Of a DNA stretch of 64,000 nt, positions 1-64,000 are shown in pieces. The stretch is taken from NCBI RefSeq assembly GCF_021183825.1, contig NZ_CP089211.1:4260501-4324500 (forward strand). The letters run 5' to 3'. Within the stretch, counting starts at the first letter, position 1. Each line of letters starts with the position of its first letter. The stretch is from Sinomicrobium kalidii (GTDB lineage: Bacteria > Bacteroidota > Bacteroidia > Flavobacteriales > Flavobacteriaceae). The notes under the pieces are model-generated. The model saw only the letters and a program-made list of their open reading frames with translations. It was not told the origin of the DNA and did no database searches. The position numbers were made by a program, and so were the translations under genes.

Positions 1-1
1 T

Positions 2-1579
2 GCGTTGGATGACAGTCAGTTCTGGAAGGGGCCTGAGGATTACGAAAAGGCGGTAAACCAGCTATACAGTACCATGGAGACCATAATCTACCCGGATGAG
101 GACAGTGACATATCTTACAGGTTAGGGCCAAGCGATATAAGCAACGGAACATGGAGTGCCCCCAATGACGACAGTGACTGGAGTGACAGGTTTACCGATT
201 TGCGGGATTGTAATAAGATTATCGAAAAGAGCGAATCCTATGAAGGGGATTTTGCGGCCATTGAGCGCTATGTAGCCGAGGCCCGTTTTTTCCGGGCCTA
301 TAATTATTGGCGGTTATTGCGAAAATTTAACAGCGTTCCCTTAATCACTACGATCCTTGATACCCAATCGCCGGAGTTGTACAGTGAAAGGGCACCGCAA
401 AGCGAGGTCGAAGATTTTATACTCACCGAGCTGGAAAGCATAGCGGAGAGCCTCCCGGAACAGAGTGAACTTACTTCCGACGAGTTGGGGCGGGTAACGC
501 GGGGAGCAGCGCTGGCACTCAGGGCCAGGGTAGCTCTTTTTGCCGGAACCTGGGCCAAATACCACGAACACCGATCGGACTATACCGGGTTACTGGATAT
601 TGCCATAAATTCGGCAAACCGGGTGATACAAAGCGGGGAATACAGCTTGTATGAAGGGGCGGGGGAGGAGAGTTACAGGAAACTCTTTATTGATGACGGA
701 GACGATTCTCCGGAAGGAATTTTGGATAACCGTTATGAGCTCAATGTACGGACGCATTCTACCGGAAGCTCAGTGTACTGGGGATGGCGCGGTTCACCGA
801 CCAGAAAACTGGCGGATATGTATCTCAGCAAAAGCACGGGATTGCCCATAGAAGATCCGGATTCCGGTTTTATGGGATATGACCGTATAGCCGATGAATT
901 TGAAGGACGAGACCCCCGTATGCGGCAGACCATTCTGGTGCCGGGAACCACCTTTCAAAGTCCCGAAGGCCAATTCACCTGCGTAGCGGATTTTTCCGTA
1001 CGCCCGGAAACCCGTACGGGGTATAAATTGTGGAAGTATATGTCTGAAATAGAAGTTGCGGGGTCGGGACAAACCACCTTTGATGTACATATTATCCGGT
1101 ATGCAGAAGTATTGCTTATCCTTGCTGAAGCCACTTTTGAAAAACAAGGAGCTATAAGTGACGATTTACTGGATGCTACGATTAACGTCATCCGGAACCG
1201 GGAAGGAGTGGAAATGCCGGGGCTCACCAATAGTTTTGTTCGTGAAAACGGGTTGGACATGCAAACAGAGATACGTCGCGAACGTACAATAGAACTGGCC
1301 TTTGAAGGCTTCAGACGGGATGACCTGAGGCGGTGGAGAATAGCGGAGACCGAGTTAAGAGGAGCTTTGAAAGGGATAAAATACGAGGGCACGGAATACG
1401 AAGAGCTGGATGTCCTGGAAGACGGAAATCCCGGTTTGACGGATGAAAACGGTTTTTTGATCGTAGAACCGGCAGACAATCGTTTTTTTGAGGCGCCGAG
1501 ACATTACTATTACCCGGTACCTCTAAACGAAATTGCCCTGAATCCACAACTGGCGCCGAATAATCCCGGTTGGGAATAG
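2..1579 (+). CDS. SusD/RagB-family outer-membrane lipoprotein (5' end outside window)
   Basis: Surface lipoprotein that binds nutrient and caps a SusC TonB-dependent transporter. The frame is open from base 2, so the TTG at 5 is not the true start; the lipoprotein signal and probably a few dozen N-terminal residues lie off the window. Seen: a TPR-like helix segment with AEARFFRAYNYWRLL near residue 95, the late SusD feature with EIRRERTIELAFEGFRRDDLRRWR near residue 425 (in two parts), and the usual C-terminal ending YYPVPLNEIALNPQLAPNNPGW-type. Length is near the family norm of 500-600 residues. The partner susC should lie just upstream of the window. A terminator-like hairpin follows, then a DUF3863-like gene and a phosphoesterase gene on the same strand, suggesting one utilisation locus. 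The substrate cannot be read from the sequence. Confidence 0.93.
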   Translation, partial: ALDDSQFWKGPEDYEKAVNQLYSTMETIIYPDEDSDISYRLGPSDISNGTWSAPNDDSDWSDRFTDLRDCNKIIEKSESYEGDFAAIERYVAEARFFRAYNYWRLLRKFNSVPLITTILDTQSPELYSERAPQSEVEDFILTELESIAESLPEQSELTSDELGRVTRGAALALRARVALFAGTWAKYHEHRSDYTGLLDIAINSANRVIQSGEYSLYEGAGEESYRKLFIDDGDDSPEGILDNRYELNVRTHSTGSSVYWGWRGSPTRKLADMYLSKSTGLPIEDPDSGFMGYDRIADEFEGRDPRMRQTILVPGTTFQSPEGQFTCVADFSVRPETRTGYKLWKYMSEIEVAGSGQTTFDVHIIRYAEVLLILAEATFEKQGAISDDLLDATINVIRNREGVEMPGLTNSFVRENGLDMQTEIRRERTIELAFEGFRRDDLRRWRIAETELRGALKGIKYEGTEYEELDVLEDGNPGLTDENGFLIVEPADNRFFEAPRHYYYPVPLNEIALNPQLAPNNPGWE

Positions 1580-1596
1580 CGTGTCAAGTTAAAAGG

Positions 1597-1630
1597 AAAT
1601 CCGGGAGATCATTATCGACTCCCGGATTTT
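1597..1630 (+). terminator. Hairpin after susD
   Basis: An 11-bp perfect stem, AAATCCGGGAG at 1597-1607 pairing with CTCCCGGATTT at 1619-1629, with an 11-nt loop and a short T run. It lies 17 bases after the susD stop and 27 before the next gene. It may terminate, or attenuate so that the transporter is made in excess over the downstream enzymes. Confidence 0.7.
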
Positions 1631-1656
1631 ACCAGTAACCAGAAATACGACCATGT

Positions 1657-3087
1657 ATGAATTGTAAATTACGGAAAGTAAAGTTGCGGAAGTTCCTTAT
1701 GGTATTCGGGTGGGTTATGATGATAACCGGCACGGTAAAAGCACATGAACGGGATTTTCCTGTCAACAATGCGGGAGATAGTCTTTACGGCCACCGCTTT
1801 GTAACCTTGTGTATCATGATACGGACAAGTCCCTGGGAAGTCTCCAGGGATGTTAAACTACATCCCAGGGATGAATCGGACTGGCATACCCTTGAAGGGG
1901 TAAGAGCCCTGCGGGAGGCTTTTGCCAAAAACAATCCGGATGGACGTTTGACCTGGGGGTTTACACTTAACGCCCTGGAAGACCCGCGGGAAAACTATAA
2001 ACAGATCAGGGAATACGTCGTTCAATGTCAAAAGAAGTTCGGCGATGAAGTCACATATTTCCCTGGATATTTCCCGGCCATGTACCTGCCCAGAGAACGC
2101 ATAAACCGTGAGATGTCAGAAGCCATAAAAGGTATTAGCGATATGGTAGGCAACGGTTACAGGCCCCAATCCGTGATCGGTGGTTTTTTGTCTGCCGATA
2201 ACCTGAAATACCTGGCCGAAGAGGAAGATATTCACGTGGCCCATGCTACCATCTGGAGCCAGCACAATATAGACGGAGGCGGAGCAGACGGTTCACCTTC
2301 TTACCCTTTTTATCCTTCTGCCGAGCACTTTTGTAAACCCGCCCAGGGGAAGAATGATTTTGTAGACTGTGTGAACCTGGACGGCTGGACGATGGATTTT
2401 ATCTGTGCCCGTCGCAGTGGTGCCATGGGGCATGGTATCGAGGGATATAACAGCAGGAGAGGCGTCGGTCCTATTGAGACCTATAAAGGGTGGGGGCTCG
2501 ACCTGGGACATCGTGAAGTGATGCATACCCAATCCATCCATTTTGACAGGGGCTTCGAACTGAATGGTTTCGGATGGGTGACCAATATCTGGGAAGCCCA
2601 GCTGGTACATGAGTTTGGTCAGGAGTTTATAACCAGGGCCATGGAAAAGTGGGTAAGCGATACCAAAAAGCACTGGCCGGATACACGCTTTGTTTCTTTC
2701 GGGGAATTCGGTAATCTCTGGCGGGAAGCACATAAAACCAATGATGATTGGGACTACAGGTTTGAGGAAAGAGGCTCCGGCCTGGGAGATTCGTATAATA
2801 ACCTGGAGATCAAATGGTATATGAATAAGGAGTTTCGTCTGGCCCTCCTGCGCGATTGGCATAAAAGATCTGATCCGTATAAGGTCATCGATTTTACCCG
2901 TTATGATATTCCTGCCCGGGAACCGGGGGATCCGTCGCCGGGAAATCCGGTAAAAGACTGGAGTTTAATGAATGTGATCAATCAGAAAGGCTTACGTTCG
3001 CAGGATACTCCCCGCTTACTTGAAGAACTGGCACCGGATGACCAGAAGTTGATCGGGAAACACTATCCGGAACTGTTTGATGACTAA
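1657..3087 (+). CDS. Secreted DUF3863-like protein of a SusCD locus
   Basis: A 476-residue exported protein. Residues 1-29 form a signal peptide (basic start, hydrophobic FLMVFGWVMMITGTVKA, cleavage near Ala-His). The remainder looks like the Bacteroidota DUF3863/DUF3864 family, recognised by eye from a YFPGYFPAMYLPRERINREM-type segment near residue 130 and an N-terminal region that reads like a TIM-barrel or polysaccharide-deacetylase-like fold (GGFLSADNLKYLAEE, then HATIWSQHNIDGGG). Many His, Asp and Trp residues cluster at 185-300, which suits a carbohydrate-active site. No enzyme activity is established for this family. It sits between susD and a phosphoesterase gene with only 18 bases to the latter, so the two are probably co-transcribed. 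The family name needs a profile search. Confidence 0.6.
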   Translation: MNCKLRKVKLRKFLMVFGWVMMITGTVKAHERDFPVNNAGDSLYGHRFVTLCIMIRTSPWEVSRDVKLHPRDESDWHTLEGVRALREAFAKNNPDGRLTWGFTLNALEDPRENYKQIREYVVQCQKKFGDEVTYFPGYFPAMYLPRERINREMSEAIKGISDMVGNGYRPQSVIGGFLSADNLKYLAEEEDIHVAHATIWSQHNIDGGGADGSPSYPFYPSAEHFCKPAQGKNDFVDCVNLDGWTMDFICARRSGAMGHGIEGYNSRRGVGPIETYKGWGLDLGHREVMHTQSIHFDRGFELNGFGWVTNIWEAQLVHEFGQEFITRAMEKWVSDTKKHWPDTRFVSFGEFGNLWREAHKTNDDWDYRFEERGSGLGDSYNNLEIKWYMNKEFRLALLRDWHKRSDPYKVIDFTRYDIPAREPGDPSPGNPVKDWSLMNVINQKGLRSQDTPRLLEELAPDDQKLIGKHYPELFDD

Positions 3088-3105
3088 CTTTAATCTATAA
3101 AAGAA

Positions 3106-4704
3106 ATGTTTAAACCTAATGTAATGCAAGCTGTTTCAGGGTTGCTTATGACCGTAATGTGCTGGGGCAGTCTGATGGCCCAGACGGCAACGGGCTTTGT
3201 GTATATCGATAAAAATGAAAACGGGAAGAGGGACCGTAACGAAAAAGGGGTTCCGGATGTCTCGGTAAGTAATGGTATAGAAGTCGTAAAAACCGACTCC
3301 AGAGGAAAGTATAAACTCCCCGTCGGTGATGATAATATTTTGTTTGTCGTAAAACCGTCAGGCTATGGAGTTCCCGTTGATGATAATATGCTTCCCCGGT
3401 TTTACTATATACACAAACCCAAAGGATCTCCGCAGGAGATGAAATACCCGGGGGTTGCTCCCACGGGAAGATTACCGAAAAAAGTGAATTTCGGTTTGAT
3501 ACCGCAAAAGGAACCAAACAAATTCCGGGTGCTGGTATTCGGTGATCCCCAGGTGTATTCCCAACAGGATATCGACTGGTTCCGAAAGGGGATACTGGAA
3601 GAAGTAAAGGAGGTAAAGCATGTATCTTTTGGAATCAGTCTGGGGGATCTTGTGGGTGACAATCTCCACCTGTTTGACGATTATATTAAAGAAATGAAAA
3701 CGTTGGGCATTCCGTGGTACAATATGGTGGGGAATCACGATCTGAATTTCGATACCGGTACGGATAAGTTTTCGGATGAAAGTTATGAAGCCCGTTTTGG
3801 GCCGGCCAATTATGCCTTTGAGTACGGAAAAGTACATTTTATAGTGCTTGACGATATCCTGGTTCCCGATCCCCGGAAAGGCAGCGGGTATTGGGGAGGT
3901 TTACGTCCGGATCAGCTGGAATTTGTAAAAAATGACCTGGCACATACCGATCCTGATAAACTTATTGTTTTGGCCTATCATATCCCTATGGGAGGGCGGG
4001 GATTCCGCGAAGCGGACAGGATAGAACTTTTCAGGCATTTGAAAGATCACCCCAATGTCCTTATGATGTCGGGACATACCCATTTACAACGGCAGAATTT
4101 TTACGACCAGGAAGATGGCTGGCTTCACGAGGGTAAGGTGCATGAATACAATGCCGGAACGGCCTCGGGCGACTGGTATTCCGGAGAACTGGATGATAAT
4201 AATGTTCCTTATGCCACGATGAGGGACGGTACGGAAAAGGGGTATGCTTTTCTGAATCTGGATGGAAATACCTATACCATAGACTATAAAGTAGCCGGGA
4301 AACCTGAGGACTACCGGATGAGTGTTTTTGCTCCGAAGGTAGTAGGATACCGCAGGGATACTACATTTGATGTCTATGTAAACTTTTTTATGGGGGCAGA
4401 AGACAGTAAGGTGGAGTACCGCATTGGTGACGGTTCCTGGACCATCATGAAACGTATCCCCTCTTTTGATCCGCTGTATTACGAGTCTTACCGTCGTTGG
4501 GATTATATTGATGAGCTGGTGCCCGGCAGGCGTCCGTCAGGCCCGGTAACGTCCTCTCACTTGTGGAAAGGGGAGATCACCACGGAATTGCCGATAGGAG
4601 CATCTACCCTGTATATAAGAGCAACCGATCTTTTCGGGCGTGTTTTTACTGCGGAAAAATCAATCCGGGTAGCACAGCCCAAACCTCTGCCTGAAGTGAA
4701 ATAA
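3106..4704 (+). CDS. Secreted calcineurin-like phosphoesterase, three-domain
   Basis: A 532-residue exported metallophosphoesterase. A signal peptide covers residues 1-25 (ending SLMAQ). An SdrD/CNA-B-like N-terminal domain follows (TGFVYIDKNENGKRDRNEKG, MetallophosN type). The catalytic calcineurin core has the metal-binding blocks in order: GDPQ (about 147), GDLVGDN (about 180), GNHD (about 208) and GHTH (about 324). A C-terminal beta domain of MetallophosC type ends the protein. It would hydrolyse phosphomonoesters or phosphodiesters in the periplasm using two metal ions. It is the last gene of the operon and is followed by a strong terminator. Its place beside SusD and a DUF3863-like protein suggests release of phosphate from a phosphorylated nutrient; that role is inferred. 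Confidence 0.9.
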   Translation: MFKPNVMQAVSGLLMTVMCWGSLMAQTATGFVYIDKNENGKRDRNEKGVPDVSVSNGIEVVKTDSRGKYKLPVGDDNILFVVKPSGYGVPVDDNMLPRFYYIHKPKGSPQEMKYPGVAPTGRLPKKVNFGLIPQKEPNKFRVLVFGDPQVYSQQDIDWFRKGILEEVKEVKHVSFGISLGDLVGDNLHLFDDYIKEMKTLGIPWYNMVGNHDLNFDTGTDKFSDESYEARFGPANYAFEYGKVHFIVLDDILVPDPRKGSGYWGGLRPDQLEFVKNDLAHTDPDKLIVLAYHIPMGGRGFREADRIELFRHLKDHPNVLMMSGHTHLQRQNFYDQEDGWLHEGKVHEYNAGTASGDWYSGELDDNNVPYATMRDGTEKGYAFLNLDGNTYTIDYKVAGKPEDYRMSVFAPKVVGYRRDTTFDVYVNFFMGAEDSKVEYRIGDGSWTIMKRIPSFDPLYYESYRRWDYIDELVPGRRPSGPVTSSHLWKGEITTELPIGASTLYIRATDLFGRVFTAEKSIRVAQPKPLPEVK

Positions 4705-4757
4705 AGAATTATAAGAACCACATTGTTTTCTTCATTTGGTTTAGTTTGTATTTAGTG

Positions 4758-4790
4758 AATCATCCCGGTCAACTGCCGGGATGATTTTTA
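4758..4790 (+). terminator. Rho-independent terminator after phosphoesterase
   Basis: Stem AATCATCCCGG at 4758-4768 pairs perfectly with CCGGGATGATT at 4776-4786, followed by a T run. It closes the susD/DUF3863/phosphoesterase operon. Confidence 0.85.
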
Positions 4791-5099
4791 GGTATTGAGT
4801 GACAAGAAGATATGGTGGCTTTTTTTGTTTTGTAGTAATGAAATTTTATTTGACAGCAAAGGCGGCGGCATACGGGTGAAAGTTCCGTCATATATTGTAT
4901 AATTTCACAATTTTAGGGGAAAGTGACCACTGCCTTTTTAAAATAATTCTTTGGCGTTTGAAAATACTTCTGATGGCCGGGGTAACTTCCTGCAAAACAC
5001 TTGTCAAATCATAAAAAAATTGTAAAACAGGAAAAAGACAAAATAAAAACCGCGGGACAGAGTTACATAAATCTATAACCTAACCTAATTTAATGTATC
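4791..5099. other. Intergenic, presumed promoter of AraC-type gene
   Basis: About 310 AT-rich bases with no supportable gene. It should hold the promoter of the following membrane AraC regulator. I see no clear -7 box of the TAnnTTTG type near the start and no conserved repeat. Confidence 0.4.
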
Positions 5100-6251
5100 T
5101 TGGAAGTTTCCAATTATTCCGTTATCATTAGTACTGTTTTTACCGGTTTTCTGGGCAGTGTATTGTATTTCTATAAAGAGTATGACTTTAAAGACAATAA
5201 ACATATATTGTTTGCTATTCTTACTATTACTTCAATTTTATTGATCGACAGAACGGAGAATCTATACCTTCAAAAAGACTTTTTTGGAAGCCCTCTTATC
5301 CATTTCCTTCAGGGGCTGCGGTTCGCTTTTATATTTCCTGTATTTATCTATCTGTTTATAGCTAATATTGTGAAAAGAGATCCGGGGAAAAACCGTGTTT
5401 TATTGTTTATTCCTTTTGTTTTTTTTACAACATTAAGTATCATTTTTAAATTGCACAATGACGTTTATGTTGAAACTACCCGACTTAAATTCACCTATCT
5501 GTATTGGTTTGAGAATATGACATTATTAATATTCTCGTCCTATCTTTTCTACAGGATTACCAACATAATTAAGGCAGAGAAAGCCCGGAATACTTTAAAA
5601 CTTGACGAAGGCTGGTTAAATCAGATCAAAGGGGTCAGTTATGTATTAACACTATTGTTTATTTGCTTTAATTGTTATAAATTGATCTTTGATTTTAAAG
5701 TCGAATGGTTTTCCAATATTCTAAAATTATCCACCTCCGTTTATTTTTTCTGGCTTTGTTTCAGAGGGGTTTCAGAACTGAGAATTAAGGAAGAAAGACA
5801 TGAAATTACCCGAAAACTGAAATCTGCTTCAAATGACTCCATAAAGCAGTTTTTTTCTGAACCAGGTAGAACCAGCAGGGGAAATGAACAGGAATATTTA
5901 AAAGAAATTGACCATTTACTGAATTCAGATAAGGTATATCGAAAGTCGGATTTGAGCAGAGAACTTTTTGCCGAAAGGATCGGGATTAGCCCGGGATACT
6001 TATCTGAAATCATAAATACCAATTATAATCAAAACTTTAGCAGTCTAATTAATAGTTACCGGATCAAAGAAGCTATGGCATTATTACAGGATCCGGAATT
6101 TTCAAAATACAGTATTGTTTCCGTTGCTTATGAAGTTGGCTTTAATTCCAAGTCGGCCTTTTATAAAGCATTTAAAAAGGAAACGGGAACTACACCTTCT
6201 GACTACCTGTCACAACCCATGAAAAAAGTGGTGACTGATACAAGTTTCTGA
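5100..6251 (+). CDS. Membrane-anchored AraC-family transcriptional regulator
   Basis: A 383-residue regulator. Residues 1-225 hold about six or seven hydrophobic segments (for example IISTVFTGFLGSVLYF, HILFAILTITSILLI, FAFIFPVFIYLFIANIV). A linker follows, and then a C-terminal double helix-turn-helix of the AraC type at about 270-375 (LFAERIGISPGYLSEIIN and VAYEVGFNSKSAFYKAFKKE). Bacteroidota commonly have this layout; the membrane part probably senses a small molecule. The start is TTG at 5100: an in-frame stop at 5091 leaves no upstream ATG, and the ATG at 5093 is in another frame with an early stop. It converges on the GH43-like gene with 19 bases between stops. Its target genes are unknown. 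Confidence 0.88.
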   Translation: MEVSNYSVIISTVFTGFLGSVLYFYKEYDFKDNKHILFAILTITSILLIDRTENLYLQKDFFGSPLIHFLQGLRFAFIFPVFIYLFIANIVKRDPGKNRVLLFIPFVFFTTLSIIFKLHNDVYVETTRLKFTYLYWFENMTLLIFSSYLFYRITNIIKAEKARNTLKLDEGWLNQIKGVSYVLTLLFICFNCYKLIFDFKVEWFSNILKLSTSVYFFWLCFRGVSELRIKEERHEITRKLKSASNDSIKQFFSEPGRTSRGNEQEYLKEIDHLLNSDKVYRKSDLSRELFAERIGISPGYLSEIINTNYNQNFSSLINSYRIKEAMALLQDPEFSKYSIVSVAYEVGFNSKSAFYKAFKKETGTTPSDYLSQPMKKVVTDTSF

Positions 6252-6270
6252 TGAAATCATATGTCCTCCG

Positions 6271-7842
6271 CTAATTATGATACCCGTGGTAAAGATATAG
6301 GGCACCATAAGACCAGTGTGGACCTTTTTGTCCCGGATAATTTAATCTGTCCATCATTAATGCCACATATGGAAACGGATATCCTTCAGGTAATTGCACT
6401 ATATTCGGCCATACCCTGGTTCCTGAGGTTTGATCCCAGGGAGGGAGGTCAATTTTCAAATTCCCTGCGGGCTCAAGATCAGGATAGGTATATATATAGA
6501 TCTTCCGTTCGGAACTACCGGAGAAACAATATCGCGTATTTCCGATGCTCTGGATTGAGGTCCCGGTGGAATTGTATTTAACGGGCCCGGCGATGGGTTT
6601 ATAATTCTTATTCCACTCATTGGATTCTAACATAATCGCCTTGTAACCCTCCTGGTTTTCGCAGGCGAGCATCCGCCATTTATTGGCTTCCGGATCGAAT
6701 ATTATATGAGGGTCTTCAATATCTCCTACCATTCCGAAAGGAACAGCTTTCATAATAGAGAAACCAAACCTGGGGTCTCTTTTACTTTCAATAGCCAATA
6801 ACTGTTTTTTTTCCTTCCCGGGATTGGCATAGGCACTAAAACCCGTTGTTATTCCCCGCCAAATATTGTTATCCCTATCGTAAAAAATATGTGAAGCTAT
6901 TTCATTTCGCAATAAGCCATCATTACGGTCAAACAAGATGACGCCTTCCAGTTTAACATCAAACACCGAAGGGTTCATACTGAACACTCCCTGTATATGA
7001 TGAGGCAATCCCCGTCCGCGAATAGACATGGTATACCAAAGTCTCCCCTGTTCTAATAAGGGATCTCCATTCTCATAAGTGATCGCCCTGATGTCGGCTA
7101 AACCTATTCCCGTGCTAAATAGCATTCCAACCTTCTTTATTTGAACTTCTCCATTATTTAATTGTACGAAAAGCTGAGATTGAAAGTTTTGTAAATAATA
7201 TTTTTTACGTAAATCGATATACGAATTAAAATCTGCCTGCCCAATCACTTTGGGTAGTCCTTTATCCTGCAAAAATAAAGTGCATCCACTACCCAACATC
7301 TGGAGAATGATCCTGCCTTTCACTTTCGCTGTTTTCTCAACATTTACGGCAATCGATTTGTCTGCGATCACCCCCTTCTTATTAACTATCCTGAGGTTTA
7401 CTCCGGTAAGTGTAGAATCGCGGAACCCGATTTTGATAAAAAACTGCTCTTTATCAGCAGCATCAGAAAATTTAAAACCCAAACTTCCCTCTCCCCGGAC
7501 AGAAGATAAATCTATCTCATAAGTAGCAAAAGGATTGAACCCTCCGAACCATATACCTGTTTCAGTCTTTTTCCCGGATTTAATAACCAGTTTGTTATTA
7601 TTAAGGCTCACATTAGAACGCGTGTTCAAATAATGCTTTGTAGGGTGCATAACAGAAATACCCACCATATTTTCAGGTTCAAGTGTTGCTAGTTTAAGGG
7701 ACTGATCTTCATTGAACACCATTCTTTGTACACCTTGTCTTACAAAATTTATTTTATCGGGGGAAACTTCCTGGCATAGACCGACAGGACTTACCAAAAA
7801 AGTGAACATTAAGCATATAGAAGTGTGACGAAGGATTTTCAT
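6271..7842 (-). CDS. Secreted GH43-like five-bladed beta-propeller protein
   Basis: A 523-residue secreted protein. I place the start at the ATG at 7842, so that a clean signal peptide follows (MKILRHTSICLMFTFLVSPVGLCQ in two halves), rather than at 7890. The N-terminal half is a beta-rich region of concanavalin-like character (WFGGFNPFATYEIDLSSV). The C-terminal half resembles the GH43/GH32/GH68-type propeller, with repeated short strands and a DPHIIFDPEANKWRML motif (near residue 400 in the mature frame) typical of these folds. I cannot assign all three catalytic acids, so it may be a glycosidase, a binding protein or a degenerate relative. The gene stands alone, facing the AraC regulator, with a 585-base upstream gap. 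Confidence 0.6.
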   Translation of the reverse strand: MKILRHTSICLMFTFLVSPVGLCQEVSPDKINFVRQGVQRMVFNEDQSLKLATLEPENMVGISVMHPTKHYLNTRSNVSLNNNKLVIKSGKKTETGIWFGGFNPFATYEIDLSSVRGEGSLGFKFSDAADKEQFFIKIGFRDSTLTGVNLRIVNKKGVIADKSIAVNVEKTAKVKGRIILQMLGSGCTLFLQDKGLPKVIGQADFNSYIDLRKKYYLQNFQSQLFVQLNNGEVQIKKVGMLFSTGIGLADIRAITYENGDPLLEQGRLWYTMSIRGRGLPHHIQGVFSMNPSVFDVKLEGVILFDRNDGLLRNEIASHIFYDRDNNIWRGITTGFSAYANPGKEKKQLLAIESKRDPRFGFSIMKAVPFGMVGDIEDPHIIFDPEANKWRMLACENQEGYKAIMLESNEWNKNYKPIAGPVKYNSTGTSIQSIGNTRYCFSGSSERKIYIYTYPDLEPAGNLKIDLPPWDQTSGTRVWPNIVQLPEGYPFPYVALMMDRLNYPGQKGPHWSYGALYLYHGYHN

Positions 7843-8427
7843 AAGCAGGTGAGGTTGTGATAATAATATAAAAGGCGTTAGATAAAACACGATCGGACCT
7901 TATATCTGATAAGGTATTTGATTTATGCTAAAATAATTAAAACATCCGGAATTCAGGATGCCCCTGATTTTTACTGTGGAAAATCCTTTGATAAAGCTAA
8001 CAAACTTCCTGTGAATGAAGGTGAGTGATCAAATAATTACTTTATTCATTCCTATGCCATTTTTAGTACATGACAAAATTTATCAGCTAAGACTTAAGAC
8101 CGCAAGACATACGATATATGACTTTAAATATAGCTGTAAATGCTACCAAAATACAATGTTTCAAACGAAACAATCTATAAATAAGGTAGCTAAAACCAGT
8201 TGATGATTTCAGCATTAATGGACAGTTTGGCAGCTATTTAGTCCTCCGTCCTACATCTTGAAGTCTTAAGTCAAAAGGAACGGCCCTGTTTAACATCCCC
8301 TTACGCACAAAGATGTCCTGATTTATAGAGTTTCGACAAATCGGAACTCTTAATTGTACTGCAAAGCATTGATTTGTATCCGGATAATGGAGACCGGTTT
8401 TCGGTCCTTTAAAAAAGGATACTTTCA
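7843..8427. other. Intergenic region with dispersed repeat
   Basis: A 585-base gap upstream of both the GH43-like gene (minus) and the efflux operon (plus), so it should hold two promoters. Most of its right half is the repeat described at 8062-8272. I see no credible small gene; the open frame at 8015-8203 runs through the repeat. Confidence 0.5.
8062..8272 (+). repeat. Dispersed AAGAC-rich intergenic repeat, copy A
   Basis: Begins with TTTAGTACATGACAAAATTT, then a run of AAGAC words (8090-8125), and ends with TCTTGAAGTCTTAAG at 8258-8272. The same two end sequences, in the same order, occur in inverted orientation at 17995-18130, and the left end recurs at 31031. The right part is partly the inverse complement of the left part (GACTTAAGAC-type words), so the transcript could fold. 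Confidence 0.55.
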
Positions 8428-9804
8428 ATGACATATTACCATAAACTTTTTACAAAGCCTGAAAAAGGAGGGATGTTTTTGTTACTCCTCTTGGTATACA
8501 TTTCTTCTTTTGCACAAAACAAAACTATTCAGGCTTATATTGAAGAAGGTCTGAACAATAATATTGCTTTACAGAATAAAGAATTAAACCTGAAAGAAGC
8601 ACATTACCGTTTAGAAGTAGCTAAAGGGATGTTCTATCCCACACTTGCCTTTAAAAGCGACTACACCTATAGTTCCGGGGGGAGGGCATTTACATTTCCT
8701 ATAGGCGATATGCTTAACCCCGTTTATAATTCGTTAAATGAACTAACGCAATCCAATGACTTTCAGAATATACCCAATGCGTCTTTTAATTTAAACGCTA
8801 ATGATTTTTATAATCACAGGCTTTCCCTGACCGTTCCGCTTATAGATAAGGAAATATTTATACAGAAGAAATTAAGGAAGGAAAGTATCTCCCGGCAAGA
8901 GGCAGAAGTACTTGTCTATAAAAGAAAATTAGTGAGGGATATTAAGGAGGCTTATTACAATATCATAAAAGCGGATCATCAAATAAAAACACTTCAACAG
9001 GCAGATACACTCCTTCGGGATAACTACAAAAACACGTTATCAAAGGTAAAGAACGGTACGGTCCTTAAAGGTAAAGCGCTGCAAATACACACCCAGATAA
9101 ATGATAACAGTACGGCGCTCGAAAAAGCACAAAACGATTTTGAGAATGCCTGTGCCTATTTGAATTTCCTTACCAACCGGCCCTTGACCAGGACCATCCG
9201 CATGGATACCAGCGGATTTTCATATACTTCTGACAATACATTATTCCGGGAATACAGCATTTCCAACAGGCCGGAACTGCAATCTTTACAAAGTCAGATT
9301 GCGCAAGCCGAATACGATATAAAAATCAACAAATCGGCATTCCTTCCAACGATCCATACTTCTCTTGATCTGGGGTATCAAAACAGCTATTTCAAATTTG
9401 AACCCGAAGACCAGTATTTACAGGGAATGGTTTCTTTAAAATGGGATCTGTTTACAGGATTTCGCAATAAAAATAATGTGCGTATAAGCCAGGTAAAAGT
9501 TGAGCAGCTACAAAATGAACTTTCCCAGGCCGAAAAACAATACCAGCTAGATATAAAAAATGTACTGCGTGATCTGGAAAGCGCAGCAACCAAACTGGAA
9601 AACACCCGGCAAAATGTAGAAGATCTCAAAAAATATTACAGGGAAGTAAAGGCTCGCTATGACCAGGGGATTGTGCTTTTAATTGAACTGAACGATGCTT
9701 TTCAGCAATTGATTGATCAGCAATTAGGGCATGAACAAGCAAAAACTGATGTGTTGTTCAAACAAGCGGCTCTTGAACAAATAACCGCATCCTATCCATT
9801 TTAA
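8428..9804 (+). CDS. TolC-family outer-membrane efflux channel protein
   Basis: A 458-residue outer-membrane channel of a tripartite efflux pump. A signal peptide ends near Ala29-Gln30 (LLLLLVYISSFAQ). Two TolC repeats follow, rich in long coiled helices (IALQNKELNLKEAHYRLEVA near residue 48, and PELQSLQSQIAQAEYDIKIN near 295). The length matches TolC relatives. It is first of four genes on one strand: 18 bases to the fusion protein, 12 more to the RND pump and 33 more to a barrel protein. The start at 8428 gives a longer N-region than usual; the Met at residue 16 would give a more compact signal. Confidence 0.93.
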   Translation: MTYYHKLFTKPEKGGMFLLLLLVYISSFAQNKTIQAYIEEGLNNNIALQNKELNLKEAHYRLEVAKGMFYPTLAFKSDYTYSSGGRAFTFPIGDMLNPVYNSLNELTQSNDFQNIPNASFNLNANDFYNHRLSLTVPLIDKEIFIQKKLRKESISRQEAEVLVYKRKLVRDIKEAYYNIIKADHQIKTLQQADTLLRDNYKNTLSKVKNGTVLKGKALQIHTQINDNSTALEKAQNDFENACAYLNFLTNRPLTRTIRMDTSGFSYTSDNTLFREYSISNRPELQSLQSQIAQAEYDIKINKSAFLPTIHTSLDLGYQNSYFKFEPEDQYLQGMVSLKWDLFTGFRNKNNVRISQVKVEQLQNELSQAEKQYQLDIKNVLRDLESAATKLENTRQNVEDLKKYYREVKARYDQGIVLLIELNDAFQQLIDQQLGHEQAKTDVLFKQAALEQITASYPF

Positions 9805-9822
9805 TTATAAAAAACATTCTCC

Positions 9823-10872
9823 ATGAAAATATTTAAAATCATATTCTGCTCAAGTCTGTTAAGCGTGGTTTTATCGTGTCAAGATCAGAAAAAACCTACT
9901 TCTGAAACCGAAGTTATTCCTATAAAAACTACTAAAGTAGTTACAAAAAACTATGCATCCCCCATTTTATCAAGCGGTGTTATTTCCTCTGAAGTAGAAA
10001 CGAACCTCTCTTTTAAGACGGCGGGATATATAGATGGGTTATATGCAAAGGAAGGGGAAGCCATAAAAAAGGGACAATTGCTGGCTACTATTAACCCGAC
10101 AGAAATTAATGCCCGATTGGCGACTGCAAAAAGTGATTACGAAATGGCAGCACATGATTTTGAAAGAATAAAAAACCTTTATGAAGAAGGCGCGGCGACC
10201 CGGGAAGAATTCGATCAGAAAAAGGCCAACCTGAACAGTAACCTGCAACACTATAACATTGCAAAATTCAACCGGAAATACACCTCCGTTTATGCCAATA
10301 CTTCGGGTACTGTGATGAACAGGTTTGTGAATGAAGGCGAATTTGTTTCGGCGGGAACTTCAGTTTACCGGATAAGTTCAACAGATAAAAGCGATTGGGT
10401 TATAGAGCTCGGCATTTCAGATAAAGACTGGACAAAAGTTAAGGTTGGTGACACCGCTACAGTTACCATAGATGCTTATAAACAGGTAGCATTTAAAGCA
10501 TTTGTTTCGGAAGTGGGCAGTGCGGCAGATCCTTCTACCGGAACTTTCAAGATCAAGTTAAAAATTGACCCCGGTCATCATAAACTTGTCAGTGGTTTGG
10601 TCGCTTCCGTTAAAATATTCCCTTCTCAAACCACAAAACTACAGTTTATCCCCAGTATTTCCCTTACGGAAGCTAACGGCTATGACGGTAGTGTTTATAT
10701 CCCTAAAGGAGATAAAAAAACAGTTGAAAAACGAAAAGTAAAAATTGCCTTTATCGATAAACACCAGGTTGCTATATCCGCCGGCCTTGAAGATGCCGGA
10801 GAAGTGGTGACAGACGGGGCTTCCTACCTCAGTCCCGATGCCCGGATAATTATAAAAAACAGTAATCCATAA
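9823..10872 (+). CDS. RND efflux periplasmic adaptor (HlyD/AcrA family) lipoprotein
   Basis: A 349-residue membrane-fusion protein linking the inner-membrane pump to the TolC channel. The N-terminus is a lipoprotein signal with lipobox LSC (Cys at residue 19). Seen next: a biotinyl-lipoyl half-motif (TAGYIDGLYAKEGEAIKKGQ), a short helical hairpin (residues about 85-140), the second lipoyl half (ANTSGTVMNRFVNEGEFV) and the beta-barrel and membrane-proximal domains. The hairpin is short, as in many Bacteroidota HAE1 or CusB-like adaptors. Translation is probably coupled with the neighbouring genes given the 12-18 base gaps. The drug or substrate is not evident. Confidence 0.93.
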   Translation: MKIFKIIFCSSLLSVVLSCQDQKKPTSETEVIPIKTTKVVTKNYASPILSSGVISSEVETNLSFKTAGYIDGLYAKEGEAIKKGQLLATINPTEINARLATAKSDYEMAAHDFERIKNLYEEGAATREEFDQKKANLNSNLQHYNIAKFNRKYTSVYANTSGTVMNRFVNEGEFVSAGTSVYRISSTDKSDWVIELGISDKDWTKVKVGDTATVTIDAYKQVAFKAFVSEVGSAADPSTGTFKIKLKIDPGHHKLVSGLVASVKIFPSQTTKLQFIPSISLTEANGYDGSVYIPKGDKKTVEKRKVKIAFIDKHQVAISAGLEDAGEVVTDGASYLSPDARIIIKNSNP

Positions 10873-10884
10873 TTCCTGAGTTCA

Positions 10885-13800
10885 ATGAAAATAGTTGATT
10901 TTTCAGTTAAAAACTATCAGTTCACCATTATTATCTGTTTGCTTGCGGGCTGCTTAGGATTGAATTCTTTCTTAAATATGCCCAGGGGTGAAGACCCGGT
11001 GATCAATTCTCCGTCCTTTTCCATTACTGCCATTTATCCCGGTACGAGCCCGCAGGATATGGAAAAACTCATTGTAAAACCTTTGGAAGAAAAAATAAAT
11101 GGTTTGGACGATGTTCAAAAAATAACATCCGATATCAATGACGGGGTGTCAAAGACTTCAGTGAAATTTGAATACGGAGTAAATGTTGATGAAAAGTACA
11201 ACGAAGTCATACGGGAGGTAAACAGCTCAAGAGATCAGTTGCCTGACGACTTACAGGAACTTAAAATTAACAGATCAGACCCATCAAATGTAAATACGTA
11301 TCAAATTGCCCTGGTCAGTGAAACGGCTTCCTATAAAGAATTGTATGACCGGGGCGATGCATTGAAAACGCAAATAGAAAAAGTCGGGGCCGTTAAACGG
11401 GTTGAGTTACTGGCTTATCCTTCGCAACAGATTCAAGTAAATATTAACCCCGTAAAGCTGGCAGAAAATACTATTTCTGTAGACCAGATCACGGAAGCTA
11501 TTAGCGGGGAAGCTGCAAACCTTCCGGCAGGAAGCCTGCATTCCGGCGATAAAAAATATAATGTACAGACCAGCGGAGATTACCAGGACCTGAACGAAAT
11601 CAGGAATACGATTATAAGCGCTTCGGGGAGCAATATTTTGTTTCTTAAAGATATAGCTACCGTTCGGTCCGGGTATGAAAAGGAGAACTACTTAGGCCGT
11701 TACAATGGTAAGCGATGTATATACATAGCCGTAAGCGAAAAGCGCAGGACCAATATTATAAAGGATTATGATAAAATTGCTCCTATTATAGCTGATTTTT
11801 CGAAAACCCTGCCCGGCCATATCACATTAGAAAATAATTTTATTCAGGCAAATGATGTAAAACACCGGCTAGACCATTTCTTCAGGGACTTTGCCATCGC
11901 TATTATTTTGGTCATTTTCACCTTAACACCGCTTGGCTGGCGGGCATCGTTGGTGGTGATGATCTCCATTCCCCTTTCCATAGCCATCGGCCTTTTTCTT
12001 TTGGATTTTTTAGGATATACCATTAACCAGTTGACTATTGTAGGCTTGATCGTAGCGCTGGGCATACTGGTTGACGATAGTATCGTGGTCATTGAAAATA
12101 TTGAACGTTATTTAAGAAACGGGTATTCCCCGTATAAGGCCGCTATTGAAGCCACCCATCAAATCGGGGTGGCAATCTTAGGGTGTACCGCTATTCTTAT
12201 CGTGTCTTTTATGCCTTTGGTGTTTTTACCGGATACCTCGGGAGAATTTATAAGAAGTATGCCCATGGCCGTCATTACTACGGTATTGGCTTCCCTCTTC
12301 GTATCGCTGACTATAGTTCCGTTTTTAGCCAGTTTATTATTGAAAAAACATGAACATGAAGGGGGAAATCTTATTTTAAGAAAGCTGCAAAAGGGCATCA
12401 ATAAAGTTTATAGCCCCATCTTACACCTTGCATTATCACGCCCATACGCTACTATTTTAATTGCTGTAGCTCTATTTGCCGGAAGTATTGCCCTGGTGAA
12501 TGTGGTTGGGTTCAGCCTTTTTCCCAAGTCTGAAAAGCCCATGTTCCTGATCAATATAGAAACCCCTTTAGGAACCAACCTCTATAAAACAGAAGAGATC
12601 ACCGGAAATATCGAAAGTGAAGTTTTAAAAGACAAAAGGATAAAAGCCGTCCATACGAATATCGGGAAAGGAAACCCGAGGATCTATTATAACGTGGACA
12701 CCCACGAAACCGCTGAAAATTTTGCCCAGTTATTTATCCGTACAGCGGTAATGGATTTTGAAGAGCTGGAAGCCACCATTGAAAAGTTCAGGGGGAAATT
12801 TAACAATTATCCCGGGGCCAGAATTGAAGTCAAACAATTTGAACAAGGCCCCGGCGTAGAAGCTCCCATAGCCATAAGGATATTCGGGGACAATCTGGAT
12901 TCCCTGCGGGTGTATTCGGAAAAAGTTGAAAATGTCATTAAGCAAACGGAAGGCATAATTTATCCGAACAACTTACTGCAGACGTACCAGACAGATTTAA
13001 AGATAGCTATCAATAAGGACAAAGCCGCTTTACTGGGAATACCCGTAAACACGATAGACAGGATGGTCCGGATGGCCATAAGCGGCCTTGATGTCGCGGA
13101 TTATAAAGATGAAAAAGGAGACAATTACAAAATCAACCTTTCCATTATGGATGCTAACAGAACTCCCGATCCGGATATTCTTAAGGAACTATATATAAAA
13201 ACGCCTTCTAATGAGAGTGTCCCTTTAAATCACCTGGCAGATCTGGAATACAAAACTTCTGTTCCCCTGATTAAACGTTATGATAAAAACAGGTATGCAT
13301 TAGTAACCAGCAATGTAAAGAACGGTTATAATATTCAGGAAGTAACCCACGAAATACTTGAAAAAATCCAACAGATAGATCTCCCGGAAGGGTATCGTTT
13401 TATGGCCGCCGGAGAATTGGAAAGCAGCCAGGAAAGCTTTGCAGGCATTGGGACCATCATCCTGATCACCGTTTTTGGTTTTATCGCCATTTTAATACTG
13501 GAATTCGGAACTTTTAAAAGTACGCTTATCGTATTATCTGTTATTCCATTGGGAATAGTAGGCGCTGTAGGCATATTATTTATTACCGGGAACACCCTTT
13601 CGTTTATGGCTACCATAGGCATAATAGCCTTAGCCGGAATAGAAGTTAAAAACTCCATTCTGTTGGTCGATTTTACCAACCAGCTCAGAGAACAGGGAAT
13701 GGGCATTGACGAGGCTATCGAACTTGCAGGAGAAACCCGTTTTCTCCCTATTATTTTAACCTCGTGTACCGCCATATTGGGGCTTTCGCCCCTGGTACTG

Positions 13801-13947
13801 GAAAACTCCCCTTTTTATTCCCCGTTAGCCTGGGTTATTATAGGCGGGCTTATTAGTTCCACCATACTGACAAGGTTAGTCACTCCGGTGGTTTATAAGC
13901 TAATTGCCCCTGCTGTCACTTTACATAAAACATCCGATAAAAATTAA
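10885..13947 (+). CDS. RND-family efflux transporter permease, HAE1/AcrB type
   Basis: A 1020-residue proton-driven inner-membrane pump. The N-terminal helix (IIICLLAGCLGLNSFLNMP) leads to the porter domain (GTSPQDMEKLIVKPLEEKI). A first block of six transmembrane helices lies at about 330-540, with the proton-relay region GILVDDSIVVIENIERYL (two Asp at about 396-397). A second porter half and a second block with GIEVKNSILLVDF (about 925) follow. Size and two-fold repeat fit the family. The second half lacks the heavy-metal CzcA signatures, so an organic or drug substrate is more likely. Same operon as the TolC and adaptor genes; no TetR-type repressor gene is adjacent. Confidence 0.95.
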   Translation: MKIVDFSVKNYQFTIIICLLAGCLGLNSFLNMPRGEDPVINSPSFSITAIYPGTSPQDMEKLIVKPLEEKINGLDDVQKITSDINDGVSKTSVKFEYGVNVDEKYNEVIREVNSSRDQLPDDLQELKINRSDPSNVNTYQIALVSETASYKELYDRGDALKTQIEKVGAVKRVELLAYPSQQIQVNINPVKLAENTISVDQITEAISGEAANLPAGSLHSGDKKYNVQTSGDYQDLNEIRNTIISASGSNILFLKDIATVRSGYEKENYLGRYNGKRCIYIAVSEKRRTNIIKDYDKIAPIIADFSKTLPGHITLENNFIQANDVKHRLDHFFRDFAIAIILVIFTLTPLGWRASLVVMISIPLSIAIGLFLLDFLGYTINQLTIVGLIVALGILVDDSIVVIENIERYLRNGYSPYKAAIEATHQIGVAILGCTAILIVSFMPLVFLPDTSGEFIRSMPMAVITTVLASLFVSLTIVPFLASLLLKKHEHEGGNLILRKLQKGINKVYSPILHLALSRPYATILIAVALFAGSIALVNVVGFSLFPKSEKPMFLINIETPLGTNLYKTEEITGNIESEVLKDKRIKAVHTNIGKGNPRIYYNVDTHETAENFAQLFIRTAVMDFEELEATIEKFRGKFNNYPGARIEVKQFEQGPGVEAPIAIRIFGDNLDSLRVYSEKVENVIKQTEGIIYPNNLLQTYQTDLKIAINKDKAALLGIPVNTIDRMVRMAISGLDVADYKDEKGDNYKINLSIMDANRTPDPDILKELYIKTPSNESVPLNHLADLEYKTSVPLIKRYDKNRYALVTSNVKNGYNIQEVTHEILEKIQQIDLPEGYRFMAAGELESSQESFAGIGTIILITVFGFIAILILEFGTFKSTLIVLSVIPLGIVGAVGILFITGNTLSFMATIGIIALAGIEVKNSILLVDFTNQLREQGMGIDEAIELAGETRFLPIILTSCTAILGLSPLVLENSPFYSPLAWVIIGGLISSTILTRLVTPVVYKLIAPAVTLHKTSDKN

Positions 13948-13980
13948 GATTTAAATCCGATAACCATAATTCAAAGAAAT

Positions 13981-14952
13981 ATGAAAAAGATCTTTTTTAT
14001 AGTATTACTCTCATCGGCGTCTGTTTATGCCCAGGAATCTAATGATTCGGTTAAAAAAAAAGTGGCCAAAGAAATTACAGATAAATTCCCAAGTACTCGG
14101 TTTTTAGATGTGCAGTATGAGCAATTTACCCCTACTGATTATACTTCGGAATTAGAGAATACAGATTTGGAAGAAGGCACCATACAAAATCAAAAACGTA
14201 TTAAGGTAGCTTTAAATGTTCCCATCATAAAAAAGAAAAAATACGTCATTAGCGGTTCTCTGCGCTATAAATTTGATTCTTTCGAATTTTCGGATGTGGA
14301 AAACAAGTTAGATCCGGAAAACAGCTTGTTTCACGACGGGCAGGAGGACTTTCATTATTTCAGTACCGCCTTAAATTTTACTTATTTCTCTAAGTTATTT
14401 GGAAAAACATTTATCTATAACGGTTCCATTACCGCTGATGGTTCCGATAAAGGATATGAACGGATAAATGCCGTACTCATAGGAAGCCTAGTGCTCAAAC
14501 GCACAGAACAGACAACAATAACTGCCGGCTTACTGGCACAGACCAAAAGGACATCCATATTTCCGGTGTTACCTGTTTTTTCTTATGAGCATAAATTTCA
14601 AAGTTCTCCCTGGACCCTGGATGTAGTATTGCCCAAACATGCCTATTTCCGAAGAACTTTATTTGGTCGTGATCGATTGTCACTCGGTTTGAATTTTGAT
14701 GGAGAAGTGGTATTTGCCTATCCGAACCAACCGCGTTTCCACGATGATTATACATACAAACGGAATGAAATAAAAACCGGGTTCATATATGAATATAAAT
14801 TGAGTAACAAAATTTTCGCCACATTCCAGGGCGGAGTTTCAACCATTTTCAGTGGGCAATTACGGGAAATAAACAAGGTTGATGAAATTATTACGACTAC
14901 ACAAAACATCAATGGTTATTTTAATGTCGGTATTTCGTTTAATCCGTTTTAG
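13981..14952 (+). CDS. Probable outer-membrane beta-barrel protein (DUF6268-like)
   Basis: A 323-residue exported protein: signal peptide MKKIFFIVLLSSASVYAQ, then amphipathic strands ending in an aromatic residue (YFNVGISFNPF at the C-terminus), as in outer-membrane barrels. Segments such as KYVISGSLRYKFDSFEF and the layout resemble the DUF6268 family, a tentative reading. It follows the RND gene by 33 bases and is the last gene of the efflux operon. It may be an accessory envelope component; I cannot state a function. Confidence 0.7.
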   Translation: MKKIFFIVLLSSASVYAQESNDSVKKKVAKEITDKFPSTRFLDVQYEQFTPTDYTSELENTDLEEGTIQNQKRIKVALNVPIIKKKKYVISGSLRYKFDSFEFSDVENKLDPENSLFHDGQEDFHYFSTALNFTYFSKLFGKTFIYNGSITADGSDKGYERINAVLIGSLVLKRTEQTTITAGLLAQTKRTSIFPVLPVFSYEHKFQSSPWTLDVVLPKHAYFRRTLFGRDRLSLGLNFDGEVVFAYPNQPRFHDDYTYKRNEIKTGFIYEYKLSNKIFATFQGGVSTIFSGQLREINKVDEIITTTQNINGYFNVGISFNPF

Positions 14953-15059
14953 GGGGGCGGTATATGTCCTATTCAATCCGTTAATCACGAGGGAATTGAA
15001 TTTTGCCAACCAAATGAAGAAGAAACACAAAAAAACGATAATATTTAACTAAAAAAGTT

Positions 15060-15095
15060 GATTTGGCTAAAATAAACTTAGGTTTGGATAAATAT
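15060..15095 (+). promoter_or_regulatory. Candidate AraC-type operator before iorA-like gene
   Basis: Two half-sites, TTGGCTAAAA at 15063 and TTGGATAAAT at 15084, start exactly 21 bp apart (two helical turns), as AraC-family regulators prefer. The 36-bp unit matches 29 of 36 bases, with the same spacing, to the complement of 26116-26151 before an SDR operon. A single half-site also precedes the SDR gene at 21143. The surrounding gap (14953-15241) is AT-rich and has no gene. Confidence 0.6.
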
Positions 15096-15241
15096 ATTAA
15101 CTATGCAACAATTATATTTACAGTAAGTTATTCTATTAAATAAAAAAAATGAGTTAAAGATCATTGAACCGAAAACGGATGCAGGCAATCATTCGAGTAG
15201 GGAGGACATAGCCCAGACAAAAAGAAAATGAATTTAAGAGT

Positions 15242-15709
15242 ATGACCAAAATATCATTCAAAATCAACGGAGAAAAGGTGACCGTAAATGCTAAACCCGA
15301 TACCCCTGTTTTATGGATCATAAGGGAGCATTTGGGGTTGACCGGAACAAAATATGGTTGCGGAAGATCTATTTGTGGCGCATGTACTGTTCATCTGGAT
15401 GGGAACCCTGTTCGCGCATGTGTTACACCGCTTTCCTTAATTGAGGGAACGGATATTACCACCATTGAAGGATTGTCCGATGACGGTACCCATCCGTTGC
15501 AGGAGGCATGGATTGATGAACAAGTGCCCCAATGTGGTTACTGCCAATCCGGGCAGATCATGCAGGCTGCTGTTCTACTTAAAAAAAATAAAAACCCGAA
15601 CAGGAAAGAAATAATTGATCATATGAATGGAAACCTGTGCCGATGTGGTGCTTATTTAAGAATATTAAAGGCCATAGAAGCTGTGGCCAAAAAAGATAAT
15701 TATGAATGA
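15242..15709 (+). CDS. iorA: (2Fe-2S)-binding subunit of molybdenum hydroxylase (IorA-like)
   Basis: A 155-residue electron-transfer subunit. The N-terminal plant-type ferredoxin cluster is held by Cys40, Cys45, Cys48 and Cys60 ([17 protein letters not shown]). The C-terminal helical domain holds the second cluster by Cys98, Cys101, Cys133 and Cys135 (CGYCQSGQI and [13 protein letters not shown]). All eight ligands are present. It passes electrons from the molybdopterin subunit to an external acceptor. The next gene overlaps by 8 bases, so translation is coupled. The closest well-known relatives are isoquinoline 1-oxidoreductase alpha and aldehyde dehydrogenase small subunits; the true substrate is unknown, and the symbol marks similarity only. 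Confidence 0.93.
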
Positions 15710-17891
15710 TCAGAACCCATTAGCCGAATCGGTAAATTCTCGACGCCAATTTTTAAAAAGTGCGGGAGGTGTTATTTTTTACTTTTCATTGCCATTTGGT
15801 CTGTCCTCAATTACTACTTCTTGTGTAGACGGAAGGAATCAAAAAGAACTTCCTAAGGGAAAAGGAATTAATATCTGGGTGGAGATCCATGAAAACGATA
15901 TGCTGACATTTTTTAACCCGTCCAATGAAATGGGGCAGGGAAGCATGACAGCACTTGCCGTGATCATAGCGGAAGAATTGGATGCAGACTGGTCTAAGGT
16001 TCGTATTGAGGATTCACCTGTGAATGCAAATCTTTATGGCTCACCGGGAAGAAGGGGAAATAGTATGATGACCGTGGGCAGTAGAACTGTGAGTGGGTAT
16101 TATGACAGCCTGAGGCAAGGAGGTGCACAAGCGAGGCAGGTGATACTTTCTAATGTGGCGGAACACTGGAAGGTACCTGTCAATGAGTTGATAACTGAAC
16201 CTAATGTAGTGATACATCAAAAAACCAACAAGCGTATTTCATATGGTGATGTCGCAGCTTTTTTAAAACCTTTGGAGGAAATGCCGGAAGTACCGGCTGA
16301 TCGGCTGAAAAAACCGGCCGATTTTAGATTGATCGGAAAAGTGGCCGAGCGTTTTGATATTCCGTCCAAGGTTGACGGTAGTGCCATGTTTGGCATTGAT
16401 GTCCAGGTACCCGATATGGTCTACGGTGTTATTTCGCGATCACCGGTGCACGGTTCTGCGCCCGAGTTAATGAACGAGCAGGCCATTCTTGATATGGAAG
16501 GTGTCTTGAACATTGTTAAATTAGAACATGGGATAGGGATTGTGGCTTCGTCCATAGAACAAGCTTTGGAAGCGAAAGACCAATTGCAAATAACATGGAG
16601 TACGGGAGCAAAAGCTGAAAGCCATTCCAGTGAAGAAGCCTATGCGCAGTATGAGGAAATGGCATCCAATAGTGATGATGATGGAAATGTCATTTTAAAT
16701 AAAGGCGGTTTTGAGGGAGCCTTTCGTAACGGTAGCAGGCGGTATACGAGTGATTATAAGAACGATTATATATGCCATGCCCAAATGGAACCCATGAATG
16801 CTGTTGTTTCTATTTCTGAGGACAATTCCAGTGCAGATGTTTGGGTGGGGACCCAAGGTCCTTCACGCGCTCAATCCACGGTGGCCGATATGTTGGGGAT
16901 TGATAATTCCCGGGTGACCATCCATAGGCAATATTTAGGCGGGGGCTTTGGTAGAAAGGCGCATACGGATTGGATAGAAGAAACGGTTCGATTGGCCCAG
17001 GAAACCCGACGGCCCGTAAAATTGATATGGACCAGGGAGGATGACATCCAATATGGTATGTATCGCCCCATATCATTACAGCGGATGCAAGCGAGCGTTG
17101 ATTCGTCAGGGAACATTACGGGCTGGCGCCATACTATAGTAGGTACAGGAGGAGGTCTCCTGGCATCAGGGGCGGTCCCCGGTTATTATACCTTTCCGAA
17201 TCAACACATCAATGTGCATAATATCGATCACGGTGTTCGTACCAAACACTGGAGAAGTGTAGGACATGGCCCTAATAAATTTGCCATTGAAGCATTTATC
17301 GACGAACTGGCGGCTGATCAAAATACCGATCCTTTTGACTTTAGGATGCAATTGATGAAGGACCATCCGAGAGCGCAAAAAGTATTGCAAAAAGTTGCGG
17401 AAATGGCCCGTTGGAAAGCACCGGCCCCGCAAGGAAGGGGGAAGGGAATAGCCTTTGCCGAGCGTAGCGGATCACTGGCAGCATGTGTGTGCGAACTTTC
17501 AGTGGATAGGGAAAGTGGGGTCATAACAGTTCATAAGTTATGGGCATCCCTGGATGCAGGTGTGGTAGTGCAGCCCGATAATGCCATTGCACAAATTGAA
17601 GGTGGGCTGATAATGGGGATGAGTAGTGTGCTGAAAGAAAGTATTACTTTTAAAAATGGCAAGGTACAACAATCCAATTATCACGATTATCCCGTACTTC
17701 GAATGGCTGAGGTCCCTGAAAGTATTGAAGTGCGTATTATCCCCTCAACCGAACCACCTACGGGGATAGGGGAGTCGGGTATCCCGATAATTGGCGGTGC
17801 CATAGCAAATGCTTTCGCAAACTTAACGGGAAAAAGGATCAGGCATTTGCCTTTCACCCCTGATAAAGTGTTGCAACTATTGGCCGGGTAA
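15702..17891 (+). CDS. iorB: Tat-exported molybdopterin-binding hydroxylase subunit (IorB-like)
   Basis: A 729-residue catalytic subunit of the xanthine dehydrogenase/aldehyde oxidase group. A twin-arginine signal opens the protein ([12 protein letters not shown] followed by a hydrophobic stretch), so it is exported folded with its cofactor and its small partner. Molybdopterin contacts include [16 protein letters not shown] (about residue 73), [12 protein letters not shown] (about 410) and the C-terminal [18 protein letters not shown] with the likely catalytic Glu (about 690). This arrangement is typical of IorB proteins rather than cytoplasmic XdhB. It probably hydroxylates aromatic N-heterocycles or oxidises aldehydes. 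No molybdenum-cofactor gene is nearby. The AraC-type operator upstream suggests induction by substrate. Confidence 0.92.
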
Positions 17892-17994
17892 ATGTCTGAC
17901 TGAGAATTGCTTTGATTTTCCCTCCATGTATGCGGCTTTGTTTTTTGATTTCAACGGAAAGAAAATATTACACGATTAAAGTTAACCCGGTCAA

Positions 17995-18130
17995 TCTTAA
18001 GACTTCAAGACCTATGACATAAGACTAAAGCGTAGTTAAATTTTAAAATCACTTGTTTAGGTATTTTAAAGTCCTATGTCTTATCTCCTGCCGTCTTACG
18101 TCATAAATGATATTTTTTGTCATATACTAC
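17995..18130 (-). repeat. Dispersed AAGAC-rich intergenic repeat, copy B
   Basis: Inverted copy of the element at 8062-8272. Read on the minus strand it begins GTAGTATATGACAAAAAATA, contains two AAGAC-rich arms (18069-18105 and 17994-18030) that are imperfect inverse complements, and ends TCTTGAAGTCTTAAG. It fills most of the 465-base gap after the iorB-like gene. Confidence 0.55.
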
Positions 18131-18191
18131 ATTAAAAATGGAGTAGTGCAGAAAAAGGTGAAATCCGGAGCAAAAAGATCATTTTGTAGCC

Positions 18192-18209
18192 TCCCGATAA
18201 TTATCGGGA
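18192..18209. repeat. 18-bp perfect palindrome
   Basis: TCCCGATAATTATCGGGA reads the same on both strands. A near relative, TCCCGATATTTATCGGGA, lies at about 36211-36228. Such short palindromes are common between genes in Bacteroidota and may act as bidirectional terminators. Confidence 0.6.
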
Positions 18210-18265
18210 TGGAAAAAGTCAAGATGAGTTCTTAACCAGAGAATTGCCTGACCATTAATGATTCG

Positions 18266-18320
18266 GTTACAAGTACAATAGATTCTGTTACAAATAGAAA
18301 CAGCCATCCGCTGAACTTTG
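18266..18320 (+). promoter_or_regulatory. Promoter with GTTACAA direct repeats before SDR operon
   Basis: GTTACAA occurs at 18266-18272 and 18287-18293, starts 21 bp apart, typical of an AraC-type double site. A -7 like box with CTTTG lies at 18316-18320, as in the other island promoters, and supports the ATG at 18357 as the start. Confidence 0.5.
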
Positions 18321-18356
18321 CAGTGTAAATTTTTATTCATCTTAAAATCAGAAAAA

Positions 18357-19205
18357 ATGGACACTAAAAAAGTTTGGTTTGTAACAGGAGCATCCAAAGG
18401 ATTAGGCCTTGCCCTGGTAAAACAATTATTGAATGACGGTTATAAAGTAGCGGGCACTTCCAGATCGCTGGAACGCCTGGAAAAAGAAGTAGAGCCCTCG
18501 ACAGATTTCCTTCCTTTAGAAGTCGATATCACAGACGAAGAAAGCGTAAGCAATGCCATTGATCAGGCTATAGAATCCTTTGGTGGTATTGATGTGGTTG
18601 TAAACAATGCGGGGTATGGCCAGTTAGGTACTTTAGAAGAATTGACCGATAGAGAATCCCGGCAAAATTTTGACGCCAATGTATTTGGTTCGTTGAATGT
18701 TATTAGACGTGTAATGCCCCATTTACGCAGTAAAAAGTCAGGGCATATAATTAATGTGTCTTCTATTGCAGGACTAACCGGTACATTCCCGGGCTGGGGG
18801 ATCTATTGTGCTACAAAATTTGCGGTAGCAGGATTTACGGAAGCGTTGTCGGCAGAAATAAAAGAATTCGGCGTTTCGGCAACAGTGGTGTACCCCGGTT
18901 ATTTCCGAACCAACTTTTTGGATAAAGGCTCGCTAAATCTTCCACAAAACCCGGTTGTCGCTTATACGGAAGCGAGAAACCTGGAAGCGGCGCATGTCAA
19001 TGATATTAAAGGCAATCAGCCGGGTGATCCCGAAAAAGCAGCTCGTGTTTTTATTCAATTGGGCGAAAGCGAAAACCCGCCACTTCATTTTATTATGGGT
19101 GAAGATGCTTTCGGAAGGGCACATGATAAGATCGAAGTTTTGCAGAATGAATTAAGAGCAAACGAAGTGTTGAGTAAATCAACAACATTTGCAAACAGTA
19201 AGTAA
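18357..19205 (+). CDS. SDR-family oxidoreductase
   Basis: A 282-residue classical short-chain dehydrogenase/reductase. Cofactor motif TGASKGLG (about residues 9-16), NNAGYG (about 84), catalytic Ser in INVSSIAGL and the YCATK active site (YxxxK). I start at the ATG at 18357 because TKKVWFVTGASKG then begins directly at the first strand, and the -7 box lies between this ATG and the upstream one at 18318. It would reduce or oxidise a carbonyl or alcohol with NADP(H). The next SDR gene starts 23 bases on, so they form an operon, followed by an AraC gene. Confidence 0.93.
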   Translation: MDTKKVWFVTGASKGLGLALVKQLLNDGYKVAGTSRSLERLEKEVEPSTDFLPLEVDITDEESVSNAIDQAIESFGGIDVVVNNAGYGQLGTLEELTDRESRQNFDANVFGSLNVIRRVMPHLRSKKSGHIINVSSIAGLTGTFPGWGIYCATKFAVAGFTEALSAEIKEFGVSATVVYPGYFRTNFLDKGSLNLPQNPVVAYTEARNLEAAHVNDIKGNQPGDPEKAARVFIQLGESENPPLHFIMGEDAFGRAHDKIEVLQNELRANEVLSKSTTFANSK

Positions 19206-19228
19206 TAAAAAATCAAGTTCAGATCATT

Positions 19229-19975
19229 ATGGAATTAAAAGGAAAAGTAGCTCTTGTCACGGGAGCATCAAGCGGAATAGGAGAAGAAGTAGCCAAAACA
19301 CTTGCACAAAAAGGGACCAAAGTAGGACTGGCCGCCAGAAGAACCGGCAAATTACAAACGATCTTAAATGAAATTAAGGAAACCGGTGGCGATGGCACAG
19401 TGATTGAAATGGACGTGACCAACAAAGAAAGTGTAGCAACAGGAGCCGCTTTACTGAAAGAACAATTCGGCTCCATCGACATTTTAGTGAACAACGCAGG
19501 CCTGATGCCCGCATCAGACATCGATACATTCAAAACCGGCGAGTGGGAAACGATGGTAGATGTCAACATCAAAGGAGTCCTGAACGTAACGGCAGCAGTT
19601 TTGCCGGAATTGATCGGGCAAAAGTCCGGTCACGTCATCAACCTGTCTTCCATTGCAGGCCGTAAGTTGTTTAAAGGACTGGCCGTTTATTGCGGAACGA
19701 AATATTTTGTGTCCGCATTCTCAGACATTATGCGTATGGAGATCGGCAAGAAGCACAATATTCGTGTAACCAGTATACAGCCGGGGGCCGTAGCTACCGA
19801 ATTGTTCGAACAGATTTCCGATAAAACGTATAAAGAAGGCATGGAAGGTTTACGTGAGCAAATCAGGTTTTTATCGCCGGAAGATATTGCCAACAGTATG
19901 ATTTACGCTTTAGAAGCGCCGGAGCACGTAGATGTTTCGGAATTGTTTGTCTTACCTACCGATCAGGAATGGTAA
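19229..19975 (+). CDS. SDR-family NAD(P)-dependent oxidoreductase
   Basis: A 248-residue classical SDR. Seen: TGASSGIG near the N-terminus, an acidic-free second strand with AARRTGK that favours NADP(H), NNAGLMP, the catalytic Ser in VINLSSIAGR, and YCGTK for the Tyr/Lys pair. It resembles the YdfG/serine 3-dehydrogenase-like subgroup common in Flavobacteriaceae; substrate unknown. It is the second gene of a two-SDR operon and is separated from the AraC gene downstream by a hairpin with a 16-bp perfect stem. Confidence 0.93.
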   Translation: MELKGKVALVTGASSGIGEEVAKTLAQKGTKVGLAARRTGKLQTILNEIKETGGDGTVIEMDVTNKESVATGAALLKEQFGSIDILVNNAGLMPASDIDTFKTGEWETMVDVNIKGVLNVTAAVLPELIGQKSGHVINLSSIAGRKLFKGLAVYCGTKYFVSAFSDIMRMEIGKKHNIRVTSIQPGAVATELFEQISDKTYKEGMEGLREQIRFLSPEDIANSMIYALEAPEHVDVSELFVLPTDQEW

Positions 19976-19981
19976 AATAAG

Positions 19982-20030
19982 ATACCAAAACTTCAGGGTC
20001 CCAACGATGTTTATCCTGAAGTTTTGGTAT
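19982..20030 (+). terminator. Perfect 16-bp stem between SDR and AraC genes
   Basis: ATACCAAAACTTCAGG at 19982-19997 pairs with CCTGAAGTTTTGGTAT at 20015-20030, loop 17. There is no long T tract, so termination may depend on the A/T-rich foot, or the hairpin may mark a processing site between the SDR pair and the regulator. Confidence 0.6.
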
Positions 20031-20068
20031 ATTAGAATGATGTAACCGAACAAAAATCCAGCACGATT

Positions 20069-20983
20069 ATGAAGATCAGCCTACAGTTTGACACCCTACA
20101 GGAGTTTCACGAGTTTAGCAATTTACCAAAGCCGGAACATCCGTTGATCAGTTTGGTGGACTATAGTTTAGTGAAGTATCCCCCGGAATATACCCATATC
20201 AAATGGGTGCAGAATTATTATTCGATAGGGCTTAAGAGAAATGTCAGTAAGAAATTCAATTACGGACAACAACCTTACGATTTTGGAGAGGGGATTTTGG
20301 CAATGGTGGCTCCGCAACAAGTTATTCAACTGGAGATCGATCCTTATGCAGAGACAGACCCATCCGGTTGGCTGTTGTTAATCCACCCCGATTTTATTTG
20401 GAATACATCGTTGGCCAAAGCCATAAAACAATACGATTTTTTTGGCTATGCGGTAAATGAAGTGTTGTTTTTATCTGAAAAAGAAGAAGCAGTAATCATC
20501 AATGTGATGAAAAACATTGAACGGGAGTATCACACCAATATCGATAAGTTCAGCCAAAACATCATCATTTCACAAATTGAAGTATTGCTCAATTATGCCG
20601 AACGCTTCTATGAACGTCAGTTTATTACCCGAAAAATATTAAATCACCAGATATTGGAACAACTGGAAACGCTTTTAAAGGATTATTTTAATAGCGAGAG
20701 TTTGATTGACCGTGGTTTGCCGACAGTACAGTTTATAGCGGAGTCCCTGAATGTATCCCCCAATTATTTGAGCAGTTTGCTTAAAGTATTAACAGGTCAA
20801 AGCACCCAGCAGCACATCCATAATAAGTTGATAGAAAAAGCCAAGGAAAAACTGTCCACCACCGGGTTATCTGTAAGCGAGATAGCATTTCAACTGGGTT
20901 TTGAACACTCGCAATCGTTCAGTAGGTTGTTTAAATCAAAAACAGAGCAATCGCCTTTACAGTTCAGGGCGGGGTTTAATTGA
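20069..20983 (+). CDS. AraC-family transcriptional regulator, copy 1
   Basis: A 304-residue cytoplasmic regulator. The N-terminal half is a cupin-like ligand-binding region with the features of a Flavobacterium-type AraC subgroup (FNYGQQPYDFGEGILAM, LLIHPDFIWNTSLAKAIKQY). The C-terminal double HTH has VQFIAESLNVSPNYLSSLL and ISEIAFQLGFEHSQSFSRLF-type helices and ends SPLQFRAGFN. It is clearly paralogous to the protein at 22259-23173 along its whole length, and a decayed copy of its tail lies at 34609-34656. Position after two SDR genes suggests it controls them, perhaps through the GTTACAA repeats. Ligand unknown. Confidence 0.93.
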   Translation: MKISLQFDTLQEFHEFSNLPKPEHPLISLVDYSLVKYPPEYTHIKWVQNYYSIGLKRNVSKKFNYGQQPYDFGEGILAMVAPQQVIQLEIDPYAETDPSGWLLLIHPDFIWNTSLAKAIKQYDFFGYAVNEVLFLSEKEEAVIINVMKNIEREYHTNIDKFSQNIIISQIEVLLNYAERFYERQFITRKILNHQILEQLETLLKDYFNSESLIDRGLPTVQFIAESLNVSPNYLSSLLKVLTGQSTQQHIHNKLIEKAKEKLSTTGLSVSEIAFQLGFEHSQSFSRLFKSKTEQSPLQFRAGFN

Positions 20984-21142
20984 TTGTCTTTTTACCATCC
21001 GTTTCATTATGTGGTTATGGAGTCAATATTTTTACTCAATTAAAAAACGCTATTTCAGATTTCACTACAACAATCATAGGTTTGGCTAAAAATGTCTTTT
21101 GAATATGGTCGATCTTTGTTACAAATAAATATTAGCAGACAT
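20984..21142 (+). promoter_or_regulatory. Promoter region of SDR gene with AraC half-site
   Basis: Contains a TTTTTACC block at 20989 resembling the start of the Crp-type sites, a TTGGCTAAAA half-site at 21082-21091 like those at 15063 and in the complement of 26116-26151, and a CTTTG -7 like box at 21114-21118. This favours the ATG at 21143 for the next gene. Confidence 0.45.
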
Positions 21143-21904
21143 ATGGAACGAAACAAAATCGCATTAGTAACAGGAGGTAGCCGGGGTTTAGGTAAAGACA
21201 TGGCGTTAAGGATTGCCGATAAGGGTATTGATGTGGTTCTTACTTATCACAACAATCAGGAAAAAGCTGAAGAAGTCGTAAAAGAAATTCAGTCCAAAGG
21301 GCAAAAAGCTATTGCTTGTCAATTGAACACGGCTAAAATTGACACTTTTGATGCGTTTATAGAGAAAGTTACTGCACATTTAAAGGAAAAAACCGGAAGC
21401 CCTAATTTTGATTTCTTGATTAACAATGCCGGGATAGGTATCAATAAACCTTTTTTAGAAACCACAGAAGACGAATTTGACTCATTGGTGAATATTCATT
21501 TCAAAGGCGTCTTTTTCCTCACACAAAAAGCGTTGAAATTCCTTAATGACGGAAGTAGCATTATCAATATTTCGAGTGGTCTGGCCAGGTTTACCGCGCC
21601 CGGGTATTCGGTGTATGCTTCAGCGAAGGCTGCCATTGAAAGCCTTACCCGTTATCAGGCCAAAGAATTGAGCGATAGACAAATAAGAGTGAACACAGTG
21701 GCTCCGGGAGCTGTGGCAACCGATTTTGCCGGGGGAGAAGTGAGGGATAATGAAAAATATAACAATTATGTTTCTTCGGCAACAGCATTGGGCCGCCCCG
21801 GTGTTCCTGAAGATATCGGTGGTGTGGTCGCATTTTTATGTACGGAAGATGCAGCCTGGATAAACGGTCAGCGGATTGAGGTTTCCGGAGGAATGAATCT
21901 TTAA
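21143..21904 (+). CDS. SDR-family oxidoreductase
   Basis: A 253-residue classical SDR. TGGSRGLG cofactor motif, NNAGIG, a catalytic Ser in IINISSGLAR and YASAK for Tyr/Lys; the C-terminus DAAWINGQRIEVSGGM is typical of the FabG-like group. The ATG at 21143 is preferred over 21092 because the Rossmann strand follows at once and the likely -7 box lies between them. It may reduce small carbonyls with NADP(H); the substrate is not shown. It precedes an AraC and a Crp/Fnr gene on the same strand, separated by a palindromic repeat. Confidence 0.93.
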   Translation: MERNKIALVTGGSRGLGKDMALRIADKGIDVVLTYHNNQEKAEEVVKEIQSKGQKAIACQLNTAKIDTFDAFIEKVTAHLKEKTGSPNFDFLINNAGIGINKPFLETTEDEFDSLVNIHFKGVFFLTQKALKFLNDGSSIINISSGLARFTAPGYSVYASAKAAIESLTRYQAKELSDRQIRVNTVAPGAVATDFAGGEVRDNEKYNNYVSSATALGRPGVPEDIGGVVAFLCTEDAAWINGQRIEVSGGMNL

Positions 21905-22090
21905 AGATCAATGATTGTGAAAAAAGACTTGCCAATAGATGTAGGTTATCCTTCTCACCGTTGTCGCAGGATCTTCATTTGCGTGGACAACCCAAAAGAT
22001 GGAGAAACTAATTGCCGGATAGTGCCGGGATTAACGAATTGAAAAATAAAAAAATTGTATATCCGTTATCATACCACGTTTGAGATAAAT

Positions 22091-22210
22091 CGTCAGTTCG
22101 AGTGTTTTTATGAAGCTTGCGGAATAAAAATGTATCGAGAACTAGCTTGAAATGAACGCTTCTCGATACATTTTGCTTTCGTTGCACTTAGCAAAATACT
22201 CGAAGTGACG
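22091..22210. repeat. 120-bp palindromic intergenic repeat
   Basis: Nested inverted repeats: outer arms CGTCAGTTCGAGT (22091) and ACTCGAAGTGACG (22198-22210); an inner perfect 15-bp stem, AAAATGTATCGAGAA (22127-22141) with TTCTCGATACATTTT (22160-22174); and a small hairpin TTTTGCT/AGCAAAA (22171-22196). It fills much of the 354-base gap between the SDR and AraC genes. Repeats with TCGAAGTGACG ends are common in Flavobacteriia. Confidence 0.65.
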
Positions 22211-22258
22211 TATAAATTTTACTTGTGGCATAAAAGCAGATATACAAATAAAAAAATT

Positions 22259-23173
22259 ATGGCCAACAGGATAAAAAGGATAAAAACCATAAACGAGCTC
22301 CATAAAATAAGAGCGCTCGAAAAACCTAAACATCCGCTTGTAAGCCTGGTGGATTATGGGCAGATACAGCATTATCCCGAAAACAATGATGTGAATTGGA
22401 TACAGGATTTTTATTCGATCGCAATGAAAAGAAATGTTACCGGGAAATACAGGTACGGGCAGCAGGAATATGATTTTGATGAAGGTTTAATGTCATTCCT
22501 CGCCCCGAAACAGTTGCTGAATATAGTTGTAGGAAAAGAAGAGAAAAAGCGTTCCGGCTGGATATTGTTTTTCCATCCTGATTTTATATGGCATACTTCA
22601 TTGGCAAAATCCATTAAGCAATATGACTTTTTTGATTATGCCATCAATGAAGCCTTGTTTTTATCGGCTAAGGAAGAGCAGGTTTTGCAGACTATATTTC
22701 TTAACATAAAGGACGAAATTGATGCGAATATTGACGATTACAGTCAAAATATTATCGTATCTCAAATAGAATTGTTACTGAGTTATTCGGAGCGATTCTA
22801 CAGGCGCCAGTTTATTACGAGAAAGAAAACCAATCACCAGGTATTGGAGCAACTGGAAAAACTGTTGAGTACCCGTTTTGAAGATCAGAATATAAAAACC
22901 AAAGGCATCCCTTCTGTTCAGTTTATTGCGGATGAATTGAATGTATCCCCCACTTACTTGAGCGGTATATTGAGGTCTTTAACGGGGCTGAGCACCCAAC
23001 AGCACATACACCAAAAACTCATTGAAAAGGCCAAAGAAAAGCTTTCTACAACAACACTATCTGTTAGCGAAATTGCTTATGAATTGGGCTTTGAGCATGT
23101 GCAATCGTTCAGTAAGCTGTTTAAATCAAAAACAGAACAATCGCCTTTACAGTTCAGGGCAGGTTTTAATTGA
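22259..23173 (+). CDS. AraC-family transcriptional regulator, copy 2
   Basis: A 304-residue paralogue of the regulator at 20069-20983, aligning end to end without gaps that I can see. Shared blocks include ALEKPKHPLVSLVDYGQI, FHPDFIWHTSLAKSIKQYDF and the C-terminal HTH (ELNVSPTYLSGIL; IAYELGFEHVQSFSKLF), ending SPLQFRAGFN. I start at the ATG at 22259 to match the paralogue. A Crp/Fnr gene follows after 56 bases, with a TTTTTGCC-type site in the gap. Likely a ligand-responsive activator of the adjacent SDR genes. The two HTH regions differ little, so they may share operators. Confidence 0.93.
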   Translation: MANRIKRIKTINELHKIRALEKPKHPLVSLVDYGQIQHYPENNDVNWIQDFYSIAMKRNVTGKYRYGQQEYDFDEGLMSFLAPKQLLNIVVGKEEKKRSGWILFFHPDFIWHTSLAKSIKQYDFFDYAINEALFLSAKEEQVLQTIFLNIKDEIDANIDDYSQNIIVSQIELLLSYSERFYRRQFITRKKTNHQVLEQLEKLLSTRFEDQNIKTKGIPSVQFIADELNVSPTYLSGILRSLTGLSTQQHIHQKLIEKAKEKLSTTTLSVSEIAYELGFEHVQSFSKLFKSKTEQSPLQFRAGFN

Positions 23174-23178
23174 TGTAC

Positions 23179-23225
23179 TTTTTGCCAAATGATAAGTTTT
23201 AGGGAAGCAACATTAGCTATCTTGC
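23179..23225 (+). promoter_or_regulatory. Candidate self-regulatory site before Crp/Fnr gene
   Basis: TTTTTGCCAAATGATAAG at 23179 resembles the 31-bp sites at 33373 and 35286 without the inner TATGGC. A TATCTTG box begins at 23218; its CTTG lies 42 bases from the site start, the same distance as CTTTG in the other two. This suggests control by the Crp/Fnr product itself. Confidence 0.45.
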
Positions 23226-23229
23226 AACT

Positions 23230-23805
23230 ATGGAACAATTTATTGAATACATACTTCAATTTGGTAGCCTGAACCCGCAACAAATAAATTTAGTCCGTAA
23301 CAAGGCCATTGAAATCGAACTACCAAAAGATGACTATTTCTGGGAAGCAGGAAAAACGATAAAGCAGGTTGGTTTTGTAACAGAAGGCGTTCTAAGGGTT
23401 TATTATTACAATAATGAAAGTGATGAAATAACACGATATTTCATTACGGAGAACCTGCTGATCCTATACGGCTACGATATAGATGCCAGCTATACACCTT
23501 CCGAATATTTGCAGGCTATTACAGATTCCAGGCTTGTTGTATTTTCTAAAAAAGATTGGAAAGAGATTTCAGATACCATCGTCGGTTGGGACACCATCAT
23601 TCAAAAAATTACGGCGAAACAGCATGGAGAAAAACTGGAAAGAAGAAGCCCGCTGGTGGAACAAGACGCCACTACCCGCTACCTTGAGTTTATCGAAAAC
23701 TTCCCGACTTTGGTAAATCGTATCCCTTTATCGTACATTGCGTCTTATTTGGGAATTACGCAATCTTCTTTGAGCCGCATAAGAAAAAAAATATCAAAAA
23801 AATAA
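23230..23805 (+). CDS. Crp/Fnr-family transcriptional regulator, copy 1
   Basis: A 191-residue regulator with an N-terminal cyclic-nucleotide-binding-like beta roll (residues about 25-115; GFVTEGVLRVYYYNNESDE) and a C-terminal winged HTH with SYIASYLGITQSSLSRIRKK. It lacks the Cys set of Fnr and the full cAMP-binding phosphate cassette, so the ligand is unknown, as for most Bacteroidota members of this group. It is a paralogue of the protein at 34713-35282 (matching ERRSPLVEQDATTRYL and the HTH). A MITE-like element is inserted 17 bases after the stop codon. Confidence 0.92.
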   Translation: MEQFIEYILQFGSLNPQQINLVRNKAIEIELPKDDYFWEAGKTIKQVGFVTEGVLRVYYYNNESDEITRYFITENLLILYGYDIDASYTPSEYLQAITDSRLVVFSKKDWKEISDTIVGWDTIIQKITAKQHGEKLERRSPLVEQDATTRYLEFIENFPTLVNRIPLSYIASYLGITQSSLSRIRKKISKK

Positions 23806-23810
23806 ATAAG

Positions 23811-23822
23811 GAGAACGATTCC
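23811..23822. repeat. Target-site duplication, left copy
   Basis: GAGAACGATTCC, repeated exactly in the same direction at 24377-24388 on the other side of the element. A 12-bp duplication fits a transposition event; sizes of 10-13 bp are typical of IS4-family members. Confidence 0.75.
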
Positions 23823-24376
23823 AGGGCAAACGCATCATATAACGACAGGGAGATATGGCGACCAGGAGACGGGGGATTGGTGATTTATAGTGATTTGTTG
23901 TGATTGAAAAAGATGGAATGAGATTGAAGATAATGGGTATTGAGCTCGGGAGTTTTGGAGTTTGAGTATACAAAACAACAACAGGGAAACCCCACAACCT
24001 GCAACCTTGAACCTGTCACCCTGAGAATTAACGTTTTGGCAACCGCATAAATTGGCAATGACGTTTAAAAGCGTCACTGCCAGCCCTTCGGCGGGACTCA
24101 GGATAAACTAAAGCGTCGGCAGTCTCCTGGCAGGTATGCGCATACCATTGAGGGTATGCTGCCAGCCTCCGGGAGATTGCCACCCTTCGGCTGCGCTCAG
24201 GGCAGGCTTTACCTCCCTTCGGTCGGTTCCTCGCAAAGACGCTTCTCTGCGATTTGTAGGGAACTTCCCTAACACGTCATGGGTAGCCCTTCGACAAGCT
24301 CAGGATAAACTAAAGTCGAAGGGTTAAACATTGACCCTTAAACCTTCGAATTACTCAATTATGACGCGTTTGCCCT
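23823..24376. mobile_element. MITE-like non-autonomous element, 554 bp
   Basis: Non-coding element with terminal inverted repeats: left end AGGGCAAACGCATCATA (23823-23839), right end complement AGGGCAAACGCGTCATA (24360-24376), 16 of 17 matching. It is flanked by an exact 12-bp direct repeat. Inside are stacked hairpins, for example GGCAATGACG/CGTCACTGCC (24052-24081) and a longer one across 24118-24183 (GGTATGC arms), and three copies of a CCCTTCG...CTCAGG motif (about 24083, 24183 and 24287). There is no transposase frame, so it would need one supplied from elsewhere. It lies between convergent Crp/Fnr and SDR genes and breaks neither. Confidence 0.75.
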
Positions 24377-24388
24377 GAGAACGATTCC
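24377..24388. repeat. Target-site duplication, right copy
   Basis: Exact second copy of GAGAACGATTCC, directly next to the right terminal inverted repeat. Confidence 0.75.
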
Positions 24389-24417
24389 TACCTTTTTGGA
24401 ATGGGAAAGAATTTAAT

Positions 24418-25143
24418 TTACCATTCCACTTTTCCCTCTGCTTTAAAAAATTGTCCGGTAGGTTCGTTTTCATGTATCGTTGCCATTGCAACAATGGGTT
24501 CAGCACCTTCTTCCGGAGTTTTGAAACCGGCAAAATTATTAATTCCGGTAGCCGTATAGCCCGGCGACACACTATTGATCTTAAATTTTGTTCCTTTTAA
24601 ATCGTCTGCCAACTGAATGGTAAAAGCATTTAATGCAGTTTTAGATATTGCATACGCATGAAAATCGCTCCAAACGGGCTTTCTGCCTTCTGAGGTTTGC
24701 AGGCCGAGCGAACCTAATTCACTGGAAACATTGACGATTACGGGCAATTCGGCATGTTGCATCAAAGGCAGGAACTGTTGTGTAGCCTGTATGGCTCCGA
24801 AGAAATTGGTATCGAATATTTTTTTGATTTCCTGAATATCATGCTCCGAAATCCTTTGGGAAAGTTCACCTGCAATACCGGCATTGTTAATTAAGATATC
24901 CAACACCTCAATTTTATTTGCCAAATCTGCTTTTGCCTGCCGAACGGATGCAGAATCACATACGTCCATTTGTAATAAATCCACGTTTGTTAAACCCAGG
25001 TTTTGCAGTTCTTGAACCGCCTTTGTGCCTTTTTCTTGGTTGCGACAGCCGAGGAATACAAAATACCCGAGTTCTGCCATCTTTTTGGCCACTTCAAAGC
25101 CAATGCCTTTGTTAGCACCTGTTATTAATACGTTTTTCATCAT
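24418..25143 (-). CDS. SDR-family NAD(P)-dependent oxidoreductase
   Basis: A 241-residue SDR of the carbonyl-reductase-like group. TGANKGIG near residue 8, NNAGIAG (about 88), a catalytic Ser in VNVSSELGSLG and YAISKTALNAF for the Tyr/Lys pair. The long insert after the Ser (QTSEGRKPVWSDFH) is common in plant-menthone-reductase-like and bacterial relatives. The start could be Met1 (25143) or Met2 (25140). It lies 50 bases downstream of the NAD-dependent epimerase-like gene on the same strand and should share its promoter at 26091-26151. Confidence 0.93.
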   Translation of the reverse strand: MMKNVLITGANKGIGFEVAKKMAELGYFVFLGCRNQEKGTKAVQELQNLGLTNVDLLQMDVCDSASVRQAKADLANKIEVLDILINNAGIAGELSQRISEHDIQEIKKIFDTNFFGAIQATQQFLPLMQHAELPVIVNVSSELGSLGLQTSEGRKPVWSDFHAYAISKTALNAFTIQLADDLKGTKFKINSVSPGYTATGINNFAGFKTPEEGAEPIVAMATIHENEPTGQFFKAEGKVEW

Positions 25144-25193
25144 ATTTATTTAATTTCCAATGTGTTTTTATTTTTTATAATAAAACTTGTAGT

Positions 25194-26069
25194 TTAAAAA
25201 TAGTTCTGTTGCATATCATCCAACAAACCGATGTGCGCGGGTTTCCAATCTAATTGTTCTCGGGTTTTTGTATTTGTAGCCGGATTATCAAATGCAATGA
25301 AGCGGCTCATCCACTCAAAGTGTTTTGCTGCATCTTCACCCGGTAGTGATACTACAGGTAAGTTCAGTTCGTTGCCGATTAATGTTGCTATATCTTTTAC
25401 TTCAATACCATTTTCACCTACAATATTATACAATGCTCCTTTTCCTCCTTTTTCTACAGCCAAACGAAACGCTCTTGCAGCATCCAAACGATGTACTGCC
25501 GGCCAGCGGTTGTTGCCATTTTCAGGATAAGCGGAGATGCCATTTTTGCGTGCCTGCCCGATGATAAAAGGAACAAATCCTTGGTCGCCTTTGTCGTGAA
25601 CGGACGGTGCCAAACGAATGACCGAGGCATTGATGCCTTTTTCCACCAATGCCAAAGCCGTAGTTTCCGAAGCACGGGGAAATCCCGGCGAACGACTTTC
25701 TTCTGAGATGCTTCCGTTAATGAGGGGCAAGCCTAAAATACCGGCAGTTACCACTATTGGTTTGTTGGTGTTCATCAGTGCTTCTCCCATTGCGTTGATG
25801 GCTGCTTTGTCTATTTCGGCTGCCTTATCGAATTGGGTAAAGTCGTGAAAAAAAGCAGTATGAATAACACCATCGGCCTGTAAAGCTCCTTGCTTTAGTA
25901 TTTCTAAATCTTCAAGATCTCCTTTTAAAACCTCTGCACCTGCCTCGTAGACCAGTTTTTCTGATGCTTCCGAACGTGCCAAACCAGTTACTTGATGTCC
26001 TTCATGCAATAATTCCCTGACTACTGCAGAACCGATGAAACCCGATGCGCCTGTTACAAATACTTTCAT
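25194..26069 (-). CDS. Atypical SDR (NAD-dependent epimerase/dehydratase-like)
   Basis: A 291-residue extended-type SDR. TGASGFIGSAVVREL gives the NAD(P)-binding glycine motif (TGxxGxxG). The segment RASETTALALVEKG, then RLAPSVHDKGDQGFVP and RWPAVHRLDAARAFRLAVEK, is characteristic of the SDR_a5-like subgroup, which lacks the standard YxxxK. Family activity is poorly defined; such proteins often bind NADP(H) and reduce small carbonyl compounds. It is first in a two-gene operon with the SDR at 24418-25143 and has an AraC-type operator and a TAnnTTTG box immediately upstream. Confidence 0.9.
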   Translation of the reverse strand: MKVFVTGASGFIGSAVVRELLHEGHQVTGLARSEASEKLVYEAGAEVLKGDLEDLEILKQGALQADGVIHTAFFHDFTQFDKAAEIDKAAINAMGEALMNTNKPIVVTAGILGLPLINGSISEESRSPGFPRASETTALALVEKGINASVIRLAPSVHDKGDQGFVPFIIGQARKNGISAYPENGNNRWPAVHRLDAARAFRLAVEKGGKGALYNIVGENGIEVKDIATLIGNELNLPVVSLPGEDAAKHFEWMSRFIAFDNPATNTKTREQLDWKPAHIGLLDDMQQNYF

Positions 26070-26090
26070 TTTTTATGTTTTTTATGATGA

Positions 26091-26151
26091 CAAATTTATA
26101 AATTCATTAAGCGGTAGATTTATCCAAATCTATTTATGTTTTAGCCAATTC
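26091..26151 (-). promoter_or_regulatory. Promoter and AraC-type operator of SDR operon
   Basis: On the minus strand, half-sites TTGGCTAAAA and TTGGATAAAT lie 21 bp apart within 26116-26151, matching 29 of 36 bases with 15060-15095. A TAAATTTG box (TAnnTTTG, the Bacteroidota -7 consensus) lies at 26091-26098, 22 bases before the start codon. Confidence 0.65.
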
Positions 26152-26167
26152 ACTTTTTGAATACAAA

Positions 26168-26923
26168 CTATCTCCCTTTTTCATTCAGGACGGAGGTTCG
26201 CTTTTTTAGATATTTTAGTAGTAGGTATAATGATCCAGCGAAAATAGTTCCGATAGTACTCAATCCCATTTCGAACATTAATGACCCGTTTTTTAGAGAG
26301 TTTTCTATAGTATCAAATAAGAATAGAATAAGAAATAGTGCGAATAAACCATTTTTTTCTTTTTTCAAAACTTTTTTCCAGCTAAAGGAAATCTCAGGAC
26401 TAATATATTTGAAGTTTTTTGGTAGAAATACAGGTGTTTGTTGTGACCATATAATATATTCTTTACCAAACTTCATTCTTAAGAATTCTTCTTCGGCAAA
26501 AATTATTCTTTCGTAGTAAATCCAGAAAATGAACGTAAATACAATAACAAATACCGGACTTCCCGTTGCCATCGCAATAGCCATCCACATAAAATAGTTG
26601 CCTAGGTATAATGGATTTCTTGTCAGGGAATATAAACCGGTGGTGTTTAATTTATCGGCAACTTGACCTTGGCCTGTATTTCTTCCGGAAGTATTTTTAG
26701 GAGTATACCCGACAGTAAATATTCTAATAAGAAATCCAAAGAGTCCGATAGCCAGGCTTGAAGATTTTAATATTTCAGAATTCAATAATATTCCGACATC
26801 GTCTCTAACCGTAATTTGATAAATTTTTACGCAAATTCCTATGATCAAAAAGGACAGCGGTAAATAGCTTCTTTTTTCAAACAAAAAATTTCCTTGGCGC
26901 AATAATTCTTCTCTTAATGCCAT
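26168..26923 (-). CDS. Isoprenylcysteine carboxyl methyltransferase-family membrane protein
   Basis: A 251-residue membrane protein with about five or six hydrophobic segments. The family signature TTGLYSLTRNPLYLGNYF (about residues 93-110) and the later EEEFLRMKFGKEYIIW, with its Glu and the Y/W pair, mark the ICMT/PEMT fold that binds S-adenosylmethionine at the membrane. Bacterial members probably methylate lipids or small molecules rather than prenylated proteins. The gene is more AT-rich than its neighbours. It is on the same strand as the DUF3500 gene, 108 bases downstream; co-transcription is possible but not certain. Confidence 0.82.
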   Translation of the reverse strand: MALREELLRQGNFLFEKRSYLPLSFLIIGICVKIYQITVRDDVGILLNSEILKSSSLAIGLFGFLIRIFTVGYTPKNTSGRNTGQGQVADKLNTTGLYSLTRNPLYLGNYFMWMAIAMATGSPVFVIVFTFIFWIYYERIIFAEEEFLRMKFGKEYIIWSQQTPVFLPKNFKYISPEISFSWKKVLKKEKNGLFALFLILFLFDTIENSLKNGSLMFEMGLSTIGTIFAGSLYLLLKYLKKRTSVLNEKGR

Positions 26924-27031
26924 ATTCTTTATTTTTTTGATAGTAAACTTTAATGGTCAATGCGAGATGCGATAAACATCACAAACCTTCATTCCGAAGT
27001 TTCAGGTTATCATCAACTGGCTTTATAGATC

Positions 27032-28120
27032 TTAATTATTTCCACCGTAATCCCTGCTTTTGTCCCTCCATACTGAGTGCGGATGGGTTTCGTTTGGAAA
27101 ATTAATCCCACTCTGGCATGAATATTCTATCCATACCGATGGACCATCAATACGCACGTAATCATTTCGGTTGGTTAAATCAGTAGAGCCTGAATATGCA
27201 ATGTAGGTGTCGTTTAGCTCATTGGCGTAGATGGCTATTAATGCTTCGGCTGCCGTATCATTAATGTCATAGACGTAGGTCTCAATGGCCGCTATGACCA
27301 AATCTTTTTGATGGGTTGTAAGTACACTGCATTTAAGTCCGGCAGTAGAAGGAAAGTGGTTGTCTCTCTGTGGTCCGGCTTGAATATCTCTTATGGCCGA
27401 ATCCATTTCGGCAATAGCTAACTCTTCAGTTGAAAGGGCTTTGAGCATTGTCGAAAATGCATCGTTCTCCTGTAGCAGCGGTTGGTTGACGACTCCGTTA
27501 TACGTAAATTCCGAAAAAGGTTCAACCCCCCGGAACGAGGGAGTTCCACTTACCAGGACCCCGTCAGTATAGGTGTTGGCAAATGCCATGTGGTGACCGC
27601 CGAACTGTATCTCAAACGTACCTGTGGTAGCCGGTCTGCCCAATAAGGCGATATGATAGCTCGCTGCTCCATAGCCATAACTCCCTCCGTTCATCAAAAG
27701 AAGTTCATCGGCATTCATTAACTGTTGTAGTTCGTCCCAACCTTCATTTTCGCGGCTGCCGGCTGTTTCTGCCAGCAAAGCTTTGGCATATCCGATCTGT
27801 TCCGTCGTCATCTCTCCAAAAGACAGACCGACACGGTTGCGGTACACGCCCGCCGGATAATTGGACCATCTTTTTGCTTCTGAAACCGAATAACTTTTCA
27901 GGACAACAGACCGTTGTTCGTCATCGAGTGATGCCATAAACGCATCGGCAAGACAAATGATCTTATGGATGCCAACCTCCTGAGAACAATCACTCACCTC
28001 AATAGGATCGGGATTGGAATCGGAGTTCTCGGCAACGTTGTAATTATCGGAGTCAGAAGAATTACAGGACCCGATAAATACCATGTTCAATGAAAGTAAG
28101 GTGATTTTAAAATTTATCAT
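27032..28120 (-). CDS. DUF3500 lipoprotein
   Basis: A lipoprotein of about 362 residues. The signal ends in lipobox FIGSC, followed by a Ser/Asn/Asp-rich linker. The rest is DUF3500: FGGHHMAFANTYTDG (about 195), PSFRGVEPF, a helical middle with PSTAGLKCSVL, and the C-terminal block GPSVWIEYSCQSG, then HPHSVWRDKSRDYGG. The regularly placed His, Trp and Asp residues look like a metal or catalytic site, but no activity is known to me for this family. I choose Met at 28120 (fourth codon of the open frame) because it places the basic residue directly before the signal helix. It follows a TonB-dependent receptor gene by about 80 bases on the same strand, hinting at a shared task in nutrient uptake. 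Confidence 0.85.
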   Translation of the reverse strand: MINFKITLLSLNMVFIGSCNSSDSDNYNVAENSDSNPDPIEVSDCSQEVGIHKIICLADAFMASLDDEQRSVVLKSYSVSEAKRWSNYPAGVYRNRVGLSFGEMTTEQIGYAKALLAETAGSRENEGWDELQQLMNADELLLMNGGSYGYGAASYHIALLGRPATTGTFEIQFGGHHMAFANTYTDGVLVSGTPSFRGVEPFSEFTYNGVVNQPLLQENDAFSTMLKALSTEELAIAEMDSAIRDIQAGPQRDNHFPSTAGLKCSVLTTHQKDLVIAAIETYVYDINDTAAEALIAIYANELNDTYIAYSGSTDLTNRNDYVRIDGPSVWIEYSCQSGINFPNETHPHSVWRDKSRDYGGNN

Positions 28121-28209
28121 AATTATCATTTTTTATATTTAAGGGTTAAACTCATTGTGAGATTATCAGGAATTCTTTAAAACCTGGTTCAACAAACATC
28201 GGAAGCCCG

Positions 28210-30654
28210 TTAGTCTTCTTCATATTCAAAAAATTCATCGAGAGAATCGTCATTGGGATTGGTGCCGTTTTTTTCAAAATTATAGGTCAGGGAAAGCCCG
28301 AATACCCGACCTCCATACATGTGCATAGATTCCTGATAGAACCCAGTGCCGGATGTATTTCGAACCGTTTTTCTTGTATCCAAAATATTCCTGCTAAAAA
28401 GCACCAGGTTTAATTTGTTATTATAAAAGGCCTTGCGAACTCCCATATCAAAAGAACCATTGGCTTGTTCTTCTCCTTGCGAGCTGATTATTCTTGAGTT
28501 GTAATTGCCTGTTAATTGAATTTTGATACCGAGAGGCAGCGTTTTACTAATTGACAGACGTCCATTCCAGGCAAAATCCCCTTGACTCTCCTCAACGACC
28601 TGCCGGGTTGTTTCGGGAATCGTATATATGTACCCATCAAGGTGATTGTAAAAAAGGTTTGCACTTGCGGTGAGGGTTAGAAAATTAAAGAAATCCCCCG
28701 TTTCTATCAATTCCACTCCGGCGGCAACTCTATTTCCCAAATTCTCGTAGGTGCCAACAATTATGTCGTTTTGCAGATAGTTTACCTGTTGTATGGCATT
28801 ATTAACTCTCCTATAGTAGAGTGATGTGGAAAACGTATGCTTTCCATTATTTAAATAATTTAGTTCTATTACATCTGCATATTCCGGATTTAAATAAGGG
28901 TTTCCTACTGTAATGTATGTGGGGTCGCTAATGTCCGGACTCGGGTCTAACACTATTCTGGTGGGGCGGGATATACGCCGGCTGTAATTAAGTTGCAATT
29001 CGTCATTGTCCAATTCATAAGAAATATAGGCACTGGGAAATAGATCGAGGAAACCAGTTGTATAGGTAGGGGTGTTGTTTTCATTCTGCCCATAGCCAAA
29101 AGACTGAACCTCTGTTGATGTGAGCTCTGCTCTTACTCCTAATTGATAATTGAGCTTGCCATAGGAATTGGAGTAAGTGCCATACCAGGCGTGTACATTC
29201 TGCATAAAGTTATAGGTGTTGAACAGGTCAGGGTCTGATTCTGCATCATCTTGACTTGGTCCCGAGCTTGTTTCCACGAAACCTTCCCTGTCTAAGAGAT
29301 CGGCCTTATAGCCAGCTTCTAGCTTTGCGGATTCGCCAAGTTCTATGGTATAGTCCGTCTGCATTTCCCAGGTGATGACATTCACATTTTGATCTTGATG
29401 CTGATAGTGCTGCGTTGATTCCCCCGACGGAAAAACAGATTCCTGATTAAAGTCACCGAAGCTTTCAAAATCAATTGCATTTCTTGAAACGATTACATCC
29501 AAATGGCTACGTTCACTTATGACGTAATTGTAATTCAGCCTTAAATTTCCTACCCTCATATAATCCTCTTCATATACATTGCGGGTTCTACTAAGAAAAT
29601 CATCAGGAATATCACTTACATAATCCAAAGTATTTGATAGTCGCTCCGTTTCGAGCATTCCAAGGGCTTGAATGCCAATTTCCATTTTTGGTGTCAATTG
29701 ATAGGTTAAACCTATGCTTCCTGTGAAGGGGGTTGTGGTTTCCGTCCCCCGGCTGTCCATGTTGAGATGGTATTGCTGTTCATTTACAGGGTCTATATTG
29801 GTTCTATAGGTGTAGCCTTCTAAAAGATTTCGCTGCCTGCGATGGCTAAGGCTAATTTCAGTTTTCCATTTTTCGGTATTATGGTAATATGTTGTATTCA
29901 TATGATACCCTCCGCGAGTATCTGCCCCTGTCTGTACCCTCCCATAATCACCGACATCGTTGTTTTTCTTGGTTATAATGTTGATAATTCCGGCAGTACC
30001 TTCGGCATTGTATTTTGCAGATGGGTTGGTTATGATCTCTACTTTCTCAATGTTCTGGGAGGGAATTTGAGATAGAATTCTATCTCTGTATTCTGCCGAA
30101 AGGCCGGACGCTTGTCCATTTATCCAGATCATTACTTGATTATTGCCTCTAAAAGAAATTTCACCCCCGGGATCTACCGTTACCGATGGTATATCGGCCA
30201 ATACATCCATTGCTGTCCCCCCTGCAGAACTTAAGCTTTGTGATACATTAAATTCCCTTTTATCTGTTTTGAAACTCATCTGGGGTGTTTGTCCAACGAT
30301 AGTTACTCCATCGAGCATTTGAACATTCTCTTGCATTGGAATTGTGCCTATATTGATACTTGTTCTATCCTTTGAAAATGTGATAGTAGATGTATAAGCA
30401 TCGTACCCTAGCGTAGAAATTTTTAAAAGGAAGGTACCTATGGGAATATCTTCAATTTCAAAAAAGCCACTTTCATCAGTGATTGCCCCTGTTAATGTTT
30501 CATTATTTTCTTCTGTAGTAATTACGACATGAACGTACGGTAGACCAGTATCATCAGCGGCGTTAACAATCCTTCCTTTCAAAGTGCCAGGGTTTGCTGC
30601 CATCAAGGTGTTAAAGAAGAATGGGAACAATACCCAAAAAAATATTTTACTCAT
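28210..30654 (-). CDS. TonB-dependent receptor, OMP_b-brl_3 type
   Basis: An 814-residue outer-membrane receptor that imports a substrate with TonB energy. Signal peptide ending NTLMAANPG, then a carboxypeptidase-regulatory-like beta domain (GTLKGRIVNAADDTGLPYV to about 110). Next comes a plug with GGEISFRGNNQVMIWINGQ and IEKVEIITNPSAKYNAEG, and an outer-membrane beta-barrel of the family-3 type. Unlike SusC it has no RagA-length barrel and no SusD partner; instead a DUF3500 lipoprotein is encoded downstream. A 28-bp sequence about 100 bases upstream also occurs before the neighbouring two-component operon, suggesting regulation by that response regulator. A TACATTTG box at 30672-30679 (minus) is a good -7 candidate. 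Confidence 0.92.
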   Translation of the reverse strand: MSKIFFWVLFPFFFNTLMAANPGTLKGRIVNAADDTGLPYVHVVITTEENNETLTGAITDESGFFEIEDIPIGTFLLKISTLGYDAYTSTITFSKDRTSINIGTIPMQENVQMLDGVTIVGQTPQMSFKTDKREFNVSQSLSSAGGTAMDVLADIPSVTVDPGGEISFRGNNQVMIWINGQASGLSAEYRDRILSQIPSQNIEKVEIITNPSAKYNAEGTAGIINIITKKNNDVGDYGRVQTGADTRGGYHMNTTYYHNTEKWKTEISLSHRRQRNLLEGYTYRTNIDPVNEQQYHLNMDSRGTETTTPFTGSIGLTYQLTPKMEIGIQALGMLETERLSNTLDYVSDIPDDFLSRTRNVYEEDYMRVGNLRLNYNYVISERSHLDVIVSRNAIDFESFGDFNQESVFPSGESTQHYQHQDQNVNVITWEMQTDYTIELGESAKLEAGYKADLLDREGFVETSSGPSQDDAESDPDLFNTYNFMQNVHAWYGTYSNSYGKLNYQLGVRAELTSTEVQSFGYGQNENNTPTYTTGFLDLFPSAYISYELDNDELQLNYSRRISRPTRIVLDPSPDISDPTYITVGNPYLNPEYADVIELNYLNNGKHTFSTSLYYRRVNNAIQQVNYLQNDIIVGTYENLGNRVAAGVELIETGDFFNFLTLTASANLFYNHLDGYIYTIPETTRQVVEESQGDFAWNGRLSISKTLPLGIKIQLTGNYNSRIISSQGEEQANGSFDMGVRKAFYNNKLNLVLFSRNILDTRKTVRNTSGTGFYQESMHMYGGRVFGLSLTYNFEKNGTNPNDDSLDEFFEYEED

Positions 30655-30755
30655 TTTAAGTTATTTATGAGCAAATGTATGGGGCTGGTTTGCGGACTTT
30701 TTGAATGAATTTTGAAGAAAAACTGAATTTTAGGATTGCGACTTAAATTCAACCA

Positions 30756-30783
30756 TTGAACTCGTTTAAACTTTTTTGATTGC
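30756..30783 (-). promoter_or_regulatory. Candidate response-regulator site before TonB receptor
   Basis: TTGAACTCGTTTAAAC then TTTTTTGATTGC on the plus strand. It matches 33212-33239 at 25 of 28 bases and contains the palindrome GTTTAAAC. It lies about 100 bases before the receptor start. Confidence 0.6.
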
Positions 30784-31030
30784 AGCCAATTAAGGAAAGT
30801 TTAAATAAGTTTATGGAGTTATACGCATAAATTCTGTTTTCAAAATATTGATTACTAGTGGTATAAGATGTTCCGCCTGATGATTTCCGGGTTACTATGT
30901 AAAAGTTACAGACACTTTGCGCAGCTTAGCGAAACCCTAGCGAACGTTGCGGTTAAGTTTTACCGCAAGGGACACAAAGAACACGCAACGGTCACAAAGT
31001 ATCAGACATAGATCTTAGGTGTATAACTCT

Positions 31031-31130
31031 ATTTAGTACATGACAAAAAATTATCGGCATGAAGGAAGATATTAGATTTTAGATATGAGATATTAGACGT
31101 CGATTATAGGACGTAGGACTTTAATATGTG
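31031..31130 (+). repeat. Dispersed intergenic repeat, degenerate copy C
   Basis: Starts with TTTAGTACATGACAAAA, identical to the first 17 bases of the copy at 8062, then ATTAGA/AGATAT words and GTAGGAC. The right end motif of the other copies is not recognisable. Confidence 0.4.
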
Positions 31131-31286
31131 ACTAAACCAACTATCTCGGGGCAAGTCCTTCGATAAGTGATATACTGATTCCGATGGTTATCAGGATGCC
31201 GAAGTGCTCAGGACAGCCTCCATGAGACATTCAAATCAAACGAACCATAAATCGTAATTCGTAAATCTAAAATCATAAATCTAAAG

Positions 31287-32450
31287 TTAGGAATTAAAGG
31301 ATACCATAAAAACGTGTTGCTGATTTTTAAAACTGTATTTTATTTTCCATCCGTGGAAAACACATATTTTCTCTACTATGGACAATCCCAGTCCAAAGCC
31401 TTTGGACAGCTCGTGATTTTTGTTGAAACGGTGAAAAATAAGTTCTTCATCCAGTTTTTTATTCTGCCCTGTATTCGAGACGATTAATGTTGTCTTTTTT
31501 AGAATAATGGTAATATTGCCCTTGGGACAATTATAACGTATGGCATTCGAAAGAAGGTTAGTGACCATACTGAACAATAAAACTCTGTTGGATCGGATGA
31601 AACAATCAGGCTCTATATGGGTGATTACGTCCAGTTTATTTTTTTTCTGCAGGGCCTGGACATTGACTAAAGCACCTTCTACAAGTTCACTGACATGGAT
31701 CAATTCGAGTTCTTCATTACTGCGGTGTTCAATGTTGGCCAAAAAGAGGAGGTTTTTGTTTAGTCTCGTCAAATGACCAATGTTGTGATACAGGGAAGAA
31801 ACTATTTCAGACTGTTTTTTTGTCAAATCAGGCTGTTGGATCAAAAGATCCAGCTGTGTGCGCATGATGGCCAGAGGCGTATGGAGTTCATGGGAGGCAT
31901 TTTCAGTGAATTCTTTCTGTGATTGGTACAGTGAAATGCTATGCCTGAACATCTTTTCCAATGAAAGATGCAAGTGTACAAACTCTTTTACGTTTGTATA
32001 ATCGAATTTTGGCAGCTTTTCTTCGGCTATTGAAAAACCATCCAATATTTGCAAAGTTTTATTAAACGGCTTCAATGAACGACGGGATAATACTTGCAGG
32101 ATAATGAGTAAAGAAATAAATATAAGTGCCAGAACAATAATAAATTGACGCAATAGTCCGTTCCCGATTTCCCGGTCCAATTCCTCCATCTTTTTATAGC
32201 GTTCCTGTTGCTGATCTTGAAGTCCACTGATGATTATTTTTTGATCATTGGGAAGCGTGTTGTTTAAATCCTCAAGTTGTTTTAGCCATGCTTCACGTTC
32301 AATCATCATGGAATACAGGTCTTCTTGCAACTTATCCTCAACGGTCTGATGAAAAAACTTAGTCGATACCACCATCACCACTACAGTGGCAATTGCGAAC
32401 TGGCTTAACACAAGCCACAATAATGATTTTGTTCTTTTTTTTGTTTTCAT
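31287..32450 (-). CDS. Membrane sensor histidine kinase
   Basis: A 387-residue sensor kinase with two transmembrane helices (about 9-31 and 102-121) enclosing a 70-residue periplasmic loop predicted to be helical. HisKA has SHELHTP with phospho-acceptor His187; HATPase_c has the N box LLSNAIRYN and the G box GFGLGLSIVEK. The start at 32450 is chosen over 32462: it forms an ATGA overlap with the response-regulator stop and has a GGGAGG Shine-Dalgarno seven bases before, rare in this window. The kinase therefore is translated in coupling with its regulator. The stimulus is unknown; a short loop of this kind often senses peptides or envelope state. Confidence 0.93.
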   Translation of the reverse strand: MKTKKRTKSLLWLVLSQFAIATVVVMVVSTKFFHQTVEDKLQEDLYSMMIEREAWLKQLEDLNNTLPNDQKIIISGLQDQQQERYKKMEELDREIGNGLLRQFIIVLALIFISLLIILQVLSRRSLKPFNKTLQILDGFSIAEEKLPKFDYTNVKEFVHLHLSLEKMFRHSISLYQSQKEFTENASHELHTPLAIMRTQLDLLIQQPDLTKKQSEIVSSLYHNIGHLTRLNKNLLFLANIEHRSNEELELIHVSELVEGALVNVQALQKKNKLDVITHIEPDCFIRSNRVLLFSMVTNLLSNAIRYNCPKGNITIILKKTTLIVSNTGQNKKLDEELIFHRFNKNHELSKGFGLGLSIVEKICVFHGWKIKYSFKNQQHVFMVSFNS

Positions 32451-33124
32451 TGAACCTCCCATTTATACCCCATTCCATAGATATTCTTTATGTAATTTGG
32501 GCACTGTGCAGCGGTTAATTTTGATTTGAGGTTTTTCACGTGTGCATATACAAAATCATGATTGGCGAGAATATCTGCCATATCGCCGGAAAGGTGCTCA
32601 GCCAATGCAGCTTTAGATATCACCCGATTTTTGTTGCTGACCAAATAGATTAATAAATCATATTCAGATTTAGTAAGCGATACTTTTTTGTCTTTGACTA
32701 TAACTTCCTTTAAGAGCAATTGAATGGTAATTTCACCAGCATTAAGAACATTATTGTTATCAAAATTTCGTCTTCTCAATAGTGCATAAATACGCATACT
32801 CAATTCGGAAAGGTGAAAAGGTTTTATAAGATAATCATCGGCCCCGATCTCTAAACCTTGAAGTTTATCCTGCAAAGAACCTTTGGCAGAAATAATGATG
32901 ACATTGCCTTCTTTTTTCATGTATTTTAACTCATGAAGAATTCTCAGACCATCCTGTCCCGCAAGCATCAGGTCAAGTAAAATGCAGTCATAATCATATA
33001 ATGAGATTTTCTCCATGGCTTCTTCAAATGTATATGCACACTCACATACATAATTTTCTTCCATCAGGTATTTTTTGATGTTTTTTGATAATTTTTGTTC
33101 ATCTTCCACTATTAGGATTTTCAT
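32447..33124 (-). CDS. OmpR-family response regulator
   Basis: A 225-residue two-component regulator. The receiver domain has the acidic pair near residues 8-9, phospho-acceptor Asp51 (CILLDLML), a Thr/Ser switch in IIISAKGS and the Lys in YLIKPF. The C-terminal winged helix (about 125-222) has the SKAALAEHL and VKNLKSKL helices and ends YGMGYKWEV, all typical of OmpR/PhoB regulators. It is encoded first, overlapping the kinase gene by 4 bases. A 28-bp sequence 88 bases upstream is shared with the TonB-receptor promoter, so the regulator probably controls its own operon and that receptor. Confidence 0.95.
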   Translation of the reverse strand: MKILIVEDEQKLSKNIKKYLMEENYVCECAYTFEEAMEKISLYDYDCILLDLMLAGQDGLRILHELKYMKKEGNVIIISAKGSLQDKLQGLEIGADDYLIKPFHLSELSMRIYALLRRRNFDNNNVLNAGEITIQLLLKEVIVKDKKVSLTKSEYDLLIYLVSNKNRVISKAALAEHLSGDMADILANHDFVYAHVKNLKSKLTAAQCPNYIKNIYGMGYKWEVQ

Positions 33125-33211
33125 CGCGATAATAATTATTGATTTTCAGCCACTTTTTAAATAAAAGCTCAAAGCGTAAAGTAAATTAACGAAATTGTAG
33201 ATATTTTGAAT

Positions 33212-33239
33212 TTGAACTCATTTAAACTTTTTGGATTGA
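33212..33239 (-). promoter_or_regulatory. Candidate response-regulator site before its own operon
   Basis: TTGAACTCATTTAAAC then TTTTTGGATTGA on the plus strand; 25 of 28 bases match 30756-30783. It lies 88 bases before the response-regulator start. Confidence 0.6.
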
Positions 33240-33372
33240 AGCGAAAATTAGTCATTTTGCGTCTAATCGAAGTTTTTTTGAGTTGCATAGCAGAGCTACG
33301 GAAGGAAAAAGTTCTTAATAAAATGTAGCAAATCAACTTTGTAAACCTAAATAAGATTTCTCTAAAAATCAC

Positions 33373-33419
33373 TTTTTGCCTTATGGCAAATGATTTCATT
33401 TTTCAAAACGTGAACTTTG
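33373..33419 (+). promoter_or_regulatory. Crp-type operator and -7 box before aldo/keto reductase
   Basis: TTTTTGCCTTATGGCAAATG then ATTTCATTTTT (33373-33403). It differs by one base in 31 from the site at 35286-35316. The core TGCCTTATGGCA is a near-perfect palindrome of the kind a dimeric Crp/Fnr protein binds. CTTTG at 33415-33419 lies 11 bases after the block, the same distance as at the other site. Confidence 0.65.
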
Positions 33420-33429
33420 TTTCATATAA

Positions 33430-34467
<1,038 letters not shown>

Positions 34468-34608
34468 CGGATTAACTGGTTCTGTAGCGTCCAGATCCTT
34501 TCCTTTCAATCAAATTGGGGAATAGCTTTGTTTGGCGAGATTGTATTTTCAGAAATTTGTTTTTTATCCTAATCAATAACAAATGTACTTAAATTATAAC
34601 AGAGGGTG

Positions 34609-34656
34609 AGAAAAACAAATCTTTCGCCTTCGCAGTTCAGGGCAAGTTTTAATTAA
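34609..34656 (+). pseudogene. Relic of AraC gene 3' end
   Basis: The last codons read SPSQFRASFN followed by a stop (34624-34656), matching the SPLQFRAGFN ending of both intact AraC proteins at the DNA level; a few upstream codons (KT) also align. It is followed, like the copy at 23173, by a TTTTTACC block and then a Crp/Fnr gene. The rest of the AraC gene is gone. The 245-base gap holds nothing else. Confidence 0.65.
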
Positions 34657-34712
34657 AAAACTTTTTACCAAATGACAAATATAGTTTAAGCAATCTTTGG
34701 TAACTTCCGCAA

Positions 34713-35282
34713 ATGAAAGAATTCATAGATTATATTTTGCAATTCGGGTATTTCAACCAACAACAATTAAATCTGATCTCAAACAAGGTAACCGAGTTGG
34801 AACTTGACAAAGGCGAATACTTTTCAGAAGCAGGAAAAATTCCGCAAAAGGTAGGTTTTGTTATCGGGGGTATTCTCCGGGTCTGTTATTACAACAATAA
34901 AGGAGAAGAAATAACGCGTTATTTCATTGACCGAATAAACCTGGCTGTAGACATTAAAAACTTTGAAGCTAATACTGAATCCTCCGAATATGTTCAAGCG
35001 GTTACCAACAGCAAACTGCTTGTGTTTTCTAAACAGAACTGGGAAGACCTTTCAAATACCATTGTTAGTTGGGATAGCGTTGTAAATAAAATAATTCAAA
35101 AGGCTCTCATTGAAAAGATAGAAAGAAGAAGCCCATTAATAGAACAGGATGCTACTACCCGATATTTGGCTTTTATGGAAAAATATCCAAGTATGGTCAA
35201 TTGTATTCCGCTTTCTAATTTGGCGTCCTATCTTGGTATAACCCAGTCATCACTGAGCCGAATAAGAAAAAATATAAGTTAA
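34713..35282 (+). CDS. Crp/Fnr-family transcriptional regulator, copy 2
   Basis: A 189-residue paralogue of the regulator at 23230-23805, with the same cyclic-nucleotide-binding-like roll (GFVIGGILRVCYYNNKGEE) and HTH (SNLASYLGITQSSLSRIRKN). The ligand-binding region is diverged and again lacks the standard cAMP contacts. A TTTTTACC-type site stands 51 bases before the start. It lies between the aldo/keto reductase and ABM genes, both of which carry the 31-bp Crp-type operator, and is the best candidate to act on them together with its paralogue. Confidence 0.92.
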   Translation: MKEFIDYILQFGYFNQQQLNLISNKVTELELDKGEYFSEAGKIPQKVGFVIGGILRVCYYNNKGEEITRYFIDRINLAVDIKNFEANTESSEYVQAVTNSKLLVFSKQNWEDLSNTIVSWDSVVNKIIQKALIEKIERRSPLIEQDATTRYLAFMEKYPSMVNCIPLSNLASYLGITQSSLSRIRKNIS

Positions 35283-35285
35283 GTT

Positions 35286-35332
35286 TTTTTGCCATATGGC
35301 AAATGATTTCATTTTTAAGCCATGTTCCTTTG
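35286..35332 (+). promoter_or_regulatory. Crp-type operator and -7 box before monooxygenase gene
   Basis: TTTTTGCCATATGGCAAATG then ATTTCATTTTT (35286-35316), with the perfect palindrome TGCCATATGGCA. CTTTG is at 35328-35332. Placement after 35296 rules out that upstream start and supports the ATG at 35359 for the next gene. Confidence 0.7.
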
Positions 35333-35358
35333 TATTATTAATTTTAAACAAAATTAAG

Positions 35359-35682
35359 ATGACAGGAACAAAAAAGAACTACATCACCGTACTCTGGGAA
35401 GCACGGGCGAAAAAAGGAATGGAAGCCCAAATGAAATCATTTATAACCGGAGTCATTACAGGATCTCGTAACGACCCCGGTTGCATTGACTATGAAGCCC
35501 ATGAAGTGGAGGGACAACGCGGGATTTTTATTATTTTGGAAAAATGGGAAAGTAAGGCTGCTCTTGAGGGGCACCTTAATTGTGACCGAATGAAAGAAAA
35601 AGCACCACAGTTACTGGAGATGATGGAAGGATCTATCGAGGATGGTATTCGATTATTGCAATCATTTCGTCCGGAGCAATAG
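35359..35682 (+). CDS. Antibiotic biosynthesis monooxygenase (ABM) domain protein
   Basis: A 107-residue single-domain protein with the ferredoxin-like ABM fold of YgiN-type quinol monooxygenases and related heme- or cofactor-free oxygenases. Seen: VLWEARAKKGMEAQMKSFI, then NDPGCIDYEAHEV and FIILEKWESKAALEGHL, the standard order of strands and helices. It would act as a dimer on quinols or similar aromatics. The ATG at 35359 is chosen because the operator and -7 box lie after the longer start at 35296. The gene ends in a clear terminator. Confidence 0.88.
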   Translation: MTGTKKNYITVLWEARAKKGMEAQMKSFITGVITGSRNDPGCIDYEAHEVEGQRGIFIILEKWESKAALEGHLNCDRMKEKAPQLLEMMEGSIEDGIRLLQSFRPEQ

Positions 35683-35733
35683 AACATGTCACTACTGGTA
35701 AGAAACTACCAGAAGTAAGCTGATTTCCCAAAA

Positions 35734-35780
35734 AACAAACTCTGGTGATTTTAAATTACCCGAGTTTGTTGTCATTTTTT
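35734..35780 (+). terminator. Terminator after ABM gene
   Basis: AACAAACTC (35734-35742) pairs with GAGTTTGTT (35762-35770), followed by GTCATTTTTT. It shares a 16-base stretch, AAACTCTGGTGATTTT, with the terminator at 55237. Confidence 0.7.
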
Positions 35781-35795
35781 GAGGATTCCAATATT

Positions 35796-36124
35796 TTAAC
35801 TCCCATCCCTGAAATTTCGAACAGGAATATTTGAGATGGACAGTTCTTCAATCTTTCCTTTACAATTATAGCCGGCAGGAGCCTGAATACCAAAGCCTAT
35901 GGAAATCGACCGATTCATATTCATTCCGAAGGCTCTCACAAACCTCCAGATTCTTCCGTTAATGAAATTTTAAATACCGGAATCAATAGCTGACGGAATG
36001 GTGTAAAGTTGGTAATCTCCAACAAGCCCGTATAGCATCAATGGCCGGTTGTGAAGAATAATAGCTGTCCGGATCAGCAAAGAATTGGTTATTCCTGATG
36101 AAATATACGGAATTTGATTTTAGA
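35796..36124 (-). pseudogene. Relic resembling C-terminus of a DUF1349 protein
   Basis: On the minus strand one frame of roughly 105 codons is open except for a single TAA. It reads SLLIRTAIILHNRPLMLYG, then GDYQLYTIP, the stop, then NFINGRIWRFVRAFGMN and ISIGFGIQAPAGYNCKGK, ending VRNFRDGS and a stop at 35796-35798. The late part resembles the ending of DUF1349 (concanavalin-like) proteins, in which an FVRYF strand, a QSPTG turn and a final RSG are typical. No usable start remains. It is a remnant rather than a gene. Confidence 0.5.
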
Positions 36125-36498
36125 GTATATAACAAAAATTGTTTTTAACCAGGTTTCCCGGAAAATCAGTCTATTCCCGGCCTTAAAGGGAGCCTGATTT
36201 TCCTCTCCCGATATTTATCGGGATCACCCTTTAGGACGGGGGAACAATCCCGAAAGCTTTCGGAAGAGGAGTTTCAGAATTAAATTTTATCATATACTAA
36301 AGAATTTGATTATTACCCCGTTTTTCAACTCAAAGCGTTCCCGATCCGTACTTCCGGAACCAAAACTTTTCGGCATTCTATGAATAATTCATATTATTTT
36401 AGTTAATTTACACTGTCTATTTAACAAAATCTCCTCATATATCTGTTCATGAATCTTAAAAATAGTATAGAAAATTAACGCATCGTTGTATTCAGTTT
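36125..36498. other. Intergenic with palindromes before sigma operon
   Basis: No gene. Contains TCCCGATATTTATCGGGA (about 36211-36228), CCGAAAGCTTTCGG (about 36252-36265) and a TTTTATCATATACTAAA block near 36285 similar in complement to the start of the dispersed repeat. The sigma-factor promoter should be at its right end. Confidence 0.4.
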
Positions 36499-37053
36499 AT
36501 GGCGTCAAAAGACCGGATCATTCTGGAAAAACTCAAGCGGGGAAACTCTTCCGGCTATAAGGAATTGTTCGACCTTTATTATATGCCGTTGAGTGTTTAC
36601 GCTTTGAAGTACTGCGATTCCTTTACCATGGCCGAAGATATTGTCCAGGACTTGTTCGTAAAGATCTGGGATGAAAAACTGTACATGAAATTTGAGGCTC
36701 CCATAGGCCCCTACCTTTTCAGGGCCGTAAAGAACAACACTTTGCTGGCCGTAAAAAAAAATTCCCGGTATCATTTTGAAGAGATCGAAGACCAGGTCAA
36801 TACACTGATGGAAGAAGAAAAAACGGACCGGGACACCATAGAACAGGAAAAGGAGAAACTGTACAGGGAGATCGAAGCCCTCCCTGAAAAAAGCAGGGAG
36901 GTCTTTAAGGCCATTGTACTGCAAAACATGAAATACAAGGAAGTGGCCTCGCAACTGGGGATCTCCGTAAATACTGTTAAAACCCACTATTCCCGGGCTC
37001 TGAAACAACTTCGCCAATCGCTCGACATCATCATTTGGTTATTATTGCTTTAA
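36499..37053 (+). CDS. ECF-type RNA polymerase sigma factor
   Basis: A 184-residue sigma factor of the Bacteroidota FecI-like group. Region 2 has YALKYCDSFTMAEDIVQDLFVKIW (in part) near residue 35-55, with the -10 binding helix; region 4 has VASQLGISVNTVKTHYSRAL (about 150) for -35 recognition. The short linker lacks regions 1 and 3. It is followed after 66 bases by a fecR gene and then a susC gene with an STN domain, the standard trans-envelope signalling cascade in which the transporter reports substrate through FecR to release sigma. Confidence 0.95.
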   Translation: MASKDRIILEKLKRGNSSGYKELFDLYYMPLSVYALKYCDSFTMAEDIVQDLFVKIWDEKLYMKFEAPIGPYLFRAVKNNTLLAVKKNSRYHFEEIEDQVNTLMEEEKTDRDTIEQEKEKLYREIEALPEKSREVFKAIVLQNMKYKEVASQLGISVNTVKTHYSRALKQLRQSLDIIIWLLLL

Positions 37054-37119
37054 AAAAAAGTTAATTTCTTGTCACCCGTTTCCGGTCTTTTGGAATATAT
37101 ATAATACAACAGACCGATA

Positions 37120-38304
37120 ATGGATAAGATCAGTGACCATATTTTAGGACTTATTACCGCGTATACTTCCGGGGAGATCACGCAAAAGGAATTCCGGGTC
37201 TTGCAGGAATGGATACGGGAAAGCCCGGAGAACAGGCTGGCGTTCATAGCCCATCTGCATGCCTATAAAAAATGGAGAAGAACAGGGTTTATGCAAACCC
37301 TGGACAAAGGAAAAGCCTGGGAACTCATTACCTCAAAATTAAAAACCCCGTTACAGCCGGTTTCAAAATCGAAATATATTAGATTCACTACCCGGTATTT
37401 TAAATATGCCGCGGCAATTCTGGTATTGCTGGCCCTGGGCTTTTTCTACCAACAAGGTTATTTCTCTCCCCGGTCTGATGATGTACTCGTCCCCCGGGAG
37501 GAAGCCGTAACCCTGCAATTAGACAATGGTAAAATAGAGATTATAGATACGGAAACCTCCCAAAATGTTACCGATGCCCGGGGCAATCTCGTAGGAAAAC
37601 AAAATAAAAACCAGATCACTTATACCCCAAATGCTATTACGGGTTCAATGGCTTATAACACTCTTACGGTGCCCTACGGTAAACGTTTTGAAGTGATCTT
37701 ATCTGACGGTACCTCCGTACGTTTGAATGCGGGTACTTCGCTGAAGTATCCCACACACTTTCAGGAAGGAGAGCATCGGCAGGTCTTCCTTAACGGAGAG
37801 GCCTTTTTCGAAGTGGCCAAAGACGCGGAACGTCCTTTTATTGTGAATGCCGACGATTTAAATGTACGGGTACTGGGCACCCGGTTCAATGTAGCCATCT
37901 ACCCTGAGGATGAAGCTACCGATGTAGTACTGGTAGAAGGTGCCGTAGGGCTGTATACCGAAGATGAAAATTTTAACCCTGATAAAAACACGGTTCTGAG
38001 CCCCGGGCATATAGCCGTCTTTAACCGGAAGGAAAAAACGATTTCTACCAAGGAAGTGGTTACCAGGGTCTATACGTCCTGGACAAAAGGAGAACTCGTA
38101 TTCCGTAACATGCCTCTTGAAAGTATCCTTAAAAAACTGGAAAGGCACTATAACATTACCATTATAAACAACAACACTGAGCTGGCCCAAAAGGAATTTA
38201 ACGCCAGTTTTGGCCGGGAACCCATAGAAAAAGTGCTGGAATACTTTAAAATATCCTATGGTATTACATATAAAATAGAAGACAATAAAGTAATTATAGA
38301 ATGA
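37120..38304 (+). CDS. FecR-family anti-sigma factor
   Basis: A 394-residue single-pass membrane anti-sigma protein. The cytoplasmic N-terminus (about 1-90) binds sigma. One transmembrane helix lies at about 97-115 (YAAAILVLLALGFFY). The periplasmic FecR domain has VPYGKRFEVILSDGTSV and VFLNGEAFFEVAKD (about 225). A C-terminal DUF4974-like domain (VFRNMPLESILKKLERHYN to the end) would contact the STN domain of the SusC transporter. It lies between sigma and susC on one strand. A 291-base leader with a CGGAAAATG/CATTTTCCG hairpin (38523-38546) separates it from susC. Confidence 0.95.
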   Translation: MDKISDHILGLITAYTSGEITQKEFRVLQEWIRESPENRLAFIAHLHAYKKWRRTGFMQTLDKGKAWELITSKLKTPLQPVSKSKYIRFTTRYFKYAAAILVLLALGFFYQQGYFSPRSDDVLVPREEAVTLQLDNGKIEIIDTETSQNVTDARGNLVGKQNKNQITYTPNAITGSMAYNTLTVPYGKRFEVILSDGTSVRLNAGTSLKYPTHFQEGEHRQVFLNGEAFFEVAKDAERPFIVNADDLNVRVLGTRFNVAIYPEDEATDVVLVEGAVGLYTEDENFNPDKNTVLSPGHIAVFNRKEKTISTKEVVTRVYTSWTKGELVFRNMPLESILKKLERHYNITIINNNTELAQKEFNASFGREPIEKVLEYFKISYGITYKIEDNKVIIE

Positions 38305-38595
38305 AACAGTGACCATTCCACATGCTTTGTACCATTAAGTTGAAAAAGAAAAAACGAATCGCAATGTTAGTAAAGGATTTCACAGAGGACACAGGAGGTC
38401 TATTCAAAAATCGCAATAAACAATGCCTATGAAATAATATCGATACAAAAGAACTAACCGGAATACACGAACATCTTCTTAAAAAATCCTGGCTGACCGG
38501 TGGAGCGGACTAAAAGGAAAGCCGGAAAATGGTGGAGCATTTTCCGACTTGATGATGTGATTAATAAAATTAACCACAAACCAATACTTAAAAGT
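38305..38595 (+). other. Leader region before susC
   Basis: 291 bases without a gene. A hairpin with perfect 9-bp arms (CGGAAAATG and CATTTTCCG, about 38523-38546) lies 50 bases before the susC start and could control its expression. The open frame reaching back to 38500 is ignored because the signal peptide begins at 38596. Confidence 0.4.
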
Positions 38596-41500
38596 ATGAA
38601 AAAACTTCTTAATAATACAAGAAGCCCTAATCTGTTTTTTAAAATTGATCTGAAGATGAAACTCAGTGCCATATGCATATTGGCAACACTGTTCTCCCTG
38701 CAGGCTCATAATTCTTATTCACAGAAAAAGATTTCCCTGAATTTGAATAATGTCCCTATGGAGCGTCTTCTGGATGAAATTGAAAACCGTACCGACTTTA
38801 ATTTTGTCTATAAAACCGAAGATGTAGACCTGAAACGTATGGTCTCCGTTAACGTAAATCAGGAAAAGATAATTAGTGTGCTGGATCGTGTTTTTTCCGG
38901 GACCCGAACCGTCTATACGGTGGTGGGACAACAGATATTGTTGACCGAAAGAAAATCGGAACAAGCAGTTGTACTTCGGGCCCAGAAACAGGTGCGGGGA
39001 ACCGTCACAGATCAAAAAGGTACACCCATCCCGGGAGTTAATGTTTTTGTCAATATAGGAGTTGAGGATATTGGTGATGGTGTCGCTACTGATTTTGAGG
39101 GAAAATATACAATTGCAGTCACGCCCGGAGAGACACTCACGTTTTCGCATGTGAGTTTTGTTTCCCGAAGCGTACTTGTCGAAGATCAGACCACAATAGA
39201 TGTTACTTTGGAAGAATTATACAATGAATTGGAAGGCGTTGTGATCACCGGTTACCAAAAAATTGAAAGTGGAGATAATGCCGGCGCTTTTGCCAAGGCC
39301 GATATGTCCACCGTGCAAAACAGGAGCACCAGTATGAATGTATTGGACAGGATTGATGGCCTGGTTCCCGGAGTTGTGATCAACCAGTCACCTTCAGATG
39401 AAGAAGGTGTAGACAACTCGGTACTTGTCAGGGGGTTGACCACCATTAATGCCAACAGGCAACCCCTTTTTGTAGTGGATGGTGTGCCTATTAATAATAT
39501 ATCAAGGATTAATCCCCGGGATATAGAAGATATTACCGTGCTTAAAGATGCCTCTGCAAGTGCCGTTTACGGGTCCAGGGCGGCAAACGGAGTAATAGTG
39601 ATAACAACCAAAAAAGGCAAGGTCAATTCGAAAATTCAGTTTGACTATGATACCTTTATCAATTTTCAGGGTAAACCGGACCTGGATTATATTCCCACTT
39701 TGACGAGCAGGCAATTTATAGACTTCGCGAGAGCTATTTTCGATCCTGTTTTAAATCCCTATGGGCAAGTATCCAATACTGCGAGTTTAACAGACCCGGG
39801 CGTACCTCCTCATGAGCAGATCTTATACGACCTGGATAACGGACTTATAGACCAGGCAACCGCAGAAAGAAGGTTGGATGCTTTAGCTTCGTTTAACAAT
39901 ACCAATCAGATAAAGGACCTGTGGTACAGGGATGCCATGCTCAACAACCATACTATTTCGGCCAGCGGAGGTACCGAAAAACACACCTTTTATAGCTCGC
40001 TGACATATACCCGTACAGAAGACAATATGCCGGGAAATAACGATAATACTTTCAAGATCAACATAAACCAGGATTTTAAATTCAATAGCAAACTGAAAGT
40101 AGGGCTGGTCACCGATCTTACCCAAAGAATAACCTCCGGAAAAAGGGCATTGACCATAGACAACAGGACCTTACCCTACCTGAGATTCAGGGATGAACAA
40201 GAAAACAACCTCTCCATGCCTTACATGCAAACATTCTCCAGGGACGAATTGCCGGGTTTTGAATCTGCAAGTGGTATTGACCTGGATTACAATCCGCTGG
40301 ACGAATATGACAGGGGATATGACAAAGGCAGGGATTTTCAGGCAAGGATAACGGCCAGCTTGAATTGGGAGTTGCTGGAAGGATTAGAGTTTCAGGGGCT
40401 TTACGGATATGTCCGGGGAAACGGCAAGGTTGTGGAGTATAATAACCCCGATAATTTTGTAGTACGCCTGGAAAATGCCACAATGACACAACCCGCAACA
40501 TCTCCGGAAGGCAGCCCCATTCACCATATTCCGCTGGACGGGGGACACTATTACGAAGAAAACGGCCTGGAGCGCAATTGGGTAGTCAGGAATCAACTGA
40601 ATTTTAACAGGGAATGGGACCATAAACACAGGCTAAACATTCTGGTAGGACAGGAGGCTCAGGAGCAGTTAACAACGGTAACAAGCAGTTTTACAAGGGC
40701 TTTTGACGATCAAAGTTTGACGTTTCCATCCCTGGATCTGAACGAACTTTCAACAACGGGGATAGGTAATCCGGTAATTGCGCAGGACCCTTTCGGAAGA
40801 AGTTATATCAGTATTGGTGGAGAAAGGGCACCGTTCAGGATCGTGGAAGACCGATACAGGTTTTCTTCCTATTATGGTACCCTGAATTATACCTTAAACC
40901 ATAAATATGTAATTAACGGAAGCGGGCGTATAGACCGTTCCAATCTCTTTGGAAGAGACCAGTCAGCGCAAAATAAGCCTGTATGGAGTGCAGGTTTTAA
41001 ATGGTTACTGGGAAATGAAGATTTTCTCAATCATGCAGCCTGGCTGGATAATTTGGGACTACGGGCAACCTACGGTCTTACAGGAAATGCTCCGAGCCCC
41101 GGAACAGCTTCTTCCTATGATATATTGTCCTCATCTTCCAGCTCATTGTTTAACAGGGGATATGAAATTACCACTCCGGGCAATCCCGATCTCACCTGGG
41201 AAAGTACCAGAACATTAAATCTGGGGGTAGACTTCGGTTTTTTTAATGAACACTTAAGCGGTTCCATAGATTATTACATCAAAAAAACGGAAAACCTTAT
41301 TGGTTTTGTTCCGACAAACAGTTTTACAGGGTATTCCGGCATTACCGGAAACTTTGGTGATATTGAGAACGAGGGACTGGAAATAATGCTCAAGACCTTA
41401 AATATAAACACCGGAAATTTCTCCTGGTACACGCAATTTATCCTGGGGTATAACCAAAATCAAATAACACGCCTCAATCAACAAGTGCCCATAGTGGATG

Positions 41501-42228
41501 GTAGCGAATTAATTTACACAAGGTATCTTGAAGGGTATTCCGCATTTAGTTTGTTTGCGTATGACTTTGTGGGGCTGGATGAGATGGGGGACCCGCAAAT
41601 CCGTCTCGCAGATGGTAGCACTACCAAAATGCCTTTTGGCACTACCGTTGAAGACATGAAATATATGGGGACATACCAGCCCAAGTGGTCGGGAGGGTTC
41701 AGTAATAGCTTTTCATATGGAAATTTCACCCTTAATGCCAATATCATATATAATCTTGGACACGTGATGCGGCTGGACAGCCCGAATCCCTTTATTGCAT
41801 TTTCAGGCGGACGACTTATTGCTGATGCTTCTAATAATTTTACATCCGGAAACCTGCATCCCGATATTTTAAATAGATGGCGTCAGGCAGGAGACGAAGC
41901 TGTTACAAATGTGCCTTCCTATGTGGCCGAGAGAGCAGTTAGCCAGGGCAGAAGAAATATAGATTACTATACCTATGGCGATATCAATGTAGCTTCGGCC
42001 TCCTATGTTAAATTACGCGATATCAGTTTAAATTACAGGTTTCCCGAATCCCTTTTGGACCAGGTTGGTTTTGACAGTTTTTCTTTACGTGTACAACTTA
42101 GCAACCTGATGCTGTGGAAAAAGAACAAGGCCGGTATAGATCCGGAATTTCATAACCTCCGGATGGGCCGACGCAGTGTTCCCATTAACCAGAAGTCCAT
42201 CACATTCGGGTTACACCTATCAATTTAA
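38596..42228 (+). CDS. SusC/RagA-type TonB-dependent transporter with STN domain
   Basis: A 1210-residue outer-membrane transporter. I start at the ATG at 38596, in front of the signal-containing KMKLSAICILATLFSLQAH. Next is an STN domain (ISLNLNNVPMERLLDEIENR, about 60-120), which links to FecR, then a carboxypeptidase-like beta domain (VRGTVTDQKGTPIPGVNV). The plug contains the SusC TonB-box region VVITGYQKI, LDRIDGLVPGVVI and VLKDASASAVYGSRAANGV, and a long barrel ends the protein. It pairs with the susD gene 13 bases downstream. The following genes are thiol-redox and peptidase genes, with no glycan enzyme, so a peptide substrate is more likely than a glycan. Confidence 0.96.
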   Translation: MKKLLNNTRSPNLFFKIDLKMKLSAICILATLFSLQAHNSYSQKKISLNLNNVPMERLLDEIENRTDFNFVYKTEDVDLKRMVSVNVNQEKIISVLDRVFSGTRTVYTVVGQQILLTERKSEQAVVLRAQKQVRGTVTDQKGTPIPGVNVFVNIGVEDIGDGVATDFEGKYTIAVTPGETLTFSHVSFVSRSVLVEDQTTIDVTLEELYNELEGVVITGYQKIESGDNAGAFAKADMSTVQNRSTSMNVLDRIDGLVPGVVINQSPSDEEGVDNSVLVRGLTTINANRQPLFVVDGVPINNISRINPRDIEDITVLKDASASAVYGSRAANGVIVITTKKGKVNSKIQFDYDTFINFQGKPDLDYIPTLTSRQFIDFARAIFDPVLNPYGQVSNTASLTDPGVPPHEQILYDLDNGLIDQATAERRLDALASFNNTNQIKDLWYRDAMLNNHTISASGGTEKHTFYSSLTYTRTEDNMPGNNDNTFKININQDFKFNSKLKVGLVTDLTQRITSGKRALTIDNRTLPYLRFRDEQENNLSMPYMQTFSRDELPGFESASGIDLDYNPLDEYDRGYDKGRDFQARITASLNWELLEGLEFQGLYGYVRGNGKVVEYNNPDNFVVRLENATMTQPATSPEGSPIHHIPLDGGHYYEENGLERNWVVRNQLNFNREWDHKHRLNILVGQEAQEQLTTVTSSFTRAFDDQSLTFPSLDLNELSTTGIGNPVIAQDPFGRSYISIGGERAPFRIVEDRYRFSSYYGTLNYTLNHKYVINGSGRIDRSNLFGRDQSAQNKPVWSAGFKWLLGNEDFLNHAAWLDNLGLRATYGLTGNAPSPGTASSYDILSSSSSSLFNRGYEITTPGNPDLTWESTRTLNLGVDFGFFNEHLSGSIDYYIKKTENLIGFVPTNSFTGYSGITGNFGDIENEGLEIMLKTLNINTGNFSWYTQFILGYNQNQITRLNQQVPIVDGSELIYTRYLEGYSAFSLFAYDFVGLDEMGDPQIRLADGSTTKMPFGTTVEDMKYMGTYQPKWSGGFSNSFSYGNFTLNANIIYNLGHVMRLDSPNPFIAFSGGRLIADASNNFTSGNLHPDILNRWRQAGDEAVTNVPSYVAERAVSQGRRNIDYYTYGDINVASASYVKLRDISLNYRFPESLLDQVGFDSFSLRVQLSNLMLWKKNKAGIDPEFHNLRMGRRSVPINQKSITFGLHLSI

Positions 42229-42241
42229 AAGTTGAAATCAG

Positions 42242-43678
42242 ATGAAAAAAATCAAACAAAATATATACAGGAAAGGATTCATTTTTTTAATGGCCTTACA
42301 CGCAATATCCTGCAGTGAAGATTACCTGGACATTACCCCCAGGGGCGATCTCATCGCTTCGAGGACCAGCGATTACGAGTTGTTATTCTACAATAATGAC
42401 ATGATTAATATCGGCTCTGACCTGACGGTGAAAATGTCTCCCGAAGTTTGTGCGATAGACCAGTTTTTTTCCGGAGCAGAGTTGACAAGGCAAAGAGCTT
42501 TTAGATGGGAAGCAGATATTTATCAACCTGTGGATGTACCGAATGAAGTCAGCGATTTTATGGGAAAAATATATGTTTTCAACAAGATCATTAACGAAGT
42601 CATGCAATCTACCGGGGAAAATGAGAATGAAAAGGCTTCCTTAAGGGCGGAAGCCCTGGCAAGCAGAGCCTGGTGCTATTTTAACCTTATTAATTTTTAC
42701 GGCAGGCCTTATAATCCTCAAACGGCCGCATCAGATCCCGGATTCCCGATTGTAACCGAAGCCGATGTGCGTCAGGATGATTTTGTTCGCTCCAGTGTAC
42801 AGGAAGTCTACGATTTTATTATTAACGATCTGGAAACCGCAATACCTGATCTGCCTTATAGTGAAGATAGGCTTCGTATGGGTAGAGGCGCTGCCGAAGC
42901 ACTTTTGGCCAAAGTCCATGTATTTATGGGGAATTATCCGGAGGCCCTGACTTTGTTCGATAATGCCTTTGATTCTTTTGATGCATCTCCCCTTGATATC
43001 CGGATTTACGATTTAAATGTAACGACATTACCCGGAGGAGTTAACGAACCGGGGTCGTTCGGGCCGTCAACTCCGCCGGTTGCTGATAATACCGAGATCG
43101 TCTACCACAAGTATCTCGTCAATTTGAACGCCATACTTAATTCGGATGTGCTGCTCTCGCCTGAGACTGCTGCACTTTATGGCGCCAATGATATAAGATT
43201 CAACGAAAATTTTTCCGATTCGGAATTTTTCGGACCTCCGTTTGCAGTACCTGGTGTCTACAGGCGCTTGGCGCCACCTCAGGTTATCATTGGCATTGAT
43301 ATCAAAGATATTTATCTGCTCCGCACGGAATGCAAAGCACGTACGGGCGACCTGGAAGGAGCGATTTCCGATCTGGAAGATTACAGAGAACTGAGAATGC
43401 CCGAAACGGATGCAGACGTACCAGATATGGGACAAACCGACCTGATAAGGTATGTTATAGACGAGAGAAGACGGGAATACGCCGTTCAGGGTACAGAATG
43501 GTTTACCGTAAGAAGGATTTTCAACGACCCTGTTTTTAGTTCGGATACTTATATCCATACACTTTACAATAACGACGGCACAGTGAGGGAAACCTATTCC
43601 CTCACGGAAGATAGGCTGCAATTGAGATTTACGGATAACATATTACAGGAAAACCCGGGATTGACCAATAATCCCTAA
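42242..43678 (+). CDS. SusD/RagB-family lipoprotein
   Basis: A 478-residue surface lipoprotein partnering the SusC upstream. The lipobox is AISC (Cys near 23), then SEDYLDITPRGDL as in most SusD proteins. TPR-like helices include ALASRAWCYFNLINFYGRPY (about 140). The C-terminal SusD region has VIDERRREYAVQGTEWFTVRR (two parts) near 420 and ends in LQENPGLTNNP. It is slightly shorter than glycan-type SusD proteins, closer to the RagB-like group. The small size suits, but does not prove, peptide binding. Confidence 0.95.
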   Translation: MKKIKQNIYRKGFIFLMALHAISCSEDYLDITPRGDLIASRTSDYELLFYNNDMINIGSDLTVKMSPEVCAIDQFFSGAELTRQRAFRWEADIYQPVDVPNEVSDFMGKIYVFNKIINEVMQSTGENENEKASLRAEALASRAWCYFNLINFYGRPYNPQTAASDPGFPIVTEADVRQDDFVRSSVQEVYDFIINDLETAIPDLPYSEDRLRMGRGAAEALLAKVHVFMGNYPEALTLFDNAFDSFDASPLDIRIYDLNVTTLPGGVNEPGSFGPSTPPVADNTEIVYHKYLVNLNAILNSDVLLSPETAALYGANDIRFNENFSDSEFFGPPFAVPGVYRRLAPPQVIIGIDIKDIYLLRTECKARTGDLEGAISDLEDYRELRMPETDADVPDMGQTDLIRYVIDERRREYAVQGTEWFTVRRIFNDPVFSSDTYIHTLYNNDGTVRETYSLTEDRLQLRFTDNILQENPGLTNNP

Positions 43679-43754
43679 CCATATAAAACAGGATTTTAAT
43701 ACGGATAACAGATCGAAAACACCCATTGATAAATAAAACTGATAAAACAGAAAA

Positions 43755-45020
43755 ATGAATTTAAAAAAAGTAATTATCGCAATATCCTGCCTGTTCGCAG
43801 GTACATTTCTAACTGCCCAGGAAGTAACCGGAATACAGGCGGACATACGTGCAATGACCAAGGAGACGGATCCTGAAAAAGCCATTGTCATAAAGGACCG
43901 GATTATTAAAGAGTATGATCTGGACACATTAAAAGACTCCGAAACCATGGATATGTTAAACGGAAATGTTGCCCTGGCTTTTGTGATGAAAAAGAATTAT
44001 AAGGAGTTTGAAAAATACATCGGGAAAATTAAAAACAGGTTCAATCAGACATCTATGCTCAATATGGCTGCCAATAAGCTTTTAGCCGAAGATATCGATG
44101 CTAATTACGCCAATAAAATAGCAGTAAAAACCCTGGAAGAATATTATTCGTTCAAAGATGATCCCAATGCAAGACCCGACAGTTATACCCTGGAAAACTG
44201 GGAAAGGTTCATTACCTTTTCAAAATATCCTTATTACGACACTTATGCAAAATCACTGTTTGCCCTGAAAAGGTATAAGGAAGCCCTGCAATACCAGCGA
44301 ATGACATTTCAGGGCGAACCGGAAGAAGGCCTTCCCGTTTCGGTTGAGCGATATGCCAAACTCCTCGAATTGAACGGGGAGAAAGAAAGTGCAAAACAGC
44401 TGCTGTTAAAAATTGCAGGAAAAGGCAAACTGAACAAAGGCATGATTGCCCAGCTGGAGTCGTTCTATGTCTCCGAAAGAGGCAATAATGCGGGGTTTGA
44501 TGCCTATATGGACAGTCTGCAGAATAATAAGGCTGAACTCATAAAAGATCTCAGGACAAAAATGATTAATGAACCTGCCCCTCCTTTTACCTTAAAAGAT
44601 TTAAGCGGAAAACAGGTGAGCCTGTCCGATTATAAAGGAAAAATAGTGATCCTGGATTTGTGGGCCACCTGGTGTGTGCCTTGTATAAAGTCATTTCCGG
44701 CCATGCAGAAACAGGTTAAAAAACATCCGGATGTAGCATTCCTGTTCATCGCTGTGCAGGAAACAGGAGATAATATCCCGGAAAAGGTGAAAAACTTTAT
44801 GGACAAGAAGAATTATTCCTTTCATGTATTACTGGACGAACCTGTCGCAAAAGGTTCCGAAAAATATAAGATTGTCTCTGCATACAAACCAAACGGAATA
44901 CCGGCAAAATATTTTATCGACAAAAAAGGGAAACTCCGGTTCAGGTCAAAAGGTTTTGATACCGATCAGGAACTGATGAATGAAATAGATGCCATGATTA
45001 CCATAATGAAGACTTTATAG
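43755..45020 (+). CDS. TlpA-like thioredoxin-family protein with helical N-domain
   Basis: A 421-residue periplasmic or membrane-facing thiol protein. Signal peptide ends FLTAQ. A long helical domain (30-260) with TPR-like character precedes a thioredoxin fold of the TlpA/ResA type at 272-420: PAPPFTLKDLSGKQVSLSDY, then WATWCVPCIKSFP with Cys307 and Cys310 (active CxxC), and a cis-Pro near GIPAKYFID. It should reduce disulfides of a substrate or partner, being kept reduced by DsbD encoded downstream. It lies 76 bases after susD. Domain order helical-plus-TlpA is frequent next to SusCD pairs of unknown substrate. Confidence 0.93.
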   Translation: MNLKKVIIAISCLFAGTFLTAQEVTGIQADIRAMTKETDPEKAIVIKDRIIKEYDLDTLKDSETMDMLNGNVALAFVMKKNYKEFEKYIGKIKNRFNQTSMLNMAANKLLAEDIDANYANKIAVKTLEEYYSFKDDPNARPDSYTLENWERFITFSKYPYYDTYAKSLFALKRYKEALQYQRMTFQGEPEEGLPVSVERYAKLLELNGEKESAKQLLLKIAGKGKLNKGMIAQLESFYVSERGNNAGFDAYMDSLQNNKAELIKDLRTKMINEPAPPFTLKDLSGKQVSLSDYKGKIVILDLWATWCVPCIKSFPAMQKQVKKHPDVAFLFIAVQETGDNIPEKVKNFMDKKNYSFHVLLDEPVAKGSEKYKIVSAYKPNGIPAKYFIDKKGKLRFRSKGFDTDQELMNEIDAMITIMKTL

Positions 45021-45125
45021 GAGAACTGACATAAAAGTTACCTTTTAAACTTTATTCTCAATTTGGTTAATCATTTTAAATTATAAGAAACCGTAGTAGT
45101 CAAAATAAATTATAGGAGTATGAAT

Positions 45126-45575
45126 ATGCGAAAAATGATGATTTTGTGTTTTTTGAGCGTTAGTTTAGGGATAAATGCTCAAATTCTCAACCCGGTAAAA
45201 TGGTCAACAAACGTTACCCGGATTTCGGATTCGGAATTCGAGTTGATTGCCACTGCCGAAATGGAGCCCGGCTGGCATTTATATTCACAATCCGTACCGG
45301 AAGGAGGCCCCGTTGCGACACAATTCTCTTACGAAGGAAATGGTCGTTACCTGAAAAAAGGAAATACTTCAGAAGGAGAGGGGCACACTATCCACGACCC
45401 GGTATTTGACATGGAGATCAAGTATTTTGAGAACAAGGCATACTTTAAACAGCGTATAAAAAGCAAGACCGATGAGGCTTTTAAAATTAATGCCTCGGTA
45501 AGGTTTATGCTTTGTGATGATACCCAGTGCTTGCCTCCCAAAGAAGTCGACCTGATATTCGAGATCAATAAATAA
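45126..45575 (+). CDS. Free-standing DsbD alpha (N-terminal) domain protein
   Basis: A 149-residue exported protein with signal peptide [16 protein letters not shown] and one immunoglobulin-like DsbD-alpha domain with the Cys pair CDDTQC. It closely resembles residues 20-145 of the DsbD protein encoded next ([45 protein letters not shown]). I choose Met at 45126 because AGGAG at 45114-45118 is 7 bases away, against 1 base for the ATG at 45120. It would shuttle electrons between the membrane part of DsbD and periplasmic TlpA proteins, as a second, detached alpha arm. The gap to dsbD is only 4 bases. Confidence 0.85.
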
Positions 45576-45579
45576 TCGC

Positions 45580-47553
45580 ATGAAAAAACTTATTTTTTTC
45601 TTTCTCCTTTGTGCATTTGCAGCAGGAAGGGCTCAGGTTTTTGAACCTGCGACATGGACAACTTCGGTTGAAAGGGTTTCCGGTACGGAATACAATCTGA
45701 TATCCACAGCCCGGATAGATTCCGGGTGGCATTTGTATTCGCAGAATGTTCCGGCAGATGGTCCTGTACCCACAACCTTTACTTATGACGATGCCAACGG
45801 TGCTTTCCGGTTTGTTGGCAATACCGTGGAAGGAGAGGGTATTACTGTTGACGATCCCGTTTTTCAGATGAAAATTAAATATTTTGAAGCCAAAGCAGTG
45901 TTTACGCAGCGGGTCGAAGTATCGGGAACAGGAACTACCGTGCATGCTTTCGTAGAATATATGGTCTGTGATGATTCAAAATGCCTGCCACCTGTTGAAG
46001 AGGAACTGGTCTTTGACCTTTCTGGCGCCGGAGAAACCGTTGCCGGAACGGAAAAAAAGGCCACTACAACGGATGTTCAGCCCCTACCATCAGATAAGGA
46101 AGATTCGAACAGAGGCCTGGGCACCATTTTTTTTATAGCATTTCTGTCAGGTTTTGCAGCCTTGTTAACACCTTGTGTATTCCCGATGATCCCCATGACG
46201 GTAAGTTTTTTTACCAAGCAAAGTAAAACCAGGGCCAGAGGTATTCGAAATGCCATTGTTTACGGGATATGTATTATTGTTATTTATGTATTGTTGGGAA
46301 CAGCCGTTACCGCTATATTCGGAGCCAGTGCCCTAAACGCACTGGCAACCAATGTATGGTTCAATATCATTTTCTTTTTACTGCTGGTCATTTTTGCCAT
46401 GTCTTTTTTTGGAGCCTTTGAGATTGTATTGCCCGGTTCCTGGGCCAATAAGGTAGATTCGCAAAGCCTTCGGGGCGGGTTTATAGGGATATTTTTCATG
46501 GCCCTGGCCCTGGCTATTGTCTCTTTCTCCTGTACCGGCCCGATAGTGGGGACCCTGCTTGTGGAGGCAGCTTCAAAAGGCGGTATAGCCCCCATTGTGG
46601 GCATGCTGGGTTTTTCCCTGGCCATTGCTTTACCTTTTGCCCTGTTTGCAGCTTTTCCCGGATGGTTAAATTCCCTGCCGAGATCAGGCGGATGGTTAAA
46701 TACCGTAAAAGTGGTACTGGGTTTTCTGGAATTGGCCCTGGCCTTTAAATTTCTGTCGCAGGCAGACCTGGTACTGCAAACCCATTTTTTGGAGCGCGAA
46801 GTGTTTCTGGCCATATGGATCGCTATTTTCGGAACGCTGGTTCTATATCTCTTTGGAAAAATACAATTGCCCCATGATTCGCCCGTAACCCGGCTCTCTG
46901 TCGGGAGACTTTGTACAGGAGTGTTCACACTGGCATTCACCATATACCTGATTCCCGGACTTTGGGGGGCACCGCTGAACCTGATAAGTGCTTTTCCCCC
47001 GCCGCAGCATTATAGCGAAGCGCCCTATGGTGTTGGTCATTCAAAAGTTGAGAGCGATATAACCGCATCAACGGATCATGAAGGACTGCCGGAAGGTGCC
47101 CATTTAATGGCCCCCCATGAAATTCTGGCTTTTGACGATTATGATAGAGGGCTCGCCTATGCCAGAAAAGTTGGAAAACCCGTGATGATCGATTTTACGG
47201 GCTGGGCCTGTGTGAATTGCAGAAAAATGGAGCAAAATGTCTGGCCTGATCCGGGGATTCTGGATATACTCCGGAATGAAGTGGTTTTAATTTCACTTTA
47301 TGTAGATGACAAGAGAAAACTTGAAGATGATGAAGTCGTTGAATCAAAGCTAAGACCGGGCAAGCAATTAAAATATGTCGGACAAAAATGGAGTGAGTTA
47401 CAGACCATAAAATATAAGGCCAACTCACAACCTTTTTATGTGCTGATGGACCACAATGAAGAAAACCTTAATGATCCGGTAGGTTATACCCCTGATGTTC
47501 AGGAATACTACGAGTGGCTGAGACAGGGACTGGAAAACTTTAAAAAACAATAG
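45580..47553 (+). CDS. dsbD: Thiol:disulfide interchange protein DsbD
   Basis: A 657-residue transmembrane reductant carrier. Signal peptide ends GRAQ. The alpha domain (21-145) has Cys130/Cys135 (CDDSKC). The beta domain, with about eight membrane helices (180-470), has Cys199 (LLTPCVFP) and Cys318 (FSCTGP). The C-terminal gamma thioredoxin domain (about 515-657) has CVNC at 544-547. All three redox pairs are present, so it can move electrons from cytoplasmic thioredoxin to periplasmic thiol proteins. Two TlpA-like genes flank it and thioredoxin reductase ends the locus, completing the path. Length and order match full-size DsbD. Confidence 0.95.
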
Positions 47554-47664
47554 CATTTAGCCGGTAAAGAAGGTGGCCGGATATTGATGTAAATCCAAAG
47601 AATACTATTATTATAAAATCATTGATTTTGAATCGGTTACGATCTACCGCTTAAAGATAAAAAA

Positions 47665-49056
47665 ATGAAACAATTATTCAGAATAACATTGGTCCTGTTG
47701 TGTTGTTGGGGCTGCGAGAACGAACAAAAAACGGAAGGTATGATACTGTCCGGATCGATATCCGGAAACGATGTCCCGGGAGTGATAAAAATACGGGCAA
47801 ATGATTATGAGAAAGACGTTGCATTGGGTGCTCACGGGAACTTTATCGACACCTTAAAAATAGAAAGGTCGGGGTATTATTCCCTGGTGATCGGGAAAAA
47901 TAATACTATCGTGTATTTGAAGAAAGACGGTGATCTGTACCTTAAGGCTGATACCGACCGGGATAAGTTCCATAAAAACCTGGTCTATACCGGTACGTTT
48001 GAAACAGCAAATAACTACCTGGCACGAAAACGTGAATTACAGGATAAATGGAACTATTCCCAGCCGGATAAATTATTTGTCCTGGAGGAAAAAGCGTTCA
48101 AAAAAGTAATAGATGTTCAAAAGGAAACCCTGGATTCTCTGGCAGAAGCATCTGCACTACCCGAAGATTTTGCCGCACTGGAAAAAAAGGGAAATTATTA
48201 TGAATACGCTTTTCATATTCTGAGGTATCCTTCTTTTCACCATTATTTTGCTAAAAAGGATACTTTGGATCTCGATGAAGATTTCGATACCGGGATCAGG
48301 GATATAGACTTTCGGAATGAGAAAGATTTTATAAATATCCCGGCATATAAAAAACTGGTGTTCTATAAATTCGGAGAGGAGATGAATGAGAAGTACAGTA
48401 AGAATAAGGCACAGGGAATGGAAAGCAACGGGCACCCCGAATTTATGGAGACCATCAGGACATACCCCAGGGGGGATATAAAGGACGCGCTACTGTTGCG
48501 CAATACCTACTATTTGTCACCGGTCTCGGATAACCTGGAAGAAACCTATCGGTATTTTATGGCCGAGTTACAGGGGGAAAAGGCCAGGGAAAAGGTCAGG
48601 GAAAAATATGAAAAGGTAAGGAAGCTTGCAAAAGGGGAACCTTCTCCCGGGTTTAACTATGAAAATTTCAAAGGAGGAACCACTTCACTTGAAGATTTAA
48701 GGGGGAAGTATGTCTATATCGATATATGGGCTACCTGGTGCGGGCCGTGTAAGGCGGAAATTCCGTATTTAAAAGCTGCGGAAAAGGAATACCACGATAA
48801 AAACATAGTGTTTGTAAGCATTTCCATTGATAAGGAGGAAGACCGTGAAAAATGGAAATCCATGATAGAAGAGGAACAACTCGGGGGAATACAATTGATT
48901 ACCGATAAGGATTGGAAATCCCGGTTTATTATGGATTATGGCATAGAAGGAATTCCCAGATTCGTACTGATCGATCCCCGTGGAAATATAGTTTCGGCCG
49001 ATGCTCCCCGTCCTTCATCACCCGAAATGAAGGCATTGTTAGATACGATTCTATAG
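47665..49056 (+). CDS. TlpA-like lipoprotein with DUF4369-type N-domain
   Basis: A 463-residue lipoprotein with lipobox ending at Cys17 (CCWGC). The first 100 residues are beta-rich (ILSGSISGNDVPGVIKI), reminiscent of DUF4369. A helical middle with lysine-rich segments follows, and then a thioredoxin fold from about 320: GEPSPGFNYENFKGGTTSLE, WATWCGPCKAEIPY with Cys359 and Cys362, and GIPRFVLIDPRG with the cis-Pro. CGPC is the classic thioredoxin motif, more reducing than CVPC of the first TlpA in this locus. It probably receives electrons from DsbD. Its lipid anchor may hold it at the outer or inner membrane near the SusCD pair. Confidence 0.92.
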   Translation: MKQLFRITLVLLCCWGCENEQKTEGMILSGSISGNDVPGVIKIRANDYEKDVALGAHGNFIDTLKIERSGYYSLVIGKNNTIVYLKKDGDLYLKADTDRDKFHKNLVYTGTFETANNYLARKRELQDKWNYSQPDKLFVLEEKAFKKVIDVQKETLDSLAEASALPEDFAALEKKGNYYEYAFHILRYPSFHHYFAKKDTLDLDEDFDTGIRDIDFRNEKDFINIPAYKKLVFYKFGEEMNEKYSKNKAQGMESNGHPEFMETIRTYPRGDIKDALLLRNTYYLSPVSDNLEETYRYFMAELQGEKAREKVREKYEKVRKLAKGEPSPGFNYENFKGGTTSLEDLRGKYVYIDIWATWCGPCKAEIPYLKAAEKEYHDKNIVFVSISIDKEEDREKWKSMIEEEQLGGIQLITDKDWKSRFIMDYGIEGIPRFVLIDPRGNIVSADAPRPSSPEMKALLDTIL

Positions 49057-49203
49057 CATTGAGATTTCGGTTTCGCCCAAAATATTTGGGACATTCCGGG
49101 AGTATCGGTATGTAAATGCGCATTGTGAAATGCCTTTTCTTTTTTACATCGAAATAATATCAGACGTCGGGGAACTTAAGGAAAATAAAAAAATACAATT
49201 CAT

Positions 49204-51990
49204 ATGAAACTATTAAAAACTATAAGTTTACTATGGCTGACCGTAGTCAGCCTGAACGCCCAGACGAAAAAGGAAGTCCCTTTCGATGCGTCTATCCGTC
49301 ATGGTGTTCTGCCCAACGGGCTGACCTATTACATCAAACACAACGAAGAACCCAAAGAAAGGGCCTCCTTCTATTTTGCCCAGAACGTAGGATCTGTCCT
49401 GGAAAAGGAATCGCAACGGGGACTGGCCCATTTTCTCGAACATATGGCCTTTAACGGCCTGGAACACTTTCCGGAAAAAGGCATGCTGGAATACCTTGAG
49501 AAGAACGGAATAAAGTTCGGTTCGGAGATCAATGCCTATACTTCCTTCGATCAGACGGTTTACAATATCAGCAAGGTTCCGGTCACCAATAAAAAACTGC
49601 TCGATTCCACCCTGCTGGTACTGCACGACTGGTCGGGCTCCCTTTCCCTGACGGAGAAGGAGATCGATGCCGAAAGAGGGGTGATCAATGAAGAGTGGCG
49701 AACGCGGAACACCCCCGGTTTCCGGGTCTCGGAAAAGGTATGGACCGAAGGGGTAATGAAGGGGGCTGTGTATGCCGAACGCATGCCCATCGGGCTGATG
49801 TCCGTAGTCAACAATTTTAAATACGACGAACTCCGGGACTATTACAAACGGTGGTACCGTCCGGACCAGCAGGCGGTTATTGTGGTCGGGGATATCGATG
49901 TGGATGTTATGGAGGCGAAGATCAAAAAGGTCTTTTCATCCATTCCCCTGAAAAAAGGGCTGCCTGAACGAAAGGACTTTGATATCACCCTGGACGGGGG
50001 AATTACCTTTATCGAGTCCCTGGATAAGGAAGTGGGCACTACCGGTGTTGAATTTATAATAAGGAACAAGGCCAAAGATTTAAAAGGATATCCATACCTG
50101 GATGATAAGTTGATAAAGGATGTGGTTTCGTATATCCTGAATAACCGGTATAAGGAACAGACCGTTGAGAAAACCTGCCCTGCCTTATCGGTGAACTATG
50201 CCTATTCAAACTTTGTAAGGCCGCTTGATATTCTGGGCCTGTACATTCAGCCCAAAACAGATAAAGAACTGGAGAGTTTCGAATTTGCTTTGACCGAGCT
50301 TCTGCGTTTTGTACGGTACGGAGCCACGGAAAGCGAACTCGAAAGGGCAAAACTGTCTATCAAAAACAGCAAATTGTCCTATTTAAAGAATAAAGACAAG
50401 ATCGGCAGTGACGCCTATGCCCAGCAGATTTACCAGCATTTCTTTACCCAAACCCCTTTGCCGGATGTAAACTGGGATGTGAATTACACGGTCGACCGCC
50501 TGGAGACCATCACCAACGCGGATATCCTGGAATATATGGCCGGTGTTTACAAGGAGGAAGATATCGTCATGGCCATCAAGGGATCTTCCGAAAAAGCCCA
50601 TCCGAACAAAGACAAATTCGTAAAAGTGTTTAAAGCCGTCAATGCCCGTGACCTGGCCCCGTACACAGACGACACAGACAATACCCCTTTAATAGCAACA
50701 GCTCTTAAGGAAGAGCCTGTAATAAAGACTTCGGAGATAAGCGGGCTCGATGCCCGGAAATACAAGCTGGCCAATGGGGCACGGGTCGTTATTTTCCCGA
50801 CTCCGTATGATAAGGACAAGATCTATATGAAAGCCTATAGCCCCGGGGGAAGCTCCCTGCTCGATAAAGACCTTCTGCCTTCTGCGGATGTAGCCACCTA
50901 TGTGGCCTCTGAATCAGGACTTGGGGCATTCGATAAGATCGCACTGGACAAAAAACTGGCCGGTACGGACACCTCCCTGGAACTTAACATCAGTGAATTG
51001 TCAGAAACCCTGTCCGGGAACAGTACGAAATCCGATATCGAGGTGTTGTTCCAAAAGATATACCTGAGTTTCGAAGCCCCCAGGTTTGAAGAAGAAGCCT
51101 ATGATCTGGCCATGGAACGCTTTGCCAAGAACCTTGAACGCAAACAGAAATATAAAAAGAGCATCTTACAGGATTCCGTATCCCTGGCCCTGACGGCCCA
51201 TCATGAAAGGACCCTGGTGTTCAACCGTGAATTCCTGGACCGGATTGCACTGGAGAACATAAAAACGGCCTATACCGACCGGTTCCGGGATATCGATGAC
51301 TTCACCTTTGTATTTGTGGGGGACATCGATGAAAAGCAACTGTTAAAGCTGGCCCAAAAATATATCGGTAACATAAAACCGGAAAACAGGACCGAACGGT
51401 ATGTGGATCATGATTATAAACCCGCAAAAGGAAAGACTGTAGTAAAAGTGGTTGAAGCCATGGAAACCCCGCAGGCCACGGTGAGCATTGTTTTTAAGGG
51501 AGATATGGCCTACAATTTTAAAAACAGGCTAAAGGTTAATATGGCAGGGCAGTTGTTGCAGAAGCGTTGCCACGATGTGATCCGGGAGGAAGAAGGCGGA
51601 AGTTATGGCGTAGGGGCCCGGGCGTCGTTAAACGATATCCCGAAGGCGGAATACTCCATGTCAGTAGGTTTCGATTGTAACCCCGGTATGGTGGATAAGC
51701 TGGTACAGGTGGTCTATGACCAGGCAGGCCAACTTTCGGAAACCGTGGATGTCGATGATTTCAGGGAGGTCAGGGAATCGATGATCAAAGCCCGTAAGGA
51801 AGCGGTGGATAATAATGAGTACTGGATGAATGTTTTAACCTCCAATGTTTTTTACGGGAGGCAGATCCATACCCTTGAGGAGTATATTGAGGCTGTAAAC
51901 GGTATAAGCCCGGATGATATCAAGGAGACCGCCCGTACCCTGTTGGACAATGCCGATATCGTTGAAGGGGTGCTGGTACCCGGGACCTGA
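49204..51990 (+). CDS. M16-family (insulinase/pitrilysin-like) zinc peptidase
   Basis: A 928-residue exported metallopeptidase with signal peptide ending SLNAQ. The inverted zinc motif HxxEH is seen as HFLEH (His76, Glu79, His80), with the third ligand probably Glu157 in AERGVINEEW. Two M16 halves follow each other (active half to about 460, inactive half from about 500 to 925), as in the single-chain pitrilysin group. These enzymes digest short peptides inside a closed chamber, so they suit imported peptides rather than intact proteins. It lies in the SusCD/TlpA/DsbD locus, which supports a peptide-utilisation role. Confidence 0.95.
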   Translation: MKLLKTISLLWLTVVSLNAQTKKEVPFDASIRHGVLPNGLTYYIKHNEEPKERASFYFAQNVGSVLEKESQRGLAHFLEHMAFNGLEHFPEKGMLEYLEKNGIKFGSEINAYTSFDQTVYNISKVPVTNKKLLDSTLLVLHDWSGSLSLTEKEIDAERGVINEEWRTRNTPGFRVSEKVWTEGVMKGAVYAERMPIGLMSVVNNFKYDELRDYYKRWYRPDQQAVIVVGDIDVDVMEAKIKKVFSSIPLKKGLPERKDFDITLDGGITFIESLDKEVGTTGVEFIIRNKAKDLKGYPYLDDKLIKDVVSYILNNRYKEQTVEKTCPALSVNYAYSNFVRPLDILGLYIQPKTDKELESFEFALTELLRFVRYGATESELERAKLSIKNSKLSYLKNKDKIGSDAYAQQIYQHFFTQTPLPDVNWDVNYTVDRLETITNADILEYMAGVYKEEDIVMAIKGSSEKAHPNKDKFVKVFKAVNARDLAPYTDDTDNTPLIATALKEEPVIKTSEISGLDARKYKLANGARVVIFPTPYDKDKIYMKAYSPGGSSLLDKDLLPSADVATYVASESGLGAFDKIALDKKLAGTDTSLELNISELSETLSGNSTKSDIEVLFQKIYLSFEAPRFEEEAYDLAMERFAKNLERKQKYKKSILQDSVSLALTAHHERTLVFNREFLDRIALENIKTAYTDRFRDIDDFTFVFVGDIDEKQLLKLAQKYIGNIKPENRTERYVDHDYKPAKGKTVVKVVEAMETPQATVSIVFKGDMAYNFKNRLKVNMAGQLLQKRCHDVIREEEGGSYGVGARASLNDIPKAEYSMSVGFDCNPGMVDKLVQVVYDQAGQLSETVDVDDFREVRESMIKARKEAVDNNEYWMNVLTSNVFYGRQIHTLEEYIEAVNGISPDDIKETARTLLDNADIVEGVLVPGT

Positions 51991-52090
51991 TATTTATTGT
52001 AAAACGCATATTATCGTTGGAAAAAATTCAACTGCGATTCGTATTGCTGGGGAAAAGTAAAATGTAAAAACAAACTTAATAAAGGAGAAA

Positions 52091-53551
52091 TTGGATAACA
52101 GACCAGTGGATTTAGAGCAACATTTTAAGACTTTTCGAAATCATATTATAGGAAATCAGTGTAGTTTTCAATCGCCGTACGGGGAGCAGAAAGTATTGTA
52201 TGCCGACTGGATCGCCACCGGAAGGTTGTACGGTCCGATCGAGGATAAAATAAAAGATAAGCTGGGTCCGTATCTGGCCAACACCCATTCCTTTTCCAGT
52301 GAGACAGGGAAGATCACCACTGACCTGTACCGTGAAGCCCGCAACGTCATAAAGAAGCATGTTAATGCCGGTGAAGATGATGTGCTGGTTACCACAGGTT
52401 CCGGGATGACGGGGGCACTGGCCTGCCTGCAACGGATCATGGGGCTTCGGAAATACCGGTACCGGAATCCAGGGGATAAACCTGTGGTGTTTATCACGCA
52501 TATGGAACACCACTCCAATCATGTGCCATGGCTGGAAACCCATGCGGATGTAGAGGTTGTTCCCCCGGATAAACATCTGAAACCGGATTTATCACACCTG
52601 GAGAAATTATTGGAGAAATATAAGGACCGTAAACTGAAAATAGGTTCGTTTACGGCCTGTTCCAATGTCACCGGGGAGATCGTGGATTACAAAAAATGGA
52701 CTCAAACAATGCATACCTATGGTGGGTTGTGTTTTCTGGATTTTGCGGCCTCAGCGCCTTATGTGCCGATCAATATGCACCCGGCAAATGAAGCCGGACG
52801 ACTAGATGCCATTTTCTTTTCTCCCCACAAGTTCCTGGGTGGACCCGGAGCCTGTGGTGTGCTGATTTTCAATAAAAAGCTCTACAGAAATGAGGTTCCC
52901 GATCGTTCCGGTGGAGGTAATGTAAAATGGACCGACCCTTGGGGAGGACACTCGTATTTTGAAGATATCGAAACACGGGAAGACGGTGGAACCCCGGGAA
53001 TAATACAGACCATAAGGACAGCATTGGCCATAAAGCTCAAGGAAAAGATGGATCCTGACCTGATGGCCTTACAGGAAGAAAAGCTGCTTCAACAGTTTTA
53101 CAGGGAACTGGAAGATGTACCTCAAATCAAATATATGGACGGTTGTACTGCAAAACGTATCGGATGCGTGTCCTTTAATATTGAAGGAATCCACTATAAT
53201 CTGGTGGTGCGCCTGCTCAATGACCGTTTCGGCATCCAGGTCCGGGGCGGGTGGTCCTGTGCCAGTACCTATGCTCATTACCTGTTCGGATTGGACAAGG
53301 CTGTATCTTCCTCTATCACAGGTCAAATCGATCAGGGGAATTTGAGTGATAAACCCGGTTGGGTCCGCATTTCTATTCATCCCACTATGAATACGGACGA
53401 CATCCGGTATATCACCGGGGCCATCAAAGAGATCATCCGGCATAAGGATGAATGGCAAAAGGATTACAGGTACAACCCTTCGAATAATGAATTCGAATAT
53501 ATCCGCGATACCCCTGCGCATTCGAAAGAGGAAGAATTTTTTGAACTGTAA
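52091..53551 (+). CDS. Class-V aminotransferase-fold PLP enzyme, desulfurase-like
   Basis: A 486-residue PLP enzyme. Cofactor contacts: TTGSGMTGAL (about 101-110), HHSN at 140-143 and the Schiff-base Lys247 in FFSPHKFLGG. Cys390 in RGGWSCAS lies where cysteine desulfurases carry their catalytic cysteine (RxGxxC), so cysteine or selenocysteine lyase activity is plausible; isopenicillin N epimerase-like proteins are an alternative. The start is TTG at 52091, three bases after AGGAG, or GTG at 52106; no ATG is close. There is no signal peptide, so it is cytoplasmic. It is encoded after the M16 peptidase and 36 bases before thioredoxin reductase. Confidence 0.88.
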   Translation: MDNRPVDLEQHFKTFRNHIIGNQCSFQSPYGEQKVLYADWIATGRLYGPIEDKIKDKLGPYLANTHSFSSETGKITTDLYREARNVIKKHVNAGEDDVLVTTGSGMTGALACLQRIMGLRKYRYRNPGDKPVVFITHMEHHSNHVPWLETHADVEVVPPDKHLKPDLSHLEKLLEKYKDRKLKIGSFTACSNVTGEIVDYKKWTQTMHTYGGLCFLDFAASAPYVPINMHPANEAGRLDAIFFSPHKFLGGPGACGVLIFNKKLYRNEVPDRSGGGNVKWTDPWGGHSYFEDIETREDGGTPGIIQTIRTALAIKLKEKMDPDLMALQEEKLLQQFYRELEDVPQIKYMDGCTAKRIGCVSFNIEGIHYNLVVRLLNDRFGIQVRGGWSCASTYAHYLFGLDKAVSSSITGQIDQGNLSDKPGWVRISIHPTMNTDDIRYITGAIKEIIRHKDEWQKDYRYNPSNNEFEYIRDTPAHSKEEEFFEL

Positions 53552-53587
53552 TTTTTTGATCGGACAGATTTAAACACTGAACATAAT

Positions 53588-54541
53588 ATGAAAGAAGATA
53601 TAAAGTGCCTTATCATAGGGGCGGGGCCTGCGGGCTATACGGCAGCCATTTATGCTTCACGGGCAGGAATGAACCCTGTTTTATACCAGGGTACCCAACC
53701 GGGAGGGCAATTAACAACAACCAATGACGTAGAAAATTTTCCTGGTTACCCGGAGGGTATAATAGGCCGTGAAATGATGGTCCAGTTACAGCAACAGGCT
53801 GAACGTTTCGGAGCAGACATCAGGGACGGCTGGGCGACCCAAGTGGATTTTACTGGCCCCGTGCATAAGGTATGGATCAACGATACGATAGAACTCCATT
53901 GTGAAACCGTAATTATAGCCACGGGAGCCTCGGCCAGGTACCTGGGGTTACCCTCGGAGCAAAAGTACCTCCGGTCAGGAGGTGGTGTTTCGGCCTGTGC
54001 GGTATGTGACGGTTTTTTCTACCGCAACCAGGAGGTGGTCATTGTCGGGGCGGGAGATTCAGCCTGTGAAGAAGCCCATTACCTGTCAAAATTGTGTAAG
54101 AAAGTCACCATGCTGGTCAGGCGTGATGAATTCCGGGCCTCCAACATTATGGAAGCTAGGGTCCGCAAAACAAAAAACATTGAGATCCTGTTCAATACGG
54201 AAACGGAAGAGATACTGGGAGACGGGCAACTGGTGACAGGAGTACGTGTAAAAAACAATATCTCCGGAAGAACCACAGACATCCCTGCCACAGGGTTTTT
54301 CGTAGCGATAGGGCACCAACCGAACACAGATATCTTTAAAGGCCATATCCGCCTGGATGAAACCGGATATATTATCAACGTCCCGGGCACGGCACAGACC
54401 AGTGCAGAAGGTGTTTTTGTGTGTGGAGATGCGGCAGACCACGTGTACCGGCAGGCCATAACCGCTGCTGGGACCGGGTGTATGGCTGCGTTGGAAGCGG
54501 AACGCTACCTGGCATCGGTTGAAGCTGCTGCGATGGAGTAG
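53588..54541 (+). CDS. trxB: Thioredoxin reductase
   Basis: A 317-residue flavoprotein. FAD motif GAGPAGYTAAIYASRAG near the start, redox pair CAVC at 137-140, NADPH motif GAGDSACEEAHYL after it, and the C-terminal FAD contact VCGDAADHVYRQAITAAGTG. Length is the usual for the low-molecular-weight bacterial enzyme. It reduces cytoplasmic thioredoxin with NADPH; thioredoxin then feeds DsbD. As last gene of the redox-linked SusCD locus it would provide the electrons for the periplasmic TlpA proteins. It may be a dedicated second copy; whether the genome has another trxB cannot be seen here. Confidence 0.95.
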   Translation: MKEDIKCLIIGAGPAGYTAAIYASRAGMNPVLYQGTQPGGQLTTTNDVENFPGYPEGIIGREMMVQLQQQAERFGADIRDGWATQVDFTGPVHKVWINDTIELHCETVIIATGASARYLGLPSEQKYLRSGGGVSACAVCDGFFYRNQEVVIVGAGDSACEEAHYLSKLCKKVTMLVRRDEFRASNIMEARVRKTKNIEILFNTETEEILGDGQLVTGVRVKNNISGRTTDIPATGFFVAIGHQPNTDIFKGHIRLDETGYIINVPGTAQTSAEGVFVCGDAADHVYRQAITAAGTGCMAALEAERYLASVEAAAME

Positions 54542-54682
54542 CGGTTTCAAAATAATTTTTTCAGTTTTTGTTAGTATTAGGGTAATACTGATGTCATCAG
54601 AAGAAACTTTACGCAACTTTTGTTCTCATGTCACTTTATCAAAGGTTGGTTATTTGAGTTAGCTACCGGTTTCTTTTGAGAT

Positions 54683-54710
54683 AAACACGGGGTGAAAGAG
54701 CCCCGTGTTT
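54683..54710 (+). terminator. Terminator after trxB
   Basis: AAACACGGGG (54683-54692) pairs with CCCCGTGTTT (54701-54710) around an 8-base loop. It ends the long plus-strand locus. Confidence 0.8.
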
Positions 54711-55230
54711 TAAATACTTACTAATAAGTGATAATTTAATTGGGCTACCCCAGCATTATTATTGTTTTGAATTTCTAAAAATATTATCTTTATTCAAATA
54801 AGTACATTGTAATACAGAAAGCCAGAAAAGCCGTTATAGGTGCCCTAATCGGTGTCCTATTTGAAAAAGTAAAATGTAAACAACTGATTTTTAACGATAT
54901 GTAGGGTGTATTCAAATTCTGCCACCCCGACTTTTCAGTATCAAAAGCATTGTTAATCTATTGATTTTCAATGCTTATTGTTTTTAGTCATAGCATTTAA
55001 TATCGTTTGAATTCACCTGAATTCATCCCATCTGGTGAACAAATCGGTGAATGTTTGTTCTTCAGATTGTTGCATCTTTAAGAGGTTTTAGTGGCGGTTT
55101 GACGGATTATTCCTGAAAGTTATAGACCAGGCAAAAACTCCGGATAGTCTAAACAGGAAAAACACCGTATTTTCACCTCTTCCGAACTGCACCCTAAATG
55201 CTTTTAAAAGCAACAGGGCGATACTCAAAA
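54711..55230. other. Intergenic between convergent loci
   Basis: AT-rich, no supportable gene. There are GAATTCA-type short direct repeats near 55010-55030 and GGTGAA words near 55036-55055. A 25-codon frame at about 54820-54900 has no start context and is not called. Confidence 0.4.
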
Positions 55231-55272
55231 AAGAAAAAACTCTGGTGATTTTGTTATATATCACCAGAGTTT
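55231..55272 (-). terminator. Terminator after second susD
   Basis: AAACTCTGGTGAT (55237-55249) pairs with ATCACCAGAGTTT (55260-55272), a 13-bp perfect stem; on the minus strand it is followed by a T-rich run. It shares 16 identical bases with the terminator at 35737. Confidence 0.85.
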
Positions 55273-55385
55273 CTATACTTAATTTTGATTAAATGGGGTT
55301 ACATCTGAAGGACCTTTTTGATCCTCCGTATATCTGGATTAATACCGGACAATTGCAGAAGGTCTAAATCACAAAAGCTTAAAAC

Positions 55386-57146
55386 TTAGTGCAGGGTCGG
55401 ATCAAAAGAGCCGCCCCAACCTACATTTTGTTCCAATTCCGGATTTCTGTCCAAAACATCCTTTTGAACAGGGAAGAAATAGTAGTTCTCGGGAAGCGTA
55501 CTTTGTTGTACTCCCGAACGGGGAACCTGCAAGGTAGAGTACTTAAAGTCCTCTTCCACAAGTTCATAATTATCCGCAAGTTCCCTTGCTTTTCCGATTT
55601 CCATTTCACTTTGATCCGGTTCGATAGCAATGGCCTCAACACCTTCTTTTATGGTTCCGTCAAGACGGTCCAACAGGCGTAACCTTCTCAGGTCCCAAAA
55701 ACGATGGCCTTCAAAACAAAATTCTATGTTTCTTTCCGCCAATATGGCTTCTCTTACTTCTTCTCTGTTACTGGCAGTAATTCCATAGTTCCCATCAACA
55801 CCGGGCTCAATACCGGCTCTTTCCCGGATCTGTTTAAGAATAGCCAAGGCTGTTCCCGAATCACCTGTTTCATTGGCTGTTTCAGCATAGTTCAACATGA
55901 CTTCGGCAAAGCGCATGAGTACAAAATCCAGATCGTACTGCTGTACTTCGGCCTGGGTTAAATGGAGAAGGCTGTTCTTTAAGATAAAGAAACCGGTATA
56001 TCGATTTAAATTGGATGAATTTATATTCGCATTCGGGTTGATCCCGAAATCGTCCAGCTCATGGGCAATTCCCAATGCGGTATACTGTCTTTTTCCTGTC
56101 TTTCCGGAAACCTCATATAGCTTTCCGTTCCAGACAACAGATTTATCAAATCTGGGATCCCGATTTTTCCAGTAATTCTGCAAAAACTCCTCGTCTGACA
56201 TGGTATAAGCGCTTAAAGGATCATTGTAGAGCCTACCGTCTTTCATAGGAAATTCTTTAACAAATTGCCAGGTAGGACAAGCACTTGCCGCACCCCGGCT
56301 TTCCGAGCCGGGACGTACGCCATGATCCCAGGCAGCGGTTTTGTTAGGATAGGTATTAATAACCGAGAATACCACTTCTTTGTTTCGTTCTTCCAAAGCG
56401 ATATCCGAATAATCCTCTACAAGGCCATATCCCTGACCTAACAACGATTCATAGGCCTCTTTATTCACCGCGTTCGCCTCCTGCCAATAAGGGTTATTCC
56501 ATGGCTGGGAAGGATTGAATTGCGGAGAAGCCTTATAGAGCAGTACTTTGGCTTTAAAAGCCAGTGCAAAATTTCCATCAATTTTTCCGTAATCGCCTGA
56601 TGCGGGAACAATATGCTGAGGTAGGAGCTCAATAGCGCTGTCGAGGTCTTCTTCTATAAAATCAAAGCATTCTTCGGTAGAATTCCTGGGCGCATTCAAA
56701 TCGTCTTCATACCGGTCCTGTGGTATGGTAATATAAGGGACGCCTCCGTGGTACTTAACCATGTTAAAATAGGCGTAGGCCCGCATAAAAAGTGCCTGGC
56801 CGGTAATACCGTCTTTTACCTCCTGTGGAAGCGTTCCGTTTTTAACGTCAATAATCGCCTGGTTTATGAGCCGGATCCTCGAGTAATCCCAGCTTTTAAA
56901 ATTTTCATTTGAAATGGTTACCCTATCCGGATACCATTCTATTCTTGCCAGTTGTTGACTCAGTCTGTCGGCCCCGGAATCCCAGTTCCCGAACATGGGA
57001 TACAAATTGGCCATGTAAGCATTGGCGAGATTTTCGTCGTTCCAGACAGCATCCGGGCTGTAGCTGTCAATATTCTCTATGTCGAGAACATCAGAGCAGC
57101 CCGACAGAAAAATAAAAAGTCCGAATATGTATATTAGTTTTTTCAT
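55386..57146 (-). CDS. SusD/RagB-family lipoprotein
   Basis: A 586-residue surface lipoprotein; lipobox LSGC (Cys near 17), then SDVLDIENIDSYSPDAVWND. The helices ITGQALFMRAYAYFNMVKYHGG (two parts) near 118, and the C-terminal RNIEFCFEGHRFWDLRRLRLL region (two parts) near 478 with YYFFPVQKDVLDRNPELEQN at the end, are typical. It is longer than the SusD at 42242 and closer to glycan-type proteins. Its susC partner is 10 bases upstream on the same strand. No degradative enzyme gene follows; a terminator ends the operon. Confidence 0.96.
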   Translation of the reverse strand: MKKLIYIFGLFIFLSGCSDVLDIENIDSYSPDAVWNDENLANAYMANLYPMFGNWDSGADRLSQQLARIEWYPDRVTISNENFKSWDYSRIRLINQAIIDVKNGTLPQEVKDGITGQALFMRAYAYFNMVKYHGGVPYITIPQDRYEDDLNAPRNSTEECFDFIEEDLDSAIELLPQHIVPASGDYGKIDGNFALAFKAKVLLYKASPQFNPSQPWNNPYWQEANAVNKEAYESLLGQGYGLVEDYSDIALEERNKEVVFSVINTYPNKTAAWDHGVRPGSESRGAASACPTWQFVKEFPMKDGRLYNDPLSAYTMSDEEFLQNYWKNRDPRFDKSVVWNGKLYEVSGKTGKRQYTALGIAHELDDFGINPNANINSSNLNRYTGFFILKNSLLHLTQAEVQQYDLDFVLMRFAEVMLNYAETANETGDSGTALAILKQIRERAGIEPGVDGNYGITASNREEVREAILAERNIEFCFEGHRFWDLRRLRLLDRLDGTIKEGVEAIAIEPDQSEMEIGKARELADNYELVEEDFKYSTLQVPRSGVQQSTLPENYYFFPVQKDVLDRNPELEQNVGWGGSFDPTLH

Positions 57147-57156
57147 TTTTGATCCA

Positions 57157-60100
57157 TTAAAATTTAAAGTTCATTCCGAGGGAATATGTTTTCATAACAG
57201 GATAGGAATCGTAATTTTTTTGTTCGGGGTCGTGAAACTCCTTAATCTCCGAAATGGCAAACAGATTGGTGCCGTTGAAAAATAATTGTACACTCGATAC
57301 CCCTATGCTTTCCAGTATTTCTTTCGGCAAGCTATATCCTATGTTTAAATTCTTCAATCTCAGATAAGCCCCGTTGTGAATCCAGAAAGATGTAGCGCCT
57401 GTTCCGGACTCGTACCAATTCTGCCCGACAACGCGAGGGTATTTAGCATCGGGGTTTTCAGGTGTCCACACATCATCTGCCCAAATCGGGTAGTAGGGAC
57501 GAACGGTTCCACCGTGTTGCCTCATACCTGCCCCTTCCTGATTGCTTATGATACGATCGTAATTGGTGACGCCCTGAAAATGGGCATCTAATGTGATATT
57601 TCCCCAACCCAGGTTAAAGCCAAACCCATAGTTAACTCTTGGGATCGCATTTTTAGAAAGCAGCTGAAAATCATTACCGTCTATTTTACCATCAGGGCCC
57701 GGAGAATAGCCATCGCCACGGATATCTTCAAAATAAAGCCCTCCTAAGTAGGGGTCTCTGCCATATTGGGTAAACCCTTGGGCCAATAGTTCATCCAGCT
57801 GTTCTTGTGTACGTATGATCCCCAACGATTTTAAACCGAAGATACGGTCAATGGGTTGTCCTATTTTCGATTCGGATGCTCTAAGCCCTCCCGGTTCAAA
57901 AATCGGATCCTGATCGATCTTATCCCATTGATCCCTGGCATAACCTATATTTCCGTATACCGAGTATTTAAATTTGCCATCTTCCGAGTAATCGCGCCAC
58001 ATCAGTGAAAGTTCGCCACCGCGCCAGGATCTTTCAGCATAATTTTCCGGAGCCAGAGGTCGGCCATAGTTGGCGGGTAGTGTAACCAATCTCGAACCTA
58101 AAATATCGACTTCTTTTTTTTTGAAAATGTCTATGGATCCAACGATCTTCCTGTCCAGGATCTCAAAATTCACACCGGCATTATAGGTGGTAGACGTAGC
58201 CCAGGTCAGGTTAGGGTTGGGTGTAGCGCCAGGCCCGATACCCCGGTAGAGGTCGGTCCCGAAGATGTAACTGCCGGTATTATTATAAGTATTGACAAAT
58301 GAAAAAGGAGAGATCCTTTCGTTATCTACATCCAGATCATTCCCGGTTGTTCCGTAAGAGATCCTTAGTTTGAGTTCGTCTAACCAGTCGGTCTCTGCCA
58401 TAAAGGACTCTTCCGAAATTCTCCAGGCAGCTGAAAAGGAAGGAAAAAACCCCCAACGTTTATTTTTCGGAAAGAGAGTGTTCCCGTCATACCTGAACGA
58501 AAACTCGGCAATATACCGCTCGTCGAATTCGTAATTGACACGCCCTATGATCGACTGCCTGGCTCCTATCTCTTCGTATCCTTCACCATATCTTCTTTCC
58601 GCATCGTTCGAATACACAAAATCCTGGTCATAATCGGTCACGGGATCTTCCGCCTTGGCATACGCCCCGTACAAACCGTTTTCGGCCTGTTCGAATACTG
58701 CCATGGCCTTGATTCCGTGTTTTCCGAATCTGTTCTCGTAATTAAGGAACCAGTTGACCTGGTATTCCCAGGCCGTATTGATGTCATAACTTAAAAATTC
58801 CTGGTTTTGACTAAAGGTAAAGGTATTGGTTTTATTGGGGTCCGGGGGCCCGGGAATAAACCGGTTACCATTAGGGTCGGCCTGATTGAAAACATAATTT
58901 TCCTGAAAGGTCAGAAAATGTTTACGCATATAATCCTTCGCCAGATAACTTCCTACAAATTTCGTGGATAGTCCCGGTATATAATTGCCCAGATCAATAT
59001 TCAGAGAGACTAAAGAACTCAGTTGTCGCTTTCTGGTCCTTATATACCGGTTTCCGACGATCTGATCAATCACACTCCAGGCCAGCCAGCTCCCCATAGG
59101 CGTCTGTACAGGGTAATCGGTAACCTGATTACTTGGCGTACCATCGGCTTCGGTGTAAAACGGATAGGTCTTCGGCCAGTTAAAAGTAACCCGGTAAAGA
59201 TCGGAAACGTCATAATCGTCATCTTCAGAAAACGGCCAGTAAAACCGGTCGTGATTTTGCTGGCTTGCCGCAAGGTTTACATCCAAAGTAATACTTTCCG
59301 AAAGTTTGGCCGAAACATTTGACCGGAGGTTAAACTTTTTGTAATCGAGCCCTTTGAAGGAGCCCTCTTGCCCGCGATAGCTGGCCAGGGTGTAATAGGT
59401 GATGGTTTCACCTCCCCCGTTCACACTCATGGTATAGTCAAGACTCGAAGGGTTTCTCCAGATCATATCATTGACATTATAATTCCTGTCCTTGAAATAA
59501 TCGAACTCCGTAGGTCCGTTAGGCGGTGTGGTACCGTTGAATTCCGCGACACGGTTCTGGTAGATCAGTTCATCGGTAGCTGTGGTCAGGTCGGAAAGAA
59601 GAGTCTGCGTAGGGGACGATGAGGAATACGAGGTTTGAAAATTAAAAACCGGCTTTTGCTTGCGGCCTTTTTTGGTGGTAACGAGTACCACTCCGTTACC
59701 GGCCCTGGACCCGTATATGGAAGCAGTAGCAGCATCCTTTAAAAAGCTCAGTTGTGCCACTTCGTTCGCATTAAGAGCATCAAAAGCATCCTTGTCCCTG
59801 ACAATACCGTCAATGACGAACAACGGCTCCCCGAAGCCCCCCCGAATTCTAATACTCGAAGATGCCCCCGACAGACCGGAAGTGTTCGTTATATTCACAC
59901 CGGGAGCGCGACCGGCCAGGGTATTGGATAAATTACTCGTTGGCACCTGATTTAATTCTTCTGTTTTTACAGAAGTTATGGCTCCTGTAATATTCACTTT
60001 CTTTTGTGTTCCGTAACCTACCACAACCACTTCATCCAGGGCGGAAAGTGCTGTTTTTAATGTAATGTTTATAACAGAACGACCCTGAACAGGAATTTCC

Positions 60101-60696
60101 TGGGTGGTATAACCCATGTAGCTGAAAATCAACACCCCGTCGGGTGGTGCCTGAATGGAATAGTTTCCGTCAAAATCCGAGATAACCCCAACAGTGGTAT
60201 TTTTAACAACAACATTTACTCCTGGTACCGGGGTTCCCGTATCCGCGTCGATCACTGTTCCTGTAACTGGCTCTTCCTGTCCTTCGTCTTGCCTTTCCTC
60301 CTGTTTGCGCTCCGGAACAGGATCTTCAGCGGCAGGCGATTTCTTCTTTAATATGATCTGTTTGTCGATAACAGTATAGGTTACTGTTGTGTTCTTGAAA
60401 AGTATATCCAGGATCTCAAAAATATCTTTCTTTTTAACCTTTATGGATACCGGCGGATAATTTTCTATAACCTCTGCATTGCCGAGGAACTTGAAATCAC
60501 TTTTAGATTCAATGGCCCGGAGAACGGTCATCACCCGAGCGTTTTCAAAATCGAGTGAGATTTTTGTGTTCTGGGAATAATTACTGGCATGAATATTCAG
60601 TAATATGGCGAATAAGAACAATACGGCGAGTCGTATCTTTAGCGATAATTTAAACAGGGGAAGCCCGCAGAGCTCCCTCTTTAATAATAATTTCAT
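57157..60696 (-). CDS. SusC/RagA-type TonB-dependent transporter with STN domain
   Basis: An 1179-residue outer-membrane transporter. After the signal region (LAVLFLFAILLNIHASNYSQ) comes an STN domain (ISLDFENARVMTVLRAI, about 45-115), then a charged linker rich in Glu/Gln (EERQDEGQEEPVTG). A carboxypeptidase-like domain (TGTPVPGVNVVVKNTTVG), the SusC TonB-box region DEVVVVGYGTQKK, a plug with GVNITNTSGLSGASSSIRIR and VLVTTKKGR, and the barrel follow. It is controlled, by analogy, through the FecR gene 158 bases upstream on the same strand. The polar linker between STN and the beta domain is longer than in the first SusC. Confidence 0.96.
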   Translation of the reverse strand: MKLLLKRELCGLPLFKLSLKIRLAVLFLFAILLNIHASNYSQNTKISLDFENARVMTVLRAIESKSDFKFLGNAEVIENYPPVSIKVKKKDIFEILDILFKNTTVTYTVIDKQIILKKKSPAAEDPVPERKQEERQDEGQEEPVTGTVIDADTGTPVPGVNVVVKNTTVGVISDFDGNYSIQAPPDGVLIFSYMGYTTQEIPVQGRSVINITLKTALSALDEVVVVGYGTQKKVNITGAITSVKTEELNQVPTSNLSNTLAGRAPGVNITNTSGLSGASSSIRIRGGFGEPLFVIDGIVRDKDAFDALNANEVAQLSFLKDAATASIYGSRAGNGVVLVTTKKGRKQKPVFNFQTSYSSSSPTQTLLSDLTTATDELIYQNRVAEFNGTTPPNGPTEFDYFKDRNYNVNDMIWRNPSSLDYTMSVNGGGETITYYTLASYRGQEGSFKGLDYKKFNLRSNVSAKLSESITLDVNLAASQQNHDRFYWPFSEDDDYDVSDLYRVTFNWPKTYPFYTEADGTPSNQVTDYPVQTPMGSWLAWSVIDQIVGNRYIRTRKRQLSSLVSLNIDLGNYIPGLSTKFVGSYLAKDYMRKHFLTFQENYVFNQADPNGNRFIPGPPDPNKTNTFTFSQNQEFLSYDINTAWEYQVNWFLNYENRFGKHGIKAMAVFEQAENGLYGAYAKAEDPVTDYDQDFVYSNDAERRYGEGYEEIGARQSIIGRVNYEFDERYIAEFSFRYDGNTLFPKNKRWGFFPSFSAAWRISEESFMAETDWLDELKLRISYGTTGNDLDVDNERISPFSFVNTYNNTGSYIFGTDLYRGIGPGATPNPNLTWATSTTYNAGVNFEILDRKIVGSIDIFKKKEVDILGSRLVTLPANYGRPLAPENYAERSWRGGELSLMWRDYSEDGKFKYSVYGNIGYARDQWDKIDQDPIFEPGGLRASESKIGQPIDRIFGLKSLGIIRTQEQLDELLAQGFTQYGRDPYLGGLYFEDIRGDGYSPGPDGKIDGNDFQLLSKNAIPRVNYGFGFNLGWGNITLDAHFQGVTNYDRIISNQEGAGMRQHGGTVRPYYPIWADDVWTPENPDAKYPRVVGQNWYESGTGATSFWIHNGAYLRLKNLNIGYSLPKEILESIGVSSVQLFFNGTNLFAISEIKEFHDPEQKNYDSYPVMKTYSLGMNFKF

Positions 60697-60854
60697 ACTT
60701 TAGTAAAGTTTTATCGGGTTAATGATTACTATGTCATAACTCACAGATCGGGAAGTGTTGGCGCATTTCCTGATCTTTTTACAGGAGTGATGACTGGTCG
60801 GGTTGAAATATAACTAACTCAGGTGATGTATAATGCTTTCATGATGATTGGTTT

Positions 60855-62000
60855 TTATGGTTTGTCAATTATGATGTTATCTCCGTTAATCTGATAGGAA
60901 AAGGGTTCACTCCCCTGGAAAGACCGGAGCACCTCTTCAATGCTCTCTACATCAAACCTTGCAAAAAAACGTTTGTTTCCCAGCTCCTTGTACCTGTTGG
61001 TAATTTGTACGTTGTAATGCCTTTCCAGCACCCTGATAATCTCCGAAAAAGGACGGATCTTAAACAGGAGGACTCCATCAACCCATGCAATATATTCGGC
61101 GGTATCAACATCCTTTACCTGAAGACTTCTGTCATTTCTATTGTAAACAGCTAACTCCCCGGGAGAGAGTTTAATCATGTTATCTTTCGGGAGATCATTC
61201 TCCGAATCGGAATAGAGTCCTACCGAGCCCTCTACCAAAACAGTACTTACACTTTTATCTTCCGTATAGGAATTTACATTGAATTTTGTACCAAGGACCC
61301 GGACATGAAATCCGTTGCTATTGACCATAAAAGGGCGTTGCCTGTCTTTGGCCACATCGAAAAAAGCCTCGCCCTCCAGAAAAACTTCACGTGGCCCGTT
61401 TTCGAGGAAGGCAACGGGAAATTTAAGCCGGGAACCTGCATTGAGACTTACTTTGGTTCCATCTTCCAGCAACAGGCGAAATTTTTTGCCAAAAGGAACG
61501 GATAATTCGTTGTACACTGCTTTTTTGGGAGAGGTGGAATCATCACTCCGGTACCGGTAATTAATAGTATTGCCGTTATGCCGGGCAATGGTATTGCCTT
61601 CTTTGTCCAGTATATTCGAAACTCCTTCTTCCGAAAGCTTTTTTATTTTGCCGTCATTTAATTTAATGGTTATTGTATCCGGGGAGACATCGGTTGGGGA
61701 AAGTACGGATAATTTCATGTAAAGCCCTACGCCGAGAACGATAACCAGTATAGCCGCAATCCTGTAAAAAACCTGTATTCTTTGTTTCTTTTTAATGTTG
61801 ATCCGGTGAAATATAGCAGTGTATTCTTTTTCCAGATCGAGGGAAGTTAACGTTTTGTTTACCAAATAATGATCTTCCGCGTATTTTCTGAATTCTTCCC
61901 GGTTGGCAGCATCGGCCAGGAGCGATTCAAGGACCAATAGCTCTTTCTCCGTAATCTGCCCGGATAAATATTTTATTACAAGTTCTTTTGATAAAATCAT
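60855..62000 (-). CDS. FecR-family anti-sigma factor
   Basis: A 381-residue single-pass anti-sigma protein; I use the ATG at 62000 (MILSKELVIKYLS), which matches the normal start of this family, rather than the one at 62012. Transmembrane helix at about 76-95 (IAAILVIVLGVGLYM), periplasmic FecR domain (VPFGKKFRLLLEDGTKVS, EVFLEGEAFFDVAKD) and a C-terminal domain ending YQINGDNIIIDKP that faces STN. It is divergently arranged from the sigma gene at 62120, with 119 bases between, unlike the usual sigma-fecR order on one strand. Confidence 0.94.
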   Translation of the reverse strand: MILSKELVIKYLSGQITEKELLVLESLLADAANREEFRKYAEDHYLVNKTLTSLDLEKEYTAIFHRINIKKKQRIQVFYRIAAILVIVLGVGLYMKLSVLSPTDVSPDTITIKLNDGKIKKLSEEGVSNILDKEGNTIARHNGNTINYRYRSDDSTSPKKAVYNELSVPFGKKFRLLLEDGTKVSLNAGSRLKFPVAFLENGPREVFLEGEAFFDVAKDRQRPFMVNSNGFHVRVLGTKFNVNSYTEDKSVSTVLVEGSVGLYSDSENDLPKDNMIKLSPGELAVYNRNDRSLQVKDVDTAEYIAWVDGVLLFKIRPFSEIIRVLERHYNVQITNRYKELGNKRFFARFDVESIEEVLRSFQGSEPFSYQINGDNIIIDKP

Positions 62001-62119
62001 ATAAAAAAACACCGATTACATCCGTATAACAAGTCAATATGTAAAAACCCTTAAAAGATTATTGATTTTTTTTGATATTTGTTAACGTTCACATTTTGAA
62101 TTGATTTTTTGGTATCCGA

Positions 62120-62662
62120 ATGAATAACGAAACAGGTATAGTCAATAAATTAAAAAAAGGGGACCACGCCATATTTAAAATAGTGTTTGAAGAACTCTAT
62201 CCGTCAGTGGTAGCCTATGTATTGACACTTACGGGCGACGAGGCAAAGGCTAAGGATATTGCCCAGAATAGTTTTATAACCCTTTGGGAAAAAAGGAAAA
62301 AACTCCGGGAAAAATCATCACTCAGGCCTTACCTGTTTAAAGTTGCATATAACCTCTATATCAATCAATATCACAAAGAGAAGTTCAGGAAAAAGGTATT
62401 GGAAGAATTTAAATACGACGCGCTGCAAAAAATAATATCCAAAGAAGAGGATCAGGATGATGACCGCCAGAAACGATTACAGGAAATTATTGACGCCCTG
62501 CCAGTGAAGTGCCGGAAAATCCTCTTGCTAAATAAAAAGGACGGTAAGAAATATAAAGACATTGCGGTTTTATTGAATATTTCCGTCAAAACAGTGGAAT
62601 CGCAAATGCGGATCGCTTATATAAAAATAAGAGAAGGGTTTGAGCGGGGAAAAAATGAATAA
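62120..62662 (+). CDS. ECF-type RNA polymerase sigma factor
   Basis: A 180-residue FecI-like sigma factor: region 2 near residues 25-90 (AKAKDIAQNSFITLWEKRK) and region 4 near 130-175 (IAVLLNISVKTVESQMRIAY). It is divergent from the fecR/susC/susD operon it most probably controls and has no same-strand partner downstream. The shared 119-base promoter region could let it drive the fecR side directly. The protein is rich in Lys, particularly in the linker. Confidence 0.93.
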   Translation: MNNETGIVNKLKKGDHAIFKIVFEELYPSVVAYVLTLTGDEAKAKDIAQNSFITLWEKRKKLREKSSLRPYLFKVAYNLYINQYHKEKFRKKVLEEFKYDALQKIISKEEDQDDDRQKRLQEIIDALPVKCRKILLLNKKDGKKYKDIAVLLNISVKTVESQMRIAYIKIREGFERGKNE

Positions 62663-63307
62663 TACAAGCTGTTACACATTTTTGAGAAGTTAAATAAAAG
62701 TAAAGATATATGTTAAAGGATATTCCTTAACCGTTTTTCACAATGCACTTTGTAAAGGTTGAACAAGAAAGAATTATAATGCCATCAAAAAATATGTTAA
62801 TCGTTTTATCAAAAAGGAATTCAAGTCAGATGATGTCCACATAAGTGTGTTAATGAGTTTAGCTGGCCTGTTAACCTTCTCGTGTTACTTTGGCAATAGG
62901 GATGTTGTGTTTTTGGCGAGCAAACATTATATCAATCGCACATAGGGGGAAAGGTGCACCTTGACGTGTGAGGAAGGCTTTCGGTATGTGAAACGGTAAT
63001 TTACTGGCCGGAGCTGCAGTTTGCCTTTTGGATTGTGTTAATTATTTGATTAAAAATGATTTGTCCGAATTCGGTAAAGCCTGGTCATTAGCTTCTATGG
63101 TACCGGGTAAACTGATGCACCTTTCAAATTTTCTTCGGGTAGCCGATGTTTGGCGAACGGATATCGGAACCGTGGCCGCCTATATCATTTCACGCGGTAT
63201 CATCCGCGATAAAAATAAGGATACTGGGGCTCCTCATTTTTATTTTGGGCGAAAATGATACCTTGTGAAATGGTCAGTACTATAAATAAACCGAACGGGT
63301 ATTAAAG
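62663..63307. other. Intergenic region containing decayed DNA
   Basis: 645 bases with no intact gene. The right part holds the sulfatase relic at 63130-63246. The left part (62663-63000) has no recognisable element. The plus-strand open frame at 63028-63258 is antisense to the relic and is not called. Confidence 0.45.
63130..63246 (-). pseudogene. Relic of sulfatase N-terminus
   Basis: On the minus strand, just downstream of the third susD, one frame reads KMRSPSILIFIADDTA, a stop, then NDIGGHGSDIRSPNIGYPKK and a second stop. This matches the start of type-I sulfatases, where a PNILFIxADD strand (metal-binding Asp pair) is followed by DxGxxG and a TPNID segment. The catalytic Cys/Ser-x-Pro-x-Arg part is not found. 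Two stops within 45 codons and loss of the rest mark it as dead. It suggests the neighbouring SusD belonged to a locus for a sulfated glycan. Confidence 0.55.
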
Positions 63308-64000
63308 TTAATATCCGGGATTCTGCCGCAATTTCGGGTTTGCATTTAATGCGGACTGGGGAATCGGGAATATATTTCTGAAATCTTCCGAAGGGTTTTT
63401 CCATTCCCAGGCATCTCCGTATTTTCCGAATCGGATCAGGTCTCTTCTTCGTCCCATCTCAAATACCAGTTCCCTTCCTCTTTCATCAAGGATGTCCTCT
63501 AAGGACAGCGTCAATAACGCGGAGGCGTTACTCCTTTCCCGGATCTGGTTTACCAGGGGTAAAGCGGCTCCGAAATCTCCTTGCCGTGCCAGGGCCTCTG
63601 CTTTGATCAGGAGAATATCTGCATACCGGAAAAAAGCGACATCATTTCCGGCACTGCCTCCCACGGTATTGGGATCGATCTGCCATTTGATCCATTTGAT
63701 CCCTGCATTCATCGGCTGGCTCCTGATACCTGTGGCGGGAACGATCTCATAAGGTACCGGACCTTCGGTGGAAACGCCTTCTACGTATAAAGCGGAGTTA
63801 TTGTCCGGGACAACTCTCTCTACCATTACGGGTTCGTCATTACGCGGGTCTTTTAGCGGGCCATAGGTAATGAACATGGATTTTCTTATGTCCTGATCTT
63901 CGTATTTTTCTACAACCGACGGACGGGTGGCAAATCCGTTTTGCGGTGTATACGGCAATCCGAATAACCCTCCGGAGATTCCCGGAAGGACTTTTTGTAC
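63308..64000 (-). CDS. SusD/RagB-family lipoprotein, C-terminal part (5' end outside window)
   Basis: The frame is open to the window edge; about 230 C-terminal residues are visible. Seen: FFRYADILLIKAEALARQGD (helical SusD signature), VNQIRERSNA, ILDERGRELVFEMGRRRDLIRFG and the ending NIFPIPQSALNANPKLRQNPGY, all standard. The TTG at 63958 is not a true start. A susC partner should lie beyond the right edge. It is separated from the second SusCD set by the sigma gene and a decayed sulfatase, so it is probably a different utilisation locus. Confidence 0.95.
   Translation of the reverse strand, partial: VQKVLPGISGGLFGLPYTPQNGFATRPSVVEKYEDQDIRKSMFITYGPLKDPRNDEPVMVERVVPDNNSALYVEGVSTEGPVPYEIVPATGIRSQPMNAGIKWIKWQIDPNTVGGSAGNDVAFFRYADILLIKAEALARQGDFGAALPLVNQIRERSNASALLTLSLEDILDERGRELVFEMGRRRDLIRFGKYGDAWEWKNPSEDFRNIFPIPQSALNANPKLRQNPGY

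Follow-up and report, generated by a model that had tools for sequence, protein, structure and literature searches.

Background

SusCD loci are usually taken for sugar-uptake loci, and a SusCD pair with a sigma factor and FecR is the usual plan of polysaccharide utilisation loci. The periplasmic thiol-reducing pathways built on DsbD and TlpA, which include ScsB and CcdA/ResA, are a separate subject. A third kind of system, protease-associated import, is described in Proteobacteria. Fus (FusA/FusC) in Pectobacterium and YddB/PqqL in E. coli each join a TonB-dependent transporter to a periplasmic M16 peptidase (PMC6793856). FusC functions in iron piracy from ferredoxin (PMC6071955). The survey of these systems covers Proteobacteria; by word search its text does not contain 'Bacteroidetes', and it mentions the SusC family of Bacteroides, as a distant one, solely in the legend of a supplementary figure (PMC6793856).

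Here we consider a locus that has parts of all three. The window is a 64,000-nt stretch of Sinomicrobium kalidii (GCF_021183825.1, NZ_CP089211.1:4,260,501-4,324,500, forward strand), and all positions are in window numbering. We came across no account of a locus like this in the open-access literature searched. In the parts of PMC10434189 that bear on this, TlpA and SusD genes are given separately, and the review of TonB-dependent uptake in PMC11658791 has, as far as it was covered, nothing further on such loci. Our preferred reading is a protease-associated import system, built on SusCD and induced by its substrate, in which disulfide-containing peptides or small proteins are reduced and cut. 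We put the probability of this at roughly 0.55.

Layout and importer

Eleven genes lie at 36499..54541, all on the + strand: sigma factor, FecR, SusC, SusD, TlpA, free DsbD alpha, DsbD, TlpA, M16 peptidase, PLP enzyme and TrxB. The original prediction named these families in this order on one strand, and the coordinates, strand and Pfam/NCBIfam matches agree with it. It was also right that there is no glycan enzyme, as Pfam and NCBIfam profiles recognise none among the eleven proteins. The intergenic gaps are 4-195 bp. A terminator-like hairpin at 54519-54550 (+), overlapping the TrxB stop, could mark the operon end. It is the only + strand site listed between sigma and TrxB that is not intragenic. 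This evidence is weak because both strands together have 27 such sites against 20.8 (sd 4.9) in shuffled sequence.

The ECF sigma factor (36499..37053) is of the Bacteroidota type (TIGR02985, 137.6 bits, cut-off 126.4) and is followed by a FecR-type anti-sigma regulator (37120..38304; PF04773, PF16344). Next comes a SusC-type TonB-dependent transporter (38500..42228; TIGR04056, 608.7 bits, cut-off 368.25) with an STN signalling domain (PF07660); its true start is probably downstream of the listed GTG. The SusD-type lid lipoprotein (42242..43678) begins 13 bp later, and such an adjacent pair is what defines a SusCD (RagAB) importer. Sigma factor, FecR and STN domain are thus all in place as in a sigma/FecR-controlled polysaccharide utilisation locus, and the glycan enzymes of such a locus are missing. 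Unlike Fus, the transporter is SusC/SusD (SusC/RagA by TIGR04056) and not FusA/YddB.

Among 11 solved SusC-like sequences that the window SusC matches, the closest are 8ypu and 8ypt (ButCD). The window SusD is closest by fold to the ButCD SusD, at 23% identity in the structural alignment; by sequence 3kez scores slightly above it. RagAB of Porphyromonas gingivalis (6sli, 6sln), by title a SusCD-type peptide importer, is also among the structure and sequence matches. By its title 8ypt is a BfUbb-ButCD complex, i.e. ButCD solved with a ubiquitin-like protein. One can therefore imagine a system that neutralises antimicrobial peptides or bacteriocins held by disulfide bonds, or salvages them, and M16 relatives do cut small folded peptides. 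BfUbb itself, a ubiquitin-like protein of B. fragilis, mediates antagonism within the species (PMC5705921). Against this, no immunity or export gene is recognised among the eleven by Pfam or NCBIfam, and ABC-2 transporters stand beside only some related loci (L042, L070). We consider antimicrobial peptides quite unlikely as the substrate.

Thiol-reducing genes

Five of the genes are predicted to handle thiols. The first TlpA-type reductase (43755..45020; PF00578, PF08534) has a WCVPC motif and an N-terminal part without a Pfam match. It is followed by a free DsbD alpha protein of 151 aa (45120..45575; PF11412) with the motif CDDTQC (C132/C137), and by a DsbD with alpha, membrane and C-terminal thioredoxin domains (45580..47553; PF11412, PF02683, PF13899). 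The second TlpA-type reductase (47665..49056; PF08534, PF13905) has WCGPC and is a probable lipoprotein, its lipobox being found by eye. TrxB (53588..54541; TIGR01292, 366.9 bits, cut-off 343.45) closes the operon and has the CAVC pair (C137/C140) of a thioredoxin reductase. The redox cysteines of both TlpA proteins are present (C307/C310 and C359/C362). DsbD keeps all six expected cysteines as three pairs (C130/C135, C199 with C318, C544/C547), but it scores below the NCBIfam DsbD cut-off (PRK00293, 150.9 bits versus 330).

The known DsbD/TlpA pathways would lead one to expect TlpA-fold reductases next to a DsbD whose alpha, membrane and gamma parts each have a cysteine pair. The difference is that here they share one operon with a peptidase gene and the genes of an outer-membrane importer, and none of the eleven genes is for cytochrome c maturation. 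The chain had been described as complete. It is not, because there is no thioredoxin (TrxA) gene among the eleven. The window TrxB is one of three found in the genome. Across 110 genomes (E 1e-60) we found three extra trxB copies, and all of them are inside SusCD-TlpA-M16-DsbD-PLP loci. Uptake of this kind is a possible use for the multiple DsbD and trxB copies in a few such genomes.

Peptidase and PLP enzyme

The M16 peptidase (49204..51990) is of the PqqL/FusC type, has an HFLEH motif and is predicted to be periplasmic from a signal seen by eye. By sequence and fold it is closest to a P. gingivalis zinc protease, PqqL and FusC, so that outside Bacteroidota its nearest relatives are PqqL and FusC, the periplasmic peptidases of protease-associated import. 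The gene has a second copy at C1:3365205-3367988 that differs by 1 base in 2787. The locus is therefore like Fus and YddB/PqqL in linking an outer-membrane TonB-dependent transporter to a periplasmic M16 peptidase. It differs from Fus in adding thiol reductases, DsbD, a PLP enzyme, TrxB and sigma/FecR control. The peptidase can be exchanged in both: other proteases replace FusC in some of the clusters surveyed (PMC6793856), and others replace M16 here.

The class-V PLP enzyme (52091..53551; PF00266) resembles cysteine desulfurases, and no export signal is seen on it. The PLP lysine and catalytic cysteine, which align with those of solved SufS-type desulfurases, are kept in 35/35 aligned proteins (ORFs of 430 aa or less left out; duplicates L119/L070 and L123/L109 counted once). 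It falls below the SufS cut-off (TIGR01979, 149.1 bits versus 475.1) and reaches no NCBIfam cut-off for a cysteine desulfurase. The suggestion that peptidase and PLP enzyme break down a peptide or cysteine compound gains from these SufS-like residues and from the unrelated peptidases that take the place of M16 at related loci, since such exchange is in keeping with a peptide or protein being broken down. The missed desulfurase cut-offs count against it.

The same two enzymes could also serve metal or iron piracy. SusCD would import a cysteine-rich metalloprotein, Fe-S protein or haemoprotein as Fus does, and reduction and M16 would free the metal or cluster as the nutrient. The kinship of M16 to FusC, with its role in ferredoxin piracy (PMC6071955), speaks for this, and the SufS-like enzyme might have a part in Fe-S metabolism. 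However, Pfam and NCBIfam recognise no metal, siderophore or haem gene among the eleven, and there is no obvious need for extra disulfide reductases in opening an Fe-S protein. By word search, neither 'thioredoxin' nor 'disulfide' is in the text of PMC6793856 or the main text of PMC6071955. We think metal piracy is rather unlikely.

Proposed mechanism

Redox genes and a peptidase stand in the place of sugar enzymes and have been assembled with SusCD repeatedly, which suggests that disulfide-bonded peptides or small proteins are taken up and dismantled. Cystine peptides and oxidised glutathione fit the observations equally well. From the gene content we infer the following order. SusD and SusC would capture the substrate, a peptide or small protein with disulfides, and draw it into the periplasm, and binding would be signalled from the STN domain of SusC through FecR to the sigma factor. 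The two TlpA-type reductases, perhaps with the free DsbD alpha, would open the disulfides. Electrons would flow outward, with TrxB and the cell's own thioredoxin recharging DsbD, and DsbD recharging the TlpA reductases with these cytoplasmic electrons. M16 would cut the opened chain. Its products would then have to enter the cytoplasm, and an inner-membrane peptide transporter is not among the eleven genes. The PLP enzyme is probably cytoplasmic and may act on salvaged cysteine or a cysteine derivative, so cysteine sulfur would be the likely gain.

If this is true, periplasmic electron export is tied to nutrient uptake, and protease-associated import reaches Bacteroidota. If the type is recurrent, it gives a sequence rule for spotting SusCD systems that eat protein or peptide. 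One could go further and propose a Bacteroidota class of SusCD systems, independently assembled several times, that imports whole small disulfide-bonded proteins, reduces them in the periplasm through a dedicated electron chain, takes them apart with any recruited peptidase and salvages the cysteine. We offer this reductive protein piracy only tentatively, as a possibility we would not bet on.

Recurrence and controls

The S. kalidii genome has two further SusCD-TlpA-DsbD-M16 loci (B and C), one of them with PLP-TrxB. From a 110-genome family sample we took a further 22 SusD matches at E 1e-22 or better, with locus B in and the window SusD out. TlpA is in 13/22 of the same-strand chains downstream of SusD, leaving 9/22 with no TlpA downstream. 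A predicted peptidase is in 11/22, or 12/22 with the L119 M16 that lies beyond an opposite-strand ORF, and the peptidases are of four kinds (M16, S9, trypsin-like and Met-zincin). Neither TlpA nor peptidase is among the listed Pfam families of 6/22 chains. DsbD is within 12 kb of 6/22 SusD genes, again with locus B in and the window out and with one on the opposite strand (binomial p ~1e-8, assuming a 0.7% rate). Seen from the other side, only 6/80 DsbD genes sampled have a same-strand SusC and SusD no more than 11 kb away. Genome G019 has three SusCD-TlpA-DsbD loci in which, over the stretches read, trypsin-like proteins occur and M16 does not.

Control SusCD loci have TlpA, DsbD or M16 in 0/20 and 0/10 cases. 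All of these controls are from the top-scoring end of the TIGR04056 lists, where the window SusC is not found, and most are from one genome. The own-genome control took about every third row of 56 scored among 150 SusC candidates. Locus C fell under this rule but, being itself a case, was swapped for another row; counting it would make TlpA 1/21. For the second control about every seventh row among the matches listed was picked, and 10 of these 20 rows were used. For TlpA, 13/22 against 0/20 gives p = 2.3e-5. The recurrence of the SusCD-redox-peptidase combination exceeds chance. Conserved linkage was the check proposed for the original prediction, and linkage of SusCD, TlpA, DsbD and peptidase does recur in other genera and is absent at the 30 control loci. 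The controls also bear on another possibility, namely that the locus serves polysaccharide or glycoprotein utilisation in the ordinary way and has its glycan enzymes encoded elsewhere. Its SusCD and sigma/FecR plan is typical of polysaccharide utilisation loci. However, the neighbours of control SusCD include glycan enzymes and sulfatases, whereas the chains beside this SusD group have no glycan enzyme in the 25 Pfam families listed out of 49. We regard an ordinary glycan locus as highly improbable.

It must be said that the linkage is looser in places. A same-genus relative (G002) has SusCD-TlpA-TlpA-M16, and DsbD, PLP and TrxB are absent from the 20 kb read. This means the recycling arm is optional. 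It is also separable, as a DsbD-PLP-TrxB unit occurs without SusCD (L141), and so do DsbD-PLP and M16-DsbD-PLP. The original prediction is partly supported: the association of SusCD, TlpA, DsbD and peptidase stands, but not as a fixed unit with its own thioredoxin. G002 and the units without SusCD also lend something to the idea that the redox genes are operon passengers which serve the import machinery and not the substrate, holding SusC, the peptidase or further envelope proteins in their proper reduced state. That idea has to face how few cysteines there are to protect (3 in M16; 4 in SusD, counting the lipobox one). It must also explain why redox genes repeatedly joined peptidase-bearing SusCD loci and none of the 30 controls. 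We find upkeep of the machinery unlikely and prefer import of disulfide-containing peptides or small proteins.

DsbD and unrelated peptidases have been recruited repeatedly into SusCD loci. In a DsbD tree (ORFs of 550 aa or less left out; the same duplicates, L119/L070 and L123/L109, counted once) the 15 SusCD-linked rows require at least 10 state changes and fall in several lineages. Six of the 15 come from the M16 scan (L039, L049, L070, L089, L097, L110). L028 was set as SusCD-linked by hand; its contig stretch stops short of SusC/SusD, and both are presumed because L028 resembles locus C. The DsbDs of the three own-genome loci come from different lineages. As for the spread of the SusD, its homologue list has relatives in Pedobacter and Chitinophaga, and a phylum-wide search (at most 4 candidates scored per genome, 395 genomes) gave one further genome, with SusC-SusD-TlpA.

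Gene content of the locus

Gene listing and Pfam/NCBIfam searches bear out the order, strand and families predicted for the eleven genes at 36499..54541 (locus A): sigma, FecR, SusC, SusD, TlpA, free DsbD alpha, DsbD, TlpA, an M16 peptidase, a cysteine-desulfurase-like PLP enzyme and TrxB. The family searches recognised no glycan enzyme among the eleven proteins, again as predicted. The thiol-reducing chain had been called complete, and that holds only in part. Its redox families are present with all catalytic residues kept on inspection, but the locus has no thioredoxin gene, so the chain must draw on thioredoxin that the cell encodes elsewhere. Read by eye, the sequences show lipoprotein signals in SusD and the second TlpA. 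Export signals are seen in the first TlpA, in M16 and in both DsbD proteins, and none in PLP or TrxB. SusC has an STN domain (Pfam), consistent with signalling to FecR and sigma.

We argue, at a probability of roughly 0.55, that locus A is inducible and takes up peptides or small proteins that contain disulfides. SusCD would carry out the import, the disulfides would be reduced before or during cutting, and cysteine would probably be salvaged. We infer the order of these steps, the substrate and the PLP reaction.

Directly downstream, window 55386-62662 holds another SusD-SusC-FecR set. It is encoded on the - strand, has a + strand sigma gene and converges on the operon. Upstream (window 8428-17891) there are OEP and AcrB-type efflux genes, together with a subunit of a molybdopterin-binding oxidoreductase.

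Recurrence around SusD

The window SusD finds at least 23 places in at least 12 of 110 genomes of the family sample (E 1e-22 or better), window included. The downstream chain (same-strand genes, gaps up to 450 bp) was scored for the 22 other places, and Pfam covered 60 of the 65 proteins in these chains, all but five annotated as sigma or FecR. The predicted co-occurrence does recur among these relatives. TlpA is in 13/22 chains, DsbD in 4/22 and M16 in 5/22, and 16/22 have TlpA or a peptidase. There are 11 peptidases in 11 loci: 5 M16, 3 S9, 2 trypsin-like with PDZ and 1 Met-zincin. L119 would supply a sixth M16 if an opposite-strand ORF is stepped over. DsbD lies within 12 kb in 6/22, once on the other strand (p about 1e-8 at an assumed rate of 0.7%, 6e-6 at three times that rate).

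TlpA, DsbD, M16, PLP and TrxB are found in 0/20 control chains drawn from at least 56 SusC places in the own genome and in 0/10 from 8 other genomes (stretches of 5-10 kb), a comparison limited by the control SusC proteins being high-scoring and unlike the window's. The drawing rule would have included locus C, a case locus that was replaced; if kept, TlpA is in 1/21 controls. An ordinary glycan locus is a rival explanation here. The 87 own-genome control chain proteins include GH2, GH43, GH92 and sulfatases, with no peptidase among the 25 of 98 Pfam families listed, and for the 22 SusD-relative chains 25 of 49 families are listed, none of them a glycan enzyme.

In another family of the same class, G385:C8 (L249:220-6233) has SusC-SusD-TlpA (CQPC), and its SusD is 43% identical to the window SusD.

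Peptidase exchange

Within the stretches read, three SusCD-TlpA-DsbD loci of one genome (G019) have no M16. Each has a trypsin-like protein instead; two of these proteins are 577 aa long and carry PDZ, and the third is 304 aa. An S9/S33-like hydrolase sits between TlpA and DsbD in L203. The swapping of unrelated peptidases within one kind of operon suggests polypeptide cutting is the common task of these loci, and we consider it the best single argument. Antimicrobial peptide handling is a rival account of locus A; we prefer import of disulfide-containing polypeptides. Loci anchored on M16, whose selection makes them no test of its presence, have DUF4843, PKD-like, amidohydrolase and aspartyl-protease-like neighbours. 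In some SusCD-M16 loci (L041-L044, L092, L070) an ABC ATPase and ABC-2-type membrane proteins replace or accompany the redox genes; the Pfam check covers L042 and L070 proteins.

Protease-associated import has been described in Proteobacteria (PMC6793856), and metal piracy is a rival reading of locus A. A word search of that paper finds no Bacteroidetes, thioredoxin or disulfide, and a single legend refers to the Bacteroides SusC family and calls it distant. The main text of PMC6071955 likewise has none of the words tried. Among the open-access results listed, none describes SusCD together with DsbD/TlpA and a peptidase. Since such import is known in Proteobacteria and this combination is absent from those results, we argue that the SusCD-TlpA/DsbD-peptidase locus is a variant of a known system.

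Related loci in the same genome

The genome is a single contig (C1, 5.36 Mb, window at C1:4260501-4324500), and three of its five DsbD genes are inside SusCD loci. Locus A is on the + strand. Locus B (C1 about 3368.7-3385.3 kb) reads FecR, SusC, SusD, TlpA, TlpA, M16, DsbD, PLP, TrxB. Locus C (C1 about 3350-3368 kb) reads SusC, SusD, a 502-aa protein, a DsbD_N protein, TlpA, FecR, TlpA, TlpA, DsbD, M16. Smaller variants are at C1 4206-4212 kb (SusC, SusD, thioredoxin-fold protein, DsbD alpha) and C1 4665-4676 kb (sigma, DsbD alpha, FecR, SusC, SusD, M16).

The M16 genes of A (window 49204-51990) and C (C1:3365205-3367988; L014:15205-17991) differ by one synonymous base in 2787. They are about 0.94 Mb apart and their flanks are unlike on either side, so this looks like recent gene conversion confined to the coding sequence. 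The M16 of B is distinct (27% over 214 residues versus the window M16). Sequence 3' of TrxB in A and 3' of M16 in C is 93% alike over 159 bases, and in a same-genus relative (L028) C-type genes are followed by PLP and TrxB; given both, locus C probably lost PLP-TrxB.

TrxB (E 1e-60) matches in 108/110 genomes, with one copy in 106, two in G011 and three in the own genome. The extra copies are those of the window, locus B and G011, the last beside PLP; the own genome's third trxB is 65% identical and located apart. The G011 locus (L119) reads FecR-SusC-SusD-TlpA-M16-DsbD-ABC-PLP-TrxB, and the same locus is in a named record of Wocania arenilitoris (L070).

Origin of DsbD

DsbD (E 1e-60) is in one copy in 99 of the 110 genomes, two in nine, four in one and five in the own genome. 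This gives 126 places, 121 of them outside the own genome, and 80 of these neighbourhoods were read (the 40 nearest and every second from the 42nd on). Within 11 kb on the same strand, TilS is found in 39/80, PLP in 18/80, M16 in 7/80, and both SusC and SusD in 6/80, five of which also have TlpA (L119, L125, L128, L129, L132). The TilS query has TilS_C and PP-loop domains, and the TilS-linked position is apparently the housekeeping place of DsbD. A rival is that the redox genes serve upkeep of envelope machinery. L155 has TlpA, TlpA, DsbD and M16 next to a divergent SusCD pair.

DsbD recurrently adjoins, or is one gene from, a desulfurase-like PLP gene without a contiguous SusCD-TlpA set (L121, L122, L123, L124, L126, L138, L140, L141, L150, L154, L168, L170, L183, L196). 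Among the 22 PLP genes from genomes searched for both, 8 are within 5 kb of a DsbD, two of these in the own genome. Two PLP clades, with VRGGWSCAS and TRGGCSCAG around the cysteine, both show the DsbD-PLP arrangement that lacks a contiguous SusCD-TlpA set.

In a quick DsbD tree of 98 rows the 15 SusCD-linked rows require a minimum of 10 changes (gains plus losses), a rough count since the tree leaves 33 of its 95 inner branches open. The DsbD of C groups with the own genome's TilS-linked copy and that of B with a TilS-linked copy of another genome (both starred). The window DsbD pairs, at support 91, with the copy from a Tenacibaculum locus, inside a starred 19-row set that also holds the Wocania copy. 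SusCD loci have clearly recruited DsbD from more than one lineage.
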